Origin: Prauserella halophila
Lineage (GTDB): Bacteria; Actinomycetota; Actinomycetes; Mycobacteriales; Pseudonocardiaceae
DNA length: 64,000 bases
Direction: 5' to 3'
Assembly (NCBI RefSeq): GCF_024171895.1
Contig: NZ_JAMTCQ010000008.1
Coordinates: 1,178,001-1,242,000, forward strand
The notes beneath the pieces were generated by a model. It worked only from the letters and a program-made list of their open reading frames with translations. It was not told the origin of the DNA and did not search any database. Both the position numbers and the translations under genes were made by a program. Shown in pieces: positions 1-64,000 of the stretch (positions within the stretch are counted from its first letter, which is position 1; the number at the start of each line of letters is the position of its first letter).

Positions 1-353
1 CCCCGCTCCCTGAGAATGTCCACTGCGGACAGTGCACTCACGACACCGAGCGGACCGTCGAACGCACCGCCACCGGGAACCGAGTCCAGGTGACTGCCGG
101 TGACGACCGCGTCCGGCCCCGGCGCGCCCCACCACGCCCACAGGTTGCCGTTGCGATCGTGTTCGACATCGAGCCCGCGCCGCCGCGCCTGGTCGGCGAA
201 CCACTCGCGCAGGTCGATCTCGGCGGTGTCGAACACGTGCCGGGAGTATCCGCCGCGACTGCGGTCACGCCCCACGTCGGCGAGGTCGGCGAGCAGCCCG
301 CTCGCGCTCGTCTCCGGTGTTCCGGTCACGTCCGCCATGGTCACGTCCGCCAT
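1..353 (-). CDS. M20-family Zn-dependent amidohydrolase (allantoate amidohydrolase type), partial
   Basis: Minus-strand gene running off the left edge; only the N-terminal 117 codons are present. Translation shows TGSHLDSVP followed by GAFDGPLG, the metal-ligand segment of M20 allantoate/N-carbamoyl-amino-acid amidohydrolases. It starts 2 bp after the hutU stop, so it is very likely the next gene of the hut operon. In actinomycetes such a gene is often found beside hutU; its exact role in histidine breakdown is not settled, and the substrate cannot be read from this fragment. Two in-frame ATGs (at 353 and 338) lie in a 15-bp direct duplication, giving a repeated MADVT start; either could be used. 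Confidence 0.8.
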   Translation of the reverse strand, partial: MADVTMADVTGTPETSASGLLADLADVGRDRSRGGYSRHVFDTAEIDLREWFADQARRRGLDVEHDRNGNLWAWWGAPGPDAVVTGSHLDSVPGGGAFDGPLGVVSALSAVDILRER

Positions 354-355
354 GG

Positions 356-1972
356 TCACCGCCGCATCGGGACGGTCAGGCCACCGGCCGTGGCGGCCTC
401 GGCCGCACGCTCGTATCCGGCGTCGACGTGCCGCAGCACGCCGGTGGCCGGATCGTTGCTGAGCACGCGTTCGAGCTTCCGCGCCGCCAGCTCCGTTCCG
501 TCGGCCACCGTGACCTGACCCGCGTGGATCGACCGGCCCATCCCGACACCGCCGCCGTGGTGGATGGACACCCAGGTGGCGCCCGAGGCCGTGTTGACGA
601 GCGCGTTCAGCAGCGGCCAGTCCGCGATCGCGTCCGAACCGTCCATCATGGACTCGGTCTCCCGGTAGGGCGAAGCGACGCTGCCCGAGTCGAGGTGATC
701 GCGGCCGATCACGACCGGCGCGCTCAGCTCCCCGGAGGCGACCATCTCGTTGAACCGCAGGCCCGCGAGGTGCCGCTCGCCGTGGCCGAGCCAGCAGATC
801 CGCGCGGGCAGACCCTGGAACGACACCCGCTCGCCCGCCATGCGGATCCAGCGCGCGAGGGATTCGTTCTCGGGAAACAGGTCCAGCACCGCCCGGTCGG
901 TGGCCGCGATGTCGGCAGGGTCGCCGGACAGCGCCGCCCACCGGAACGGGCCCTTGCCCTCGCAGAACAGCGGGCGGATGTAGGCGGGCACGAAGCCCGG
1001 GAAGTCGAACGCCCGCTCGTAGCCGGCGGTCTGGGCCTCGCTGCGCAGCGAGTTGCCGTAGTCGAACACCTCGGCGCCGCGGTCGGAGAACCCGACCATC
1101 GCGGCCACGTGCTCGGCCATCGACTCCCGCGCCCGGTCGGTGAACTCGTCGGGCTTGGCGGCGGCGTAGTCGTGCCAGTCGCCGACGTCCATCCCGGACG
1201 GCAGGTAGGCCAGCGGATCGTGTGCCGACGTCTGGTCGGTGACGATGTCGACGTCGACGTCGCGGCGCAGCAGTTCGGGCAGGATCTCGGCGGCGTTGCC
1301 GATCACGCCGACCGAGAGCGCGCGCCGGTCCGCCTTCGCCGCCGTCACCCGGGCGATCGCGTCGTCGAGGTCGGAGGCCAGCTCGTCGAGGTAGGCGGTG
1401 TCGAGGCGACGCTGCGCGCGGTGCGGATCGCATTCGATCACCAGCGCCGCGCCGTCGTTCATCGTCACCGCAAGCGGTTGCGCACCGCCCATGCCGCCGA
1501 GGCCCGCGGTGACCGTCAGCGTCCCGGCGAGCGTGCCGCCGAAGCGTTTCTCCGCCACGGCCGCGAACGTCTCGTACGTGCCCTGCAGGATTCCCTGGGT
1601 GCCGATGTAGATCCACGACCCGGCGGTCATCTGGCCGTACATCGTCAGGCCCAGGTTCTCCAGCCTGCGGAACTCCGGCCAGTTCGCCCAATCACCGACG
1701 AGGTTGGAGTTGGCGATGAGCACGCGCGGCGCCCACTCGTGCGTGCGGAGCACGCCGACGGGTTTGCCGGACTGCACGAGCAGCGTCTCGTCCTCGGCCA
1801 CGGTGGACAGCGTGGCGGCAATGGCGTCGTAGCTGGCCCGGTCACGGGCGGCCTTGCCGGTGCCGCCGTAGACGACGAGGTCCCCGGGCCGCTCGGCGAC
1901 CTCGGGGTGAAGGTTGTTGCGCAGCATCCGCAGCGCGGCCTCGGTCTGCCAGTTCGTGGTGCTCAGGCTCAT
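356..1972 (-). CDS. hutU: Urocanate hydratase
   Basis: Converts urocanate to 4-imidazolone-5-propionate, step two of histidine degradation, in the cytosol with tightly bound NAD+. The 538-aa product is close to the usual 550-560 aa. It contains the glycine-rich NAD+ segment [12 protein letters not shown] and the urocanase signature [10 protein letters not shown] with the active-site cysteine region, plus the conserved HHGGGVGMG near the C-terminus. The ATG start overlaps the hutH stop by 4 bp (ATGA), so the genes are translationally coupled in the order hutH-hutU-amidohydrolase. Assignment is secure. Confidence 0.97.
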
Positions 1973-3504
1973 GCTTCCTCCACACAGTTCTGCACGGCGC
2001 CGGAGGCGATGAGCTCCTCGGCCGCGGCGATCTCGGGGGCGAGGTGACGGTCGGGGCCGGGGCCGCCGACGCGGGTGCGCAGCAGATCGCGGACCGCGCC
2101 CGTCACCGGCGCGGGCTGCAGCGGCGCACGCAGGTCGAGCGCTCGCGCGGCGGTGAGCAGTTCGACGGCCAGTACGGTGCGCAGGCCGTCCACCCCGCGG
2201 CGGAGCTTGCGTGCCGCCGACCAGCCCATGGACACGTGGTCCTCCTGCATCGCGCTGCTCGGGATGGAATCCACGGACGACGGCGTGGCCAGGCGCTTGA
2301 GTTCGCTGACGATGCCGGCCTGGGTGTACTGGGCGATCATGTGGCCGGAGTCGACGCCCGGGTCCGCGGCGAGGAACGCGGGCAGTCCGTGCGAACGGGC
2401 GGCATCGAGCATCCGGTCGGTGCGGCGTTCGGCGATCGAGGCGACGTCGGCGACCGGGATCGCGAGGAAGTCGAGCACGTAGCCGAGCGGCGCGCCGTGG
2501 AAGTTGCCGTTGGACTCCACGCGCCCGTCGGCGAGCACGACCGGATTGTCCACGGCGGACACGAGTTCACGGTCGGCGACCGCCTCGGCGTGGGCCAGCG
2601 TGTCCCGCGCGGCGCCGTGCACCTGTGGAGCGCAGCGCAGCGAGTAGGCGTCCTGCACCCGGGTGCAGTCGGGACCGCGGTGGCTGGCGACGATCTCCGA
2701 GCCTGCGAGCGCCTCGGCCATCCGCCGCGCCGAGACCGCCTGTCCCGGATGCGGGCGCAGCGCCTGCAGGTCGTCGGCGAACACGCGGTCGGTGCCGAGC
2801 TGCGCCTCGACGCTCATCGCCGCGGTGATGTCGGCGACGTCGAGCAGCCGGGCGAGGTCGTGGGCGGCCAGCGTGAGCATGCCGAGCATGCCGTCGGTGC
2901 CGTTGGTGAGCGCGAGGCCTTCCTTCTCCGCCAGCGTGACCGGCGTGATGCCGGCCTCGCGCAGCGCATCGGCTGCGGGCGCGGTGACGCCGTCGGGGGT
3001 GACGACCTCGCCCTCCCCCATCATCGCCAGCGCCACCGCCGACAGCGGAGCGAGGTCCCCCGAGCATCCCAGCGAGCCGTGCTCGGGCACGACCGGAGTG
3101 ATTCCGGCGTTGACCAGCGCTGCCAGGGTGTCGACGGTCGAGGTCCGCACCCCCGTGTGCCCGGTCGCCAGAGTGCGCAGGCGCAGCAGCATGAGTGCGC
3201 GCACGACCTCGGTCTCCACGGCGGGCCCCGCCCCGGCGGCGTGCGAGCGGATCAGTGAGCGTTGCAGGTCGGCCCGGCGTTCCGGCGGGATGCTGCGCAC
3301 GGCCAGTGCGCCGAAACCGGTCGACACGCCGTAGGACGGGGTCGTCGCGTCGGCCAGGGCCTCGACGTGCCCGCGGGCGGCGGCGACATTCTTCCTCGCC
3401 ACGGCGTCGACCGTCACCGGAGCGCGGTCACGGGCGACCGTGACGACGTCGCCGCGGTTCAGCGGAGCGGATCCGATCACTACCTCGTTCGGCTCGTTCG
3501 GCAT
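1969..3504 (-). CDS. hutH: Histidine ammonia-lyase
   Basis: Catalyses non-oxidative deamination of L-histidine to urocanate. The 511-aa protein has the usual family length. The MIO cofactor motif reads GCSGDLAPL, i.e. Cys-Ser-Gly instead of the textbook Ala-Ser-Gly; the aromatic-lyase signature allows Cys in this position, so the enzyme should be active. The N-terminal YGVSTGFG loop and the later FHGAPLGY segment are also typical. I chose the ATG at 3504 because the family-like sequence begins there and a GAGGG lies just upstream, though close; an in-frame ATG at 3537 would add 11 residues. The gene diverges from the IclR regulator, which probably controls it. Confidence 0.95.
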
Positions 3505-3585
3505 GCCCTCATTGCACCGCGTGAGCGGCCTGCTCATCAGCGGCAGCGTTACGATTTCCGTCTCGGATCTCAGACAGGAGGGATG

Positions 3586-4473
3586 ATGGCGCAGGACAAG
3601 CCGCCTGACGATCTTCCCCAACGGCACGGGCCCGGGAACGTGCCTGCGCTGCGGCGCGGGCTCGCACTGCTCGGCGTGCTCGCGCGGCACGCCGGGCCGG
3701 TCACGGCCGCGACGCTGGCCCGCGAGGCGGGCCTGCCCCGCTCGTCCACGTACCACCTGCTGGCCGAACTGCAGGCCGCCGGATTCGTCGTCCACCTGCC
3801 CGCCGAGCGGCGGTATGCGCTCGGGATCGCCGCGTTCGAGCTCGGCTCGTCGTACCTGCGCCACGATCCGCTCGAACGGCTGGCCGGGCCGATCCTGCGG
3901 CGGCTCGTCGACGAGACCGGTCACACGGCCCACCTCGGGGTACTGCACGGCAACGAGCTCGTCTACCTCATCAAGGAACGCCCGCCGCAGCCGCAGACGG
4001 TCGTGACCGACGTGGGCGTGCGGTTGCCCGCACAGCTGACGGCCTCCGGCAGAGCGATGCTGACGCACCTGCCGAATCCGCAGGTCAGAGCACTGTTTCC
4101 GACGGCGTCGGTCTTCGTGCGCCGCACCGGCCGGGGCCCGCGGAGTCTGGCGGAGCTGCGGGCGGCACTCGCCGCCCACCACCGGCTCGGCTGGGCGGTC
4201 GAGGACGGCCACGTGACCGCGGAGTTCGCCTCGGTCGCATACCCGGCGTTCGACCACGGCGGCCGCCCGCTGGCCGCCATCAGCCTGACCTTCCGCCACC
4301 GCTGCGCCGACACAGGCGACGCAGACGGCACGGGGAGCACGGGCGGCACGGGCGCGGACGCCCCGGTCGCCGATACCGAATGCGGCGGCACCTGGCCCGA
4401 CCTCGCAGGCCGGGTCCGCCGCGCGGCCGGCGAACTCACCACCCGGGTCGGCGGCCTGCCACCGCCGGCATGA
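3586..4473 (+). CDS. IclR-family transcriptional regulator, probable hut regulator
   Basis: N-terminal winged helix (RRGLALLGVLARHAGPVTAA, then a recognition helix LPRSSTYHLLAEL) followed by the IclR effector-binding domain (LRRLVDETGHTAHLGVLHG, VRLPAQLTASGRAMLTHL). About 295 aa, slightly longer than most IclR proteins because of a Gly/Thr/Asp-rich insert near residues 245-265. AGGAGGG precedes a double ATG; the second ATG (3586) has better spacing, the first is at 3583. Divergent placement about 80 bp from hutH suggests local control of histidine degradation, with the effector perhaps urocanate or histidine (inference). Confidence 0.9.
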   Translation: MAQDKPPDDLPQRHGPGNVPALRRGLALLGVLARHAGPVTAATLAREAGLPRSSTYHLLAELQAAGFVVHLPAERRYALGIAAFELGSSYLRHDPLERLAGPILRRLVDETGHTAHLGVLHGNELVYLIKERPPQPQTVVTDVGVRLPAQLTASGRAMLTHLPNPQVRALFPTASVFVRRTGRGPRSLAELRAALAAHHRLGWAVEDGHVTAEFASVAYPAFDHGGRPLAAISLTFRHRCADTGDADGTGSTGGTGADAPVADTECGGTWPDLAGRVRRAAGELTTRVGGLPPPA

Positions 4474-4686
4474 ACGGGACCTCGGCCGGTTCCCCGCGGT
4501 GGCGAACATCGACCGGCGAATTCGGCCGAACGGACCATGGATGTGCGCCGTTCGGCGCAGTCTGGTTTCTCCGCGCACTCGCCGATCGACGGGCGTTCAA
4601 AGGTCGTTCATCGCGACCTGCGTGGCGGGACATGTCGGACGTGTGGGGTGAATCCGACCTTCCCGGACTTCCAAGGAGCGTCAGTC

Positions 4687-6051
4687 ATGGTCCAACGACC
4701 CACCACCCCGTCCGGCCTGTCCCGCCGCGGTTTCCTCCGCAGCGGAGCGGCCGTCGGCGCCACGTCGGCGCTGCTGGGCATGATGAACGGCACCGCGTCC
4801 GCCACGCCGGGCCACGGCCACGGTCACGGTCATGGCCACGGCCACGGCCCGCCGCAGGCCGACAACAACGGCGGGTACGGCCCGCTTCGGCCCGCCCCCG
4901 GTGGCGAGCTGCTGCTGCCCGCCGGCTTCTCGTATGTCGCGTTCGGACACACGGGAACCCCCATGAGCGACGGCAATCCCACTCCGGGCATGCACGACGG
5001 CATGGCCGCATTCGCTGGTGAGGACGGGCGCATCCGCCTGGTGCGCAACCACGAGAACAGCGGGGGCGCGGCATTCGCCTCGCCGTCGTACGACCCGGGC
5101 GCCGCGGGCGGCACCACGACGATGGTGTACGACCCGGAGAAGCAGGAACTGCTGGACACGTTCCCCAGCCTCACCGGCACGATCCGCAACTGCGCGGGCG
5201 GGCCGACGCCGTGGGGCTCGTGGCTCTCCTGCGAGGAGACGTTCACCGGCCTCGACGTCGACACCCCGCACGGGTACGTGTTCGAGGTTCCGGCCGGCGC
5301 CGACGGTCCGGTGGACCCGGTGCCGTACAAGGAAATGGGCCGGTTCGTGCACGAGGCCGTCGCGATCGACGAGGCCACCGGCGTCGTCTACCAGACCGAG
5401 GACCGCGGCAGCGCAGGCTTCTACCGGTTCGTGCCGAACAAGCCGGGTGACCTGGCCGCGGGCGGTCAGCTGCAGATGCTGGCCGTCAAGGACAAGCCGA
5501 ACTTCGACACGCGGATCGGCCAGAAGCCGAACCGGACGCTGCCGGTCGAGTGGGTCGACATCGACGACCCGGATCCCGACAGCGACGACACGCTCGCCGT
5601 CGCCCGGCAGGGCTGGGACAAGGGCGCTGCCGTGTTCGCGCGGCTGGAAGGTGCCTGGTTCGGCGCCGGGTCGATCTACCTGAACTCGACCAGCGGTGGC
5701 GACGCAGGCATCGGTCAGGTGTGGGAATACCGGGCTCGTGGAAACTCGGGCGGCCAGCTCGTGCTGGTGTACGAGTCGACGGACCCGGACCTGCTCGAGA
5801 GCCCGGACAACATCTGCGTCTCGCCCAACTCGGGCGGGCTGGTGCTGTGCGAGGACGGCAGCGGGAAGGACCTGCTGCGCGGCGTGACGAGCCGTGGCGA
5901 GATCTTCGATTTCGCCGAGCTGAACTCGTCGAACACCAGTGAACTCGCGGGCGCCACGTTCTCCCCGGACGGGAAGACGCTGTTCTTCAACGTCCAGTCG
6001 CCGGGCATCACGTACGCCGTCACCGGGCCCTGGGAGCGGGGCGCGCTGTGA
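4687..6051 (+). CDS. Tat-exported DUF839/PhoX-like phosphatase-family protein
   Basis: 454-aa protein with a twin-arginine signal peptide (LSRRGFLRSGAAVGATSALL, residues about 11-30) ending at ASA, so it is exported folded. A linker of six Gly-His repeats follows. The rest is a DUF839 beta-propeller as in PhoX-type phosphatases: RLVRNHENSGG, CAGGPTPWGSWLSCEE and VYQTEDRGSAGFYRF are characteristic metal-site regions. PhoX enzymes use Ca2+/Fe; whether this one is a phosphatase is not proven. An upstream in-frame ATG is rejected because AAGGAG sits 8 bp before the ATG at 4687 and the Tat signal starts there. Confidence 0.88.
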   Translation: MVQRPTTPSGLSRRGFLRSGAAVGATSALLGMMNGTASATPGHGHGHGHGHGHGPPQADNNGGYGPLRPAPGGELLLPAGFSYVAFGHTGTPMSDGNPTPGMHDGMAAFAGEDGRIRLVRNHENSGGAAFASPSYDPGAAGGTTTMVYDPEKQELLDTFPSLTGTIRNCAGGPTPWGSWLSCEETFTGLDVDTPHGYVFEVPAGADGPVDPVPYKEMGRFVHEAVAIDEATGVVYQTEDRGSAGFYRFVPNKPGDLAAGGQLQMLAVKDKPNFDTRIGQKPNRTLPVEWVDIDDPDPDSDDTLAVARQGWDKGAAVFARLEGAWFGAGSIYLNSTSGGDAGIGQVWEYRARGNSGGQLVLVYESTDPDLLESPDNICVSPNSGGLVLCEDGSGKDLLRGVTSRGEIFDFAELNSSNTSELAGATFSPDGKTLFFNVQSPGITYAVTGPWERGAL

Positions 6052-6094
6052 CGGACCGGTAGCGCGGGGCCCGGAGCGGGCTCCGCGTCACGAG

Positions 6095-6132
6095 CGGCCC
6101 GGGGCGGTGATCCGGAACACCGCCCCGGGCCG
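6095..6132 (+). terminator. Strong hairpin after the DUF839 gene
   Basis: Perfect 15-bp inverted repeat (left arm 6095-6109, right arm 6118-6132, 8-nt loop) rich in G and C, 43 bp past the stop codon. No U-run follows, as is common for actinomycete terminators. Confidence 0.7.
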
Positions 6133-6385
6133 CCTTCCGGCCTGCGTGGACGGGGGCCGAGGATCGCACGTTCCGGTAGGATCTCCGGCATCATCCCGTC
6201 AGCTGCACGCTCGGGCGTCGGCGAACCACGCCCGAGCAGCGGTGCCGACGGCTGAATCGGGATGCTCCGGCCGGGGAACCTCCTGGTCGGGACGGTCAGT
6301 ACAGGCACCTGCCAGGAAGGGCAATGGACGACAGTTGTAGTACCGGCACCCGGACCGTGAGCGAACGCACCGCGAGGTGCCGCAC
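6133..6385 (+). promoter_or_regulatory. Leader/promoter region of the CNNM pair
   Basis: No gene is visible here. A 9-bp inverted repeat (6209-6217 with 6229-6237) could fold in a transcript leader. I could not match the region to a known riboswitch, although magnesium-linked leaders would be conceivable upstream of CNNM proteins. Confidence 0.3.
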
Positions 6386-7810
6386 ATGATCTGGGCCCTC
6401 AGCCTCCTGCTCGGCGTCGTCGTCATCCTGGCCGTGATCGCCGCGAACGGCTACTTCGTGGCCCAAGAGTTCGCCTACATGGCCGTCGACCGTTCCCGGC
6501 TGGCCGCACTGGCCGAATCCGGGAACCGGTCGGCGAAGCGCGCACTGGCGATCACGCGCCGCACCTCGTTCATGCTGTCCGGGGCGCAGCTCGGCATCAC
6601 CGTGACGGGCCTGCTCGTCGGTTACGTGGCCGAACCGCTGGTCGGCAACGCACTGGGGACGGCGCTGGGCGGTGTCGGTGTCCCGACGGCGGTCGGCATC
6701 GCCGTCGGCACCGTGGCGACGCTGGTGCTGTCGACGCTGGTGCAGATGCTCGTCGGCGAACTGTTCCCCAAGAACCTGGCGATCGCCGCTCCGGAGCGGT
6801 TCGCGCTGTGGCTGGCCGGTTCGACGACCCTGTACCTGACGCTGTTCGGGTGGCTCATCCGGATCTTCGATGCCGCGTCGAACGCCCTGTTGCGACTGCT
6901 GCGTATCGAACCGGTGCACGACGTCGAGCATTCGGCGACGGCGCGCGACCTCGAGCACATCGTCGCCGACTCCCGCGCCACGGGTGACCTGCCCGCAGAG
7001 CTGTCGATGCTGCTCGACCGGGTGCTGGACTTCCCCGATCAGGACGTCGAGCACGCGATGAACCCGAGGGCGCGGGTCGACGTCGTGACCGGCGACACTC
7101 CGGTCTCCCGGGTGCGCGAGCTCATGGCCGGCGGCCACACGCGTTACCCCGTGATCGACGAGGCGGGCGATGTGCTCGGCGTGGCCGAGTTGGCGGCCGT
7201 GCTGGCCCGGCCTGCCGACGACGAGGCGCCGGTGTCCCAGCTGTGCCGATCGCCCCTGTTACTGCCGACCACGATGTCCCTGCCGGACGCCTACGCCAGG
7301 TTGACCGCGTCCCGCAACGAACTCGCCTGCGTCCTCGACGAGTACGGCGGATTCGCCGGCATCCTCACGATCGAGGACCTCGCCGAGGAACTGGTCGGCG
7401 AGCTGCAGGACGAACACGACAGCCCGGAACCTGCCCCGGTGGCGGAGCAGGACGACGGCACCTGGCTGGTCACCGGTGACGTGCACGTCGACGAGGTGGA
7501 GCGCGCAGTCGGCCACGACCTCCCGTCCGGGGACGTCGAAACGGTCGCGGGCCTGACCATCGCGGCGCACGGCGCGCTCCCGCCGACAGGCGCGACCGTG
7601 CTGGTCGACCTGCCGCAGTCCGGGGCCGAGCTCGCCGAGCCGCAACCGCCTGCCCCGCAGGCGCTACGGGTGGACGTGCTCGATGTCGACCGTCACGTGC
7701 CGTCGCGGCTCCGGCTCACGCTGCAGCCCACCGATACGGAGGAACCCGCCGGGACCGACGCCGACGACGGCGCTGCCGAGGCCGGCGAGACTGCCGGGGA
7801 GACACGATGA
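6386..7810 (+). CDS. CNNM/HlyC-CorC family membrane protein with CBS domains
   Basis: 474 aa. N-terminal CNNM transmembrane domain with about four helices (residues 1-190, including AANGYFVAQEFAYMAVDRSRL and GVPTAVGIAVGTVATLVLSTL), then a CBS pair (DTPVSRVRELMAGGHTRYPV; LACVLDEYGGFAGILTIEDL) and a C-terminal CorC/HlyC domain (TWLVTGDVHVDEVERAVG). Family members are implicated in Mg2+/Co2+ efflux or homeostasis; 'hemolysin' names are historical. GAGG lies 8 bp before the ATG at 6386; the GTG at 6377 overlaps that site. Overlaps the next, related gene by 4 bp. Confidence 0.9.
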   Translation: MIWALSLLLGVVVILAVIAANGYFVAQEFAYMAVDRSRLAALAESGNRSAKRALAITRRTSFMLSGAQLGITVTGLLVGYVAEPLVGNALGTALGGVGVPTAVGIAVGTVATLVLSTLVQMLVGELFPKNLAIAAPERFALWLAGSTTLYLTLFGWLIRIFDAASNALLRLLRIEPVHDVEHSATARDLEHIVADSRATGDLPAELSMLLDRVLDFPDQDVEHAMNPRARVDVVTGDTPVSRVRELMAGGHTRYPVIDEAGDVLGVAELAAVLARPADDEAPVSQLCRSPLLLPTTMSLPDAYARLTASRNELACVLDEYGGFAGILTIEDLAEELVGELQDEHDSPEPAPVAEQDDGTWLVTGDVHVDEVERAVGHDLPSGDVETVAGLTIAAHGALPPTGATVLVDLPQSGAELAEPQPPAPQALRVDVLDVDRHVPSRLRLTLQPTDTEEPAGTDADDGAAEAGETAGETR

Positions 7811-8823
7811 GCAACCCCTGGATCGTGATCGCCGCGACGGTACTGATCATCGTGGCCAGCGCGTTCTTCGTGGCGGTCGAGTTCGCCACGCTCGGAGCGA
7901 AACGCCATCGCCTCGAGGAAGCCGCCGCGACGAGCCGCTCGGCACGCGCCGCGCTGCGCAGTTCCCGCGAACTGACCCTGCTGCTGGCCGGCTGTCAGCT
8001 CGGCATCACCGGCGCCACCCTCGCGCTCGGCGCGGTCGCCAAACCCGCCGTGCACCACTGGCTCACCCCGCTCATCGAGGCGGTCGGCGCGCCGTACTGG
8101 GTCGCCGACGCGTCGGCGTTCACGTTGGCGCTCGTCACGATGACGTTCCTGCACCTGGTGGTCGGCGAGATGGCGCCGAAGTCCTGGGCGATCGCCCATC
8201 CGGAGCGGTCCGCGACCCTGCTCGCCCTGCCCGCGCGCGTCCTGGTGGCGACGACACGGCCGTTGCTGCTGGCCATCAACACGGCGGCGAACCGGCTGGT
8301 GCGGTGGACCGGTGTCACACCCGCCGACGAGGTCGCGACGGGGCAGAACCCGGAAGGCTTGCGACAGCTGGTGAAACACTCCGTCGAGGCGGGAACCCTC
8401 GACGACCTGTCCTCGGCGCAGCTGTCCGGCGCGCTGGATCTGCAGCGCGTGACGGTCCGCGACGTCGTGGCAGGGCCTCCGGTCACGGTGCCGACCCGGG
8501 CGAGGGCGGCCGACGTCCGCGACGCCGCCCGCGAGTCCGGCCACCGGCGCATCCTCGTGGGCGAGCGCGACCCGCGATCCGTCGTCCACGTCCGCGACAC
8601 CTTGCTGCTCGCCGACGACGCACCGGTCGTGCCGGTGGCGCATCCGGTGCTCGAACTGCCGCCGGACACGCCCCTCTACACGGCGCTGACCCGGATGCGC
8701 GAGACCGCGCAGCACCTCGCCGTGGTGCACACCACCGGCGGCGCGGGAGTGATCACCATCGCCGACATCCTGGGCCGGGTGCTGCCGGGCGAGTCGACGA
8801 CCGCGGACGCCCGCAGCTCCTGA
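7807..8823 (+). CDS. CNNM/CBS membrane protein, shorter partner
   Basis: 338 aa, same architecture as its upstream neighbour but without the C-terminal CorC/HlyC domain: CNNM membrane domain (AFFVAVEFATLGAKRHRLEE, LLAGCQLGITGATLALGA, LHLVVGEMAPKSWAI) then CBS segments around residues 205-330. Its ATG overlaps the upstream stop (ATGA), so the two are co-translated. Paired long and short CNNM proteins are common in actinomycetes and probably form a complex; the transported ion is inferred to be Mg2+ or a related divalent metal. Confidence 0.88.
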   Translation: MSNPWIVIAATVLIIVASAFFVAVEFATLGAKRHRLEEAAATSRSARAALRSSRELTLLLAGCQLGITGATLALGAVAKPAVHHWLTPLIEAVGAPYWVADASAFTLALVTMTFLHLVVGEMAPKSWAIAHPERSATLLALPARVLVATTRPLLLAINTAANRLVRWTGVTPADEVATGQNPEGLRQLVKHSVEAGTLDDLSSAQLSGALDLQRVTVRDVVAGPPVTVPTRARAADVRDAARESGHRRILVGERDPRSVVHVRDTLLLADDAPVVPVAHPVLELPPDTPLYTALTRMRETAQHLAVVHTTGGAGVITIADILGRVLPGESTTADARSS

Positions 8824-8902
8824 GCCGCGCCGCGACGGCCCGGCTGCGGATCCGCACAGCGCTGCCGCTGCGCTGTGCCTCAAGTCGCTGCGCCGTACCT
8901 AG

Positions 8903-8955
8903 AGCTGCGCTGTGCTTCAGGCAGCTGCGCTGTGCTTCAGGCAGCTGCGCTGTGC
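8903..8955. repeat. 20-bp tandem repeat
   Basis: Unit agctgcgctgtgcttcaggc occurs twice exactly (8903-8922, 8923-8942) plus 13 bp of a third copy; imperfect related copies extend back to about 8862. The stretch 8824-9085 has no complete gene. Confidence 0.85.
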
Positions 8956-9085
8956 AGGCGGACGTCGGCCACTCCGGTGCCTGCGTCCGCCGCCAGCGCA
9001 AGGGTCGTGGCCAGCAGGCCGGGGAACCGGTCTTCGAACTCGTCACTGCGTAGCCGCACGAAACACCGCTTGCCCGGGCGACGTC
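8937..9085 (-). pseudogene. C-terminal remnant of an unidentified gene
   Basis: A minus-strand frame open from about 9092 to a TGA at 8937-8939, running into the 20-bp repeat, translates with normal codon bias (for example FVRLRSDEFEDRFPGLL and ALAADAGTGVADVRLHS). It has no start and an in-frame stop just upstream, so it looks like the tail of a gene cut off where the MFS remnant begins on the other strand. Family not recognised. Confidence 0.35.
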
Positions 9086-9088
9086 ACG

Positions 9089-9559
9089 GTGGCACTGCTG
9101 GTCGGCGTCGTGGCCGTGTTCTTCGGCGGCGCACTCAGCGACAAGCTGTCGCCGCGGCCGGCGCGGCTGATCGTGCTCGGTGGCCACTGTCTGGCCCTGG
9201 GGGCCCTGGCGGCCTATCTCGCCTCCGGTGCCGGCTTCGGCCTGACGCTGTTCCTGTTCGTCGCCGTGTGGTCGGTCTTCGCGTGGGCGCTGAGCCCGGT
9301 CATCCAGGCGAGCATCATGAGCGTCGCCGACGACCAGCCCATGCTCGCCATGTCGCTGGGCATCAGCGGCCTCTACGGCGGCAGCGCACTCGGCGCCGCA
9401 CTCGGCGGCTACCTCGTCGACAACTACGGGCCCGCCGCGATCCCGCTCGTGGGCACCGTCTGGCTGGCCATCGGCGTCGCCTGTGCCCTGGTCCGCCCGG
9501 CTCCCGCCGCCGACACGACCGAGGACACCGAGGCCTCGGTCCCACCGCATCCGTCCTGA
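9089..9559 (+). pseudogene. MFS transporter, C-terminal fragment
   Basis: About 156 codons resembling the last five or six helices of a major facilitator: AVFFGGALSDKLSPR (loop motif), SVFAWALSPVIQASIMS, GISGLYGGSALGAALGGYL, then a short acidic tail. The N-terminal half is missing; upstream of about 9085 the sequence switches to unrelated, repeat-bearing DNA. A GTG at 9089 could start translation but lacks a clear ribosome site. Best read as a transporter truncated by rearrangement. Confidence 0.7.
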
Positions 9560-9581
9560 CCGAGAATCCGGCGTGACCCGG

Positions 9582-10553
<972 letters not shown>

Positions 10554-10626
10554 GGCACCACCCTCGCGTGGCCGCACCGGCCGGAGGGAGGCCGCCGCGG
10601 GGCCACCCTCCGTAGACTCTGCATCC

Positions 10627-11403
10627 GTGACGGGAGCCGAGCCGAACGATGCCGAGCCGAACGACAACGCGCTGGGAACGTTCCTGCGTGCTCGTCGCGA
10701 GTCCGTGCCTCCCGAGACGCTCGGCCTGCCGCACGGTCCCCGCCGCCGCACCCCGGGACTGCGCCGCGGCGAACTGGCCCAGCTGGCCGGGGTCAGCGTC
10801 GAGTACCTCACGCGCCTCGAACGCGGCGCCGACCGCAATCCGTCCCCGCACGTGCTCGCGAGTCTCGCCGACGCGCTCGGACTGGCCGCCGACGAGCACG
10901 TGCACCTGCTGCGGCTCGTCAAGAGCGGCGACGGCCCGTGCACCGCACAGCGGCCGACGCTGCGGCCCGCCGTGTACGCCCTGCTGGACGCCGTGGCCGG
11001 GACACCGGCCGTGGTGCTCAGTCGTGCCGGCGACGTCCTCGCGCGCAGCGAGGCGTTCGGCGAGCTGTGCCCCGCCGACGTCGACAACCTGCCGCGCTTC
11101 GTGTTCACCGACCCCCGTGCCCGCCAGGCTCTTCCCGACTGGGACGAGACCGCCGACGAATGGTGCGTGCGGCTGCGCGCCGCGGCCGACCTGGGCGACG
11201 GGCCTGCGCGGGCAGTCGCGGCCGACCTCGCCGCGGCCGCACCGGACACGTTCGCCGCCCGTTACGCACGAGCGACGCGGATCCCTTCCTGGACCGGCAC
11301 GGAGCGGTGGGCGACGTCCGGCGCCGCGCGCAGCTGGCGCTACGAGGCGCTGGGGATTCCCGAGACGGACGAACTCCGCCTGACCGTGTATCTGCCGGAG
11401 TAG
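10627..11403 (+). CDS. XRE-family regulator with MmyB-like ligand domain
   Basis: 258 aa from the GTG at 10627. Helix-turn-helix near residues 20-85 (GLRRGELAQLAGVSVEYLTRLERGADRNPS) followed by the MmyB-like domain, a PAS-related pocket reported to bind fatty acids (LLDAVAGTPAVVLSRAGDVLARS, LPRFVFTDPRARQALPDWDE). An upstream in-frame ATG at 10552 would overlap the reductase start and add 25 low-complexity residues, so it is less likely. Probably regulates the divergent aldo/keto reductase. Confidence 0.88.
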   Translation: MTGAEPNDAEPNDNALGTFLRARRESVPPETLGLPHGPRRRTPGLRRGELAQLAGVSVEYLTRLERGADRNPSPHVLASLADALGLAADEHVHLLRLVKSGDGPCTAQRPTLRPAVYALLDAVAGTPAVVLSRAGDVLARSEAFGELCPADVDNLPRFVFTDPRARQALPDWDETADEWCVRLRAAADLGDGPARAVAADLAAAAPDTFAARYARATRIPSWTGTERWATSGAARSWRYEALGIPETDELRLTVYLPE

Positions 11404-11472
11404 GCCATCGAACTCGCCTACCGGACGGGCGTACGCGGCACCGATCCACGCCAATCGTAGAGTCGGTGTCCC

Positions 11473-12165
11473 ATGGGGGCTGATGAACTCGATTCGAGCC
11501 TGCGAGCCGATGTCGAGACCTTGTGGAACTACCACGAGCTGCACCACCGGCCGAGGCCCTGCGAAGTCGGCATCGGCCTCGGGTCTCACGACCTCGGCGT
11601 CGCGATCCACACAGCCGAGATGTTTCAGCAGGGGATGTTTCCACGCATCGTCTTCACGGGCGCGAACGCGCCGACAACGATCGAGCGATTTCCCCGCGGG
11701 GAGGCTGTCCACTACCGGGAACACGCCATCGCGCTGGGAGTACCAACAGAGGTGATCAGCGTCGACACGGAGGCGACGAACACCAGCGAGAACATGACGA
11801 ATAGTCGACAGGTCCTGGAACGAGCCGACATCCGACCGGGCTCGGTGATGCTGATCTCTCGGCCATATCAGCAGCGGCGTGCGTACGTAACCTGCCGAAA
11901 GGTGTGGCCAGAGGTCGATGTCGTCTGCACCTCGCGCCCTCTGCCTCTGGACGACTACTTCGCTTCTATCGGCGACGTCGACCGTGTGATCAATATGCTC
12001 GTCGGCGACACGCAGCGAATTACTGAGTACGCCGCTCGCGGTTTTGCCATTGAACAAGAAATGCCGGCCGACGTTGATGCCGCCTACAACCGACTTGTCG
12101 CGGCAGGATTCACCCGTCGCCTTGTCCAGCCGCATTGGGGCCGCCGGGGTCACGACCGAGCGTGA
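11473..12165 (+). CDS. YdcF/SanA-like DUF218 protein with altered C-terminus
   Basis: 230 aa of the ElyC/SanA/YdcF family: the early GIGLGSHDLGVAIHTAEMF, then IVFTGANAPTT, the acidic VISVDTEATNTSENMTNS and VMLISRPYQQRRAY are the conserved blocks. Family members are cytosolic or membrane proteins of poorly known function, some linked to envelope integrity. Codon use is visibly less GC-rich at third positions than in the neighbours, hinting at transfer. The last dozen residues are encoded by the 90-bp repeat copied from the aldo/keto reductase gene, so the natural C-terminus was probably replaced at about 12130. Confidence 0.8.
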   Translation: MGADELDSSLRADVETLWNYHELHHRPRPCEVGIGLGSHDLGVAIHTAEMFQQGMFPRIVFTGANAPTTIERFPRGEAVHYREHAIALGVPTEVISVDTEATNTSENMTNSRQVLERADIRPGSVMLISRPYQQRRAYVTCRKVWPEVDVVCTSRPLPLDDYFASIGDVDRVINMLVGDTQRITEYAARGFAIEQEMPADVDAAYNRLVAAGFTRRLVQPHWGRRGHDRA

Positions 12166-12219
12166 ACTTGGCGACGAGGACGAACCGCTCGCGCCGGGTG
12201 AGCACCTCGCCGAGCAGGC
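12130..12219. repeat. 90-bp direct repeat, copy 2 (aldo/keto reductase fragment)
   Basis: Degenerate copy of 10301-10390. It carries a piece of a reductase gene read on the minus strand, with no intact gene around it, and supplies the 3' end of the YdcF-like reading frame. Confidence 0.85.
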
Positions 12220-12223
12220 CGGG

Positions 12224-12646
12224 TCAGAGCGCGCCCATGTCGGCCGACAGCCAGTGCTGGGGCCGCATGGTGATCACGGTGTGCTCCCCGAGGTACTGGC
12301 GCTCGAACTCGAGGAACTTCTCGGCCCGGTCGGCGGACAGGTACCGAACGGCCATCTCGACGGCCAGGTCGTGGTTGTCGTCGGAGAACTCGGCGGGGCC
12401 TTCGACGCTGACGTACCGGATCGTCGGTTCGACCCGCTGGACCATGAGACTGAACCGGCCGGCGGCGCGGATCGCACGCGCCTTGCGCGAGTCGGGACCG
12501 GTGCGGATCCACAGACTGCCGCCGGGGGCGTACTGATACCAGATCGGCACGTTCAACGGCCCCCGCTCGGCCGTTTCGGCCACCGACAGCGCACCGATGT
12601 GCGGCTGCGCCAGGAACTCTTCACGTTCTTCCACTGATAACGCCAT
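12224..12646 (-). CDS. PPOX-class flavin/F420-dependent oxidoreductase-fold protein
   Basis: 140 aa with the split beta-barrel of the pyridoxamine 5'-phosphate oxidase superfamily: NVPIWYQYAPGGSLWIRT, KARAIRAAGRFSLMVQ and IRYVSVEGPAEFS are typical. Proteins of this size in actinomycetes often bind FMN, F420 or haem; the cofactor cannot be decided here. Free-standing, between the reductase-gene fragment and the TetR gene; 60 bp separate its start from the TetR stop, on the same strand. Confidence 0.8.
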   Translation of the reverse strand: MALSVEEREEFLAQPHIGALSVAETAERGPLNVPIWYQYAPGGSLWIRTGPDSRKARAIRAAGRFSLMVQRVEPTIRYVSVEGPAEFSDDNHDLAVEMAVRYLSADRAEKFLEFERQYLGEHTVITMRPQHWLSADMGAL

Positions 12647-12706
12647 GGCCCGACGCTAACGCCGGCCACCGACATCCGCCGGGTGTGCCGTGAACGTCCG
12701 GCCGTC

Positions 12707-13363
12707 TCAGCGGCCGAGCTGCCGGCGGAACGACGCCTCGACCTCGCGGCGTTCGGGCAGCTGTTCGCGCACGATGCCCTGCAGCTGCCAGCCGCAGAAC
12801 AGCACCGACAGCGCGCGGCCGGTCCCGGCGTCGGTGTAACCGGCGAACAGGTCGGCCAGCGCGGTGTCCCATTCCTGGCTGACGTGCTGCAGCGCGGGCC
12901 GGTGCAGGGCCGCGATGTAGAGCTGGTGTTCGACGGCCGTCTGCGCCCGTGCCGGGCCCAGGTAGTGCAGGACGAGCTCGGCGAGCGCCTCGGCGAGGTC
13001 GCCGCCCGCGTCCAGTCCCGCGGCCCACGTGCGCAGGTGCTCGACGTCGTCGTCCGCGGCCTGCCGGAGCGCGCTGGCCAGCAGGTCGTCGAGTGTCTTG
13101 AAGTAGTAGGTCGTCGACCCGAGGGGCACGCCCGCAGCCGCGGCGACCCGCCGGTGCGTCAGCTTCTCGACCCCGACCTCGGCGACCACGTCGATGGCGG
13201 CGCGAGCGATCCGCTGCCGCCGGTCCGGATCGCGCTGCCCGGCCGCGCGCGCACCGTTCGACCGCGCCGGTGCCGCGCCGGGGTTGGTCGCGTCGGGGGT
13301 GGTCGCGTCGGGGGTGGTCACAGCCTCGGAATCCTCATCACTGCCGTCTCGTGTTCGGACCAC
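12707..13363 (-). CDS. TetR-family regulator, BetI-like
   Basis: 218 aa. After a 45-residue Thr/Ala/Pro-rich extension with short tandem duplications (TTPDATTPDATNPG), the TetR helix-turn-helix reads RRQRIARAAIDVVAEVGVEK and VAAAAGVPLGSTTYYFKTLDDLL; the remainder is an alpha-helical ligand domain. GTG start with AAGGTGAG upstream. Divergent from a betaine-aldehyde-dehydrogenase-like gene, so it probably represses the choline/betaine genes as BetI does; this is inference from context. Confidence 0.85.
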   Translation of the reverse strand: MVRTRDGSDEDSEAVTTPDATTPDATNPGAAPARSNGARAAGQRDPDRRQRIARAAIDVVAEVGVEKLTHRRVAAAAGVPLGSTTYYFKTLDDLLASALRQAADDDVEHLRTWAAGLDAGGDLAEALAELVLHYLGPARAQTAVEHQLYIAALHRPALQHVSQEWDTALADLFAGYTDAGTGRALSVLFCGWQLQGIVREQLPERREVEASFRRQLGR

Positions 13364-13740
13364 TCACCTTGCCATGCGGAGCCTCGAACACGATGCGACG
13401 CAGCTCACCGACGTCGCGAATGCACTGCTCGGCGGCACATTTTCCACCGCCGTCGACGGCGTACCGTCGCCATCAGTGTACAGATGTACAGGTCTGGTGT
13501 TAGTGTCCTTTCCCGGCGCCGGGTCGACGCGGGGAACACTCCGCTCCGATACCGCGCACACGCCGAGAAACCCGATTCCGGTTGCCACCTGCGCCACGAA
13601 TACAGCGCCGCAGCCCGGATGTGCCGGTCCTCGCAACACTGCCGAGGAACCGCGCGAGAAGACACGGAACCGGCCGTGGGAACACGTGAACCGGAGACCA
13701 CGACGAACACGCCGACGAACGAGAAAAGGGCGAGACGACC
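13364..13740. promoter_or_regulatory. Divergent promoter region, TetR gene / betaine operon
   Basis: 377 bp without a convincing gene. It holds the palindrome at 13477-13490 near its centre and must carry promoters for the regulator (left) and the aldehyde dehydrogenase gene (right). Confidence 0.6.
13477..13490. promoter_or_regulatory. Candidate TetR/BetI operator
   Basis: TGTACAGATGTACA: two TGTACA half-sites separated by 2 bp, in the divergent intergenic region. TetR dimers bind short palindromes of this kind. Assignment to the adjacent regulator is inferred from position. Confidence 0.5.
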
Positions 13741-15234
13741 ATGCCGCACGCCGACAATTCGGCTGCCACGCTGTTCATCGACGGCGAATGGCGAACCGCC
13801 GCGGGCGGGCAGACGAGACAGATCCACTCCCCCGCCGACGGGACGCTGGTCACCACCGTTGCCGAGGCCGGACGCTCCGACGCCGAGCAGGCCGTTGCCG
13901 CCGCACGCCGCACCTTCGACGACGGCGTGTGGTCGTCGAGCTCGGCGTGGGACCGCGGCGACCTGCTGCTGCGCGTCGCCGACATCCTGGTGCGCGACAA
14001 GGCCGAGTTCGCCCGCGCGGAATCGCTCGACACCGGAAAACGGCTCGTCGAGAGCGAATTCGACATGGACGACATCGCCGCGTGCTTCCGGTATTTCGGC
14101 AAGCTCGCCGGCACCGATTCCGGACGCGTCGTCGACACCGGCACGCCCGACGCGATCAGCCGCGTGCAGTACGAGCCCGTCGGGGTGTGCGGCATGATCA
14201 CGCCGTGGAACTTCCCACTGCTGCAGGTGGCGTGGAAGGTGGCGCCCGCGATCGCCGCCGGTGACACGTTCGTGCTCAAGCCCAGCGAACTGACGCCGAG
14301 CACGGCGATCCTGCTGATGCGCGCGCTCGCCGAGGCCGGACTGCCCGCAGGCGTCGGAAACCTGGTGCTGGGCACGGGCGCCGAGGTCGGCAGCGTGCTG
14401 GCCGAGCACCCGGACGTCGACCTCGTCTCGTTCACCGGCGGGCTCCACACGGGCCGCACGATCTCCGCGCTGGCGGCGCCGACGGTGAAGAAGGTCGCGC
14501 TCGAACTCGGTGGCAAGAACCCGAACGTCGTGTTCGCCGACGCCAACTTCGACACGGCCGTCGATTTCGCACTGACCGCCATCTTCCTGCACTCCGGGCA
14601 GGTGTGCTCCGCGGGTGCGCGCCTGATCGTGCAGGACGAACTGCACGACGCGCTCGTCGACGAGATCGTGCGCAAGGCCGAGCAGATCCGGATCGGCGGT
14701 CCGTTCGACGACGACGCCGAGACCGGCCCGCTGATCTCGGCAGGCCACCTGCACAAGGTCGAGGAGTACGTCGCGACGTCGGTCGCCGAGGGCGCCGTGC
14801 TGCGCACCGGGGGCGCCCGACCGGACGGCGAGCGCTACGCGGCCGGCCACTTCTACCTGCCGACCGTGCTCGACGAGGTGCAGCAGGGGTCGCATGCCGT
14901 CACCGAGGAGTCGTTCGGGCCGGTGCTGACCGTCGAGCGGTTCACCGACGAGGACGACGCCGTGCGGATCGCCAACGACACGCACTACGGCCTCGCGGGC
15001 GCCGTGTTCACCGGCGAGGCGGCGAAGGCCCAGCGCGTGGCGAACCGGCTGCGCCACGGCACCGTCTGGATCAACGACTTCCACCCGTACCTGCCGCAGG
15101 CCGAGTGGGGCGGGTTCAAGCAGTCCGGCATCGGCCGCGAGCTCGGCCGCGGCGGCCTGGGCGAGTACCAGGAAGCCAAGCACGTCTACCAGAATCTGCG
15201 GCCCGGCCCGCAGCACTGGTTCTCCGGCGAATAA
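13741..15234 (+). CDS. betB: Aldehyde dehydrogenase, probable betaine aldehyde dehydrogenase
   Basis: 497-aa NAD(P)+-dependent aldehyde dehydrogenase. VGVCGMITPWNFPLLQVAWK is the cofactor-binding start, ALELGGKNPNVVF carries the general-base glutamate and HSGQVCSAGARL the nucleophilic cysteine. Betaine aldehyde is the likely substrate because a choline-dehydrogenase-like GMC oxidoreductase and a TetR gene are in the same cluster, giving choline to betaine aldehyde to glycine betaine (osmoprotection or choline catabolism). Other aldehydes are possible. Confidence 0.88.
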   Translation: MPHADNSAATLFIDGEWRTAAGGQTRQIHSPADGTLVTTVAEAGRSDAEQAVAAARRTFDDGVWSSSSAWDRGDLLLRVADILVRDKAEFARAESLDTGKRLVESEFDMDDIAACFRYFGKLAGTDSGRVVDTGTPDAISRVQYEPVGVCGMITPWNFPLLQVAWKVAPAIAAGDTFVLKPSELTPSTAILLMRALAEAGLPAGVGNLVLGTGAEVGSVLAEHPDVDLVSFTGGLHTGRTISALAAPTVKKVALELGGKNPNVVFADANFDTAVDFALTAIFLHSGQVCSAGARLIVQDELHDALVDEIVRKAEQIRIGGPFDDDAETGPLISAGHLHKVEEYVATSVAEGAVLRTGGARPDGERYAAGHFYLPTVLDEVQQGSHAVTEESFGPVLTVERFTDEDDAVRIANDTHYGLAGAVFTGEAAKAQRVANRLRHGTVWINDFHPYLPQAEWGGFKQSGIGRELGRGGLGEYQEAKHVYQNLRPGPQHWFSGE

Positions 15235-15351
15235 GCCGGAATCACGGCGCGGATATTCTCGCGCGCATTTCGCACTACGCAGGAAACGACCACCCGGGAG
15301 AAGTGTGCCCGCACATCGGCGGGCGCATGATCCGGGAAAGGAGTTCGGGGC

Positions 15352-16941
15352 ATGAGTGCGCCCAACCACGACGCCGGACTCGACGAGTTCGGTTACACCA
15401 ACAAACTGAAACGCAGCCTCGGCGGATTCCACACGTTCGCCGCCGGGATCAGCTACATCTCGGTGCTCACCGGCACCTTCCAACTGTCCTACTTCGGACT
15501 CGGCCTCGGCGGTCCCGCCTACTGGTGGTCCTGGCCGATCGTGTTCGTCGGGCAGTTGCTGGTGGCGTTGAGTTTCGCCGAGCTGGCCTCGCGCTATCCC
15601 ATCGCGGGTTCGGTCTACAACTGGGCGAAGAAGCTCGGCGGCCGCCACGTCGGCTGGCTCGCAGGCTGGATGATGCTGCTGGCCTCGATCGTGTCGATCG
15701 CGGCGACGGCGCTGGCGTACCAGAACACGCTGCCGCAGATCTGGGAGGGATTCCAGTTCATCGGCGACGGCAGCAACTCCACGGACGCGGCCGTCAACGG
15801 CATCGTGCTGGCGATGCCGTTGATCCTGTTCACCACGCTCGTCAACGCCTACGGCGTGCGGCTCATGGCGCGGATCAACAGCACGGGCGTGTTCATCGAA
15901 CTGGTCGCCGCGGTGGCGCTGATCGTCGCGCTGGCGCTGGTCATGGTGAATCCGCCGACCGTCGTGTTCGAGACGGGCGGCACCGAGGCCGCACACGGCG
16001 GCAGCTACCTGACGACGTTCCTCGTCGCCGGTATCGCCTCGTCGTACGTGATGTACGGCTTCGACACCGCGGCCTCGCTCGGCGAGGAGTCGATCGACCC
16101 GCACCGCAACGCGCCGAAGGCGATCCTGCGGGCGCTGATCGCCTCGTTCCTGCTCGGCGGCCTGATCCTGCTGTTCGGCATGATGGCGATCCGCGACCTC
16201 GACGCCCCCGAACTCGGCGTCTCCGGGCTGCAGTTCGTGCTCAATGACGCGCTCGGCCCGTTCATCGGCAGGCTGTTCCTGCTGGGCATCTTCGTGGCGA
16301 TCACCGTGTGCGTGCTGGCGGTGCACACCGCCGCGATCCGCATCATGTTCGCGATGGCGCGCGACAACGCACTTCCCGGCGGCAAGCGGCTCGCCCGGGT
16401 CAGCCCACGGTTCCAGACGCCGGTGCTGCCCGCCGTGTTCATCGGCGTGCTCGCCGTGGTGCTGCTGCTGGTCAACATCGGCAGGCCGCAGATCTTCACC
16501 GCGGTGACGTCACTGGCGATCATCCTCATCTACATCTCGTACCTGCTGGTCACGATCCCGATGCTGGTCGCGCGCCTGCGCGGGAAGTGGAAGCCGACGA
16601 AGGAGGGGGGACGGTTCAGCCTCGGCAAGCTCGGCCTGCCGATCAACGTCCTCGCCGTCGTGTGGGGCCTGGGCATGACGATCAACCTGGCGTGGCCGCG
16701 CACCGAGGTGTACAACGCCGAACCGCCGCACCACTGGTACCTGCAGTACAGCGCCCTGTTGTTCGTCGGAATCGCGGCCGTCGGCGGATTCGCGTACTAC
16801 TGGTTCGTCCAGCGGCACAAGGTCGGCGTGCTGGCCGATCACGCCGCGCCCGACGCGTCCGAGTCGGACTCGGCCACGCCGGAATCCGACGACGACCCGA
16901 CCGAGCCGGCAGCAGACCGCGAAGCCTCGAGCCTCGCCTGA
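15352..16941 (+). CDS. APC-superfamily permease (amino acid/polyamine/choline type)
   Basis: 529 aa with about 12 hydrophobic segments; starts with the typical DEFGYTNKLKRSLGGFHTFA and contains GFDTAASLGEESIDPHRNAP, a conserved loop of the amino acid-polyamine-organocation family. A strongly acidic tail (residues about 500-529, Asp/Glu/Ser-rich) ends the protein. Lying between betB-like and betA-like genes, it probably imports choline or a related amine, although BCCT or ABC systems are more usual for that. GGAAAGGAG lies upstream of the ATG. Confidence 0.85.
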   Translation: MSAPNHDAGLDEFGYTNKLKRSLGGFHTFAAGISYISVLTGTFQLSYFGLGLGGPAYWWSWPIVFVGQLLVALSFAELASRYPIAGSVYNWAKKLGGRHVGWLAGWMMLLASIVSIAATALAYQNTLPQIWEGFQFIGDGSNSTDAAVNGIVLAMPLILFTTLVNAYGVRLMARINSTGVFIELVAAVALIVALALVMVNPPTVVFETGGTEAAHGGSYLTTFLVAGIASSYVMYGFDTAASLGEESIDPHRNAPKAILRALIASFLLGGLILLFGMMAIRDLDAPELGVSGLQFVLNDALGPFIGRLFLLGIFVAITVCVLAVHTAAIRIMFAMARDNALPGGKRLARVSPRFQTPVLPAVFIGVLAVVLLLVNIGRPQIFTAVTSLAIILIYISYLLVTIPMLVARLRGKWKPTKEGGRFSLGKLGLPINVLAVVWGLGMTINLAWPRTEVYNAEPPHHWYLQYSALLFVGIAAVGGFAYYWFVQRHKVGVLADHAAPDASESDSATPESDDDPTEPAADREASSLA

Positions 16942-16958
16942 GCCAGGAGGGAATTCCC

Positions 16959-18500
16959 ATGACCGATCAGTTCGACTACGTCGTGGTGGGCGGTGGCAGC
17001 GCGGGCGCGGCGGTCGCGTCCCGGCTGTCCGAGGACCCCGACGTCACGGTGTGCCTGCTCGAAGCCGGGCCGTCCGATGTGGGCGACCGCAACGTCCTCG
17101 AGCTCAAGCGCTGGATGGCGCTGCTCGAATCCGGCTACGACTGGGACTACCTCATCGAGCCGCAGGAATCGGGCAACTCCTTCATGCGCCACGCCCGCGC
17201 CCGGGTGCTGGGCGGCTGTTCGTCGCACAACTCGTGCATCGCGTTCTGGGCCCCGGCCGAGGACCTCGACGAATGGGAGTCGATGGGCCTGCCCGGCTGG
17301 GGCTCCAAGGACGTCTTCCCGCTGTACCAGCGCCTGGAGACCAACGACGGCCCCGGTGAGCACCACGGCCGCAGCGGTCCGGTGACCATCCGCAGCGTCC
17401 CGCCGAACGACCCGTGCGGCGCGGCGATGCTGGAAGCGTGCGAGCAGCAGGGCATTCCGACCACGGAGTTCAACTCCGGCACGACGGTGACCCACGGGGC
17501 GAACTGGTTCCAGATCAACGCCCGTGAGGACGGGACGCGGTCCTCGTCGTCTGTGTCCTACCTGCACCCGGTCATGAACCGGCCGAACCTGCAGATCCGC
17601 ACGGGCGCGTGGGCCAGGAAGATCATCTTCGACGGCACCCGCGCCACCGGCGTGCAGTACCTCGACGAGGACCAGATCCACACGCGCACCGTCACCGCAG
17701 GCCGCGAGGTTGTGCTCTCGACCGGTGCGATCGACACGCCGAAGCTGCTCATGTTGTCGGGCATCGGCCCGGCCGAGCACCTGCGGGAGTTCGGTCTCGA
17801 CGTCCTCGTCGACTCCCCCGGCGTCGGCGCCACGTTGCAGGACCACCCCGAGGGCGTGATCAGCTGGGACGCCAAGCAGCCGATGGTCTCGGATTCGACG
17901 CAGTGGTGGGAGATCGGCATCTTCACCCGGACCACCGACGACCTCGACCGGCCGGACCTGATGTTCCACTACGGCTCGGTGCCGTTCGACATGCACACGG
18001 TGCGGCAGGGATACCCGACCTCGGAGAACGCGTTCTGCCTGACGCCGAACGTCACGCGGGCCCGTTCGAGCGGCACGGTGCGGCTGCGCAGCCGCGACTT
18101 CCGTGACAAGCCCGCCGTCGACCCGAAGTACTTCACGCATCCGCACGACATGCGCGTGATGACCGAGGGCATCAAGCTGGCGCGCCGGATCGCCGAACAG
18201 CCCGCGATGCGCGACTGGGCCGGCGCCGAGCTCTTCCCCGGGCCGGACGTACGCACCGACGACGAGATCGCCGACTACATCCGGCGCACCCACAACACGG
18301 TCTACCACCCCGCGGCGTCCGTCCCGATGGGCGCCGAGGCCGACAAGCCGCTGGACGAGCGGCTGCGGGTGAAGGGCGTCCACGGGCTGCGCGTGGCGGA
18401 CGCCTCGGCCATGCCGCTGCTCGTGGCGGTGAACCCGAACATCACCACGATGGCCATCGGCGAGAAGTGCTCCGACATGCTCAAGGCCGACAACGCCTGA
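16959..18500 (+). CDS. betA: GMC-family choline dehydrogenase-like flavoprotein
   Basis: 513 aa. FAD-binding DYVVVGGGSAGAAVASRLSE at the N-terminus, GMC signatures ARVLGGCSSHNS and TGAIDTPKLLMLSGIGP, and the C-terminal active-site region with HPAASVPMG and VAVNPNITTMAIGE (His and Asn). Such enzymes oxidise choline to betaine aldehyde, which the adjacent dehydrogenase could finish. AGGAGGG precedes the ATG. Another primary alcohol as substrate cannot be excluded. Confidence 0.87.
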   Translation: MTDQFDYVVVGGGSAGAAVASRLSEDPDVTVCLLEAGPSDVGDRNVLELKRWMALLESGYDWDYLIEPQESGNSFMRHARARVLGGCSSHNSCIAFWAPAEDLDEWESMGLPGWGSKDVFPLYQRLETNDGPGEHHGRSGPVTIRSVPPNDPCGAAMLEACEQQGIPTTEFNSGTTVTHGANWFQINAREDGTRSSSSVSYLHPVMNRPNLQIRTGAWARKIIFDGTRATGVQYLDEDQIHTRTVTAGREVVLSTGAIDTPKLLMLSGIGPAEHLREFGLDVLVDSPGVGATLQDHPEGVISWDAKQPMVSDSTQWWEIGIFTRTTDDLDRPDLMFHYGSVPFDMHTVRQGYPTSENAFCLTPNVTRARSSGTVRLRSRDFRDKPAVDPKYFTHPHDMRVMTEGIKLARRIAEQPAMRDWAGAELFPGPDVRTDDEIADYIRRTHNTVYHPAASVPMGAEADKPLDERLRVKGVHGLRVADASAMPLLVAVNPNITTMAIGEKCSDMLKADNA

Positions 18501-18523
18501 CCGCGAGCAGGTCCGGCCGTCCG

Positions 18524-18564
18524 CTGCGGGCCCCTCCCGGTCCCGATCCGGGAGGGGCCCGCAG
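18524..18564 (+). terminator. Terminator after betaine operon
   Basis: Perfect 17-bp GC-rich stem (18524-18540 with 18548-18564) and 7-nt loop, 23 bp after the betA stop. The rest of 18501-18735 shows no gene. Confidence 0.8.
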
Positions 18565-18735
18565 AAGCCGGACGACAGATCGATTCCCGCTTCCACCTCC
18601 CCGCTACGACTCTCTTCTCGGAAACGGCCGGACACGTTCACGTGATTCGGAAGGTGCCGATAGTCAGGAAGCACGACCTCAGCCGAGAAATGTCGACCAA
18701 CATCAGCCGATCGCCGGAGACAACGAACCGCACTG

Positions 18736-19863
18736 CTACTCGGGTAGCGGACACGACCATGCCGGTCGTACCGGGTCGTCGAGCCACACCGTCTGCGCTT
18801 CGGCGGTCACGGTGAGCCCGAATCGTTCCCAGGACGGCTGTCCGAGGTCCTCCCACAGCGCGTACGCCCGCTCCACCTCGTCCCACAGGCGATGCGGGCC
18901 GGACTGCTCGCATTCCCGAGTCCCGTCCTCGCCGTCCAGCGACACCGTGGCGCGCGACCCGTCCGGCGCGGTGAACAACGCCGCCGTCGGCGTGTACCGC
19001 GTGTCGAGGGCGAATCCGTAGGTCGTTCCCTCCGGCAGGCTCAGCGAGGCGAGGAACCACGGCACCGATTCCTCCCACGCCTTCGGCGGCACCCCCGTCA
19101 CCCCCGTGACCGTGGACGACGTGTCCACCTCCACCGGGGCCGTCGGCGGCTCGACACGGCTGGGGTGGCGCATCGACATGAACGCCGCGTACCCGCCGTC
19201 GAACCGACCCTCGGCGACGCGGCCGTCGCGCTGCAGCAGCACCAGGTTCCCCGCAGCCGTACCGATCTTGAGGTCGGCGAGGATCAGCCCGCCCTCGCGT
19301 ACTTGCTGCACCCACGCGTACGGGATGCTCGCCACGGCCACCGTCGCTTCGATGCGGTCGTAGGGTGCACCCGCGGGAAGCCCGAGCACACCGTCGCGCG
19401 TGGCCAGCGTCGGGGCGAACCCCAGCGAGGCGAGCCGTTCCCGAGCGGTATCCACGTAATCGATGTCGACGCTGTAGACGTTGTCGTCGCCGAGCACCGA
19501 GCACAGAACGGCCGCGTTGTATCCGGTTCCGGTGCCGATCTCCAGCACCCGATCACCACGGTGGATGTCCAGCAGCTCCAGCATCCGCGCCATCAGGCCG
19601 GGCATCGAGGACGACGACACGCCCCGCCCGTGCTCGTCCACGGCGGTGAACAGCGCACGGTTGGCATACACCGCGTCCAGCCCCTCAGGGCTGTCGGTGC
19701 GGACCGTGACCCACGTGCCGGTGCCGTCCTGCTGGTAATACTCCGGCACGAACACATGGCGCGGCACCACGCGGAACGCCTCCTGCCACTGCGGCGAACG
19801 CACCTTGCCCGCCTCGTTCAGCTCATCCACGAGCCGCGCGGCACGTGATGTCCAGTCACTCAT
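18736..19863 (-). CDS. Protein-L-isoaspartate O-methyltransferase-like SAM methyltransferase
   Basis: 375 aa. Residues about 1-215 match the PIMT fold: FRVVPRHVFVPEYYQ, then the SAM motif RVLEIGTGTGYNAAVLCSVL and the later EGGLILADLKIG. A second domain of about 150 residues, ending in a Trp-rich stretch, is typical of the two-domain PIMT-like enzymes that accompany actinomycete RiPP or DUF397 loci. True repair PIMTs are about 210 aa, so the target is probably a dedicated peptide or protein. It diverges from a DUF397 gene. Confidence 0.82.
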   Translation of the reverse strand: MSDWTSRAARLVDELNEAGKVRSPQWQEAFRVVPRHVFVPEYYQQDGTGTWVTVRTDSPEGLDAVYANRALFTAVDEHGRGVSSSSMPGLMARMLELLDIHRGDRVLEIGTGTGYNAAVLCSVLGDDNVYSVDIDYVDTARERLASLGFAPTLATRDGVLGLPAGAPYDRIEATVAVASIPYAWVQQVREGGLILADLKIGTAAGNLVLLQRDGRVAEGRFDGGYAAFMSMRHPSRVEPPTAPVEVDTSSTVTGVTGVPPKAWEESVPWFLASLSLPEGTTYGFALDTRYTPTAALFTAPDGSRATVSLDGEDGTRECEQSGPHRLWDEVERAYALWEDLGQPSWERFGLTVTAEAQTVWLDDPVRPAWSCPLPE

Positions 19864-19950
19864 GCGTGGCTCCAGCAGCGAGTAGGTTGGCGAGCTCGCC
19901 GGTCAGGCTCACCCCGTCGAGGCCGTACTTTTGCCAATACTTGACCTGTC

Positions 19951-20082
19951 ATGGCCACAACCACGCCGATTCGCCAGCATCGGCAACGATGGCAAATGGT
20001 GGGCACTGCAAAGAAGGCGGCGATGATCCCCGAGAAGCCGAAGAGGCTCATCGCCGGAGTGTTAAAGGAGATGGATCGGTAA
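19951..20082 (+). CDS. Small hypothetical ORF upstream of DUF397 gene
   Basis: 43-codon frame, very basic (IRQHRQRWQM, KKAAMIPEKPKRL), whose TAA overlaps the ATG of the DUF397 gene (TAATG), suggesting translational coupling. No recognisable family. Upstream AT-richer sequence could be a promoter. It could also be a chance frame or the relic of the XRE regulator that usually precedes DUF397 genes. Confidence 0.35.
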   Translation: MATTTPIRQHRQRWQMVGTAKKAAMIPEKPKRLIAGVLKEMDR

Positions 20083-20279
20083 TGACAGTACAGCACATGC
20101 TGCCGACAAACTGGGCGAAGTCCAGCCGCTCCAACTCCACGCAGCCCGATTGCGTCGAGATCGCCCAGAACGACGAGTTCGGCCGCGTTCGCGACAGTAA
20201 GAACGTCGACGGCGGGGCGATCACCGTCTCGCGTGACGCGCTCGCGGCGTTCGTGAACGCCGTCAAGACGGCCGAGTAA
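20082..20279 (+). CDS. DUF397 protein
   Basis: 65 aa with the family pattern WAKSSRSNSTQPDCVEIA, then VRDSKNVDGGAITVSRDALAAFV. DUF397 proteins are very abundant in actinomycetes, usually beside an XRE regulator, and are proposed to act as small partner or antitoxin-like proteins; biochemical role unknown. Here the usual XRE partner is absent. AAGGAG lies 11 bp before the ATG. Confidence 0.9.
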   Translation: MTVQHMLPTNWAKSSRSNSTQPDCVEIAQNDEFGRVRDSKNVDGGAITVSRDALAAFVNAVKTAE

Positions 20280-20354
20280 AGCTGTCACAGTTTCACGCGA
20301 TCCCGGCTCCTGTGCTTCGCGGGGCCGGGATCGCTTACTTTCCAGCACACGTGA

Positions 20355-20364
20355 GGGGGGGGGG
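20355..20364. repeat. Homopolymer of ten G
   Basis: Run of ten G directly upstream of a 22-codon ORF at 20372; it would double as a ribosome site. Such runs are slippage-prone. Confidence 0.8.
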
Positions 20365-20371
20365 CAAACCC

Positions 20372-20440
20372 ATGACCTCAGCCGACGACAAGGCGCCCGT
20401 GCGCGACGCCATCGACTTCACCGACGGCGAATTCGACTGA
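20372..20440 (+). CDS. Possible 22-aa acidic peptide
   Basis: ATG frame of 22 codons ending DAIDFTDGEFD, acidic, just downstream of the DUF397 gene and in the neighbourhood of the PIMT-like methyltransferase. It might be a peptide substrate of that enzyme or a truncated leader, but no core with Cys/Ser/Thr follows in frame. Could be a chance ORF. Confidence 0.25.
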   Translation: MTSADDKAPVRDAIDFTDGEFD

Positions 20441-20710
20441 CCGGCGCCGTACCCGCTTACCCGGTGGGCTCAGTGGTGGGACTCTCGCCCCACTGCGCGC
20501 CCGTTGGCCACGCGGAACGCCAGCATGGCGCCCCCGAACAGCCGGTCATCGACGCCCCCGCAGTGAACGCCGCGAGTACGGACTGACCGCCCAGCCGGAC
20601 GGTACGCGCACGGTGCGACTCGACCGACCCGACAGCGAACACCGATGGTCGCTCCCGCTCTGACCGGCCCGAGGAACCCGAGTGGCAACGAGCCCCCTCC
20701 CACACTGAAC
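20441..20710. other. Gene-poor stretch
   Basis: No convincing gene. Short plus-strand frames with normal codon bias (for example one reading VRLDRPDSEHRWSLPL and stopping near 20666) suggest decayed coding sequence. Confidence 0.4.
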
Positions 20711-20760
20711 TGCTCCCCGGACGCCGGAACTGACAACTCAGTCCGGATTCCGGGGAGCAA
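20711..20760 (-). terminator. Terminator of the LuxR-type gene
   Basis: Long hairpin: TGCTCCCCGG at 20711-20720 pairs with 20750-20759, and CCGG/ACTGA with TCAGT/CCGG inside, with a 4-nt loop and small bulges. It lies about 50 bp beyond the stop of the minus-strand regulator. Confidence 0.7.
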
Positions 20761-20812
20761 TTCTCCCTGCCGGTTCCGCTGGAACCGGGTGCATGGTTAC
20801 GGCCCGACCAGT

Positions 20813-21457
20813 TCAGACCAGGCCGAACCGTGCCGCGTGCACGCCCGCCTGGAACCTGCTCTGAGCATCGATCGACCCCATCGCCACCGCGATGTCGTTA
20901 CGTACGGTTCGAACGCTGACACCGATCTTCCGCGCCACGGCCTCATCGGTCATACCGTCCGCCAACAAGCGGAGTATCAGTTCCGTACGCGCCTTCGAAC
21001 GACCCGACCCGGTCCCGGCCACCGGACTGGCGCGCTGCCACGACAACTCGGCGAACCGGCACAGTGACCGGACCGCCGACGGCCGGTACATCAGTCGATG
21101 TGTCGGCCCGTCGAAGACGATGCCGACGGTGCGGTCGATGGTCACCGCGCGAGTCGATACATGCGTCGCCACCCGAGTCACGACCTTCCGCTCGGCCAGC
21201 CACTCCACATGCTCGACCACTTCGGGAATGTCCAACAGGTAGTCCTGCAACACATAGCGGACGCTGCCGCCACTACGCAGCATGAGCTTGATCAAGGACC
21301 TGGAGAACTCGAGTGCGTTCGACGAGTACTCGGGAACCAGGAACACCACATCATTTCGCACACCGACGAGCAGTCGCTCGATCACCGCACTCGGGTCGAC
21401 CGGATCCCCTTGAACTCCATCCCCGATCGGATCAACCCCCTGGACCGCATGACTCAT
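20813..21457 (-). CDS. LuxR-type HTH regulator, probable cluster regulator
   Basis: 214 aa. The C-terminus is a LuxR helix-turn-helix (RTELILRLLADGMTDEAVARKIGVSVRTVRNDIAVAM). The N-terminal 145 residues (DVVFLVPEYSSNALEFSRSL, SVRYVLQDYLLDIPEVVEHVEW, VGIVFDGPTHRLMYRP) resemble the TrmB/PLD-like sensor domain found in small actinomycete regulators of secondary metabolism. The ATG lacks a ribosome site, but TATTACT lies about 6 bp upstream as a possible -10 box, so the transcript may be leaderless. It flanks the biosynthetic genes and is the only regulator near them. Confidence 0.85.
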   Translation of the reverse strand: MSHAVQGVDPIGDGVQGDPVDPSAVIERLLVGVRNDVVFLVPEYSSNALEFSRSLIKLMLRSGGSVRYVLQDYLLDIPEVVEHVEWLAERKVVTRVATHVSTRAVTIDRTVGIVFDGPTHRLMYRPSAVRSLCRFAELSWQRASPVAGTGSGRSKARTELILRLLADGMTDEAVARKIGVSVRTVRNDIAVAMGSIDAQSRFQAGVHAARFGLV

Positions 21458-21733
21458 CGAGAGTAATACCCCCTGTTGTGACCGACGGTGACGACGTCAC
21501 CCGATTGAATGACACGTCGACGTTAGCACCGACTGAGGAACTCTCAGGCCGCTTTCTGCGATCTGTTCAGGGTAAGCAATCCGAAATGTTATCTCTCCAG
21601 GTCAGGGCACGCCCCAGGGAGTACGAGCCAACGACGGCGTCACGCCATTCCACAAATTGAGAAGTCAACGAATACGGGACGCCGTGCAAGTGGATTACTA
21701 CTAACGTAGGGTATCGACCGCCAGGGATAAAAC

Positions 21734-21748
21734 GTGAACATGGTTCAC
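21734..21748. promoter_or_regulatory. Palindrome, candidate operator
   Basis: GTGAAC-ATG-GTTCAC, a perfect 6-3-6 inverted repeat, about 280 bp upstream of the LuxR-type gene. Confidence 0.4.
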
Positions 21749-21830
21749 AGACGTGAAGGTGTTTTGTCGCCCTGGGCGAACAACCGAGAAAATCCACAGA
21801 AGCAGATCCGGAGCATCACATGAAATCGAC

Positions 21831-21846
21831 GTGAAATCGGTTTCAC
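21831..21846. promoter_or_regulatory. Palindrome, candidate operator or weak terminator
   Basis: GTGAAA-TCGG-TTTCAC, a perfect 6-4-6 inverted repeat sharing the GTGAA half-site with the element at 21734. It lies 35 bp past the mbtH stop. Confidence 0.4.
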
Positions 21847-21880
21847 AGGCGAGAGATTCGTCGGACCGACCCGGTCCGGA

Positions 21881-22066
21881 TCACGCCGGTCGTGCGCTCC
21901 GCGGCAGCACCTCGGTCCAGACCCCGGCAATGTGTGCCAGACAGTCCTCTTCCGTACCGCTGTGACCCGAGGAGTGCCAGCCCGCGGGAAGCGACCGGCC
22001 GGACGGCCACAGGGAATACTGTTCCTCGTCGTTCACCACCACGAGGTATGTCGACTCGGATGCCAC
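21881..22066 (-). CDS. MbtH-like protein (first copy, divergent)
   Basis: 61 aa from GTG at 22066. Matches the MbtH pattern: VVVNDEEQYSLWP, LPAGW, CLAHIAGVW; it binds NRPS adenylation domains and supports their folding and activity. It lacks the usual N-terminal NPF and ends without the conserved DMRP, having TEVLP instead, so it is more divergent than the second copy at 51690. Its start overlaps the stop region of the SbnB-like gene, making it the last gene of the minus-strand operon. Confidence 0.85.
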   Translation of the reverse strand: MASESTYLVVVNDEEQYSLWPSGRSLPAGWHSSGHSGTEEDCLAHIAGVWTEVLPRSARPA

Positions 22067-22067
22067 G

Positions 22068-23138
22068 TCAACTCCCCGCCTTTCCCGGACCGACCGGTGC
22101 ACTCGCGACGAAGTCGGGCACGAAGTGGCCTCCGTCGATCGCGCTGACCCGGTCACAGACCCACCCGCCGACGGCCAGGTCGAGGACACCGAGACCGAAC
22201 GGCGAGACGATGACGGCCTTCCCCTGCTCACGACGGAGGCGACCACGTACGACGTCGGCGATCGTGCCGTCGACGAAGTCGCGATGGCCCACCTGCTGCT
22301 CGGCGAGATGCAACGATGCCTGCTCTCGCACGGCGTGATCGACGTCGTCGGTCACGTTGGTCGCCGCCAGGACGAGTTCCGGGGCGAAGTCCCGGAGCGA
22401 GAGGTGCAACACGACGGGTGCGTCGGCGAGCAACGCCGGATCGGTCAGGTGCGGCTCGCCGGCGACGGTCGCGACGACGACCAGGTCGGCGCCGGTGAAC
22501 ACATCGGCAACGTCGTCGGCCACCGTCGCCTGTTCGGCCTGCCCGTCCTCGACGAGCTGCGCGGCGAAACGGTCGGCGTTCTCCCGCACGGTGTCGAAGA
22601 GCACGAAATCGTCGACCGCCCAGTCGAGATCACGCAGGAACATCCGCACGTGGTCGCTGATCAACCCGGTACCGACGAATCCGACCCTGCCCGCGCTCCT
22701 GCCGCCGAGCAGGGCCTCCGCACCGAGCGCAGCCGATGCGGCCGTACGTGTCGCCGAGATGACCGACGCCTCGAGCATCGCGTACGGGTACCCGGTGTCG
22801 TAGTCGTTGAGCACCATCACGGCGGAAGCGCGCGGAAAGCCGTGGTCGACGTTGCCGGGATAGCTGGCGATCCACTTGATGCCCGAACGAGGTGTGCCCG
22901 CGTCGTCGAGAAAAGCCGGCAGCGCGATGATCCGGTCCTTCGGCCTGTCGGGGAACCGCAGGAAACTCGAATGCGGGTTCGCCGTCGATCCGTCCTGATG
23001 CGCCAGGTAAGCGGCACGTACCACATCGAGCGCACCCTCGCGGTGCGTTTCGACCTGTTCGACGACGTCGGCGGCACCGATCACGCGCACACCGGACGGC
23101 GGCGCGAACGTGGATTCCTGCAACGACTGGTCAGACAT
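22068..23138 (-). CDS. SbnB-like ornithine-cyclodeaminase-family dehydrogenase (Dap synthesis)
   Basis: 356 aa of the ornithine cyclodeaminase/mu-crystallin fold, with the Rossmann motif GRVGFVGTGLISDHVRMFL and substrate region SGIKWIASYPGNVDHGFPRA. Paired with an SbnA homologue, the expected reaction is NAD+-dependent oxidative hydrolysis of N-(1-amino-1-carboxyl-2-ethyl)-glutamate to L-2,3-diaminopropionate and 2-oxoglutarate, as for SbnB in staphyloferrin B synthesis. Here Dap would feed the NRPS. Start ATG has GGAGGAG upstream; 41 bp separate it from the SbnA-like gene. Confidence 0.9.
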   Translation of the reverse strand: MSDQSLQESTFAPPSGVRVIGAADVVEQVETHREGALDVVRAAYLAHQDGSTANPHSSFLRFPDRPKDRIIALPAFLDDAGTPRSGIKWIASYPGNVDHGFPRASAVMVLNDYDTGYPYAMLEASVISATRTAASAALGAEALLGGRSAGRVGFVGTGLISDHVRMFLRDLDWAVDDFVLFDTVRENADRFAAQLVEDGQAEQATVADDVADVFTGADLVVVATVAGEPHLTDPALLADAPVVLHLSLRDFAPELVLAATNVTDDVDHAVREQASLHLAEQQVGHRDFVDGTIADVVRGRLRREQGKAVIVSPFGLGVLDLAVGGWVCDRVSAIDGGHFVPDFVASAPVGPGKAGS

Positions 23139-23179
23139 GAGTACCGGCTCCTCCGCGATCTACTGGTTCCTGTGACATG

Positions 23180-24175
23180 TCATGCGTGAACGACCTCCAA
23201 CTCGAGCGAGGGGGTGTCGTCCTCGGACAGACTCGCCGCCCACGCCGGGTTGTAGACGGTGTCGGCGTACGCGGTCCCCCGATCGGCGCACAGGAATGCG
23301 ACAGTGGGCCGCCGGCCACGGTAACCCGCGAAATAGCGCTCGATCGCGGTGTACACCGTGCCCGACGAACCGCCCGCGTAAATTCCGTGGTCGCGCAGCA
23401 ACCGGCGACACCCCTCGACGGTGTCCCGCTCCGGGACGACGACCACGTCGTCGATCAGAGCGTGGTCGAACAATTCCGGGGTGATACTCGAACCGAGCCC
23501 GGGAATTCGTCGCTTCTTGGGATGACCGCCGAAGATGGCCGAACCCTCGGCATCGATCGCGATCACACGGATGCCCTGGTACGTCTCTTTGAGGCGCAGC
23601 GACAGACCCCCGATCGTTCCGCCGGTGCTCGTGCCCACGAACACGTAGTCGATCCTGCGGAAAGCCCGGACGAGTTCGCCCCCGGTCAAGCGGTAATGAC
23701 CGAAGATCGCGTCCGTGTTTGCGTACTGATTCGGCCAGTACACGGACGCGATCTCGTCGCGGAGCTCGGTCACCTTGTCGAGCCTCGTCGCGAGGAAGCC
23801 ACCGGACGAGTCGCGTACCGTGACCTTCTCGACACGATCGCACACCGAACGCAGGTAGGCCTCCGTGATCGCGTTGCAGTTCGGATCGATGACCGGAACG
23901 AACGGCACTCCAAGGGACCGGCACAGCGACGCCATCGAGACGGCGAGGTTGCCGGACGACGATTCCACCACCGTGGTCCGGTCGTTGATGTCGCCGCGCT
24001 CCACCGCCTGCTTGAGCATCCAGAACGCGGAACGATCCTTCGAGCTTCCGTTCGGATTGGTGAACTCCAATTTCGCGTACAGATCGACGTTCTCATGCTC
24101 CAACCGCATCACCGGGGTCTCCGGCATCGATCGGCGGACTCTGTCGAGCTGTCGTGACAACCGGTCGGCGGTCAT
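23180..24175 (-). CDS. SbnA-like PLP enzyme (Dap synthesis)
   Basis: 331 aa of the cysteine-synthase fold. Lys46 in NPNGSSKDRSAFWML is the PLP lysine, ESSSGNLAVSMA binds the cofactor or substrate, and VGTSTGGTIGG holds the phosphate. SbnA condenses O-phospho-L-serine with L-glutamate to N-(1-amino-1-carboxyl-2-ethyl)-glutamate. The start at 24175 is favoured: GGGAGG lies about 8 bp upstream and the ATG overlaps the preceding stop (TGATG). The ATG at 24190 would overlap the upstream gene further. Confidence 0.9.
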   Translation of the reverse strand: MTADRLSRQLDRVRRSMPETPVMRLEHENVDLYAKLEFTNPNGSSKDRSAFWMLKQAVERGDINDRTTVVESSSGNLAVSMASLCRSLGVPFVPVIDPNCNAITEAYLRSVCDRVEKVTVRDSSGGFLATRLDKVTELRDEIASVYWPNQYANTDAIFGHYRLTGGELVRAFRRIDYVFVGTSTGGTIGGLSLRLKETYQGIRVIAIDAEGSAIFGGHPKKRRIPGLGSSITPELFDHALIDDVVVVPERDTVEGCRRLLRDHGIYAGGSSGTVYTAIERYFAGYRGRRPTVAFLCADRGTAYADTVYNPAWAASLSEDDTPSLELEVVHA

Positions 24176-25446
24176 CAGCAGGCCTCCCATTTACTCACAG
24201 GCACATAGCTGGGGATCGGGAACTGCGACAGCAGTCTGCGCACGGACTCAGCAACGGACCCGCGTACCGACTCGTCCAGACTGCCGTCGGGTCTGGCGGC
24301 CGAGATCACCGCATCGAGTAGCTCGGCGATCTCGCGGATCTCGCTCGGCCCGAACCCTCGTTGCGCGAGCGCGGTGCTGCCGAGCGCCACTGCCGCGCTC
24401 CCCGCCACACCCTTCGGCGCGGCGCCGACCGAGACACCGACCTTGCCGAACACATCGATCACCGCATCAACGTGTTCGAACCGGTCCGGTGGTTCGAGCA
24501 CGATCGTGTGGTCGGCCAATTCCGCAGGAGACACTCGGCCACCCAGCTTCGCCAATTCGTCCGACAACGCGGCGGCGGTCGAACGGATGCGGACAGTCGT
24601 CTCCCGGAACGGCCGCGTCGTTGCCAGGTCCAATGCGCGGGCCTTTCCTGCAACGGCCGACAGTTCACCGGATCCCGGCCACGACCACGTCAGGGTTCCT
24701 GCGCATGCCTCGGCCGTCCCGTCACGGGAGGAGGTGAGCACGATCGCCCCACGGGGACCGAACAACCGACGATCGGTTCCGACCACCGTGACGTGCGCGT
24801 GGCCGACGGGACTCTGCACCTCACCGATCGCGATCTCGCCCGCAGTGGCGGTGACGTCGGCGATCAACAACGCGCCCGCACCGTCGGCGATGGCACGAAG
24901 GCGCTCGTAGTCCATCGTCGCGGGTGCGTAGGGCCCTCCGCAGAGTAGCGCGGGAGGACGAACCGCATCGACGAGATCGGCGACGGCACGATGACGCGCC
25001 TGCTGGTGACCGGCAACTCCGGCGTCATGTCCGGCGCCCACGGCCTCCCGTAGATCCAGTGCGGCTCGCACGTCATGGCCGAACGCGTCGAGTACCCCCG
25101 TCACCGCTGCGGGGACGGAGCCCGGGAGCACGTTCGCGTAATCCGCGCCGAATACCTCGCGGGCCCGGTCGGCGGCCAGACGTTCGACCCTGACGGGGAC
25201 CTCCGTGGCGAGCTGATCGGACGGCCTGGTGACACCGGCGCTGCAGGCGAGCACGGAGGGCTCCACGAATGCGGCGTCGGGAGTGAGCGACAGGGTCGAC
25301 TCCCGGTCGGCGTGTTCGGCCTGCATCGCACCGTGCAGCTGCGGATCCTCTCCGGCCAGAAGCTCGGCTCCCACGGCGAGAAACCCCGTCAACGGCGAAC
25401 TCGCGTTCGCCGGCCTCGTGATACGAGCCGTGATCGGTAGTGACAT
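24175..25446 (-). CDS. SHMT-fold protein lacking the catalytic lysine
   Basis: 423 aa, aligned by eye over most of its length with serine hydroxymethyltransferase (VERLAADRAREVFGADYANV; YERLRAIADGAGALLIADV; LFGPRGAIVL; QRGFGPSEIREIAELLDAV). At the PLP site the family pattern THKTLRGPRGG is replaced by TDRRLFGPRGA, so the Schiff-base lysine is Arg226; the substrate-carboxylate Arg of the LRIGTPA block is Ala354. It should not be a working SHMT. Being in the Dap operon between exporter and SbnA-like genes, it may be a pseudoenzyme partner or a reshaped enzyme acting without PLP. ATG at 25446 has CCAGGTG upstream. Confidence 0.8.
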   Translation of the reverse strand: MSLPITARITRPANASSPLTGFLAVGAELLAGEDPQLHGAMQAEHADRESTLSLTPDAAFVEPSVLACSAGVTRPSDQLATEVPVRVERLAADRAREVFGADYANVLPGSVPAAVTGVLDAFGHDVRAALDLREAVGAGHDAGVAGHQQARHRAVADLVDAVRPPALLCGGPYAPATMDYERLRAIADGAGALLIADVTATAGEIAIGEVQSPVGHAHVTVVGTDRRLFGPRGAIVLTSSRDGTAEACAGTLTWSWPGSGELSAVAGKARALDLATTRPFRETTVRIRSTAAALSDELAKLGGRVSPAELADHTIVLEPPDRFEHVDAVIDVFGKVGVSVGAAPKGVAGSAAVALGSTALAQRGFGPSEIREIAELLDAVISAARPDGSLDESVRGSVAESVRRLLSQFPIPSYVPVSKWEAC

Positions 25447-25487
25447 CACCTGGTCCTCGTCTCTCCGCTCGGGTCCGCGCACGGAGG

Positions 25488-26306
25488 TCAGCGGGTTACC
25501 GCACGCCGGTAGGCGCGGACCGCGAGAGGTATGAACACCAGGAGCATCAGCCCGGTCAGCAACAGGGACATCGGCGCCGCATGCTCGACGAGCACCGAAT
25601 CGCCCAACTCTCCGGTGGGGTTGCCGAACAGTTCGCGACAGGCCGTCACGACGGCCGACAACGGATTCCACTCGCAGATCGCACGCAGCCAATCCGGTAG
25701 CCCGCCCAAGGGAATGAACGCGTTGGAAAGGAAGGTCACCGGCAACACGATGAGGATGGTCACCGAGTTGATGGCCTCCACGTCACGAAGCACCAGCCCG
25801 ATCAGCGCGCCGAACCACGACATCGCGAACCCCAGCAGCAGCAGCAGGCCGTAGCCGGCGAGCGCGGCGCCGATGCCGTTGTCGAGTCGCCACCCGATGA
25901 TGTACCCGACCGCCGACATCACCACGATGGACAGCAGCGCAATCACCATGTTGGAACACGTCCGGGCCAACGGCACCGAGAGGTTCGTCATCGGAAGCGA
26001 TCGGAACCGATCGACCAGACCGTTGTTCAGATCGCTCGCGATGCCGAGGGCCGTGCTCGACACGTTGGTGAGCATCGTCTGCGCGAGAATGCCGGCCATC
26101 AGATATTCCTGGTAGTTACCGCCAGGAGCCCTCATCGCGCTGCCGAACAGGACGCCGAACAGCACCACGTACGCGACGGGCATGAGTGTGGCGCCGAGCA
26201 GCTTCTCCGGCATGCGGATCAGGTGGCGCAGATGCCGCCCGAAGAGAGCGGCGGTGTCGCTGCCGAGTTCGACGGCCGGGTTCATGGGCTTGGTCGGCGT
26301 GGTCAT
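25488..26306 (-). CDS. ABC-2 type exporter permease (DrrB-like)
   Basis: 272 aa with about six hydrophobic helices and the ABC-2 pattern (PEKLLGATLMPVAYVVLFGV; SDLNNGLVDRFRSLPM; SVTILIVLPVTFLSNAF; LRAICEWNPLSAVVTACREL). Forms an export pump with the ATPase encoded immediately upstream, the two overlapping by 4 bp. In this cluster it most likely secretes the peptide and gives self-resistance. Confidence 0.93.
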   Translation of the reverse strand: MTTPTKPMNPAVELGSDTAALFGRHLRHLIRMPEKLLGATLMPVAYVVLFGVLFGSAMRAPGGNYQEYLMAGILAQTMLTNVSSTALGIASDLNNGLVDRFRSLPMTNLSVPLARTCSNMVIALLSIVVMSAVGYIIGWRLDNGIGAALAGYGLLLLLGFAMSWFGALIGLVLRDVEAINSVTILIVLPVTFLSNAFIPLGGLPDWLRAICEWNPLSAVVTACRELFGNPTGELGDSVLVEHAAPMSLLLTGLMLLVFIPLAVRAYRRAVTR

Positions 26307-27256
26307 CCGGTTTCCACCTGCGTGTTCTTTCCCGTCAGTGACAGGAATACGTCGTCGAGCGACGGTCGCCGCACACCGAAGTCGTCGACGTCGAGGCCGA
26401 GCGAGTCGAGGGCGCCCGCGGCCTCGGCGACCGCCCCGATTCCGGGTGCCATCGCCACGGTCACGGTGAGTCCGTCGTCGTCCAGGGTCGCGGGCGCGGT
26501 GCCGATTCCGGTGAGCGCCCGTGCCGCACGTTCGGCCGATTCCGGTGTCGTGAGCCGCACCGCGAGGCGTTCGCCGCCGACCTTGCGCTTGAGCTCGTCG
26601 GCGGTGCCTTCCGCGATCACCGAGCCACTGTCGATCACCAGGATCCGGTCGGCCAGTTGGTCGGCTTCCTCGAGGTACTGCGTGGTCAGCAGCACCGTCA
26701 CGCCCGCCGCGACCTCACCTCTGATCGTCTCCCACAATGTGTTCCTGCTGTGGGGGTCCAGACCGGTGGTCGGCTCGTCGAGGAACAGCACCTCCGGTCG
26801 TGCGACGAGGCTCGCGGCGAGATCGAGTCGCCTGCGCATACCGCCCGAATATCCCTTCACCGCACGGTCGGCGGCCTCCGTCAGGTCGAACCGTTCCAGC
26901 AAGTCGTCCGCCACCCGCTTCGCGGTGCGGCGCCCGAGGTGATAAAGGGTGCCGACGAGGCGCAGGTTCTCGCGCCCCGTCAGCCGCTCGTCCACCGCGG
27001 CGTACTGGCCGGTGAGGCCGATCCTGCGCCGGACCTCACGAGCACGGCCTGCGACGTCGAATCCCGCCACCGACGCATGGCCGGCGTCGGCGGACAACAA
27101 CGTGGCGAGGATGCGCACTGTCGTCGTCTTCCCCGCCCCGTTGGGACCGAGCACCCCAAGCACCGTTCCGGTCGGCACGGACAAGTCCACGCCACGGAGC
27201 GCTTCGTTCTCGCCGTAGCGTTTACGGAGCCCTTCCGCCTGTATCGCGATACCCAA
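26303..27256 (-). CDS. ABC exporter ATP-binding protein (DrrA-like)
   Basis: 317 aa from a TTG at 27256 (GAAGGTGGG upstream). Walker A GPNGAGKTTTVR, ABC signature YSGGMRRRLDLAASL, Walker B EVLFLDEPTTGLDP, followed by the DrrA-type C-terminal extension of about 90 residues. It pairs with the overlapping permease. Longer upstream starts exist in frame but would extend into the divergent promoter region. First gene of the minus-strand operon exporter, SHMT-like, SbnA, SbnB, MbtH. Confidence 0.92.
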   Translation of the reverse strand: MGIAIQAEGLRKRYGENEALRGVDLSVPTGTVLGVLGPNGAGKTTTVRILATLLSADAGHASVAGFDVAGRAREVRRRIGLTGQYAAVDERLTGRENLRLVGTLYHLGRRTAKRVADDLLERFDLTEAADRAVKGYSGGMRRRLDLAASLVARPEVLFLDEPTTGLDPHSRNTLWETIRGEVAAGVTVLLTTQYLEEADQLADRILVIDSGSVIAEGTADELKRKVGGERLAVRLTTPESAERAARALTGIGTAPATLDDDGLTVTVAMAPGIGAVAEAAGALDSLGLDVDDFGVRRPSLDDVFLSLTGKNTQVETG

Positions 27257-27484
27257 TTGCCCACCTTCGAAAGCCTGCCGGTCGCGGCGTCGGTGGCGAC
27301 TCAAGCATGCGATTCGGCCAGCACGCCATCGCGTTGCAACAACCTGCTGCGGCCGTCGACCGCGTTCCCGCCGCGGGGCACTCGCAGGGCGTGCAGCTAA
27401 CTGCAACCAGGTTGCCGCGGGACCGACTCGCTCAACAGACTCGCCTCCGTCGCCCTATTCGACCAGGCGAAGGTGATCGATACG
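27257..27484. promoter_or_regulatory. Divergent promoter region between exporter/Dap operon and NRPS genes
   Basis: 228 bp with no gene. Contains an 8-bp palindrome GTTGCAAC (27333-27340) and a perfect 6-1-6 inverted repeat GCAACC-A-GGTTGC (27403-27415) sharing the GTTGC half-site. They are candidates for the binding site of the cluster regulator, which would control both directions at once. Confidence 0.55.
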
Positions 27485-30400
27485 ATGCGCTCGACAGAAC
27501 CCACGGCTTTGCCGCTCACCCAGGCACAGTCTGGGGTTTGGATCGCTCAACGCCTCGACCCGACGAACCCGATCTACACGATCGCCGAGTACGTCGACAT
27601 CGCGGGCGCGATCGACCCGGCCGTGCTCGAACGTGCACTGCACCGTGTGGTGGCCGAGGCCGACGCGCTGCGCGTCCGGTTCGAGGATTCCGACGGGGCC
27701 ACGAAACAGGTCGTTCGGTCCGAAGTGGACTTCGACCTTGAGGTCGTCGACATCGGAGACACCGACGATGCCCCCGACCGTGCGCTCGCATGGATGCGGC
27801 GCAGGCAGGAGCGCCCGCTGGATCCGGGATCCGGCGCAACTTTCGAGTTCGCACTGCTGCGACTCGGACCCCGGCGGTCGATCTGGTACCAGCGCTACCA
27901 CCACTCCGTTCTCGACGGGGTCGGCATGACGGTGATCGAACGCCGGGTGGCCGCCGTTTACAGCGAGCTGGCCGGTGGCGAGCCCGCGGGAACAGACACC
28001 GAGCCCGCACCGCTGACCACACTGCTCGAGGGCGAAGCCGACTATCGCGCGAGCGCGGCACTCACCGCGGACGAGGAGTACTGGGCCGGGGAACTCGCCC
28101 GAGCCCCCGAGCCCACGACACTGGGAGCGGGCCACCCCAGCGTGCCCAACCGGCTCGAGAGGCACACGGTGCGCCTCGGACCGGAGGAACTCGCCCGCAT
28201 CCGGGATCTGGCCAGGGAAGCCGAGGTGGGCTGGCCGAGCGTGCTGGTCGGCGCGCTCGGAACCTACCTGTCCCGATTGACGGGCGCCGACGACATGGTA
28301 CTCGGCATTCCGGCGGCCGCGCGGCCGAGCCGTCACACGCGTGACGTCCCGGGCATGGCCTCCAACATCGTGCCACTGCGACTGCGCCTGCCGATGACGC
28401 TCACGGTCGGCGACCTGTTGACCCATACGGCGCGGCAGCTGCGTGACGTCGGCCGGCACCAGCGGTACCGGTACGAGGATCTGCGCCGGAGCCGCAAGCT
28501 ACTCACCGACGATGCACGGCTGACCGGGCCACACGTGAACCTGGTACTCGGCGACTACACGCTCGAGTTCGCGGGCGTGCCGGCGACGATGACGAGCCTT
28601 GCGGGCGGGCCGGTCGACGACCTGTCGCTGGCGGTCGACGCGCGGTGCGAGGACGGCGGGGTCAAGCTCGTTTTCGACGCCAACCCCGAGCTGTACTCGC
28701 CCGACGCGGTCGCGGCGCACGCCGAACGGTTCACCGCGCTCGTGCGCCGTCTCGTGGAACATGAGGTGACGGACCCGGTGGCGAACCTGACCGTCGCCAC
28801 CGACGAGGAACGCGAACTGGTCCTGTCCGCGTGGAACGACACCGCGCGCCCGGATCCGGCGACGACGCTGGTGGAGCTGCTGGAAACGCAGGCGGCGGCC
28901 ACTCCCGACGCGATCGCGGTCACCTCGGGCGATACCCGGCTCAGCTACGGCCTGCTCCATGCCCGCGCGGAACGGCTCGCCCGCGCACTGGTACGCCGCG
29001 GCGTCGGGCCGGAAACCTTCGTGGCGGTCTGCCTGCCCCGGACCGCGCCGCTCATGGTCGCGTTGCTCGGCGTCCTCAAGGCGGGCGGTGCCTACCTGCC
29101 CGTCGACCCGGGTTACCCGGACGACCGGATCGAGCTGATGCTCGACGACGCCCGACCCGTCCTCGGCCTGACGAGCACCGGCGTCGACCACACGGTGGCC
29201 CGGGCGGGCATGCCGTGGCTGGACCTCGACGAGATCACCGAACAGGACGGCGACCTCGAGTCCGGACCGCTGTCGCAGAGCGAGCTGCTCGCTCCGCTGC
29301 GTCCCGAGCACGCGGCCTACGTGATCTACACGTCGGGCTCCACGGGACGGCCGAAGGGAGTCGTCGTCGGCCATGCCGCCGTCGCCGAGCTGATGCTGTG
29401 GGCGAAGTCGGATTTCGGCCCGGATCGCCTGTCCGAGGTGCTGGCATCGACCTCGCTCAACTTCGACGTGTCGGTGTTCGAGATGTTCGGGCCACTGTGC
29501 TGCGGCGGACATATCGAGCTCGTCCGTGATCTGCTGGCTCTCGCCGATCGGCCGGACGGCTGGTCGGGCACGCTGCTCTCCGGCGTCCCGTCGGCGCTCG
29601 CCCAGCTCCTCACGCACGGCGACACCGAGATCCACGCCGACGACCTGGTGCTCGCGGGTGAAGGGCTCTCGCTCGGGGTCGCCGGGCGGATCCAGGAGGC
29701 GATCCCGAGCGGACGGCTGGCCAACATCTACGGGCCGACCGAGGCGACGGTGTATTCGACCGCCTGGTACGCCGACGGTCCGGTGGACGCGGCGCCTCCC
29801 ATCGGAAAGCCGATCCGCAACACGCGGACCTACGTCCTCGACGGCGCGCTGCGCCCCGTCCCGCCCGGCGAGACGGGAGAGTTGTATCTGGCCGGCGAGG
29901 GCCTGGCCCGCGGGTATCTGAACCGGTCCGCACTCACCGCCGAGCGGTTCGTCGCCGATCCGTACGGACCGCCCGGATCGCGCATGTACCGCACCGGGGA
30001 CGTGGTGCGATGGAACGCTCACGGCGACATCGAGTACCTCGGGCGGTCCGATCACCAGGTGAAGGTGCGCGGTTTCCGGATCGAGCCGAGTGAGATCGAG
30101 ACGGTGTTGGCCCGCCGCGACGAGATCGCCGAGGTGGCGGTGCTGGTCCGAGAGGATCAACCGGGGGTCCGGCAGCTGGTTGCCTACGTCGTACCGCACG
30201 ACGAGTCCGACGAGGCCGTTGTGGACTCCGACGAGCTGCGACGGCACGTCGCGGACTCGCTGCCCGAGTACATGGTGCCCGCCGCCTTCACCGCTCTCAC
30301 CCGCCTGCCTCTCGATCCCAACGGCAAACTGGACCGCAAGGCGCTGCCCGTACCGGAGTACCGGTCCGCCGGCGGCGGCAGGGCCCCCGCCACGGAAACC

Positions 30401-33400
30401 GAGCGGGTCCTGTGCGAGCTGTTCGCGTCCGTACTCGGCGTCGACGAGGTCGGCGCCGACGACAGCTTCTTCGATCGCGGCGGCGACAGCATCATTGCCA
30501 TCCAGCTCGTCGGCAAGGCACGCCGGGCCGGGCTCACCCTGACACCACGGCAGGTTTTCACCACGAAGACCGCCGCGGAGCTGGCCACGCTCGCCACCAC
30601 CGCGAGCGTCGAGGAGACCGCGGCGGTCGAGGACGTCTCCGCGGTCGGTGACCTGCCGCTGCTGCCCATCGCCCACTGGCTGCGGGAGCGGGGAGGGCCG
30701 ATCGACAGCGTGCACCAGGCCGTCGTCGTCAACACCCCGGCCGGCGCCACCGAGAGGGACATGTCACGGACGTTGCAGGACGTGCTGGAGCACCACGACG
30801 CGTTGCGACTCCGGATGTCGCCGGACTGGCGGCCGACCGTCGACCCGCCCGGCACCGCATCGGTGCGGGAGGTCCTGCGTCACGTGGACGTCCCCTCGGG
30901 CACCGATCCGGCTGCACTGCTCGACGAGCACTCCGCGGTGTGGCGCGAGCTCTCGCTCGCCGACGGCGTCCTGCTTCGCGCGGTGTGGTTCGACGCGGGC
31001 ACCGACCGGACGGGCCTGCTACTCCTCGTCGCGCACCACCTGCTGGTCGACGGGGTGTCGTGGCGCATTCTGCTCGACGATCTGGGCCACGCCTGGCGCG
31101 GTGAGGACCCGCTGCCCGTCGGCACGTCGCTCCGCGCCTTCGCGACCGCCCTGCAGGACACGGACAGGTCGGCCGAGCTGAGCCTGTGGCACCGGCAGCT
31201 GGCCACCCCGGATCCCGATCTCGGATCCCGCCGGTTCGACCCGGCCGTCGACACGGCAGGCACCGCTCGGCAGTGGACGTTCACCGTTCCCGGGCGGCAG
31301 TCCGCGGCGGTGTTGCAGACCGTGCCCGCCACGTTCGCCACCGGGCCCAGGGAAGTGCTGCTCACCGCGCTCGCGCTCGCGCTCGAACACTGGCGGGCGA
31401 GCCGCGGCGGCGCCGCGGGCGGCGTACTCGTCGATGTGGAGGGCCACGGGCGCGAACAACTCGTTCCCGGCGCCGATCTCTCCCGCACGGTCGGCTGGTT
31501 CACCGCGCTGTTCCCGTTCGGCATCGACCTGGACGGCATCGATGTCACCGAGGCGATCGCGGGCGGCCCTGCCGCGGGGACCGCGCTGAAACGAGTCAAG
31601 CAGGCACTGGCGGATCTACCGGACAACGGAGCCGGTTTCGGCGCGCTCCGCTACCTCGACGACCGCGGCGCCGCACTCGCCGAACACCGCCCGCCCCAGG
31701 TCGGGTTCAACTTCCTCGGCCGCCTCGACGTCGGCGACGAGGAATGGGGCCTGGCCGACCGGATCCCCGACGCGCCGACCGCGCCCGACACCCGGCTGGC
31801 GCACGCGGTCGAGATCAACACCTTCGCCACGCCGGACGACCGCGTCGTCGTCGGCGTCACCTCCGCCCGCGGAGTGCTGGCCGACGACGAATCCGACGCC
31901 CTGATGGACGTGTGGCAGACGGCGATGTCCGGCCTGGCGCTGCACGCCGAGTCGTACGGCGGCTCCGCGGTCCACACCCCCTCGGACTTCCCGCTGGTGC
32001 GGCTCGACCAGAGCACCGTCGAGGAACTCGAGAACGAGTACGGCCCCCGGATCGACATCCTGCCGGTCACCCCGCTGCAACGGGGACTGCGCTTCCACGC
32101 GCTCTTCGACACCGAAGGGTCGGACGTCTATACGATGCAGTTCACGTTCGACCTGACCGGTGACGTGGACGTGCCCGCGCTCCGCACCGCCTTGCGCGAG
32201 GTGACTCGCAGGCATCCGAACATGCTGGCCGCGTTCCCGAGACCGGATCTGCAGGTCGTTCCCACCGGCGCGCTCCCGGATGCGGAGTTCACCGAGATCG
32301 ACCTGAGCGCTCACGACGCGGCCGACCGTGACGCCGAACTCGAACGCGTACTCGCCGACGACCGTGCGAGGCGGTTCGACCTGACCCGGCCTCCCCTGCT
32401 GCGCATGATGGTGGTCCATACCGGCGGCCGGCGTTCGACCCTCGTGCTGACCAACCACCACATCCTGCTCGACGGCTGGTCCATGCCGATCGTCGCCCGG
32501 GAACTGTTCGCCCTGTACAGCACGGACACCCCCGGTCTGCCACCCGCCGCACGGTACGCCGATTACCTCGGCTGGCTCCTCGACCAGGACCCCGGCCGGT
32601 CGGAGCGGGCCTGGACCGAGGAACTCGCGGGCCTCGAGGAACCGACCCTGCTGGCACCGGCGCGCGGGACGCCCCACGCGCGGCGTCCGGGCCGGATCAC
32701 CACGACACTCGGCACCGACGACATGGCGGCGCTCACCGAGCTGGCCCGGACACACGGGCTGACCCTCAACACGGTCGTGCAAGGCGCCTGGGGCGTGCTG
32801 CTCGCCGCGCTGACCGGCCGCACCGACGTCTGCTTCGGTGCCACCGTCTCCGGCCGTCCCGCCGACCTCGCCGGCGTGGAAACCATGGTCGGGCTGCTCA
32901 TCAACACGGTGCCCGTCCGAGTCGAAGCGGGCCACGACGAATCGATCACGGACGTGCTGACCCGGCTGCAGTCTCGGCAGGCCGGGCTGATGAGTCATCA
33001 GCATCTCGGTCTGGCCGAGATCCAGCGCGCGGTCGGGATGGAGGAACTGTTCGACACGCTGACGGTGTTCGAGAACTACCCGAGGGACCCGGCGCAGCTG
33101 CGCGCCGAGGGCAGCGGCCTCGGCGTCACGGACATCGACGGCAACGACGCCACCCACTATCCGCTGACCCTCGTGGTCACCGACGGCGACGTGCTCGAGC
33201 TGCGCCTTGACTACCAGCCGGATCTGTTCGGCGGCGACGACGCCGGGATGATCATGGACCGCTTCCGGCGGGTGCTGTCGGCCTTCGCCCGTGACTCCCA
33301 CGCGCGGATCGGGACCATCGACGTGCTGTCGGCCGACGAACGGCGGCTCGTAGTGCACGAGTTCAACGACACCGACCGCCCGGTCACACCGACGACACTG

Positions 33401-36400
33401 CCCGCGATCTTCGCGGAGCAGGCGGCCCGCACCCCGGACCGGCCGGCCCTGATGTTCGACGAACGTTCGGTGAGTTACGCCGAGCTGGACGCCGCCGCCA
33501 ACCGGTTGGCACGTCACCTGATCGAGAGCGGGGTCTCCCCCGGCGAGCTGGTTGCGCTCGCCGTCCCGCGCTCGGTGGAGCTCGTCGTGGCGATGTACGC
33601 GATCCACAAGGCGGGCGGCGCGTACCTGCCCGTCGACACCGACTACCCGAGCGAGCGGATCGCGTTCATGCTCGACGACGCCCGGCCCGCGCTGCTGATC
33701 ACCACGGCCGACACCGAACTCCCCGCGACCGACCTGCCCACGCTGCTGATGGACGGCGAGGACGCCGCAGCGGCCCGCGAGCGGTACTCGCCGGATCCGG
33801 TCAGCGATGCCGACCGGACGGAACCGCTGACCCCGCACCATCCGGCCTACGTCATTTACACCTCCGGCTCCACCGGCCGTCCGAAGGGCGTCATGGTCGG
33901 CCACCGGGGAATCGTCAATCGGTTGCGGTGGATGCAGCACACCTACCGGCTCGACGAGAGCGACCGGGTGCTGCAGAAGACGCCCGCAGGCTTCGACGTG
34001 TCGGTATGGGAGTTCTTCTGGCCGCTGCAGACCGGCGCCGCACTGGTCGTCGCCGAGCCGGAGGGGCACCGGGATCCGCTCTACCTGGCCGAGCTGATCG
34101 ACAGCGCACGGGTCACGACCGTCCACTTCGTCCCGTCGATGCTGCATGCGTTCCTCGAGTCGTTGCCACCGGATTCGTGCCTCGGTCTGCGCCGGGTCCT
34201 GTGTTCCGGTGAGGCGCTCCAGCCCGAACTCGTGCGGCGACTGTCGAAACGCATCGACGCCGGACTGCACAACCTGTACGGGCCGACGGAGGCTTCGGTC
34301 GACGTCACGTCGTGGGTGTGCTCGGCCGACGAGCCGACCGTGCCGATCGGACGGCCGGTGTGGAACACGCGGCTGTACGTGCTCGACGGCGGGCTGCGCC
34401 ACATGCCCCCGGGTGTGTCCGGCGAGCTCTACATCGCGGGCGATCAGCTCGCCTCCGGTTACCTCGGCCGCCCGGGGCTCACGGCCGAACGCTTCGTTCC
34501 CGATCCCCACGGACAGCCCGGTGAGCGGATGTACCGGACCGGTGACCTCGCGCGGTGGCGCCCCGACGGTGCGCTCGAATACCTCGGGCGCGGCGACGAC
34601 CAGGTGAAGATCCGCGGGCTCCGGATCGAACCGGGCGAGATCGAAGAGGTACTCGCCGAACACGACGACGTCACCGCGGTCACCGTGCTCACGCGCGAGG
34701 ACGCACCTGGCGGCAGGCGGCTCGTCGCCTACGTCGTCGGTCCGGCCGAGACCGACGACCTCCGCAAGTTCGCCGACGCGCGGCTTCCCGAGCACATGGT
34801 CCCGACCGGGTTCGTGCCGCTGCCGGAGCTGCCGCTCACGCCCAACGGCAAACTCGACCGGAAGGCGTTGCCTGCTCCGGACTTCGCGGCGGGCGGCGGT
34901 GGCCGCGGCGCCGGAACGCCCATGGAGACGGCGCTGGCGACGTTGTTCGCCGAGGTTCTGGGTGTTCCCGAGGTGAGCGCCGAGGACAATTTCTTCGATC
35001 GCGGCGGCGATTCGATCATGTCGATCCAATTGGCCAGCCGGGCGAAACAGGCCGGAATCGGCATCACGCCACGTGAGGTGTTCCAGGCCCGCACCGTCGC
35101 CGACATCGCCGCCCTCGCACGCGAGCTCGACACCACGGCGATGTCCGAGCCCGCCGACGCGGGCGTCGGTGACGTGGTTCCCACCCCGTTCGCCCACTGG
35201 CTGCTCGACGAGGCCGGAGACATCGCGGGGTTCCACCAGTCGATGGTGCTCACCACGCCCGCGGGCCTGACCGTCGACACGCTGACATCCATGATCGCGG
35301 CGCTGCTCGACCACCACGACGCGCTGCGGATGCGGATCCACCGCAACGAGCTCACCGACCTCGACGACGATCCGGACGACACGGTCTGGCATGCCGAGAT
35401 CACACCACGCGGCACCGTGTCCGCGGCGAACGTGCTCACTCACGTCGCAGCAGGCGAGCACGATCCGGCCGATGCGGCGACCGCCCTCGCCGAGTACGCG
35501 AGAACGGCCCGCGACGAGCTCGATCCGGACTCCGGCCGGATGGCGAGGGTGGTGTGGTTCGACGCCGGAGCGGACCTTCCGGGGCGACTGCTGCTGGTGC
35601 TGCACCACCTCGTGGTCGACGGCGTGTCCTGGCGGATCCTCACCGAGGACCTCGCCCGCCTGTGGTCCGGTCGGGACCCGCTTCCCGTCGGCACGTCCTA
35701 CCGCTCGTGGGGCGCCGTGCTGACCGAGCAAGCCGTCGTGCGCGCCTCCGAACTGCCGGTGTGGCTCGACCAGGTCGCCACACCGGACCGGCGACTGGGC
35801 GCGCGTGCCGTGGATCCGGACACCGACACGACCGCTTCGGCACGGTCGGTCACGGTCGAGGCATCCACATCGGACACCGAGATGGTGCTCACCGAACTGC
35901 CGGCCCTGTACCGCGCCGGTGTGCAGGACGTCCTGCTGACCGCGCTCGGCCTCGCGATCGCGGACTGGCGCGGTGAGACCGGGCCGACCGTCGTCGACGT
36001 CGAAGGACACGGGCGCGCCGATCCGGCCGGTACCGACACGTCCCGCACCGTCGGCTGGTTCACCACGAGCTACCCGGTGCGGCTGGACCCGCTCCCGCCC
36101 GACGGGGATCCGCACGCGGGCGGGCGGCTCGCGGACACGGCGCTGAAGCGGGTCAAGGAACAGCTACGGGCCCTGCCCGGCGAGGGCCTCGGATACGGCC
36201 TGCTGCGCAGGCTCAACCCCGACACGGCACCGACGCTGGCGAACTGCCCGCAGCCGCAGGTGGGGTTCAACTACCTCGGCCGTATCCCGGCACCGGGTGA
36301 ACCCACCGCATGGGAACCGGCGCCGGAGAACGCGGGGATCGGCGGCGGCGCGGGCGAGGGCATGTGCCTGCCGCACGCGCTGGAGATCACGGCCGTCACG

Positions 36401-36649
36401 CGGGACGCCGCCGACGGCCCGAGACTGTCGGCCACGTGGCTGTACCCGGCGGGAGTGCTGGAGGAACACCAGGTGCGGGGCATCGCGGACCGCTGGGTGG
36501 CCGCGCTGTCCTCGCTCGCCGCACACGCCCACGACGGCGGTGCGGGCGGGCTGACTCCGTCCGACGTCATGGCTTCGCTCAGCCAGGAGGACCTCGAGTC
36601 CTTCGAAGACGAGCTCGATATCGACCCGAACACAGACTGGGAGATGTAG
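27485..36649 (+). CDS. Non-ribosomal peptide synthetase, modules 1-2
   Basis: 3054 aa: C (9-435) A (460-950) T (Ser1002) E (1055-1490) C (1515-1950) A (1970-2460) T (Ser2510) E (2565-3020) and an acidic tail that may dock to the next NRPS. The first C domain carries HHSVLDG although it opens the line, so it should acylate residue 1 with the PKS-made acyl chain. Both T domains have the GGDS form that precedes E domains; E domains show [10 protein letters not shown] and [10 protein letters not shown]. By-eye specificity codes: A1 DVFSVAIVYK (not assigned), A2 DVWHLSLVDK (serine). Expected: acyl-D-aa1-D-Ser. ATG at 27485 follows GAAGGTG; an alternative GTG is at 27473. Confidence 0.95.
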
Positions 36650-36651
36650 CG

Positions 36652-51689
<15,038 letters not shown>

Positions 51690-51693
<4 letters not shown>

Positions 51694-51899
51694 GCACCAA
51701 TCCCTTCGAGAATCCGGACGGCACGTACTCGGTGCTGGTCAACGACGAAGGCCAGCACTCGCTGTGGCCGTCCTTCGCCGAGGTGCCCTCGGGCTGGACG
51801 GTGGCGCTCGCCGAAGCCGGCCGGCAGGAGGCACTGGACTACATCACCGAACACTGGACCGACATGCGCCCCGCGAGCCTTGCCGCGGCGATGGACTGA
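51690..51899 (+). CDS. MbtH-like protein (second copy, canonical)
   Basis: 69 aa: [35 protein letters not shown], then [14 protein letters not shown], a full MbtH signature. The ATG overlaps the NRPS stop (ATGA), so it is made together with the NRPS whose adenylation domains it probably activates. Confidence 0.96.
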
Positions 51900-51906
51900 G
51901 CATGCC

Positions 51907-51947
51907 GCGCCCGCGCCGGGACGGCCCGCCTGTCTCGGCGCGGGCGC
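51907..51947 (+). terminator. Terminator of the NRPS transcript
   Basis: 16-bp stem (51907-51922 with 51932-51947, one G-T pair) and 9-nt loop, 7 bp after the mbtH stop. Separates the NRPS transcript from the PKS run. Confidence 0.75.
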
Positions 51948-52095
51948 ACGCCGGTCCGCGCGCGCCGGACCGCGCGCCCGCGCTGCAGGAAGTGGAAGAA
52001 CGATTGGCGCCCCGGTGCTGCATCGATAGTTTTCAACTGGGACGCAATGAAAGTCACTCGAGTCCACACGAGACGCGAAGGCGATGAGGTTGACG
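51948..52095 (+). promoter_or_regulatory. Probable promoter region of the PKS operon
   Basis: 148 bp between a hairpin and the ketoreductase start; AT-richer at 52020-52070. No gene. The next eleven kilobases are nearly gapless, so their promoter should lie here. Confidence 0.5.
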
Positions 52096-52836
52096 ATGTC
52101 TGAACAGCGTCGAGCACTGGTCACCGGGGCATCCCGGGGAATCGGAAAGGGAGTCGCCCTGCGGCTGGCCGACGACGGATTCGACGTGGCGTTCTGTTAC
52201 CGGTCGGAATCCGCAGCCGCCGAGGAGACCGCCCGCCAACTGGACGAGCGCGGCGCGGCCACGTATCACGCGCCGTGCGACGTGGCCGACGCCGCGGATG
52301 TGGAAGCGTTCGTCAAAGCCGCCGAGGCCGAGATCGGCACCATCGACACGCTGGTCAACTCCGCGGGCATCACTCGGGACAATCCGGCCGTTCTCATGCC
52401 CGCCGAGGACTGGAACGCCGTCATCGACACGAACCTGTCGGGCACTTTCACGTTCTGTCGCCTGATGTCGTTCGGCTTCATGAAGCGCAAGCAGGGAACG
52501 ATCATCAACATGTCGTCGGTCGCCGGCGTGTACGGCAACCGCACCCAGACCAACTATTCGGCGGCCAAGGCCGGAATCAACGGCATGAGCAAGTCGTTGG
52601 CGAAAGAGCTCGGACCGTACGGCGTGCGGGTGAACGTCGTGGCGCCCGGGTTCATCGAGACCGACATGACCGACGCGTTGGACGACAAGGCCCGCGCGGC
52701 AGCGCTGTCGAGCATCCCGCTCAACCGGTTGGGCAGCGTCGACGACGTCGCGGACATGGTCGCCTTCCTGTCATCGGACCGCGCCGGCTACATCACCGGA
52801 CAGGTGTTCCAGGTCGACGGCGGGATCGTGATCTGA
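52096..52836 (+). CDS. 3-oxoacyl-ACP reductase (FabG-like ketoreductase)
   Basis: 246-aa short-chain dehydrogenase. Cofactor motif VTGASRGIGKGVAL, NSAG segment (LVNSAGITRDNPAV), catalytic Ser/Tyr/Lys in INMSSVAGVYGNRTQTNYSAAKAG. It reduces beta-keto groups after each elongation on the ACP, as needed for a polyene chain. ATG at 52096 has GAGGT upstream; an ATG at 52084 is in frame but worse spaced. Stop overlaps the next start (TGATG). Confidence 0.93.
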   Translation: MSEQRRALVTGASRGIGKGVALRLADDGFDVAFCYRSESAAAEETARQLDERGAATYHAPCDVADAADVEAFVKAAEAEIGTIDTLVNSAGITRDNPAVLMPAEDWNAVIDTNLSGTFTFCRLMSFGFMKRKQGTIINMSSVAGVYGNRTQTNYSAAKAGINGMSKSLAKELGPYGVRVNVVAPGFIETDMTDALDDKARAAALSSIPLNRLGSVDDVADMVAFLSSDRAGYITGQVFQVDGGIVI

Positions 52837-53327
52837 TGACCGTCGACACGGAGACCACGGACCGCACACGGACGCCACACTCAGCCGAACGCCCCGATGA
52901 GGGCCGGAGCGGCGTCGACAACGCCGGAAAGTCCTACGCGGCACCCATCAGGGCGTTCGACACGCTGGACGTTCCGGAACCGGGCACCGCCGTGGCGGTG
53001 AAGGAGATCGTCGCCGAGGACGACTACCTGTCCGGGCACTATCCGCACCTCACCATCTACCCCGGCGTGTTCACGATCGAGACGGTCCAGCAGGCCGCAC
53101 GGGCGGCTCTGGCGGCCGGCGGGATCGATGCGATGCTCACGGACGTCACGTCGGTGCGCTTCACGGGAACCCTCGTGCCCGGGGACACCATGACGACGAC
53201 GCTCACCATCGGGACACCTGACGACGACGGTTCCCTCGTGGTGAAGGCACGGTGCCACCGACAGGACGGACGCAACTGCGCCCGGATCACGCTGCGACTC
53301 CGAACCCGGGAGGCGCAGTTGCGATGA
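52836..53327 (+). CDS. Hot-dog fold dehydratase subunit A (FabZ-like)
   Basis: 163 aa; GHYPHLTIYPGVFTIETVQQ matches the FabZ catalytic segment with His and Glu retained, after an extended 35-residue polar N-terminus. It overlaps the second dehydratase by 4 bp. Two-gene hot-dog dehydratases acting as a heterodimer are typical of highly reducing type II PKS systems; which subunit is catalytic is not provable here. Confidence 0.88.
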   Translation: MTVDTETTDRTRTPHSAERPDEGRSGVDNAGKSYAAPIRAFDTLDVPEPGTAVAVKEIVAEDDYLSGHYPHLTIYPGVFTIETVQQAARAALAAGGIDAMLTDVTSVRFTGTLVPGDTMTTTLTIGTPDDDGSLVVKARCHRQDGRNCARITLRLRTREAQLR

Positions 53328-53836
53328 CCGTCGAAACTCCGGACACGACCGTCCACACGACACAGGCGCCCCTCGAGCACGCCGACCTGAAACGCATTCT
53401 CGCTCACCGGCACCCCATTCTGCAGCTCGACCGCGTGGTGGAGTTCGAACCGGGCAGGAGGATCGTCGCGATCAAAGCCGTGACCGGCACTGAGCCCTGC
53501 TACGGCGGTCTCAGCGACGACGCCGTGCACGCCGACCACGCCTACCCCGCCTCGTTGCTCATGGAGTCGATGGGACAGGCGAGCGCGGCGCTCTGGCTCC
53601 ACTCGGCGATCCTCGCCGGCGAGCAGCCCCGCGGCACGCTCGTGTTCGGTTCCGCACGCGAGTTCACCATCGAAGGCGCCGCCTACCCCGGCGACGTGCT
53701 GCGCCACATCGTCGAACTCGACAGCACGAAGGGCGACAACGCCTTCATGCACGGCGAGACCTGGGCCGGCGACCGGCGGATCGTCACCGCCGACTCGATG
53801 CTCGTCGCCCTGCGCGACGACATGACACTCACCTGA
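53324..53836 (+). CDS. Hot-dog fold dehydratase subunit B (FabZ/FabA-like)
   Basis: 170 aa: ILAHRHPILQLDRVVEFEPG opening, helix segment YPASLLMESMGQASAALW in the FabZ position (DHAYP in place of GHFP, the His kept), and TLVFGSAREFTIEGAAYPGD. Probable partner of the preceding dehydratase, producing the conjugated double bonds of the acyl chain. Confidence 0.87.
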   Translation: MTVETPDTTVHTTQAPLEHADLKRILAHRHPILQLDRVVEFEPGRRIVAIKAVTGTEPCYGGLSDDAVHADHAYPASLLMESMGQASAALWLHSAILAGEQPRGTLVFGSAREFTIEGAAYPGDVLRHIVELDSTKGDNAFMHGETWAGDRRIVTADSMLVALRDDMTLT

Positions 53837-53888
53837 CCCCCGCCCGAACCGATCCGGGCGGTTTTCCCCGAACCCCAAGGAGAAACAC

Positions 53889-54149
53889 ATGAGCACGGCC
53901 ATCGACCGGTCCAAGATGGAAGAACTGAAGGAAATCGTGGTGGAGGTTCTCGAGATCGAGGACGACGAACTCACCGACACGAGCCTGTTCATCGACGACC
54001 ACGAGGCGGATTCGCTGCGTGCCATCGAGATCCTCGCCCGCATCGAGAAGAAGTACAAGGTCGACATCCCGCAGAGCGAGCTGCCGAAGATGGTGAATCT
54101 GCAGGAGGTCTACAACGTCGTCGCGCAGTACGCGGACTGGCAGGACTGA
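53889..54149 (+). CDS. Acyl carrier protein
   Basis: 86 aa, acidic, with Ser42 in HEADSLRAIEIL as the phosphopantetheine site. AAGGAG lies 8 bp before the ATG. It carries the growing polyene of the type II PKS and is followed after 3 bp by the ketosynthase. No phosphopantetheinyl transferase gene is seen in the window. Confidence 0.95.
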   Translation: MSTAIDRSKMEELKEIVVEVLEIEDDELTDTSLFIDDHEADSLRAIEILARIEKKYKVDIPQSELPKMVNLQEVYNVVAQYADWQD

Positions 54150-54152
54150 GAC

Positions 54153-55361
54153 ATGAACCGTCGAGTCGTCATCACCGGTGTCGGCCCGGTATCGAGCATC
54201 GGTACCGGCGCCGACGCGTTCACCGAGAGCCTGAAGGCCGGTCGCAGCGGGATCAGCCCGATCACGGGTTTCGACCCCACCGGCTTCCCGCACATCCATG
54301 CGGGCGAGGTCGACGACTTCGACCCCAAGGGCCTGCTGGAACGCATTTCCCCGCAGGACTGGGGCCGGACCAGCCTTTTCGCGGCCTCGGCGTCCCGGCT
54401 CGCCGTCACCGATGCCGGTATCGACCCGACGGAGCTGTCCCGGTCGGCCGCCGGCTCGTGCATGGGAACGACCGGCGGCGAGTCGCAGGTCCTCGAAGCG
54501 CTCACCGAGCACGCGCTCACCGTCGGCTTCGAGGGCGTCGACCGCGACCGCATGGGTCAGATCCCGAGCTCCCGGCTGGCCGTCGCGGCCAACCGGGAGC
54601 TCGGCCTGACCGGCGAAGCACTCACCCTTTCCACCGCGTGTTCGGCGAGCAACTACGCCATCGGGCACGCCTACGACCAGATCCACACCGGCGAACAGGA
54701 CTACATGCTCGCGGGCGGGGCCGATTCGGTGAACCGCTGGAGCCACGCGGGGTTCTACCGCCTCGGCGCAGTGGCCGAACGCGACTGCAGGCCGTTCGAC
54801 AAGGACCGGACCGGCATCATCACCGGCGAAGGCGGCGCCGTGGTCTTCCTGGAGAGCCTGGAGTCCGCGCTGGGCCGCGGGGCGCGGATCTACGCCGAGG
54901 TTCTCGGCTACGGGCTCAACTGCGACGCCGACCACATGACCGCTCCCAACAAGGACAGCATTGTGCAGTGCACGCGAATCGCCCACGGCAATGCCGGTAT
55001 CGATCAGTCCGATGTGGACTACATCTGCGCCCACGGCACCGGAACGCCGGCGAACGACCTCACCGAGGCGACCGCGATGACGGAGGCGTTCGACGCGAAC
55101 ACCCCGCCGATCAGTTCCGTGAAGTCGATGCTCGGGCACACGATGGGTGCGGCCTCCGGGTTCAGCGCGATCGCAACGGTGCTCGGCATGCACCGGTCTT
55201 TCCTGCCGCCCACCATCAACTTCGCCATGCTGGACCCCGACATTCCGCACATCGACCCGGTTCCGAACAGAGCCAGGGAACAGACCGTGAACATCGCCCA
55301 GGTCAACGGGTTCGCCTTCGGCGGCAACAACGCCATCACGATCTTCGGACGGTACGCATGA
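54153..55361 (+). CDS. Beta-ketoacyl synthase KS-alpha (first)
   Basis: 402-aa FabF-type ketosynthase with a complete Cys-His-His triad: Cys163 in LSTACSASNYA, His294 in HGTGTPAND and His329 in GHTMGAA. It elongates the ACP-bound chain with malonyl units and pairs with the CLF encoded next, whose start overlaps its stop (ATGA). Confidence 0.95.
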   Translation: MNRRVVITGVGPVSSIGTGADAFTESLKAGRSGISPITGFDPTGFPHIHAGEVDDFDPKGLLERISPQDWGRTSLFAASASRLAVTDAGIDPTELSRSAAGSCMGTTGGESQVLEALTEHALTVGFEGVDRDRMGQIPSSRLAVAANRELGLTGEALTLSTACSASNYAIGHAYDQIHTGEQDYMLAGGADSVNRWSHAGFYRLGAVAERDCRPFDKDRTGIITGEGGAVVFLESLESALGRGARIYAEVLGYGLNCDADHMTAPNKDSIVQCTRIAHGNAGIDQSDVDYICAHGTGTPANDLTEATAMTEAFDANTPPISSVKSMLGHTMGAASGFSAIATVLGMHRSFLPPTINFAMLDPDIPHIDPVPNRAREQTVNIAQVNGFAFGGNNAITIFGRYA

Positions 55362-56509
55362 GCACGCAGGCCCAGCAGACGCTGGCGATCACGGGGTGGA
55401 GCGCCGTGAGCCCGATCGGCATCGGCCCGGACACATTCACCGAGTCCTTCAACACCGGTGCCCGCGGCAACACCGACGTCACCGAGATGTTCGACGACGA
55501 ACCCCTCCCCCGCTCCGACGCGTTCGCGATGCCCGACTTCAAGGCCAAGGACCACCTCGGCCGCAAAGGCACGTCCTTCCTCGACCGGAGCACCGCGCTG
55601 GCGATGGTGGCCTGCGGCGGTGCGCTCGCGGATGCCGAACTCGTGATCGACGAGGACAACGCGGAACGGGTCGGGGTCGCGCTCGGCACCACGGCAGGCA
55701 GCGTCAAGTCGACGAGCGACTACGGCAGGGCGACGTTCGTCGAGGACAAGCCGTACCTGGTGAATCCGCTGATCTTCCCCAACGCGGTGATGAACTGTGC
55801 CGCGGGACAGTCGGCCATCCGGTACCGGCTCAAGGGCGTCAACGCCACGCTCGCGGGCGGCCCCGCGGCCATGCTGTCCGGACTGCGCTACGCGCGCACC
55901 CAGATCGGACTCGACCGCGTGGAGACGCTCGTGGTCGGAGCCACCGAGGAGTTCGGTCCCCAGACCGCGTGGGCGAACGAGTTCGCCATGCGTGCGGGCG
56001 GCGGCGAGCTCTCCGCCGGTGAGGGCGCGGCGATGTTCGTCGTCGAGGACGCCGCACGAGTCCGTGATCAGGGCCGGGTGCCCGACGCAGAGGTACTTGC
56101 CGTCGAGGTCGCCACGCACGTCCCCGACACCGAGAGCGACCTGTCGCCCGATTTCTCGGCATCCCTCGCACGATGCATCGATCGTGCACTGACTCGTGCG
56201 GGAATCACCCCGGACGAGGTGTCCACCGTCGCGTCGGCGGAGAACACCATGCCCGCCACGGACCGTTACGAGGACTCCGCCATCACGTCCACGGTCGGCA
56301 CCGCCGCCCACCGGATCCGGGTCAAGCAGCAGTTGGGTGAGGCCATGTCCGCGTCGGGAGCACTGCAGCTCGCCGCACTGCTCGCGGGCCACCGGAGCGG
56401 CGAGAGCCGCGACGGCGAGGTCTCCCTACTGACCGCACACACCCCCGACGGCGTCGTGGGCGCCGCGGTGCTTCGAGGCTGGAGGGGACGTGCACGCGCC
56501 TCCGAGTGA
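55358..56509 (+). CDS. Chain length factor KS-beta (first)
   Basis: 383-aa ketosynthase homologue without the catalytic residues: the Cys loop reads NATLAGGPAAM, and the two His motifs are replaced (SAENTMPATDR; LGEAMSASGALQL). This is the KS-beta/CLF partner that, with the preceding KS, sets the number of elongations. Confidence 0.92.
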   Translation: MSTQAQQTLAITGWSAVSPIGIGPDTFTESFNTGARGNTDVTEMFDDEPLPRSDAFAMPDFKAKDHLGRKGTSFLDRSTALAMVACGGALADAELVIDEDNAERVGVALGTTAGSVKSTSDYGRATFVEDKPYLVNPLIFPNAVMNCAAGQSAIRYRLKGVNATLAGGPAAMLSGLRYARTQIGLDRVETLVVGATEEFGPQTAWANEFAMRAGGGELSAGEGAAMFVVEDAARVRDQGRVPDAEVLAVEVATHVPDTESDLSPDFSASLARCIDRALTRAGITPDEVSTVASAENTMPATDRYEDSAITSTVGTAAHRIRVKQQLGEAMSASGALQLAALLAGHRSGESRDGEVSLLTAHTPDGVVGAAVLRGWRGRARASE

Positions 56510-57617
56510 GACCGGAACTTCCGCCGCCGTCACCGGTGCGGCGATGACCACGTGCTTCGGTGACACCGACCGCACCGTCGACGCGCTCCTCGCCGGAGAG
56601 AGCGGTGTCGCCCCGCTTCGGGGAATGGACACCGAGGCGATGGGTGTCGTCTACGGCTACCCGATCGCCGACGGCGACGAGTCGCAGAGCCGCGCCTCCG
56701 GCTGGCTGACCGGCGTGATCCGCGACGCGACCGCGGGCCTGGAACTCGACGGCAGGCGGGTCGCCGTCGTCGTGGGCTCGGGCCTGCGGGAGCTCCGGAG
56801 CCTCGAACGGTGGCACCGCGACGGCGCCGCGTTCGGCGTGCGGCAGCTGCACTTCGACGAGGCGGTACGGGCGGCCCTGCCGGGCGTGGCCGAGGTACTC
56901 ACGGTGTCCAACGCCTGCTCGGCGTCCGGATACGCGCTCGCGGTCGGCATGGACCTGCTCTCCGCCGACGAGGCGGACGTCGTCGTGGCCGCGGGCACCG
57001 ACTCGAGGACCGAGAGCATGCTCACCATGATCGGAAAGATCGGCGACGAGCTGACGGCCGCCGTCGAGCCGTTCGACGTCGACAGGACGGGCGTGCTGCT
57101 CGGCGAGGGGGCCGCGGCGGTGGTGATCGAACGTGAGGCCCGCACCCCACTGGGGTGGATCCGCTCCGTCGGCTTGACCTGCGACGCCCACCACGAGACG
57201 GCGCCCGACCAGGCAGGCGTCGTCGGCGCGATGCGGGACGCGCACGAACGGGCGGGTGTCACTCCCGCCGACATCGGACTGGTCGTCGCGCACGGCACCG
57301 GAACGGCGCTGAACGACCCCACCGAGGCAGGCGCGCTCACCGAGACGTTCGGGACGTCCCGCCCGCAGATCACCGCGATCAAGGGCGCCACGGGACACAC
57401 GTCGGGCGGCGCGTCGCTGATGAACACGATCGTCGCACTCACCGCGATGCGCACGGGCACGATCCCCGCCGTCACCGGCCTGCGGACCCCCATCGAACAG
57501 GCGGCCGGGTTGAACCTCGTCGTCGGCGACGCCGCACCGACCACGGCGACACTCGCGCAGGTCGACGCATTCGGATTCGGCGGTGTCAACGCGGTGACCG
57601 TTGTGGAGGTGGCGTGA
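56490..57617 (+). CDS. Beta-ketoacyl synthase (second)
   Basis: 375 aa from GTG at 56490 (GGAGGGG upstream), overlapping the CLF by 20 bp. Catalytic residues are present: Cys143 in SNACSASGYA, HGTGTALNDPTE and GATGHTSGGAS. A second active KS in such clusters may handle priming or a different range of chain lengths; its partner is probably the shortened protein encoded next. Confidence 0.92.
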   Translation: MHAPPSETGTSAAVTGAAMTTCFGDTDRTVDALLAGESGVAPLRGMDTEAMGVVYGYPIADGDESQSRASGWLTGVIRDATAGLELDGRRVAVVVGSGLRELRSLERWHRDGAAFGVRQLHFDEAVRAALPGVAEVLTVSNACSASGYALAVGMDLLSADEADVVVAAGTDSRTESMLTMIGKIGDELTAAVEPFDVDRTGVLLGEGAAAVVIEREARTPLGWIRSVGLTCDAHHETAPDQAGVVGAMRDAHERAGVTPADIGLVVAHGTGTALNDPTEAGALTETFGTSRPQITAIKGATGHTSGGASLMNTIVALTAMRTGTIPAVTGLRTPIEQAAGLNLVVGDAAPTTATLAQVDAFGFGGVNAVTVVEVA

Positions 57618-58435
57618 TGAGCGCACCAGCGTCCGGACAGCTGCCGGTTCCCCCGGTTTCCGTCACGGGTGCGGCCGTGCACCTTCCCGGATTGTCGGCC
57701 GCGGACATTCCCGGCGGACCGGCCGAACCTGCGGTGGCGCCCGCCGAGGCGTACCGGGTACTCGGCCGCAAGGGTCTGCTCGCCAAGGAACCGGCCACAC
57801 GGCTGGCGATGTGCGCCGCGCAGACCGCGCTCGGGCTGGGCATCGGCAAAGTCGCCGGGCCCGTCGCGGGCGCCGAGGGGACGGGCGTCGTGGTCGCCTC
57901 GAACCTGGGCAACGTCGCGACCGTGTGCAACCTGGTCGACACCGTACGCACCGAGGGCAAGGACGGGGTGAGCATCATGGAGGGGCCCAACGCCTCCAGC
58001 AACGTCGTCGCCAGCAGCATCGCGCTGCGCTTCGGCTTCACCGGGCCGAACTTCCTCGTCTCCAGCGGCGCCACGGCCGGGCTCGACGCGGTGCGGCTGG
58101 GCTCACTGCTCGTGCGCGCGGGACGCACCCACCGCTGTGTCGTCGTCGGGGCCGAACCCGACGACGACATCGCCACCGCACTGCGCCCCGGCATCCGCGC
58201 GGCGGCCGCCGCCGTGGTCCTCGAACCCGACGCGGACGGCCCCCGGCTCGGCACGCTCACACGGTCCGCCGACGCACCCACGACCGGGACGGTAACCGGC
58301 CACGCCGGGGAGACCTACGGCGCCGAGGGGGTCGTCGAACTGGCGACCGCAGTCTCCGGGGACGCCGTTCCCGGGTCGGTGAGCTGCGGAGACCACCAGG
58401 ACGGCTACGCGACACTGACCGTGGAGTCACGGTGA
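57617..58435 (+). CDS. Shortened, non-catalytic ketosynthase-like partner (second CLF type)
   Basis: 272 aa, about two thirds of a normal KS. N-terminal thiolase-fold blocks are recognisable (GTGVVVASNLGNVATVCNLV; NASSNVVASSIALRFGFTG), but the Cys loop reads FLVSSGATAGLD with no Cys. The HGTGT block is missing, and the GHxxGA region survives only as GHAGETYGAEGVVEL. The reading frame is clean and translationally coupled (TGATG), so this looks like a designed short CLF, comparable to the truncated KS-like proteins of aryl polyene clusters, not decay. Confidence 0.82.
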   Translation: MSAPASGQLPVPPVSVTGAAVHLPGLSAADIPGGPAEPAVAPAEAYRVLGRKGLLAKEPATRLAMCAAQTALGLGIGKVAGPVAGAEGTGVVVASNLGNVATVCNLVDTVRTEGKDGVSIMEGPNASSNVVASSIALRFGFTGPNFLVSSGATAGLDAVRLGSLLVRAGRTHRCVVVGAEPDDDIATALRPGIRAAAAAVVLEPDADGPRLGTLTRSADAPTTGTVTGHAGETYGAEGVVELATAVSGDAVPGSVSCGDHQDGYATLTVESR

Positions 58436-59229
58436 CCGAGTGGCACAGGATCGCCGAACGGGACGGGGTCGGCGCGTGGGCGATGGGCACCGGTCCGACC
58501 GTGCTCACCGCACACGGCATCGAGGACAGCTGGCGCATCTGGACACCGATCGCCGAGCGCCTCGCCCGTGATTACCGGGTGGTCGCCCTCGATCTTCCGT
58601 GGCGGCCCGGCAACGACTACCGCTGGGCCGGCGACGGCACGCCGGGCGAATGGCTGGGCCATGCCGTCGACGTCGCGCTGGAGGCGGTCGGCGACCGGCA
58701 GCACCGGTTGCTGAGTCATTCGTTCGGTGCCACCGCGACGTTCGAACTCCTTGCCCACGGCCACCGTCCGACCAGCATCGTCCTGCTCGCCCCGTGCTAC
58801 CGCGCCCCGCACACTCCGGTCGAGAGCCTGCGGGAACCGTGCAGGGAAGCACTGCGCGCCACCATCCGCACCGGCCTCCGTGTCGGGCTCGAAGGACGCT
58901 CCGTCGACCCCGACGTGTTCACCATCATGCAGCAGGGGCTGGAGGACCGGCTGATGCCACAGGTCTTCCCGGTGTTCTTCGACTTCTTCACGAGAACCGG
59001 CTACCTTGATCTGTCCGATGTGGACGTTCCCACACTCGTGGTCGCGGGAACCCACGACATCGCGTTGACGCGTGAACGCGCGGACGCGCTCGCCGAGCAG
59101 ATGCCGCACACCACGGTGTCGATGTACGACCACTACACCCACTTCTGCCATCAGGAACAGCCCGCAGGCATCGCCGCCGAAGCGGCGGAGTTCCTGGCAC
59201 GTCACGCACCGACCGGAGGACACGCATGA
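58432..59229 (+). CDS. Alpha/beta hydrolase
   Basis: 265 aa from GTG, overlapping the preceding stop. Nucleophile Ser97 in LLSHSFGATATFEL, acid Asp in VVAGTHDIALT, His in the DHYTHFCHQEQ segment; an alpha-helical cap lies in between. It could act as a type II thioesterase clearing stalled chains, or as the enzyme handing the acyl chain over; substrate not determinable. Confidence 0.87.
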   Translation: MTEWHRIAERDGVGAWAMGTGPTVLTAHGIEDSWRIWTPIAERLARDYRVVALDLPWRPGNDYRWAGDGTPGEWLGHAVDVALEAVGDRQHRLLSHSFGATATFELLAHGHRPTSIVLLAPCYRAPHTPVESLREPCREALRATIRTGLRVGLEGRSVDPDVFTIMQQGLEDRLMPQVFPVFFDFFTRTGYLDLSDVDVPTLVVAGTHDIALTRERADALAEQMPHTTVSMYDHYTHFCHQEQPAGIAAEAAEFLARHAPTGGHA

Positions 59230-60179
59230 CCACCATCACCGACACCGAGGCGACCACGCTGGAGGCGACACCCTCCTACGAGGGCGCGAACATCCGCACC
59301 TGGATCGGGTTCAAGCACTTCATGTACCTGGTCGAGGCGGCCGTTCTCGAACATTTCCGGGACAACGAGCTCGGGGCGCGCGAGCTGTATCACCGCCACG
59401 GTGTCGGGCTGGAGATCGTCGACTCGTCGGTGCAGCTGCCGCACGTACTGGAGGTCGACGACGACCTCGAGGTCGTCGTCGAGCCCGCGACGCGGCAGAA
59501 GCCGGGTCACGGCGCGGCGTTCACCGCGCGCATCCTGATCCGCAAGTCCGACGACAAGGTATTGGCTCTCAAAGGAAAGGTGCGCGTGGCGCTGATCGCG
59601 GAGAAGGATGCGCCCGCCTCCGAACCGGCTCCCTCGGCGGTCTCCGGACTCGTCCTGGACGAGGTCGCCGCACTCGCCGACGCGGACGAGACCGCACTTC
59701 CCATCTCCGACGGGCAGGACGCCGCCGATGTCCTGGCACCGCAGGGCTCGGGTGCCTACCTGTGGTCGTGGCGGGCACCGTACTTCTACTGCCACTACTC
59801 GGATCGCGTGCAGCACTCCGCCTACGTGCGGGCGATGGAGGAGGTCGTGGACCACTTCCTGCACGACCGCGGACTCGGCGTCGGCAAGATGCTGGAGGAA
59901 CGCGCCTGGATCCCGGTGGTCTCACGCGCACGGGTCCGGCTGACGGCGGACGCGCACATGGAAGAGATCGTGCACACCGTGTTCACGGTGCAGGACTTCA
60001 TCAAGGACATGTCCTACACCGCCACCTTCGACTGCTACGTACGACGGGGTGACCGGCTGGTCCGCACCGCAACCGGAACGATCATGCACGGGTACGCCAT
60101 CAGCCGCGGCGAGAAGGCCGGCACCGTCGCCCTGCTCGACGAGGACACCAAGAAGGCGCTGACGGGAGACCGGGCATGA
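59226..60179 (+). CDS. Tandem hot-dog (4HBT thioesterase-like) protein
   Basis: 317 aa with two hot-dog halves: WIGFKHFMYLVEAAVLEHF and later PYFYCHYSDRVQHSAYVRAM each resemble the entry helix of acyl-CoA thioesterases of the FadM/4HBT type. The second half has the polar residues (Asp, His) expected near the active site. May hydrolyse or transfer the acyl-ACP product, or serve as a dehydratase/isomerase-like hot-dog; overlaps both neighbours by 4 bp. Confidence 0.75.
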   Translation: MTTITDTEATTLEATPSYEGANIRTWIGFKHFMYLVEAAVLEHFRDNELGARELYHRHGVGLEIVDSSVQLPHVLEVDDDLEVVVEPATRQKPGHGAAFTARILIRKSDDKVLALKGKVRVALIAEKDAPASEPAPSAVSGLVLDEVAALADADETALPISDGQDAADVLAPQGSGAYLWSWRAPYFYCHYSDRVQHSAYVRAMEEVVDHFLHDRGLGVGKMLEERAWIPVVSRARVRLTADAHMEEIVHTVFTVQDFIKDMSYTATFDCYVRRGDRLVRTATGTIMHGYAISRGEKAGTVALLDEDTKKALTGDRA

Positions 60180-60907
60180 GCACGCCGAAACGCAAACCCC
60201 GCCTGTACTTCTCGCTGCGCAGTCCGTTCAGCTGGATGGCCGTTCGACAGCTCGAGCAGCGGGTGCCGAACGCCGACGAGAAGATCGACTACATTCCGTT
60301 CTTCGAACCGGACGAGGAATCGGCACGCGCACTGGCGCAGCGGGGCGGTGAGTTCCACTACGTCCACATGAGCAAGGCCAAGCACCTGTACATCCTCAAC
60401 GACACCAAGCGGCTCGCCGCCAAGTTCGGCTATCGGATGCAGTGGCCGGTGGACGACGACCCGTGGTGGGAGCTGCCGCACCTGGCCTGGATCAAGGCCA
60501 GGGAAATGGGTGTGCACCGGGAGTTCTACCGTGCGGTGACCGCGGCGCGGTGGGAACGCGGCGAGAACATCTGCGACACCGAGAATCTGCGCGCGATCCT
60601 CGTCGAGGCCGACCTTCCCACGGATCCGCTGCTCGAGACTCCGTCCGATCCCGACATCCGTGCCGCCGGCGTGGACGCGCTGATGAAGGTCTACGACGAC
60701 GACGTCTTCGGTGTGCCGTACTTCCGCTGGGGCTCGCAGAAGTTCTGGGGCCTTGATCGCCTCGACGACTTCCTCGCCGTGTTCGAGCCGGCGCTCGACC
60801 AGGGCCTGCCCGCGGGACCTTCCGAGGACCCGTTGGCGGATGTGCCGTCAGCAGTCACCGCGGCCGTCGGAGCCTTCGATCACGACACCGCGGGCGGCTG
60901 CGGCTGA
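60176..60907 (+). CDS. DsbA-fold isomerase (2-hydroxychromene-2-carboxylate isomerase type)
   Basis: 243 aa; thioredoxin-like fold opening RLYFSLRSPFSWMAVRQLEQ, with Ser16 where glutathione-dependent isomerases carry a serine, and VFGVPYFRWGSQKFWGLDRL near the C-terminus. In cinnamoyl-lipid peptide clusters (skyllamycin type) a gene of this family is a hallmark and is thought to isomerise a double bond of the polyene so that the benzene ring can form by electrocyclisation. I assign that role by analogy. Confidence 0.88.
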   Translation: MSTPKRKPRLYFSLRSPFSWMAVRQLEQRVPNADEKIDYIPFFEPDEESARALAQRGGEFHYVHMSKAKHLYILNDTKRLAAKFGYRMQWPVDDDPWWELPHLAWIKAREMGVHREFYRAVTAARWERGENICDTENLRAILVEADLPTDPLLETPSDPDIRAAGVDALMKVYDDDVFGVPYFRWGSQKFWGLDRLDDFLAVFEPALDQGLPAGPSEDPLADVPSAVTAAVGAFDHDTAGGCG

Positions 60908-60926
60908 GCCCGGGATCGGAGAGTTG

Positions 60927-61376
60927 ATGTCCGAAGTGAGCCGGAGACGGCCGCTCGTGCTCGTGTCCAGTGTCTCGTCCGATTCGCACACCTGGAACCT
61001 GGTGTTTCTGCAACTGCTGCTGGAGGAGACGGGGCACGAGGTCGTGAACCTGGGTGCCTGTGTGCCCGACGAACTGCTGGTGTCCGAGTGCGCGGCCCAT
61101 CGGCCCGACGCGGTGGTCATCAGCACCGTCAACGGGCACGGACACGTCGACGGGCAGCGGCTCATCGACCGGGTCCGTGCCGACGAGCGACTGTCGGACC
61201 TGCCGGTGGTCATCGGCGGGAAATTGGGGGTGGGCGACGAGGACGACACCGCACTCGCCGCAGGCCTCGTGCAGCGCGGCTTCAACGCCGTGTTCGCCGA
61301 CAACGCCGACCCCGCGAGCTTCGTGCGGTATCTCGAATCCGTCGCCCCGCCGAGACTGGTACGGGACGCCGGATGA
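60927..61376 (+). CDS. Glutamate mutase (methylaspartate mutase) small subunit
   Basis: 149 aa, cobalamin-binding domain. The B12 ligand His21 lies in SSDSHTWNL, a variant of DxHxxG with Asn in the last place; VVISTVNGHGHVDG and PVVIGGKLGVG are further B12-fold motifs. With the large subunit it rearranges L-glutamate to (2S,3S)-3-methylaspartate. The ATG at 60927 lies 19 bp after the isomerase stop; the stop overlaps the next ATG. Confidence 0.92.
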   Translation: MSEVSRRRPLVLVSSVSSDSHTWNLVFLQLLLEETGHEVVNLGACVPDELLVSECAAHRPDAVVISTVNGHGHVDGQRLIDRVRADERLSDLPVVIGGKLGVGDEDDTALAAGLVQRGFNAVFADNADPASFVRYLESVAPPRLVRDAG

Positions 61377-62713
61377 GTCGTGACCCCGCCCCGGTGCAGT
61401 GCCGCGACACCGCACCGGTACCCGAGCCGAACGGCTCGTTCGCCGCCGTCGTACGCGATGCGGCGGACACCGGCGAACTGGTCGTCCAGCCGCGGATGGG
61501 CTTCTCCGCACCCGAGCGGATGCGGGCCGGACTGTCGGCCACCCGGGATGCGGACGCGGCGACGGTCGGCACGATCACCCTGGACAGTTACACCCGCGTC
61601 GGGGATTTCGCCGCGCTCCGCCGTGCCGATGCCGACGGGACCGACCTCAACGGCTACCCGCTCGTCACCGCGGACAAGACGGTCACCACGACGATGCTGG
61701 ACGACGTCCGCACCGCCCGGTTCCCCGTTCAAGTGCGGCACGGCAGTGCCCGTCCCGGGCCGATCGTCGACACGCTCATCGAGCTCGGCATCGACGCCAC
61801 GGAAGGCGGTCCGGTGTCGTACTGTCTGCCTTACGGACGGGTGCCGCTGCGCGAATCGGTCGGCGCTTGGGCCTCGGCGACCGCACGGTTCGCCACCGTC
61901 GGACCACGCGCGCATGTCGAGACCTTCGGCGGCTGCATGCTCGGCCAGCTCTGCCCGCCCGCACTACTGATCGCGGTCTCGGTGCTGGAAGGCATGTTCT
62001 TCGCCCAGCACGGGATCCGCTCGGTGTCGCTGTCGCTGACCCAGCAGACCAGCATGCACCAGGACCTCGAGGCCCTGCACGCTCTGCGCGCGATCGCCGA
62101 TCGTCATCTCACCGGGCTCGACCGCCACATCGTGGTGTACGCGTACATGGGTGTGTATCCGCGATCGGCATCCGGAGCGGTCACCCTGCTCACCGACTCC
62201 GCGAGGCTGGCGGTCCTCGGCGGAGCGGAACGGCTGATCGTGAAGACCGCGGCCGAGGCGTTCCGGATCCCCACGATCGAGGAGAACGTCATTGCGCTGG
62301 AGCAGGCGGCGGCGACCGCCCGGCACGACGTCCCCGACGGCGAGGCAGTACCGGACACCGGGATCCGCGCCGATGCGGACACGCTCATCGAGGCCGTGCT
62401 GGCGTTGGACGACGACATCGGCGCGGCACTGGTCAAGGCCTTCGAACTGGGGCTGCTCGACGTTCCGTACTGCCTGCACACCGACAACGCGGGCCGAACC
62501 CGCAGCTACGTCGACGAGAGCGGTCGCGTGTGCTGGTCGGACGTGGGCTCGTTGCCCGTCCGTCCCGGTGCCGATCTCCGGCCGCGACACGTCGGCAGTG
62601 CGGAGCTGCTCGGCGCGCTGAACCACGTCCGCCACCGCTACGACGCGGCCGAACCCGAGGAGACCTATGACCTACCGGCTGGAACAGCTGCTCCCCGATC
62701 ACGACCGGCGTGA
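61373..62713 (+). CDS. Glutamate mutase (methylaspartate mutase) large subunit
   Basis: 446 aa, TIM-barrel epsilon subunit, slightly shorter than the clostridial enzyme (about 480 aa). Recognisable blocks include VQVRHGSARPGPIVDTLIE, GGPVSYCLPYGRVPLRES and LTQQTSMHQDLEALHALRAI. It provides 3-methylaspartate for the Asp-type module 6 (code DLTKLGMVNK). Overlaps the small-subunit gene by 4 bp; its 3' end overlaps the next gene by 47 bp. Confidence 0.93.
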   Translation: MSRDPAPVQCRDTAPVPEPNGSFAAVVRDAADTGELVVQPRMGFSAPERMRAGLSATRDADAATVGTITLDSYTRVGDFAALRRADADGTDLNGYPLVTADKTVTTTMLDDVRTARFPVQVRHGSARPGPIVDTLIELGIDATEGGPVSYCLPYGRVPLRESVGAWASATARFATVGPRAHVETFGGCMLGQLCPPALLIAVSVLEGMFFAQHGIRSVSLSLTQQTSMHQDLEALHALRAIADRHLTGLDRHIVVYAYMGVYPRSASGAVTLLTDSARLAVLGGAERLIVKTAAEAFRIPTIEENVIALEQAAATARHDVPDGEAVPDTGIRADADTLIEAVLALDDDIGAALVKAFELGLLDVPYCLHTDNAGRTRSYVDESGRVCWSDVGSLPVRPGADLRPRHVGSAELLGALNHVRHRYDAAEPEETYDLPAGTAAPRSRPA

Positions 62714-63233
62714 ATACCACGAGACGCGCGTTCCGGGCCCGCCGGAGATCGCGTGGGCCGCGCTGACCGACCTGCGCGTGCGGGACCTTCCCCTCAGCAC
62801 CCTGCTCAGCAGACTGCGGGGCGGGCCGAAGGCGTGGTTCGCCCCGTTCGACGGCGGTGACGGGCGCGCGCTCGACAACGTGCCGCCGCGCGAGCTCTGC
62901 GCCGACCCGCCGAGGGAACTGATCCTGGGTGACATCGCCGACTACACCGGCAGTGGCCCGACCCGACCGGACGTGCCCCGCGGAGACCTGGAGAGTTTTC
63001 TCAGGTTCGACGAGCCAGGATGGACCAAGGTCGCGATGAACTTCAGGTTCGCCGCCGACGGCCGGGAAACCCGGCTGTCCACGGAAACCAGGGTGCTGGC
63101 GACCGACGAGGGCGCACGGAAGGCGTTCGCGAAGTACTGGCTGCTCGTGCGCGCGGGAAGTGGACTGATCCGGCGCGACATCCTGTCCGCGGTCCGCTCG
63201 GCTGCGGCGGAGAGAACACGGCCCGGAATCTGA
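62667..63233 (+). CDS. SRPBCC-type hypothetical protein
   Basis: 188 aa resembling SRPBCC/START-like proteins (RVPGPPEIAWAALTDLRVRD; DGRETRLSTETRVLATDE) with a helical C-terminus. GAGGAGA lies just before the ATG, inside the last 47 bp of the mutase gene, so it is co-translated with it. SRPBCC folds include polyketide cyclases but also many lipid- or ligand-binding proteins; no function is assigned. Confidence 0.7.
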   Translation: MTYRLEQLLPDHDRREYHETRVPGPPEIAWAALTDLRVRDLPLSTLLSRLRGGPKAWFAPFDGGDGRALDNVPPRELCADPPRELILGDIADYTGSGPTRPDVPRGDLESFLRFDEPGWTKVAMNFRFAADGRETRLSTETRVLATDEGARKAFAKYWLLVRAGSGLIRRDILSAVRSAAAERTRPGI

Positions 63234-63261
63234 CCGGACGAACGAACGGAAGCGGGGAACA

Positions 63262-63780
63262 ATGACGAGCATGACCGAGCCGGCCGCGCGACCCGAACGT
63301 GGCCGGCCCGTGTGGGCCGCCTACGCCTCGGCGGTCTGGGGTGGTCTCTTCGCCGCGATCAGCCTCTACTGGGCCCTCGGCGGCCTCATCGGGATCGAGA
63401 CCGTGGGCGGCGAGATCGAGAAGATGGCCCGCGCCGGTGAAGCGGGCCTGCTCGCGTGGGGCGCGACGATCGTCAAGACCGCCGGCGTGGTCTACTCCCT
63501 CGCTCTGGTGCAGCGCTGGGGGCGGATTTTCCCGCGCATGCTGATGCTGGCGAGCGGATGGGCCGCCACCGTGCTGCTGCTCGGCTACGGGGGCGTGACG
63601 GTCGGTACCGAACTGCTCGTCGCCACCGGCGTGCTGGACGCCCCCGCCGCGATCGACTGGTACGCCTTCTACTGGCACCTCGCACTGTGGGATCCGTGGT
63701 TCGTGCTCTGGGGAATCCTGTTGGGGATCGCCGTGGTTCATTACCAGCGCGCAACGCGACGCCCCGGAACCGCACGGTGA
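63262..63780 (+). CDS. DUF3995-like membrane protein
   Basis: 172 aa with four hydrophobic helices (AAYASAVWGGLFAAISLYWA; AWGATIVKTAGVVYSLALV; LMLASGWAATVLLLGYGG; WFVLWGILLGIAVVHY). Matches the general layout of DUF3995 proteins; function unknown. Starts 28 bp after the SRPBCC gene, but is a common housekeeping type and may lie outside the cluster. Confidence 0.75.
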   Translation: MTSMTEPAARPERGRPVWAAYASAVWGGLFAAISLYWALGGLIGIETVGGEIEKMARAGEAGLLAWGATIVKTAGVVYSLALVQRWGRIFPRMLMLASGWAATVLLLGYGGVTVGTELLVATGVLDAPAAIDWYAFYWHLALWDPWFVLWGILLGIAVVHYQRATRRPGTAR

Positions 63781-63864
63781 CACTCCGCGGGCGCGGACTG
63801 TGACTTGTGCCCGAGATGTCAGGTCCGGCCGCGGAGCCGGCACCGTATCGGCGATACTCCTGCG

Positions 63865-64000
63865 GTGACCTGGATGATCTGGCTCATCGGCGGCCTCGTG
63901 CTGATCGGCGCCGGCGTGGTGAGCGCCTACCTGCCACGGCTGCGCGCCCACGCGGCGCGGAAGCGCGCGGCCTGGGCGACGGCGAAGGCGGCGATCGCCG
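63865..64000 (+). CDS. Hypothetical membrane-anchored protein, partial
   Basis: Open from a GTG at 63865 (or ATG at 63874) to the right edge. One hydrophobic helix (MIWLIGGLVLIGAGVVSAYL) followed by an Arg/Ala/Lys-rich stretch. Truncated, so no family call. Confidence 0.5.
   Translation, partial: MTWMIWLIGGLVLIGAGVVSAYLPRLRAHAARKRAAWATAKAAIA

Follow-up and report, generated by a model that had tools for sequence, protein, structure and literature searches.

Skyllamycin, kitacinnamycin and epoxinnamide are assembled by systems in which a type II polyketide synthase (PKS) with an isomerase feeds a nonribosomal peptide synthetase (NRPS). Skyllamycin also contains beta-methyl-Asp, and we know of no Dap in any of these three compounds. 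Ishigamide is a polyenoyl amide made without a multi-module NRPS. According to excerpts of PMC6510318, an isomerase gene together with KS, KR, DH and ACP genes adjoining an NRPS is the search signature for the class of cinnamoyl-containing nonribosomal peptides (CCNPs), and at least one isomerase is found in the cal and sky clusters whereas the remaining type II PKSs in that comparison showed none.

The window analysed here, a 64,000-nucleotide stretch of the Prauserella halophila genome, contains a single cluster (positions 20813-63780) that combines a PKS cassette, SbnA/SbnB, a B12 glutamate mutase and a six-module NRPS. This is very likely a coprisamide-type CCNP cluster. The window shares with the three systems above the type II PKS with an isomerase next to an NRPS, and with epoxinnamide, in particular, two KS/CLF pairs, a KR, two DHs, an ACP and the isomerase. 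It differs from kitacinnamycin, for which nine modules, a tailoring P450 and a glycosyltransferase are described in the excerpts of PMC6510318, and from epoxinnamide, a decadepsipeptide according to excerpts of PMC9321520. The closest likeness is to coprisamide C/D (BGC0002378; compounds from Micromonospora sp. UTJ3) and is seen through the cluster of Streptomyces rugosispiralis RCU-064.

Gene content and precursor supply

The cluster includes the following genes and one repeat:

20813..21457, minus: LuxR-type (GerE HTH) regulator (weak Pfam GerE/HTH_23 match)
22068..23138, minus: SbnB, Dap biosynthesis dehydrogenase (TIGR03944 equivalog)
23180..24190, minus: SbnA, Dap biosynthesis PLP synthase (TIGR03945 equivalog)
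24175..25449, minus: SHMT-like protein, PLP lysine absent, putative pseudoenzyme (PF00464 and SHMT chains in PDB; start inferred)
25488..26306, minus: ABC-2 type exporter permease (PF01061)
26303..27406, minus: DrrA-like ABC ATPase (PF00005; PF13732 slightly under cut-off)
27473..36649, plus: NRPS1, C(starter)-A1-T-E-C-A2(Ser)-T-E
36646..51693, plus: NRPS2, C-A3-T-E-C-A4(Val)-T-C-A5(Dap)-T-C-A6(Asp-type, MeAsp)-T-TE
46192..46314, plus: in-frame tandem repeat within the A5 domain, 15-bp x 8.2 (TRF)
51690..51899, plus: MbtH-like protein (PF03621)
52090..52836, plus: ketoreductase, KR (PF13561)
52836..53327, plus: dehydratase 1, FabA/hotdog (PF07977)
53324..53836, plus: dehydratase 2, FabA/hotdog (PF07977)
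53889..54149, plus: acyl carrier protein (PF00550)
54153..55361, plus: KS1, ketosynthase alpha of polyene type (6kxd_A best solved match; TACSA stretch)
55358..56509, plus: CLF1, chain length factor (PF00109; corresponding stretch without Cys)
56490..57617, plus: KS2 (PF02801/PF00109; NACSA stretch)
57734..58435, plus: CLF2, short, true start uncertain and perhaps near 57617 (partial PF00109; relatives)
58432..59229, plus: alpha/beta hydrolase (PF12697)
59226..60179, plus: double-hotdog protein, candidate polyene cyclase or thioesterase
60176..60907, plus: DsbA-fold (kappa-GST/HCCA-type) isomerase (PF01323)
60957..61376, plus: GlmS, glutamate mutase B12-binding subunit (PF02310)
61394..62713, plus: GlmE, glutamate mutase catalytic subunit, MutE (PF06368, 272.5 bits)
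62667..63233, plus: orfX, conserved, no family (relatives in compared regions)
63262..63780, plus: DUF3995 membrane protein, last cluster gene (PF13160)

The preliminary description of this DNA placed the same start but ended the cluster at 63233; the DUF3995 gene belongs with it, and relatives of its product (41-59% identity by blastp) are encoded in 9 of the 11 compared regions. The orfX protein, for which neither Pfam nor NCBIfam gives a match at E 0.001, has relatives in 10 of the 11 (43-57%), and the LuxR-type regulator has relatives in the Saccharothrix (42%) and A. bangkokensis (48%) regions. The ABC permease and the DrrA-like ATPase would export the product.

The earlier gene inventory, which lacked the SHMT-like gene, otherwise stands. 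Its highly reducing type II PKS with a DsbA-fold isomerase is borne out by the Pfam families and by the presence of the cassette in relatives. The proposed SbnA/SbnB-type Dap synthesis agrees with TIGR03945 (384.5 bits, cut-off 349.95) and TIGR03944 (383 bits, cut-off 326.9), respectively, and the closest solved relatives of SbnA are SbnA and CmnB. For the B12 glutamate mutase, GlmE and GlmS both exceed the Pfam cut-offs and match the NCBIfam methylaspartate mutase equivalogs (MutE and MutS, respectively) under cut-off. SbnA/SbnB would make Dap and GlmS/GlmE 3-methyl-Asp; the supply genes for both residues expected of a coprisamide-type cluster are present, and this supply logic survived comparison of whole clusters. 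The window SbnA is 66-72% identical to those of Saccharothrix, A. bangkokensis and genome G530 but only 37% to that of S. rugosispiralis, and SbnA and SbnB of the Streptomyces clusters are distant (35-39% and 48-49% by blastp).

The SHMT-like protein has lost the Lys, His and Arg motifs, and the PLP lysine is absent in all three clusters in which such a gene was found. We therefore no longer consider it an active transaldolase or a supplier of glycine, and the protein is a putative pseudoenzyme. A literature search linking SHMT with gene clusters for diaminopropion-containing nonribosomal peptides found nothing.

Glutamate mutase alone was rejected as a cluster marker because GlmE relatives occur apart from the isomerase. 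Of 18 isomerase-bearing genomes, eight, among them the window's own, encode relatives at E <= 1e-6; in the other seven, GlmE is separated from the isomerase match by megabases or lies on a different contig, though in the fragmented G085 and G338 the two could be close together. At E <= 1e-100, relatives are found in 27 of 151 Micromonospora-genus genomes. Among 20 such loci inspected (L201, L219-L237), 12 adjoin an NRPS/MbtH match without the isomerase, three (L201, L219 and L223, with a full reading for L223, genome G530) have an isomerase match beside GlmE, and five are beside neither.

Assembly line and related clusters

Domain models give the order C-A-T-E-C-A-T-E for NRPS1 and C-A-T-E-C-A-T-C-A-T-C-A-T-TE for NRPS2, that is, six modules with three E domains and one TE, as had been described. 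The HHxxxDG active-site motif is kept in all nine C/E domains. The first C domain forms a separate clade in the C/E tree, as expected of an acyl-accepting starter domain; the same role had been proposed earlier, and the whole-cluster comparison concurs. The A-domain codes were read by alignment at what we take to be the specificity positions: DVFSVAIVYK (A1), DVWHLSLVDK (A2), DALLIGAVVK (A3), DAYWWGGTFK (A4), DIWEMTADDK (A5) and DLTKLGMVNK (A6). We take A2 to be Ser, A4 Val type, A5 Dab/Dap type and A6 Asp type, so that all four of the earlier assignments (Ser, Val, a basic residue and Asp-type) agree with the aligned codes. The A1 string had no match in a literature search.

Related clusters were compared by blastp (E 1e-10, coverage of at least half of the shorter protein, best hits in one direction). 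Relatives of 24 of the 24 cluster genes were found in the Saccharothrix sp. S26 region, of 23 in A. bangkokensis and of 22 in S. rugosispiralis. The NRPS domain architecture is the same in all four relatives with two whole NRPS genes (G399, G402, G405 and G530, the last of the Micromonospora genus), and architecture and codes match position by position in S. rugosispiralis, Saccharothrix, Actinokineospora bangkokensis and one Micromonospora-genus genome. Within the set compared, the top-ranked matches of the window A domains are the same-position A domains of related clusters (61-72% identity). The A1 code is identical in 5/5 relatives read, and that of A2 identical or Leu/Ile-swapped in 5/5, with NRPS1 of S. 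scopuliridis cut by a contig end; A4 is identical in 5/5, a count that leaves out G404, where the NRPS2 region is split across several frames. The A5 code is identical in four of six relatives and one letter off in two, and that of A6 is identical in 9/9. Two Rhodococcus loci (L113, L116) have the cassette and GlmS/GlmE, the fetched DNA spanning only the last NRPS module, and in one comparison no GlmS/GlmE was found in the fetched regions of G247, G389, G383, G149, G329, G306 and G267.

The S. rugosispiralis RCU-064 cluster shares with the window the cinnamoyl-type highly reducing PKS cassette, SbnA/SbnB, GlmS/GlmE, MbtH, the ABC pair, six modules of which the first three have E domains, the terminal TE and five of the six A codes. 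In contrast, its A3 code is DALLVGAVAK, two letters from that of the window, its region shows no match for the SHMT-like and LuxR genes, and SbnA, SbnB and DUF3995 are placed elsewhere in the gene order. In excerpts of PMC10525797, coprisamide C/D is the most similar known cluster (95%) to cluster 1 of S. rugosispiralis, which we infer to be the contig-1 locus compared here. The formula given for coprisamide C in a 2026 review, '6*-cacyc(slV7*D(b-m))V', in which -c is cinnamoyl and 7 is Dap (PMC13192320, in excerpt), would spell out D-Ala, D-Ser, D-Leu, Val, Dap and MeAsp plus Val, with 'a' taken as D-Ala; so read, it has D residues at exactly the three E-bearing modules. The link to coprisamide thus runs through the S. 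rugosispiralis cluster, one similarity table and one compressed formula, not through BGC0002378 itself. By collinearity with this excerpted shorthand, the two codes previously left unread can be resolved, A1 fitting D-Ala and A3 fitting D-Leu.

The starter C domain would acylate residue 1, the three E domains would set the D centres, and the six modules would yield cinnamoyl-D-Ala-D-Ser-D-Leu-L-Val-Dap-3-methyl-Asp, which the TE would release and cyclise. The earlier lead to coprisamide holds when architecture and A codes are compared across whole clusters, and the near gene-for-gene, building-block match to the coprisamide family therefore makes this cluster a good further example in one more host genome, not a new kind. 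The suggestion that the exact peptide may be new loses ground, given the A1 code shared by 5/5 relatives and an A3 code one or two letters away from the DALL[VI]GAVAK read in 6/6. Because architecture and codes match those of coprisamide-type clusters, the product is probably the known peptide or a near congener of it. That it is a new congener, with Ile or Val instead of Leu at position 3 or another alkenyl length, is a serious prospect if short of an even chance: A3, alone among the six codes, departs from every one of the six relatives, by one or two of the nine variable letters; the A5 match, with its tandem-repeat insertion, spans 541 aa where six relatives have 499-512 aa; and relatives with whole genes share only ~51-62% identity over the NRPSs. 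On the other side, the A3 substitutions are conservative, and each of the other five codes agrees with that of all or most of the relatives.

Acyl cassette

The genes at 52090-58435 (KR/DH/DH/ACP/KS/CLF/KS/CLF) form a highly reducing type II PKS cassette with two KS/CLF pairs. Two hallmarks of CCNP clusters are present, namely polyene-type KS, KR, DH and ACP alongside an NRPS and a DsbA/kappa-GST-type cis-trans isomerase, presumably of HCCA type, which lies inside the same cassette in relatives. KS1/CLF1 and KS2/CLF2 with the KR, two DHs and ACP would build a polyene, the isomerase would introduce a cis bond and closure would give a 2-alkenylcinnamoyl group, with the double-hotdog protein as the candidate ring-closing enzyme. 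As a single-protein query against genome contigs the isomerase gave no matches, whereas alignment of the double-hotdog protein gave a result.

A linear polyenoyl chain resembling that of ishigamide, the ring-closing and oxidising enzymes being missing, appears quite unlikely. It would fit the closest solved match of KS1 in PDB, 6kxd_A (E 1.3e-113), which we take to be the ishigamide KS, and the KR as the sole oxidoreductase recognised by Pfam in the cassette (orfX being family-less). It would also fit excerpts of PMC9321520 in which ring closure in kitacinnamycin and youssoufene is attributed to Kcn17-19 and YssX; however, according to the same excerpts, epoxinnamide has the ring although no Kcn17-19 or YssX homologue was found in its cluster. 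The confinement of the isomerase to cal and sky among the type II PKSs compared in the excerpted PMC6510318 also argues for the cinnamoyl group, as does the same cassette in a cluster matched to coprisamide, a cinnamoyl bearer. A decayed or silent cluster with no product is highly improbable: the SHMT-like gene no longer encodes its catalytic residues, CLF2 is called short and A5 contains a tandem repeat, but no broken frame is seen among the cluster genes, the C/E motifs are intact, two other clusters share the lysine loss, and CLF2 is likewise shorter than CLF1 in Saccharothrix, A. bangkokensis and S. rugosispiralis.

The seventh residue

The coprisamides are described as heptapeptides, with Val reported as the seventh residue; six modules do not account for seven residues. 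The product had been called a hexapeptide, which agrees with the six modules but may undercount the residues because of this description. In the coprisamide-type reading, the gene set gives no sign of the step that would attach this Val. It is conceivable, if unlikely, that the Val module (4) and the next C domain act twice, placing Val on the Dap side-chain amine as well as in the main chain, so that a branched heptapeptide forms without a seventh module or ligase gene, and that the PLP-free SHMT fold beside SbnA is retained in some clusters, the window's included, to aid Dap supply in a non-catalytic way. With the clusters gathered here, three questions can be addressed: the origin of a seven-residue peptide from six modules, the identity of the ring-closing enzyme of the cassette and the reason for keeping a lysine-free SHMT fold in three clusters. 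For the S. rugosispiralis, A. bangkokensis, Saccharothrix and G530 clusters, searches of 80 kb of surrounding DNA with domain models turned up no additional A or C domain, and none of the genes common to the compared clusters was recognisable as a ligase. Extra A-like open reading frames are present near the S. scopuliridis cluster (565 aa) and in the Rhodococcus locus L116 (572 aa).

Gene content, borders and relatives of the cluster

The biosynthetic cluster noted in the preliminary description is real and was correctly read, as gene calls, family scans and whole-cluster comparison indicate; judging from its sequence, it is a further cluster of the already known coprisamide type. The window covers positions 1,178,001-1,242,000 of a 1.33 Mb contig in a 5.05 Mb genome. 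Codon-use gene calling and family scans delineate a continuous cluster whose first gene, for a LuxR-type regulator, lies at 20813 and whose last, a DUF3995 gene, ends at 63780. SbnB, SbnA, an SHMT-like protein and an ABC pair are encoded on the minus strand; the plus strand encodes NRPS1, NRPS2, MbtH, KR, two DHs, ACP and two ketosynthase/chain length factor pairs (KS1, CLF1, KS2 and CLF2), followed by a hydrolase, a double-hotdog protein, a DsbA-fold isomerase, GlmS, GlmE, the conserved protein orfX and the DUF3995 protein. The related regions contain no consistent counterparts of the window genes upstream of 20813 or of those within 18 kb downstream of the cluster, and hence 20813 and 63780 are the likely borders. 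The sole downstream exception is the following gene:

68840-69889 in extended window numbering (L001:6840-7889), minus strand: second SbnB-like gene, some 5 kb beyond the end of the cluster

It is this gene, not the in-cluster copy, that is the best match in the P. halophila stretch for the cluster SbnB of Saccharothrix and A. bangkokensis. Elsewhere in the same genome, we observe a second NRPS gene (contig C7, about 21201-31457, a 3570-aa open frame) and a second polyene-type ketosynthase (contig C8, 114678-115925, minus strand) that is 51% identical to KS1.

Of 394 genomes sampled from the class, 18 contain a relative of the isomerase (E <= 1e-10), P. halophila itself being one of them, and an alignment scan of one genome per species identified 203 double-hotdog relatives among 299 pattern-matching stretches. 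Within flanks of up to 10 kb per side of the best 80 of these 203 (tblastn, E 1e-6), GlmE is found in 11 (L087, L088, L089, L091-L095, L106, L113 and L116), SbnB in nine, with SbnA/SbnB of A. bangkokensis and Saccharothrix lying outside this range, and the SHMT-like protein in none. Longer stretches were compared for five of the 11 GlmE-bearing genomes. By one-way best hits, relatives of the 24 cluster genes are present for all 24 in Saccharothrix sp. S26, for 23 in A. bangkokensis (no SHMT-like gene) and for 22 in S. rugosispiralis (neither a LuxR nor an SHMT-like gene). All four relatives whose NRPS genes lie complete in the compared DNA share the two-protein, six-module architecture, among them a genome of the same genus as Micromonospora sp. 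CB01531; NRPS1 of S. scopuliridis is cut by a contig end, and NRPS2 of strain SCUT-3 is split over several frames. By contrast, the regions of genomes G101 and G107 contain the whole PKS cassette, KS2, CLF2 and the hotdog protein included, with no GlmE nearby, and no matching two-protein NRPS was found in them.

Streptomyces sp. CB03234 (L139) and S. antioxidans (L146) also have PKS cassettes that include an isomerase and are accompanied by matches to SbnA/SbnB and NRPS; GlmE was not found in their compared flanks, suggesting Dap-containing relatives without MeAsp. Two Rhodococcus loci (L113 and L116) combine the cassette with GlmS/GlmE and an Asp-type last module; SbnA/SbnB and the hydrolase were not found in the compared flanks.

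Assembly line and adenylation codes

Domain models built from the window itself and run on six-frame ORFs give the NRPS order C-A-T-E-C-A-T-E + C-A-T-E-C-A-T-C-A-T-C-A-T-TE. The HHxxxDG motif is intact in all six C and three epimerisation-type (E) domains of the window, and the T-domain motif is GGDS where an E domain follows and GGHS in the remaining three. A tree of 36 unlabelled C and E domains from the window and three related clusters resolves four groups, with type names inferred from domain position: E; first C; C2-C4 (after E); and C5-C6. As expected, the first C domain forms a long separate branch, consistent with an acyl starter domain. In S. rugosispiralis NRPS1, the E domains of the first two modules, both part of the same protein, lie on very short branches, which hints at recent gene conversion.

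The adenylation codes, read at the usual positions mapped by alignment, are DVFSVAIVYK (A1), DVWHLSLVDK (A2), DALLIGAVVK (A3), DAYWWGGTFK (A4), DIWEMTADDK (A5) and DLTKLGMVNK (A6). They bear out the earlier assignments of Ser, Val, a basic residue and an Asp-type residue to A2, A4, A5 and A6, respectively. The codes largely agree between the window and related clusters, A3 differing by one or two letters from all six relatives read, and each window A domain ranks nearest its same-position counterparts (61-72% identity). The A5 domain contains an in-frame 15-bp tandem repeat (46192-46314, 8.2 copies, LSDEA repeat); the A5 match in the window exceeds those of the six relatives read by some 30-40 residues.

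Coprisamides and the seventh residue

According to PMC4778507, coprisamides are cyclic heptapeptides that contain beta-methyl-Asp and Dap and carry a 2-heptatrienyl cinnamoyl chain; coprisamides C and D are described as cyclic depsipeptides from Micromonospora sp. UTJ3 (PMC11119530). For cluster no. 1 of S. rugosispiralis RCU-064, the most similar known cluster is reported to be that of coprisamide C/D, at 95% (PMC10525797); the S. rugosispiralis contig 1 locus, which matches the window cluster in gene content, is presumably this published cluster. A coprisamide-associated cluster is also reported among three Great Salt Lake strains (at least 85% predicted similarity; PMC10960970), as is a match in Kitasatospora (73%; PMC11537117). 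A review abbreviates coprisamide C as 6*-cacyc(slV7*D(b-m))V, where -c is cinnamoyl, 7 is Dap and 6 is alkenylphenyl propenoic acid (PMC13192320). Lower case appears to denote D residues and, read that way from these secondary sources, modules 1-6 would correspond to D-Ala, D-Ser, D-Leu, Val, Dap and MeAsp; the D residues so read coincide exactly with the E-domain positions. The peptide core is thus probably the known coprisamide one or a close congener.

Of somewhat greater interest than the cluster itself is the seventh residue, given a six-module line versus the seven-residue product described for coprisamides (PMC4778507). Domain models identified no extra A or C domain in the 80 kb around each of four related clusters, and no ligase was recognised among the genes common to the related clusters. 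Counting against any general absence, A-like ORFs occur near the S. scopuliridis cluster (565 aa, G401 region 36001-37695, plus strand) and that of Rhodococcus L116 (572 aa, L116:16696-18411, plus strand). The codes of both differ from the six NRPS codes, and these could be separate adenylating enzymes.

The SHMT-like protein

24175-25449, minus strand: SHMT-like protein, within the Dap operon

Alignment with SHMT structures places an Arg of the window protein at the site of the PLP-holding lysine (TDRRL versus THKQL in 7qcw). The copies of Saccharothrix (L160) and genome G085 (L209) also lack this lysine, which is kept, as TYK or THK, in all ten other relatives read (L208 and L210-L218). The Arg of a later SHMT motif is missing from all three lysine-less proteins; the SH pair is retained in the Saccharothrix copy, and the window copy lacks the usual His motif. 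In the window, G085 and Saccharothrix alike, the gene sits between the ABC and SbnA genes.
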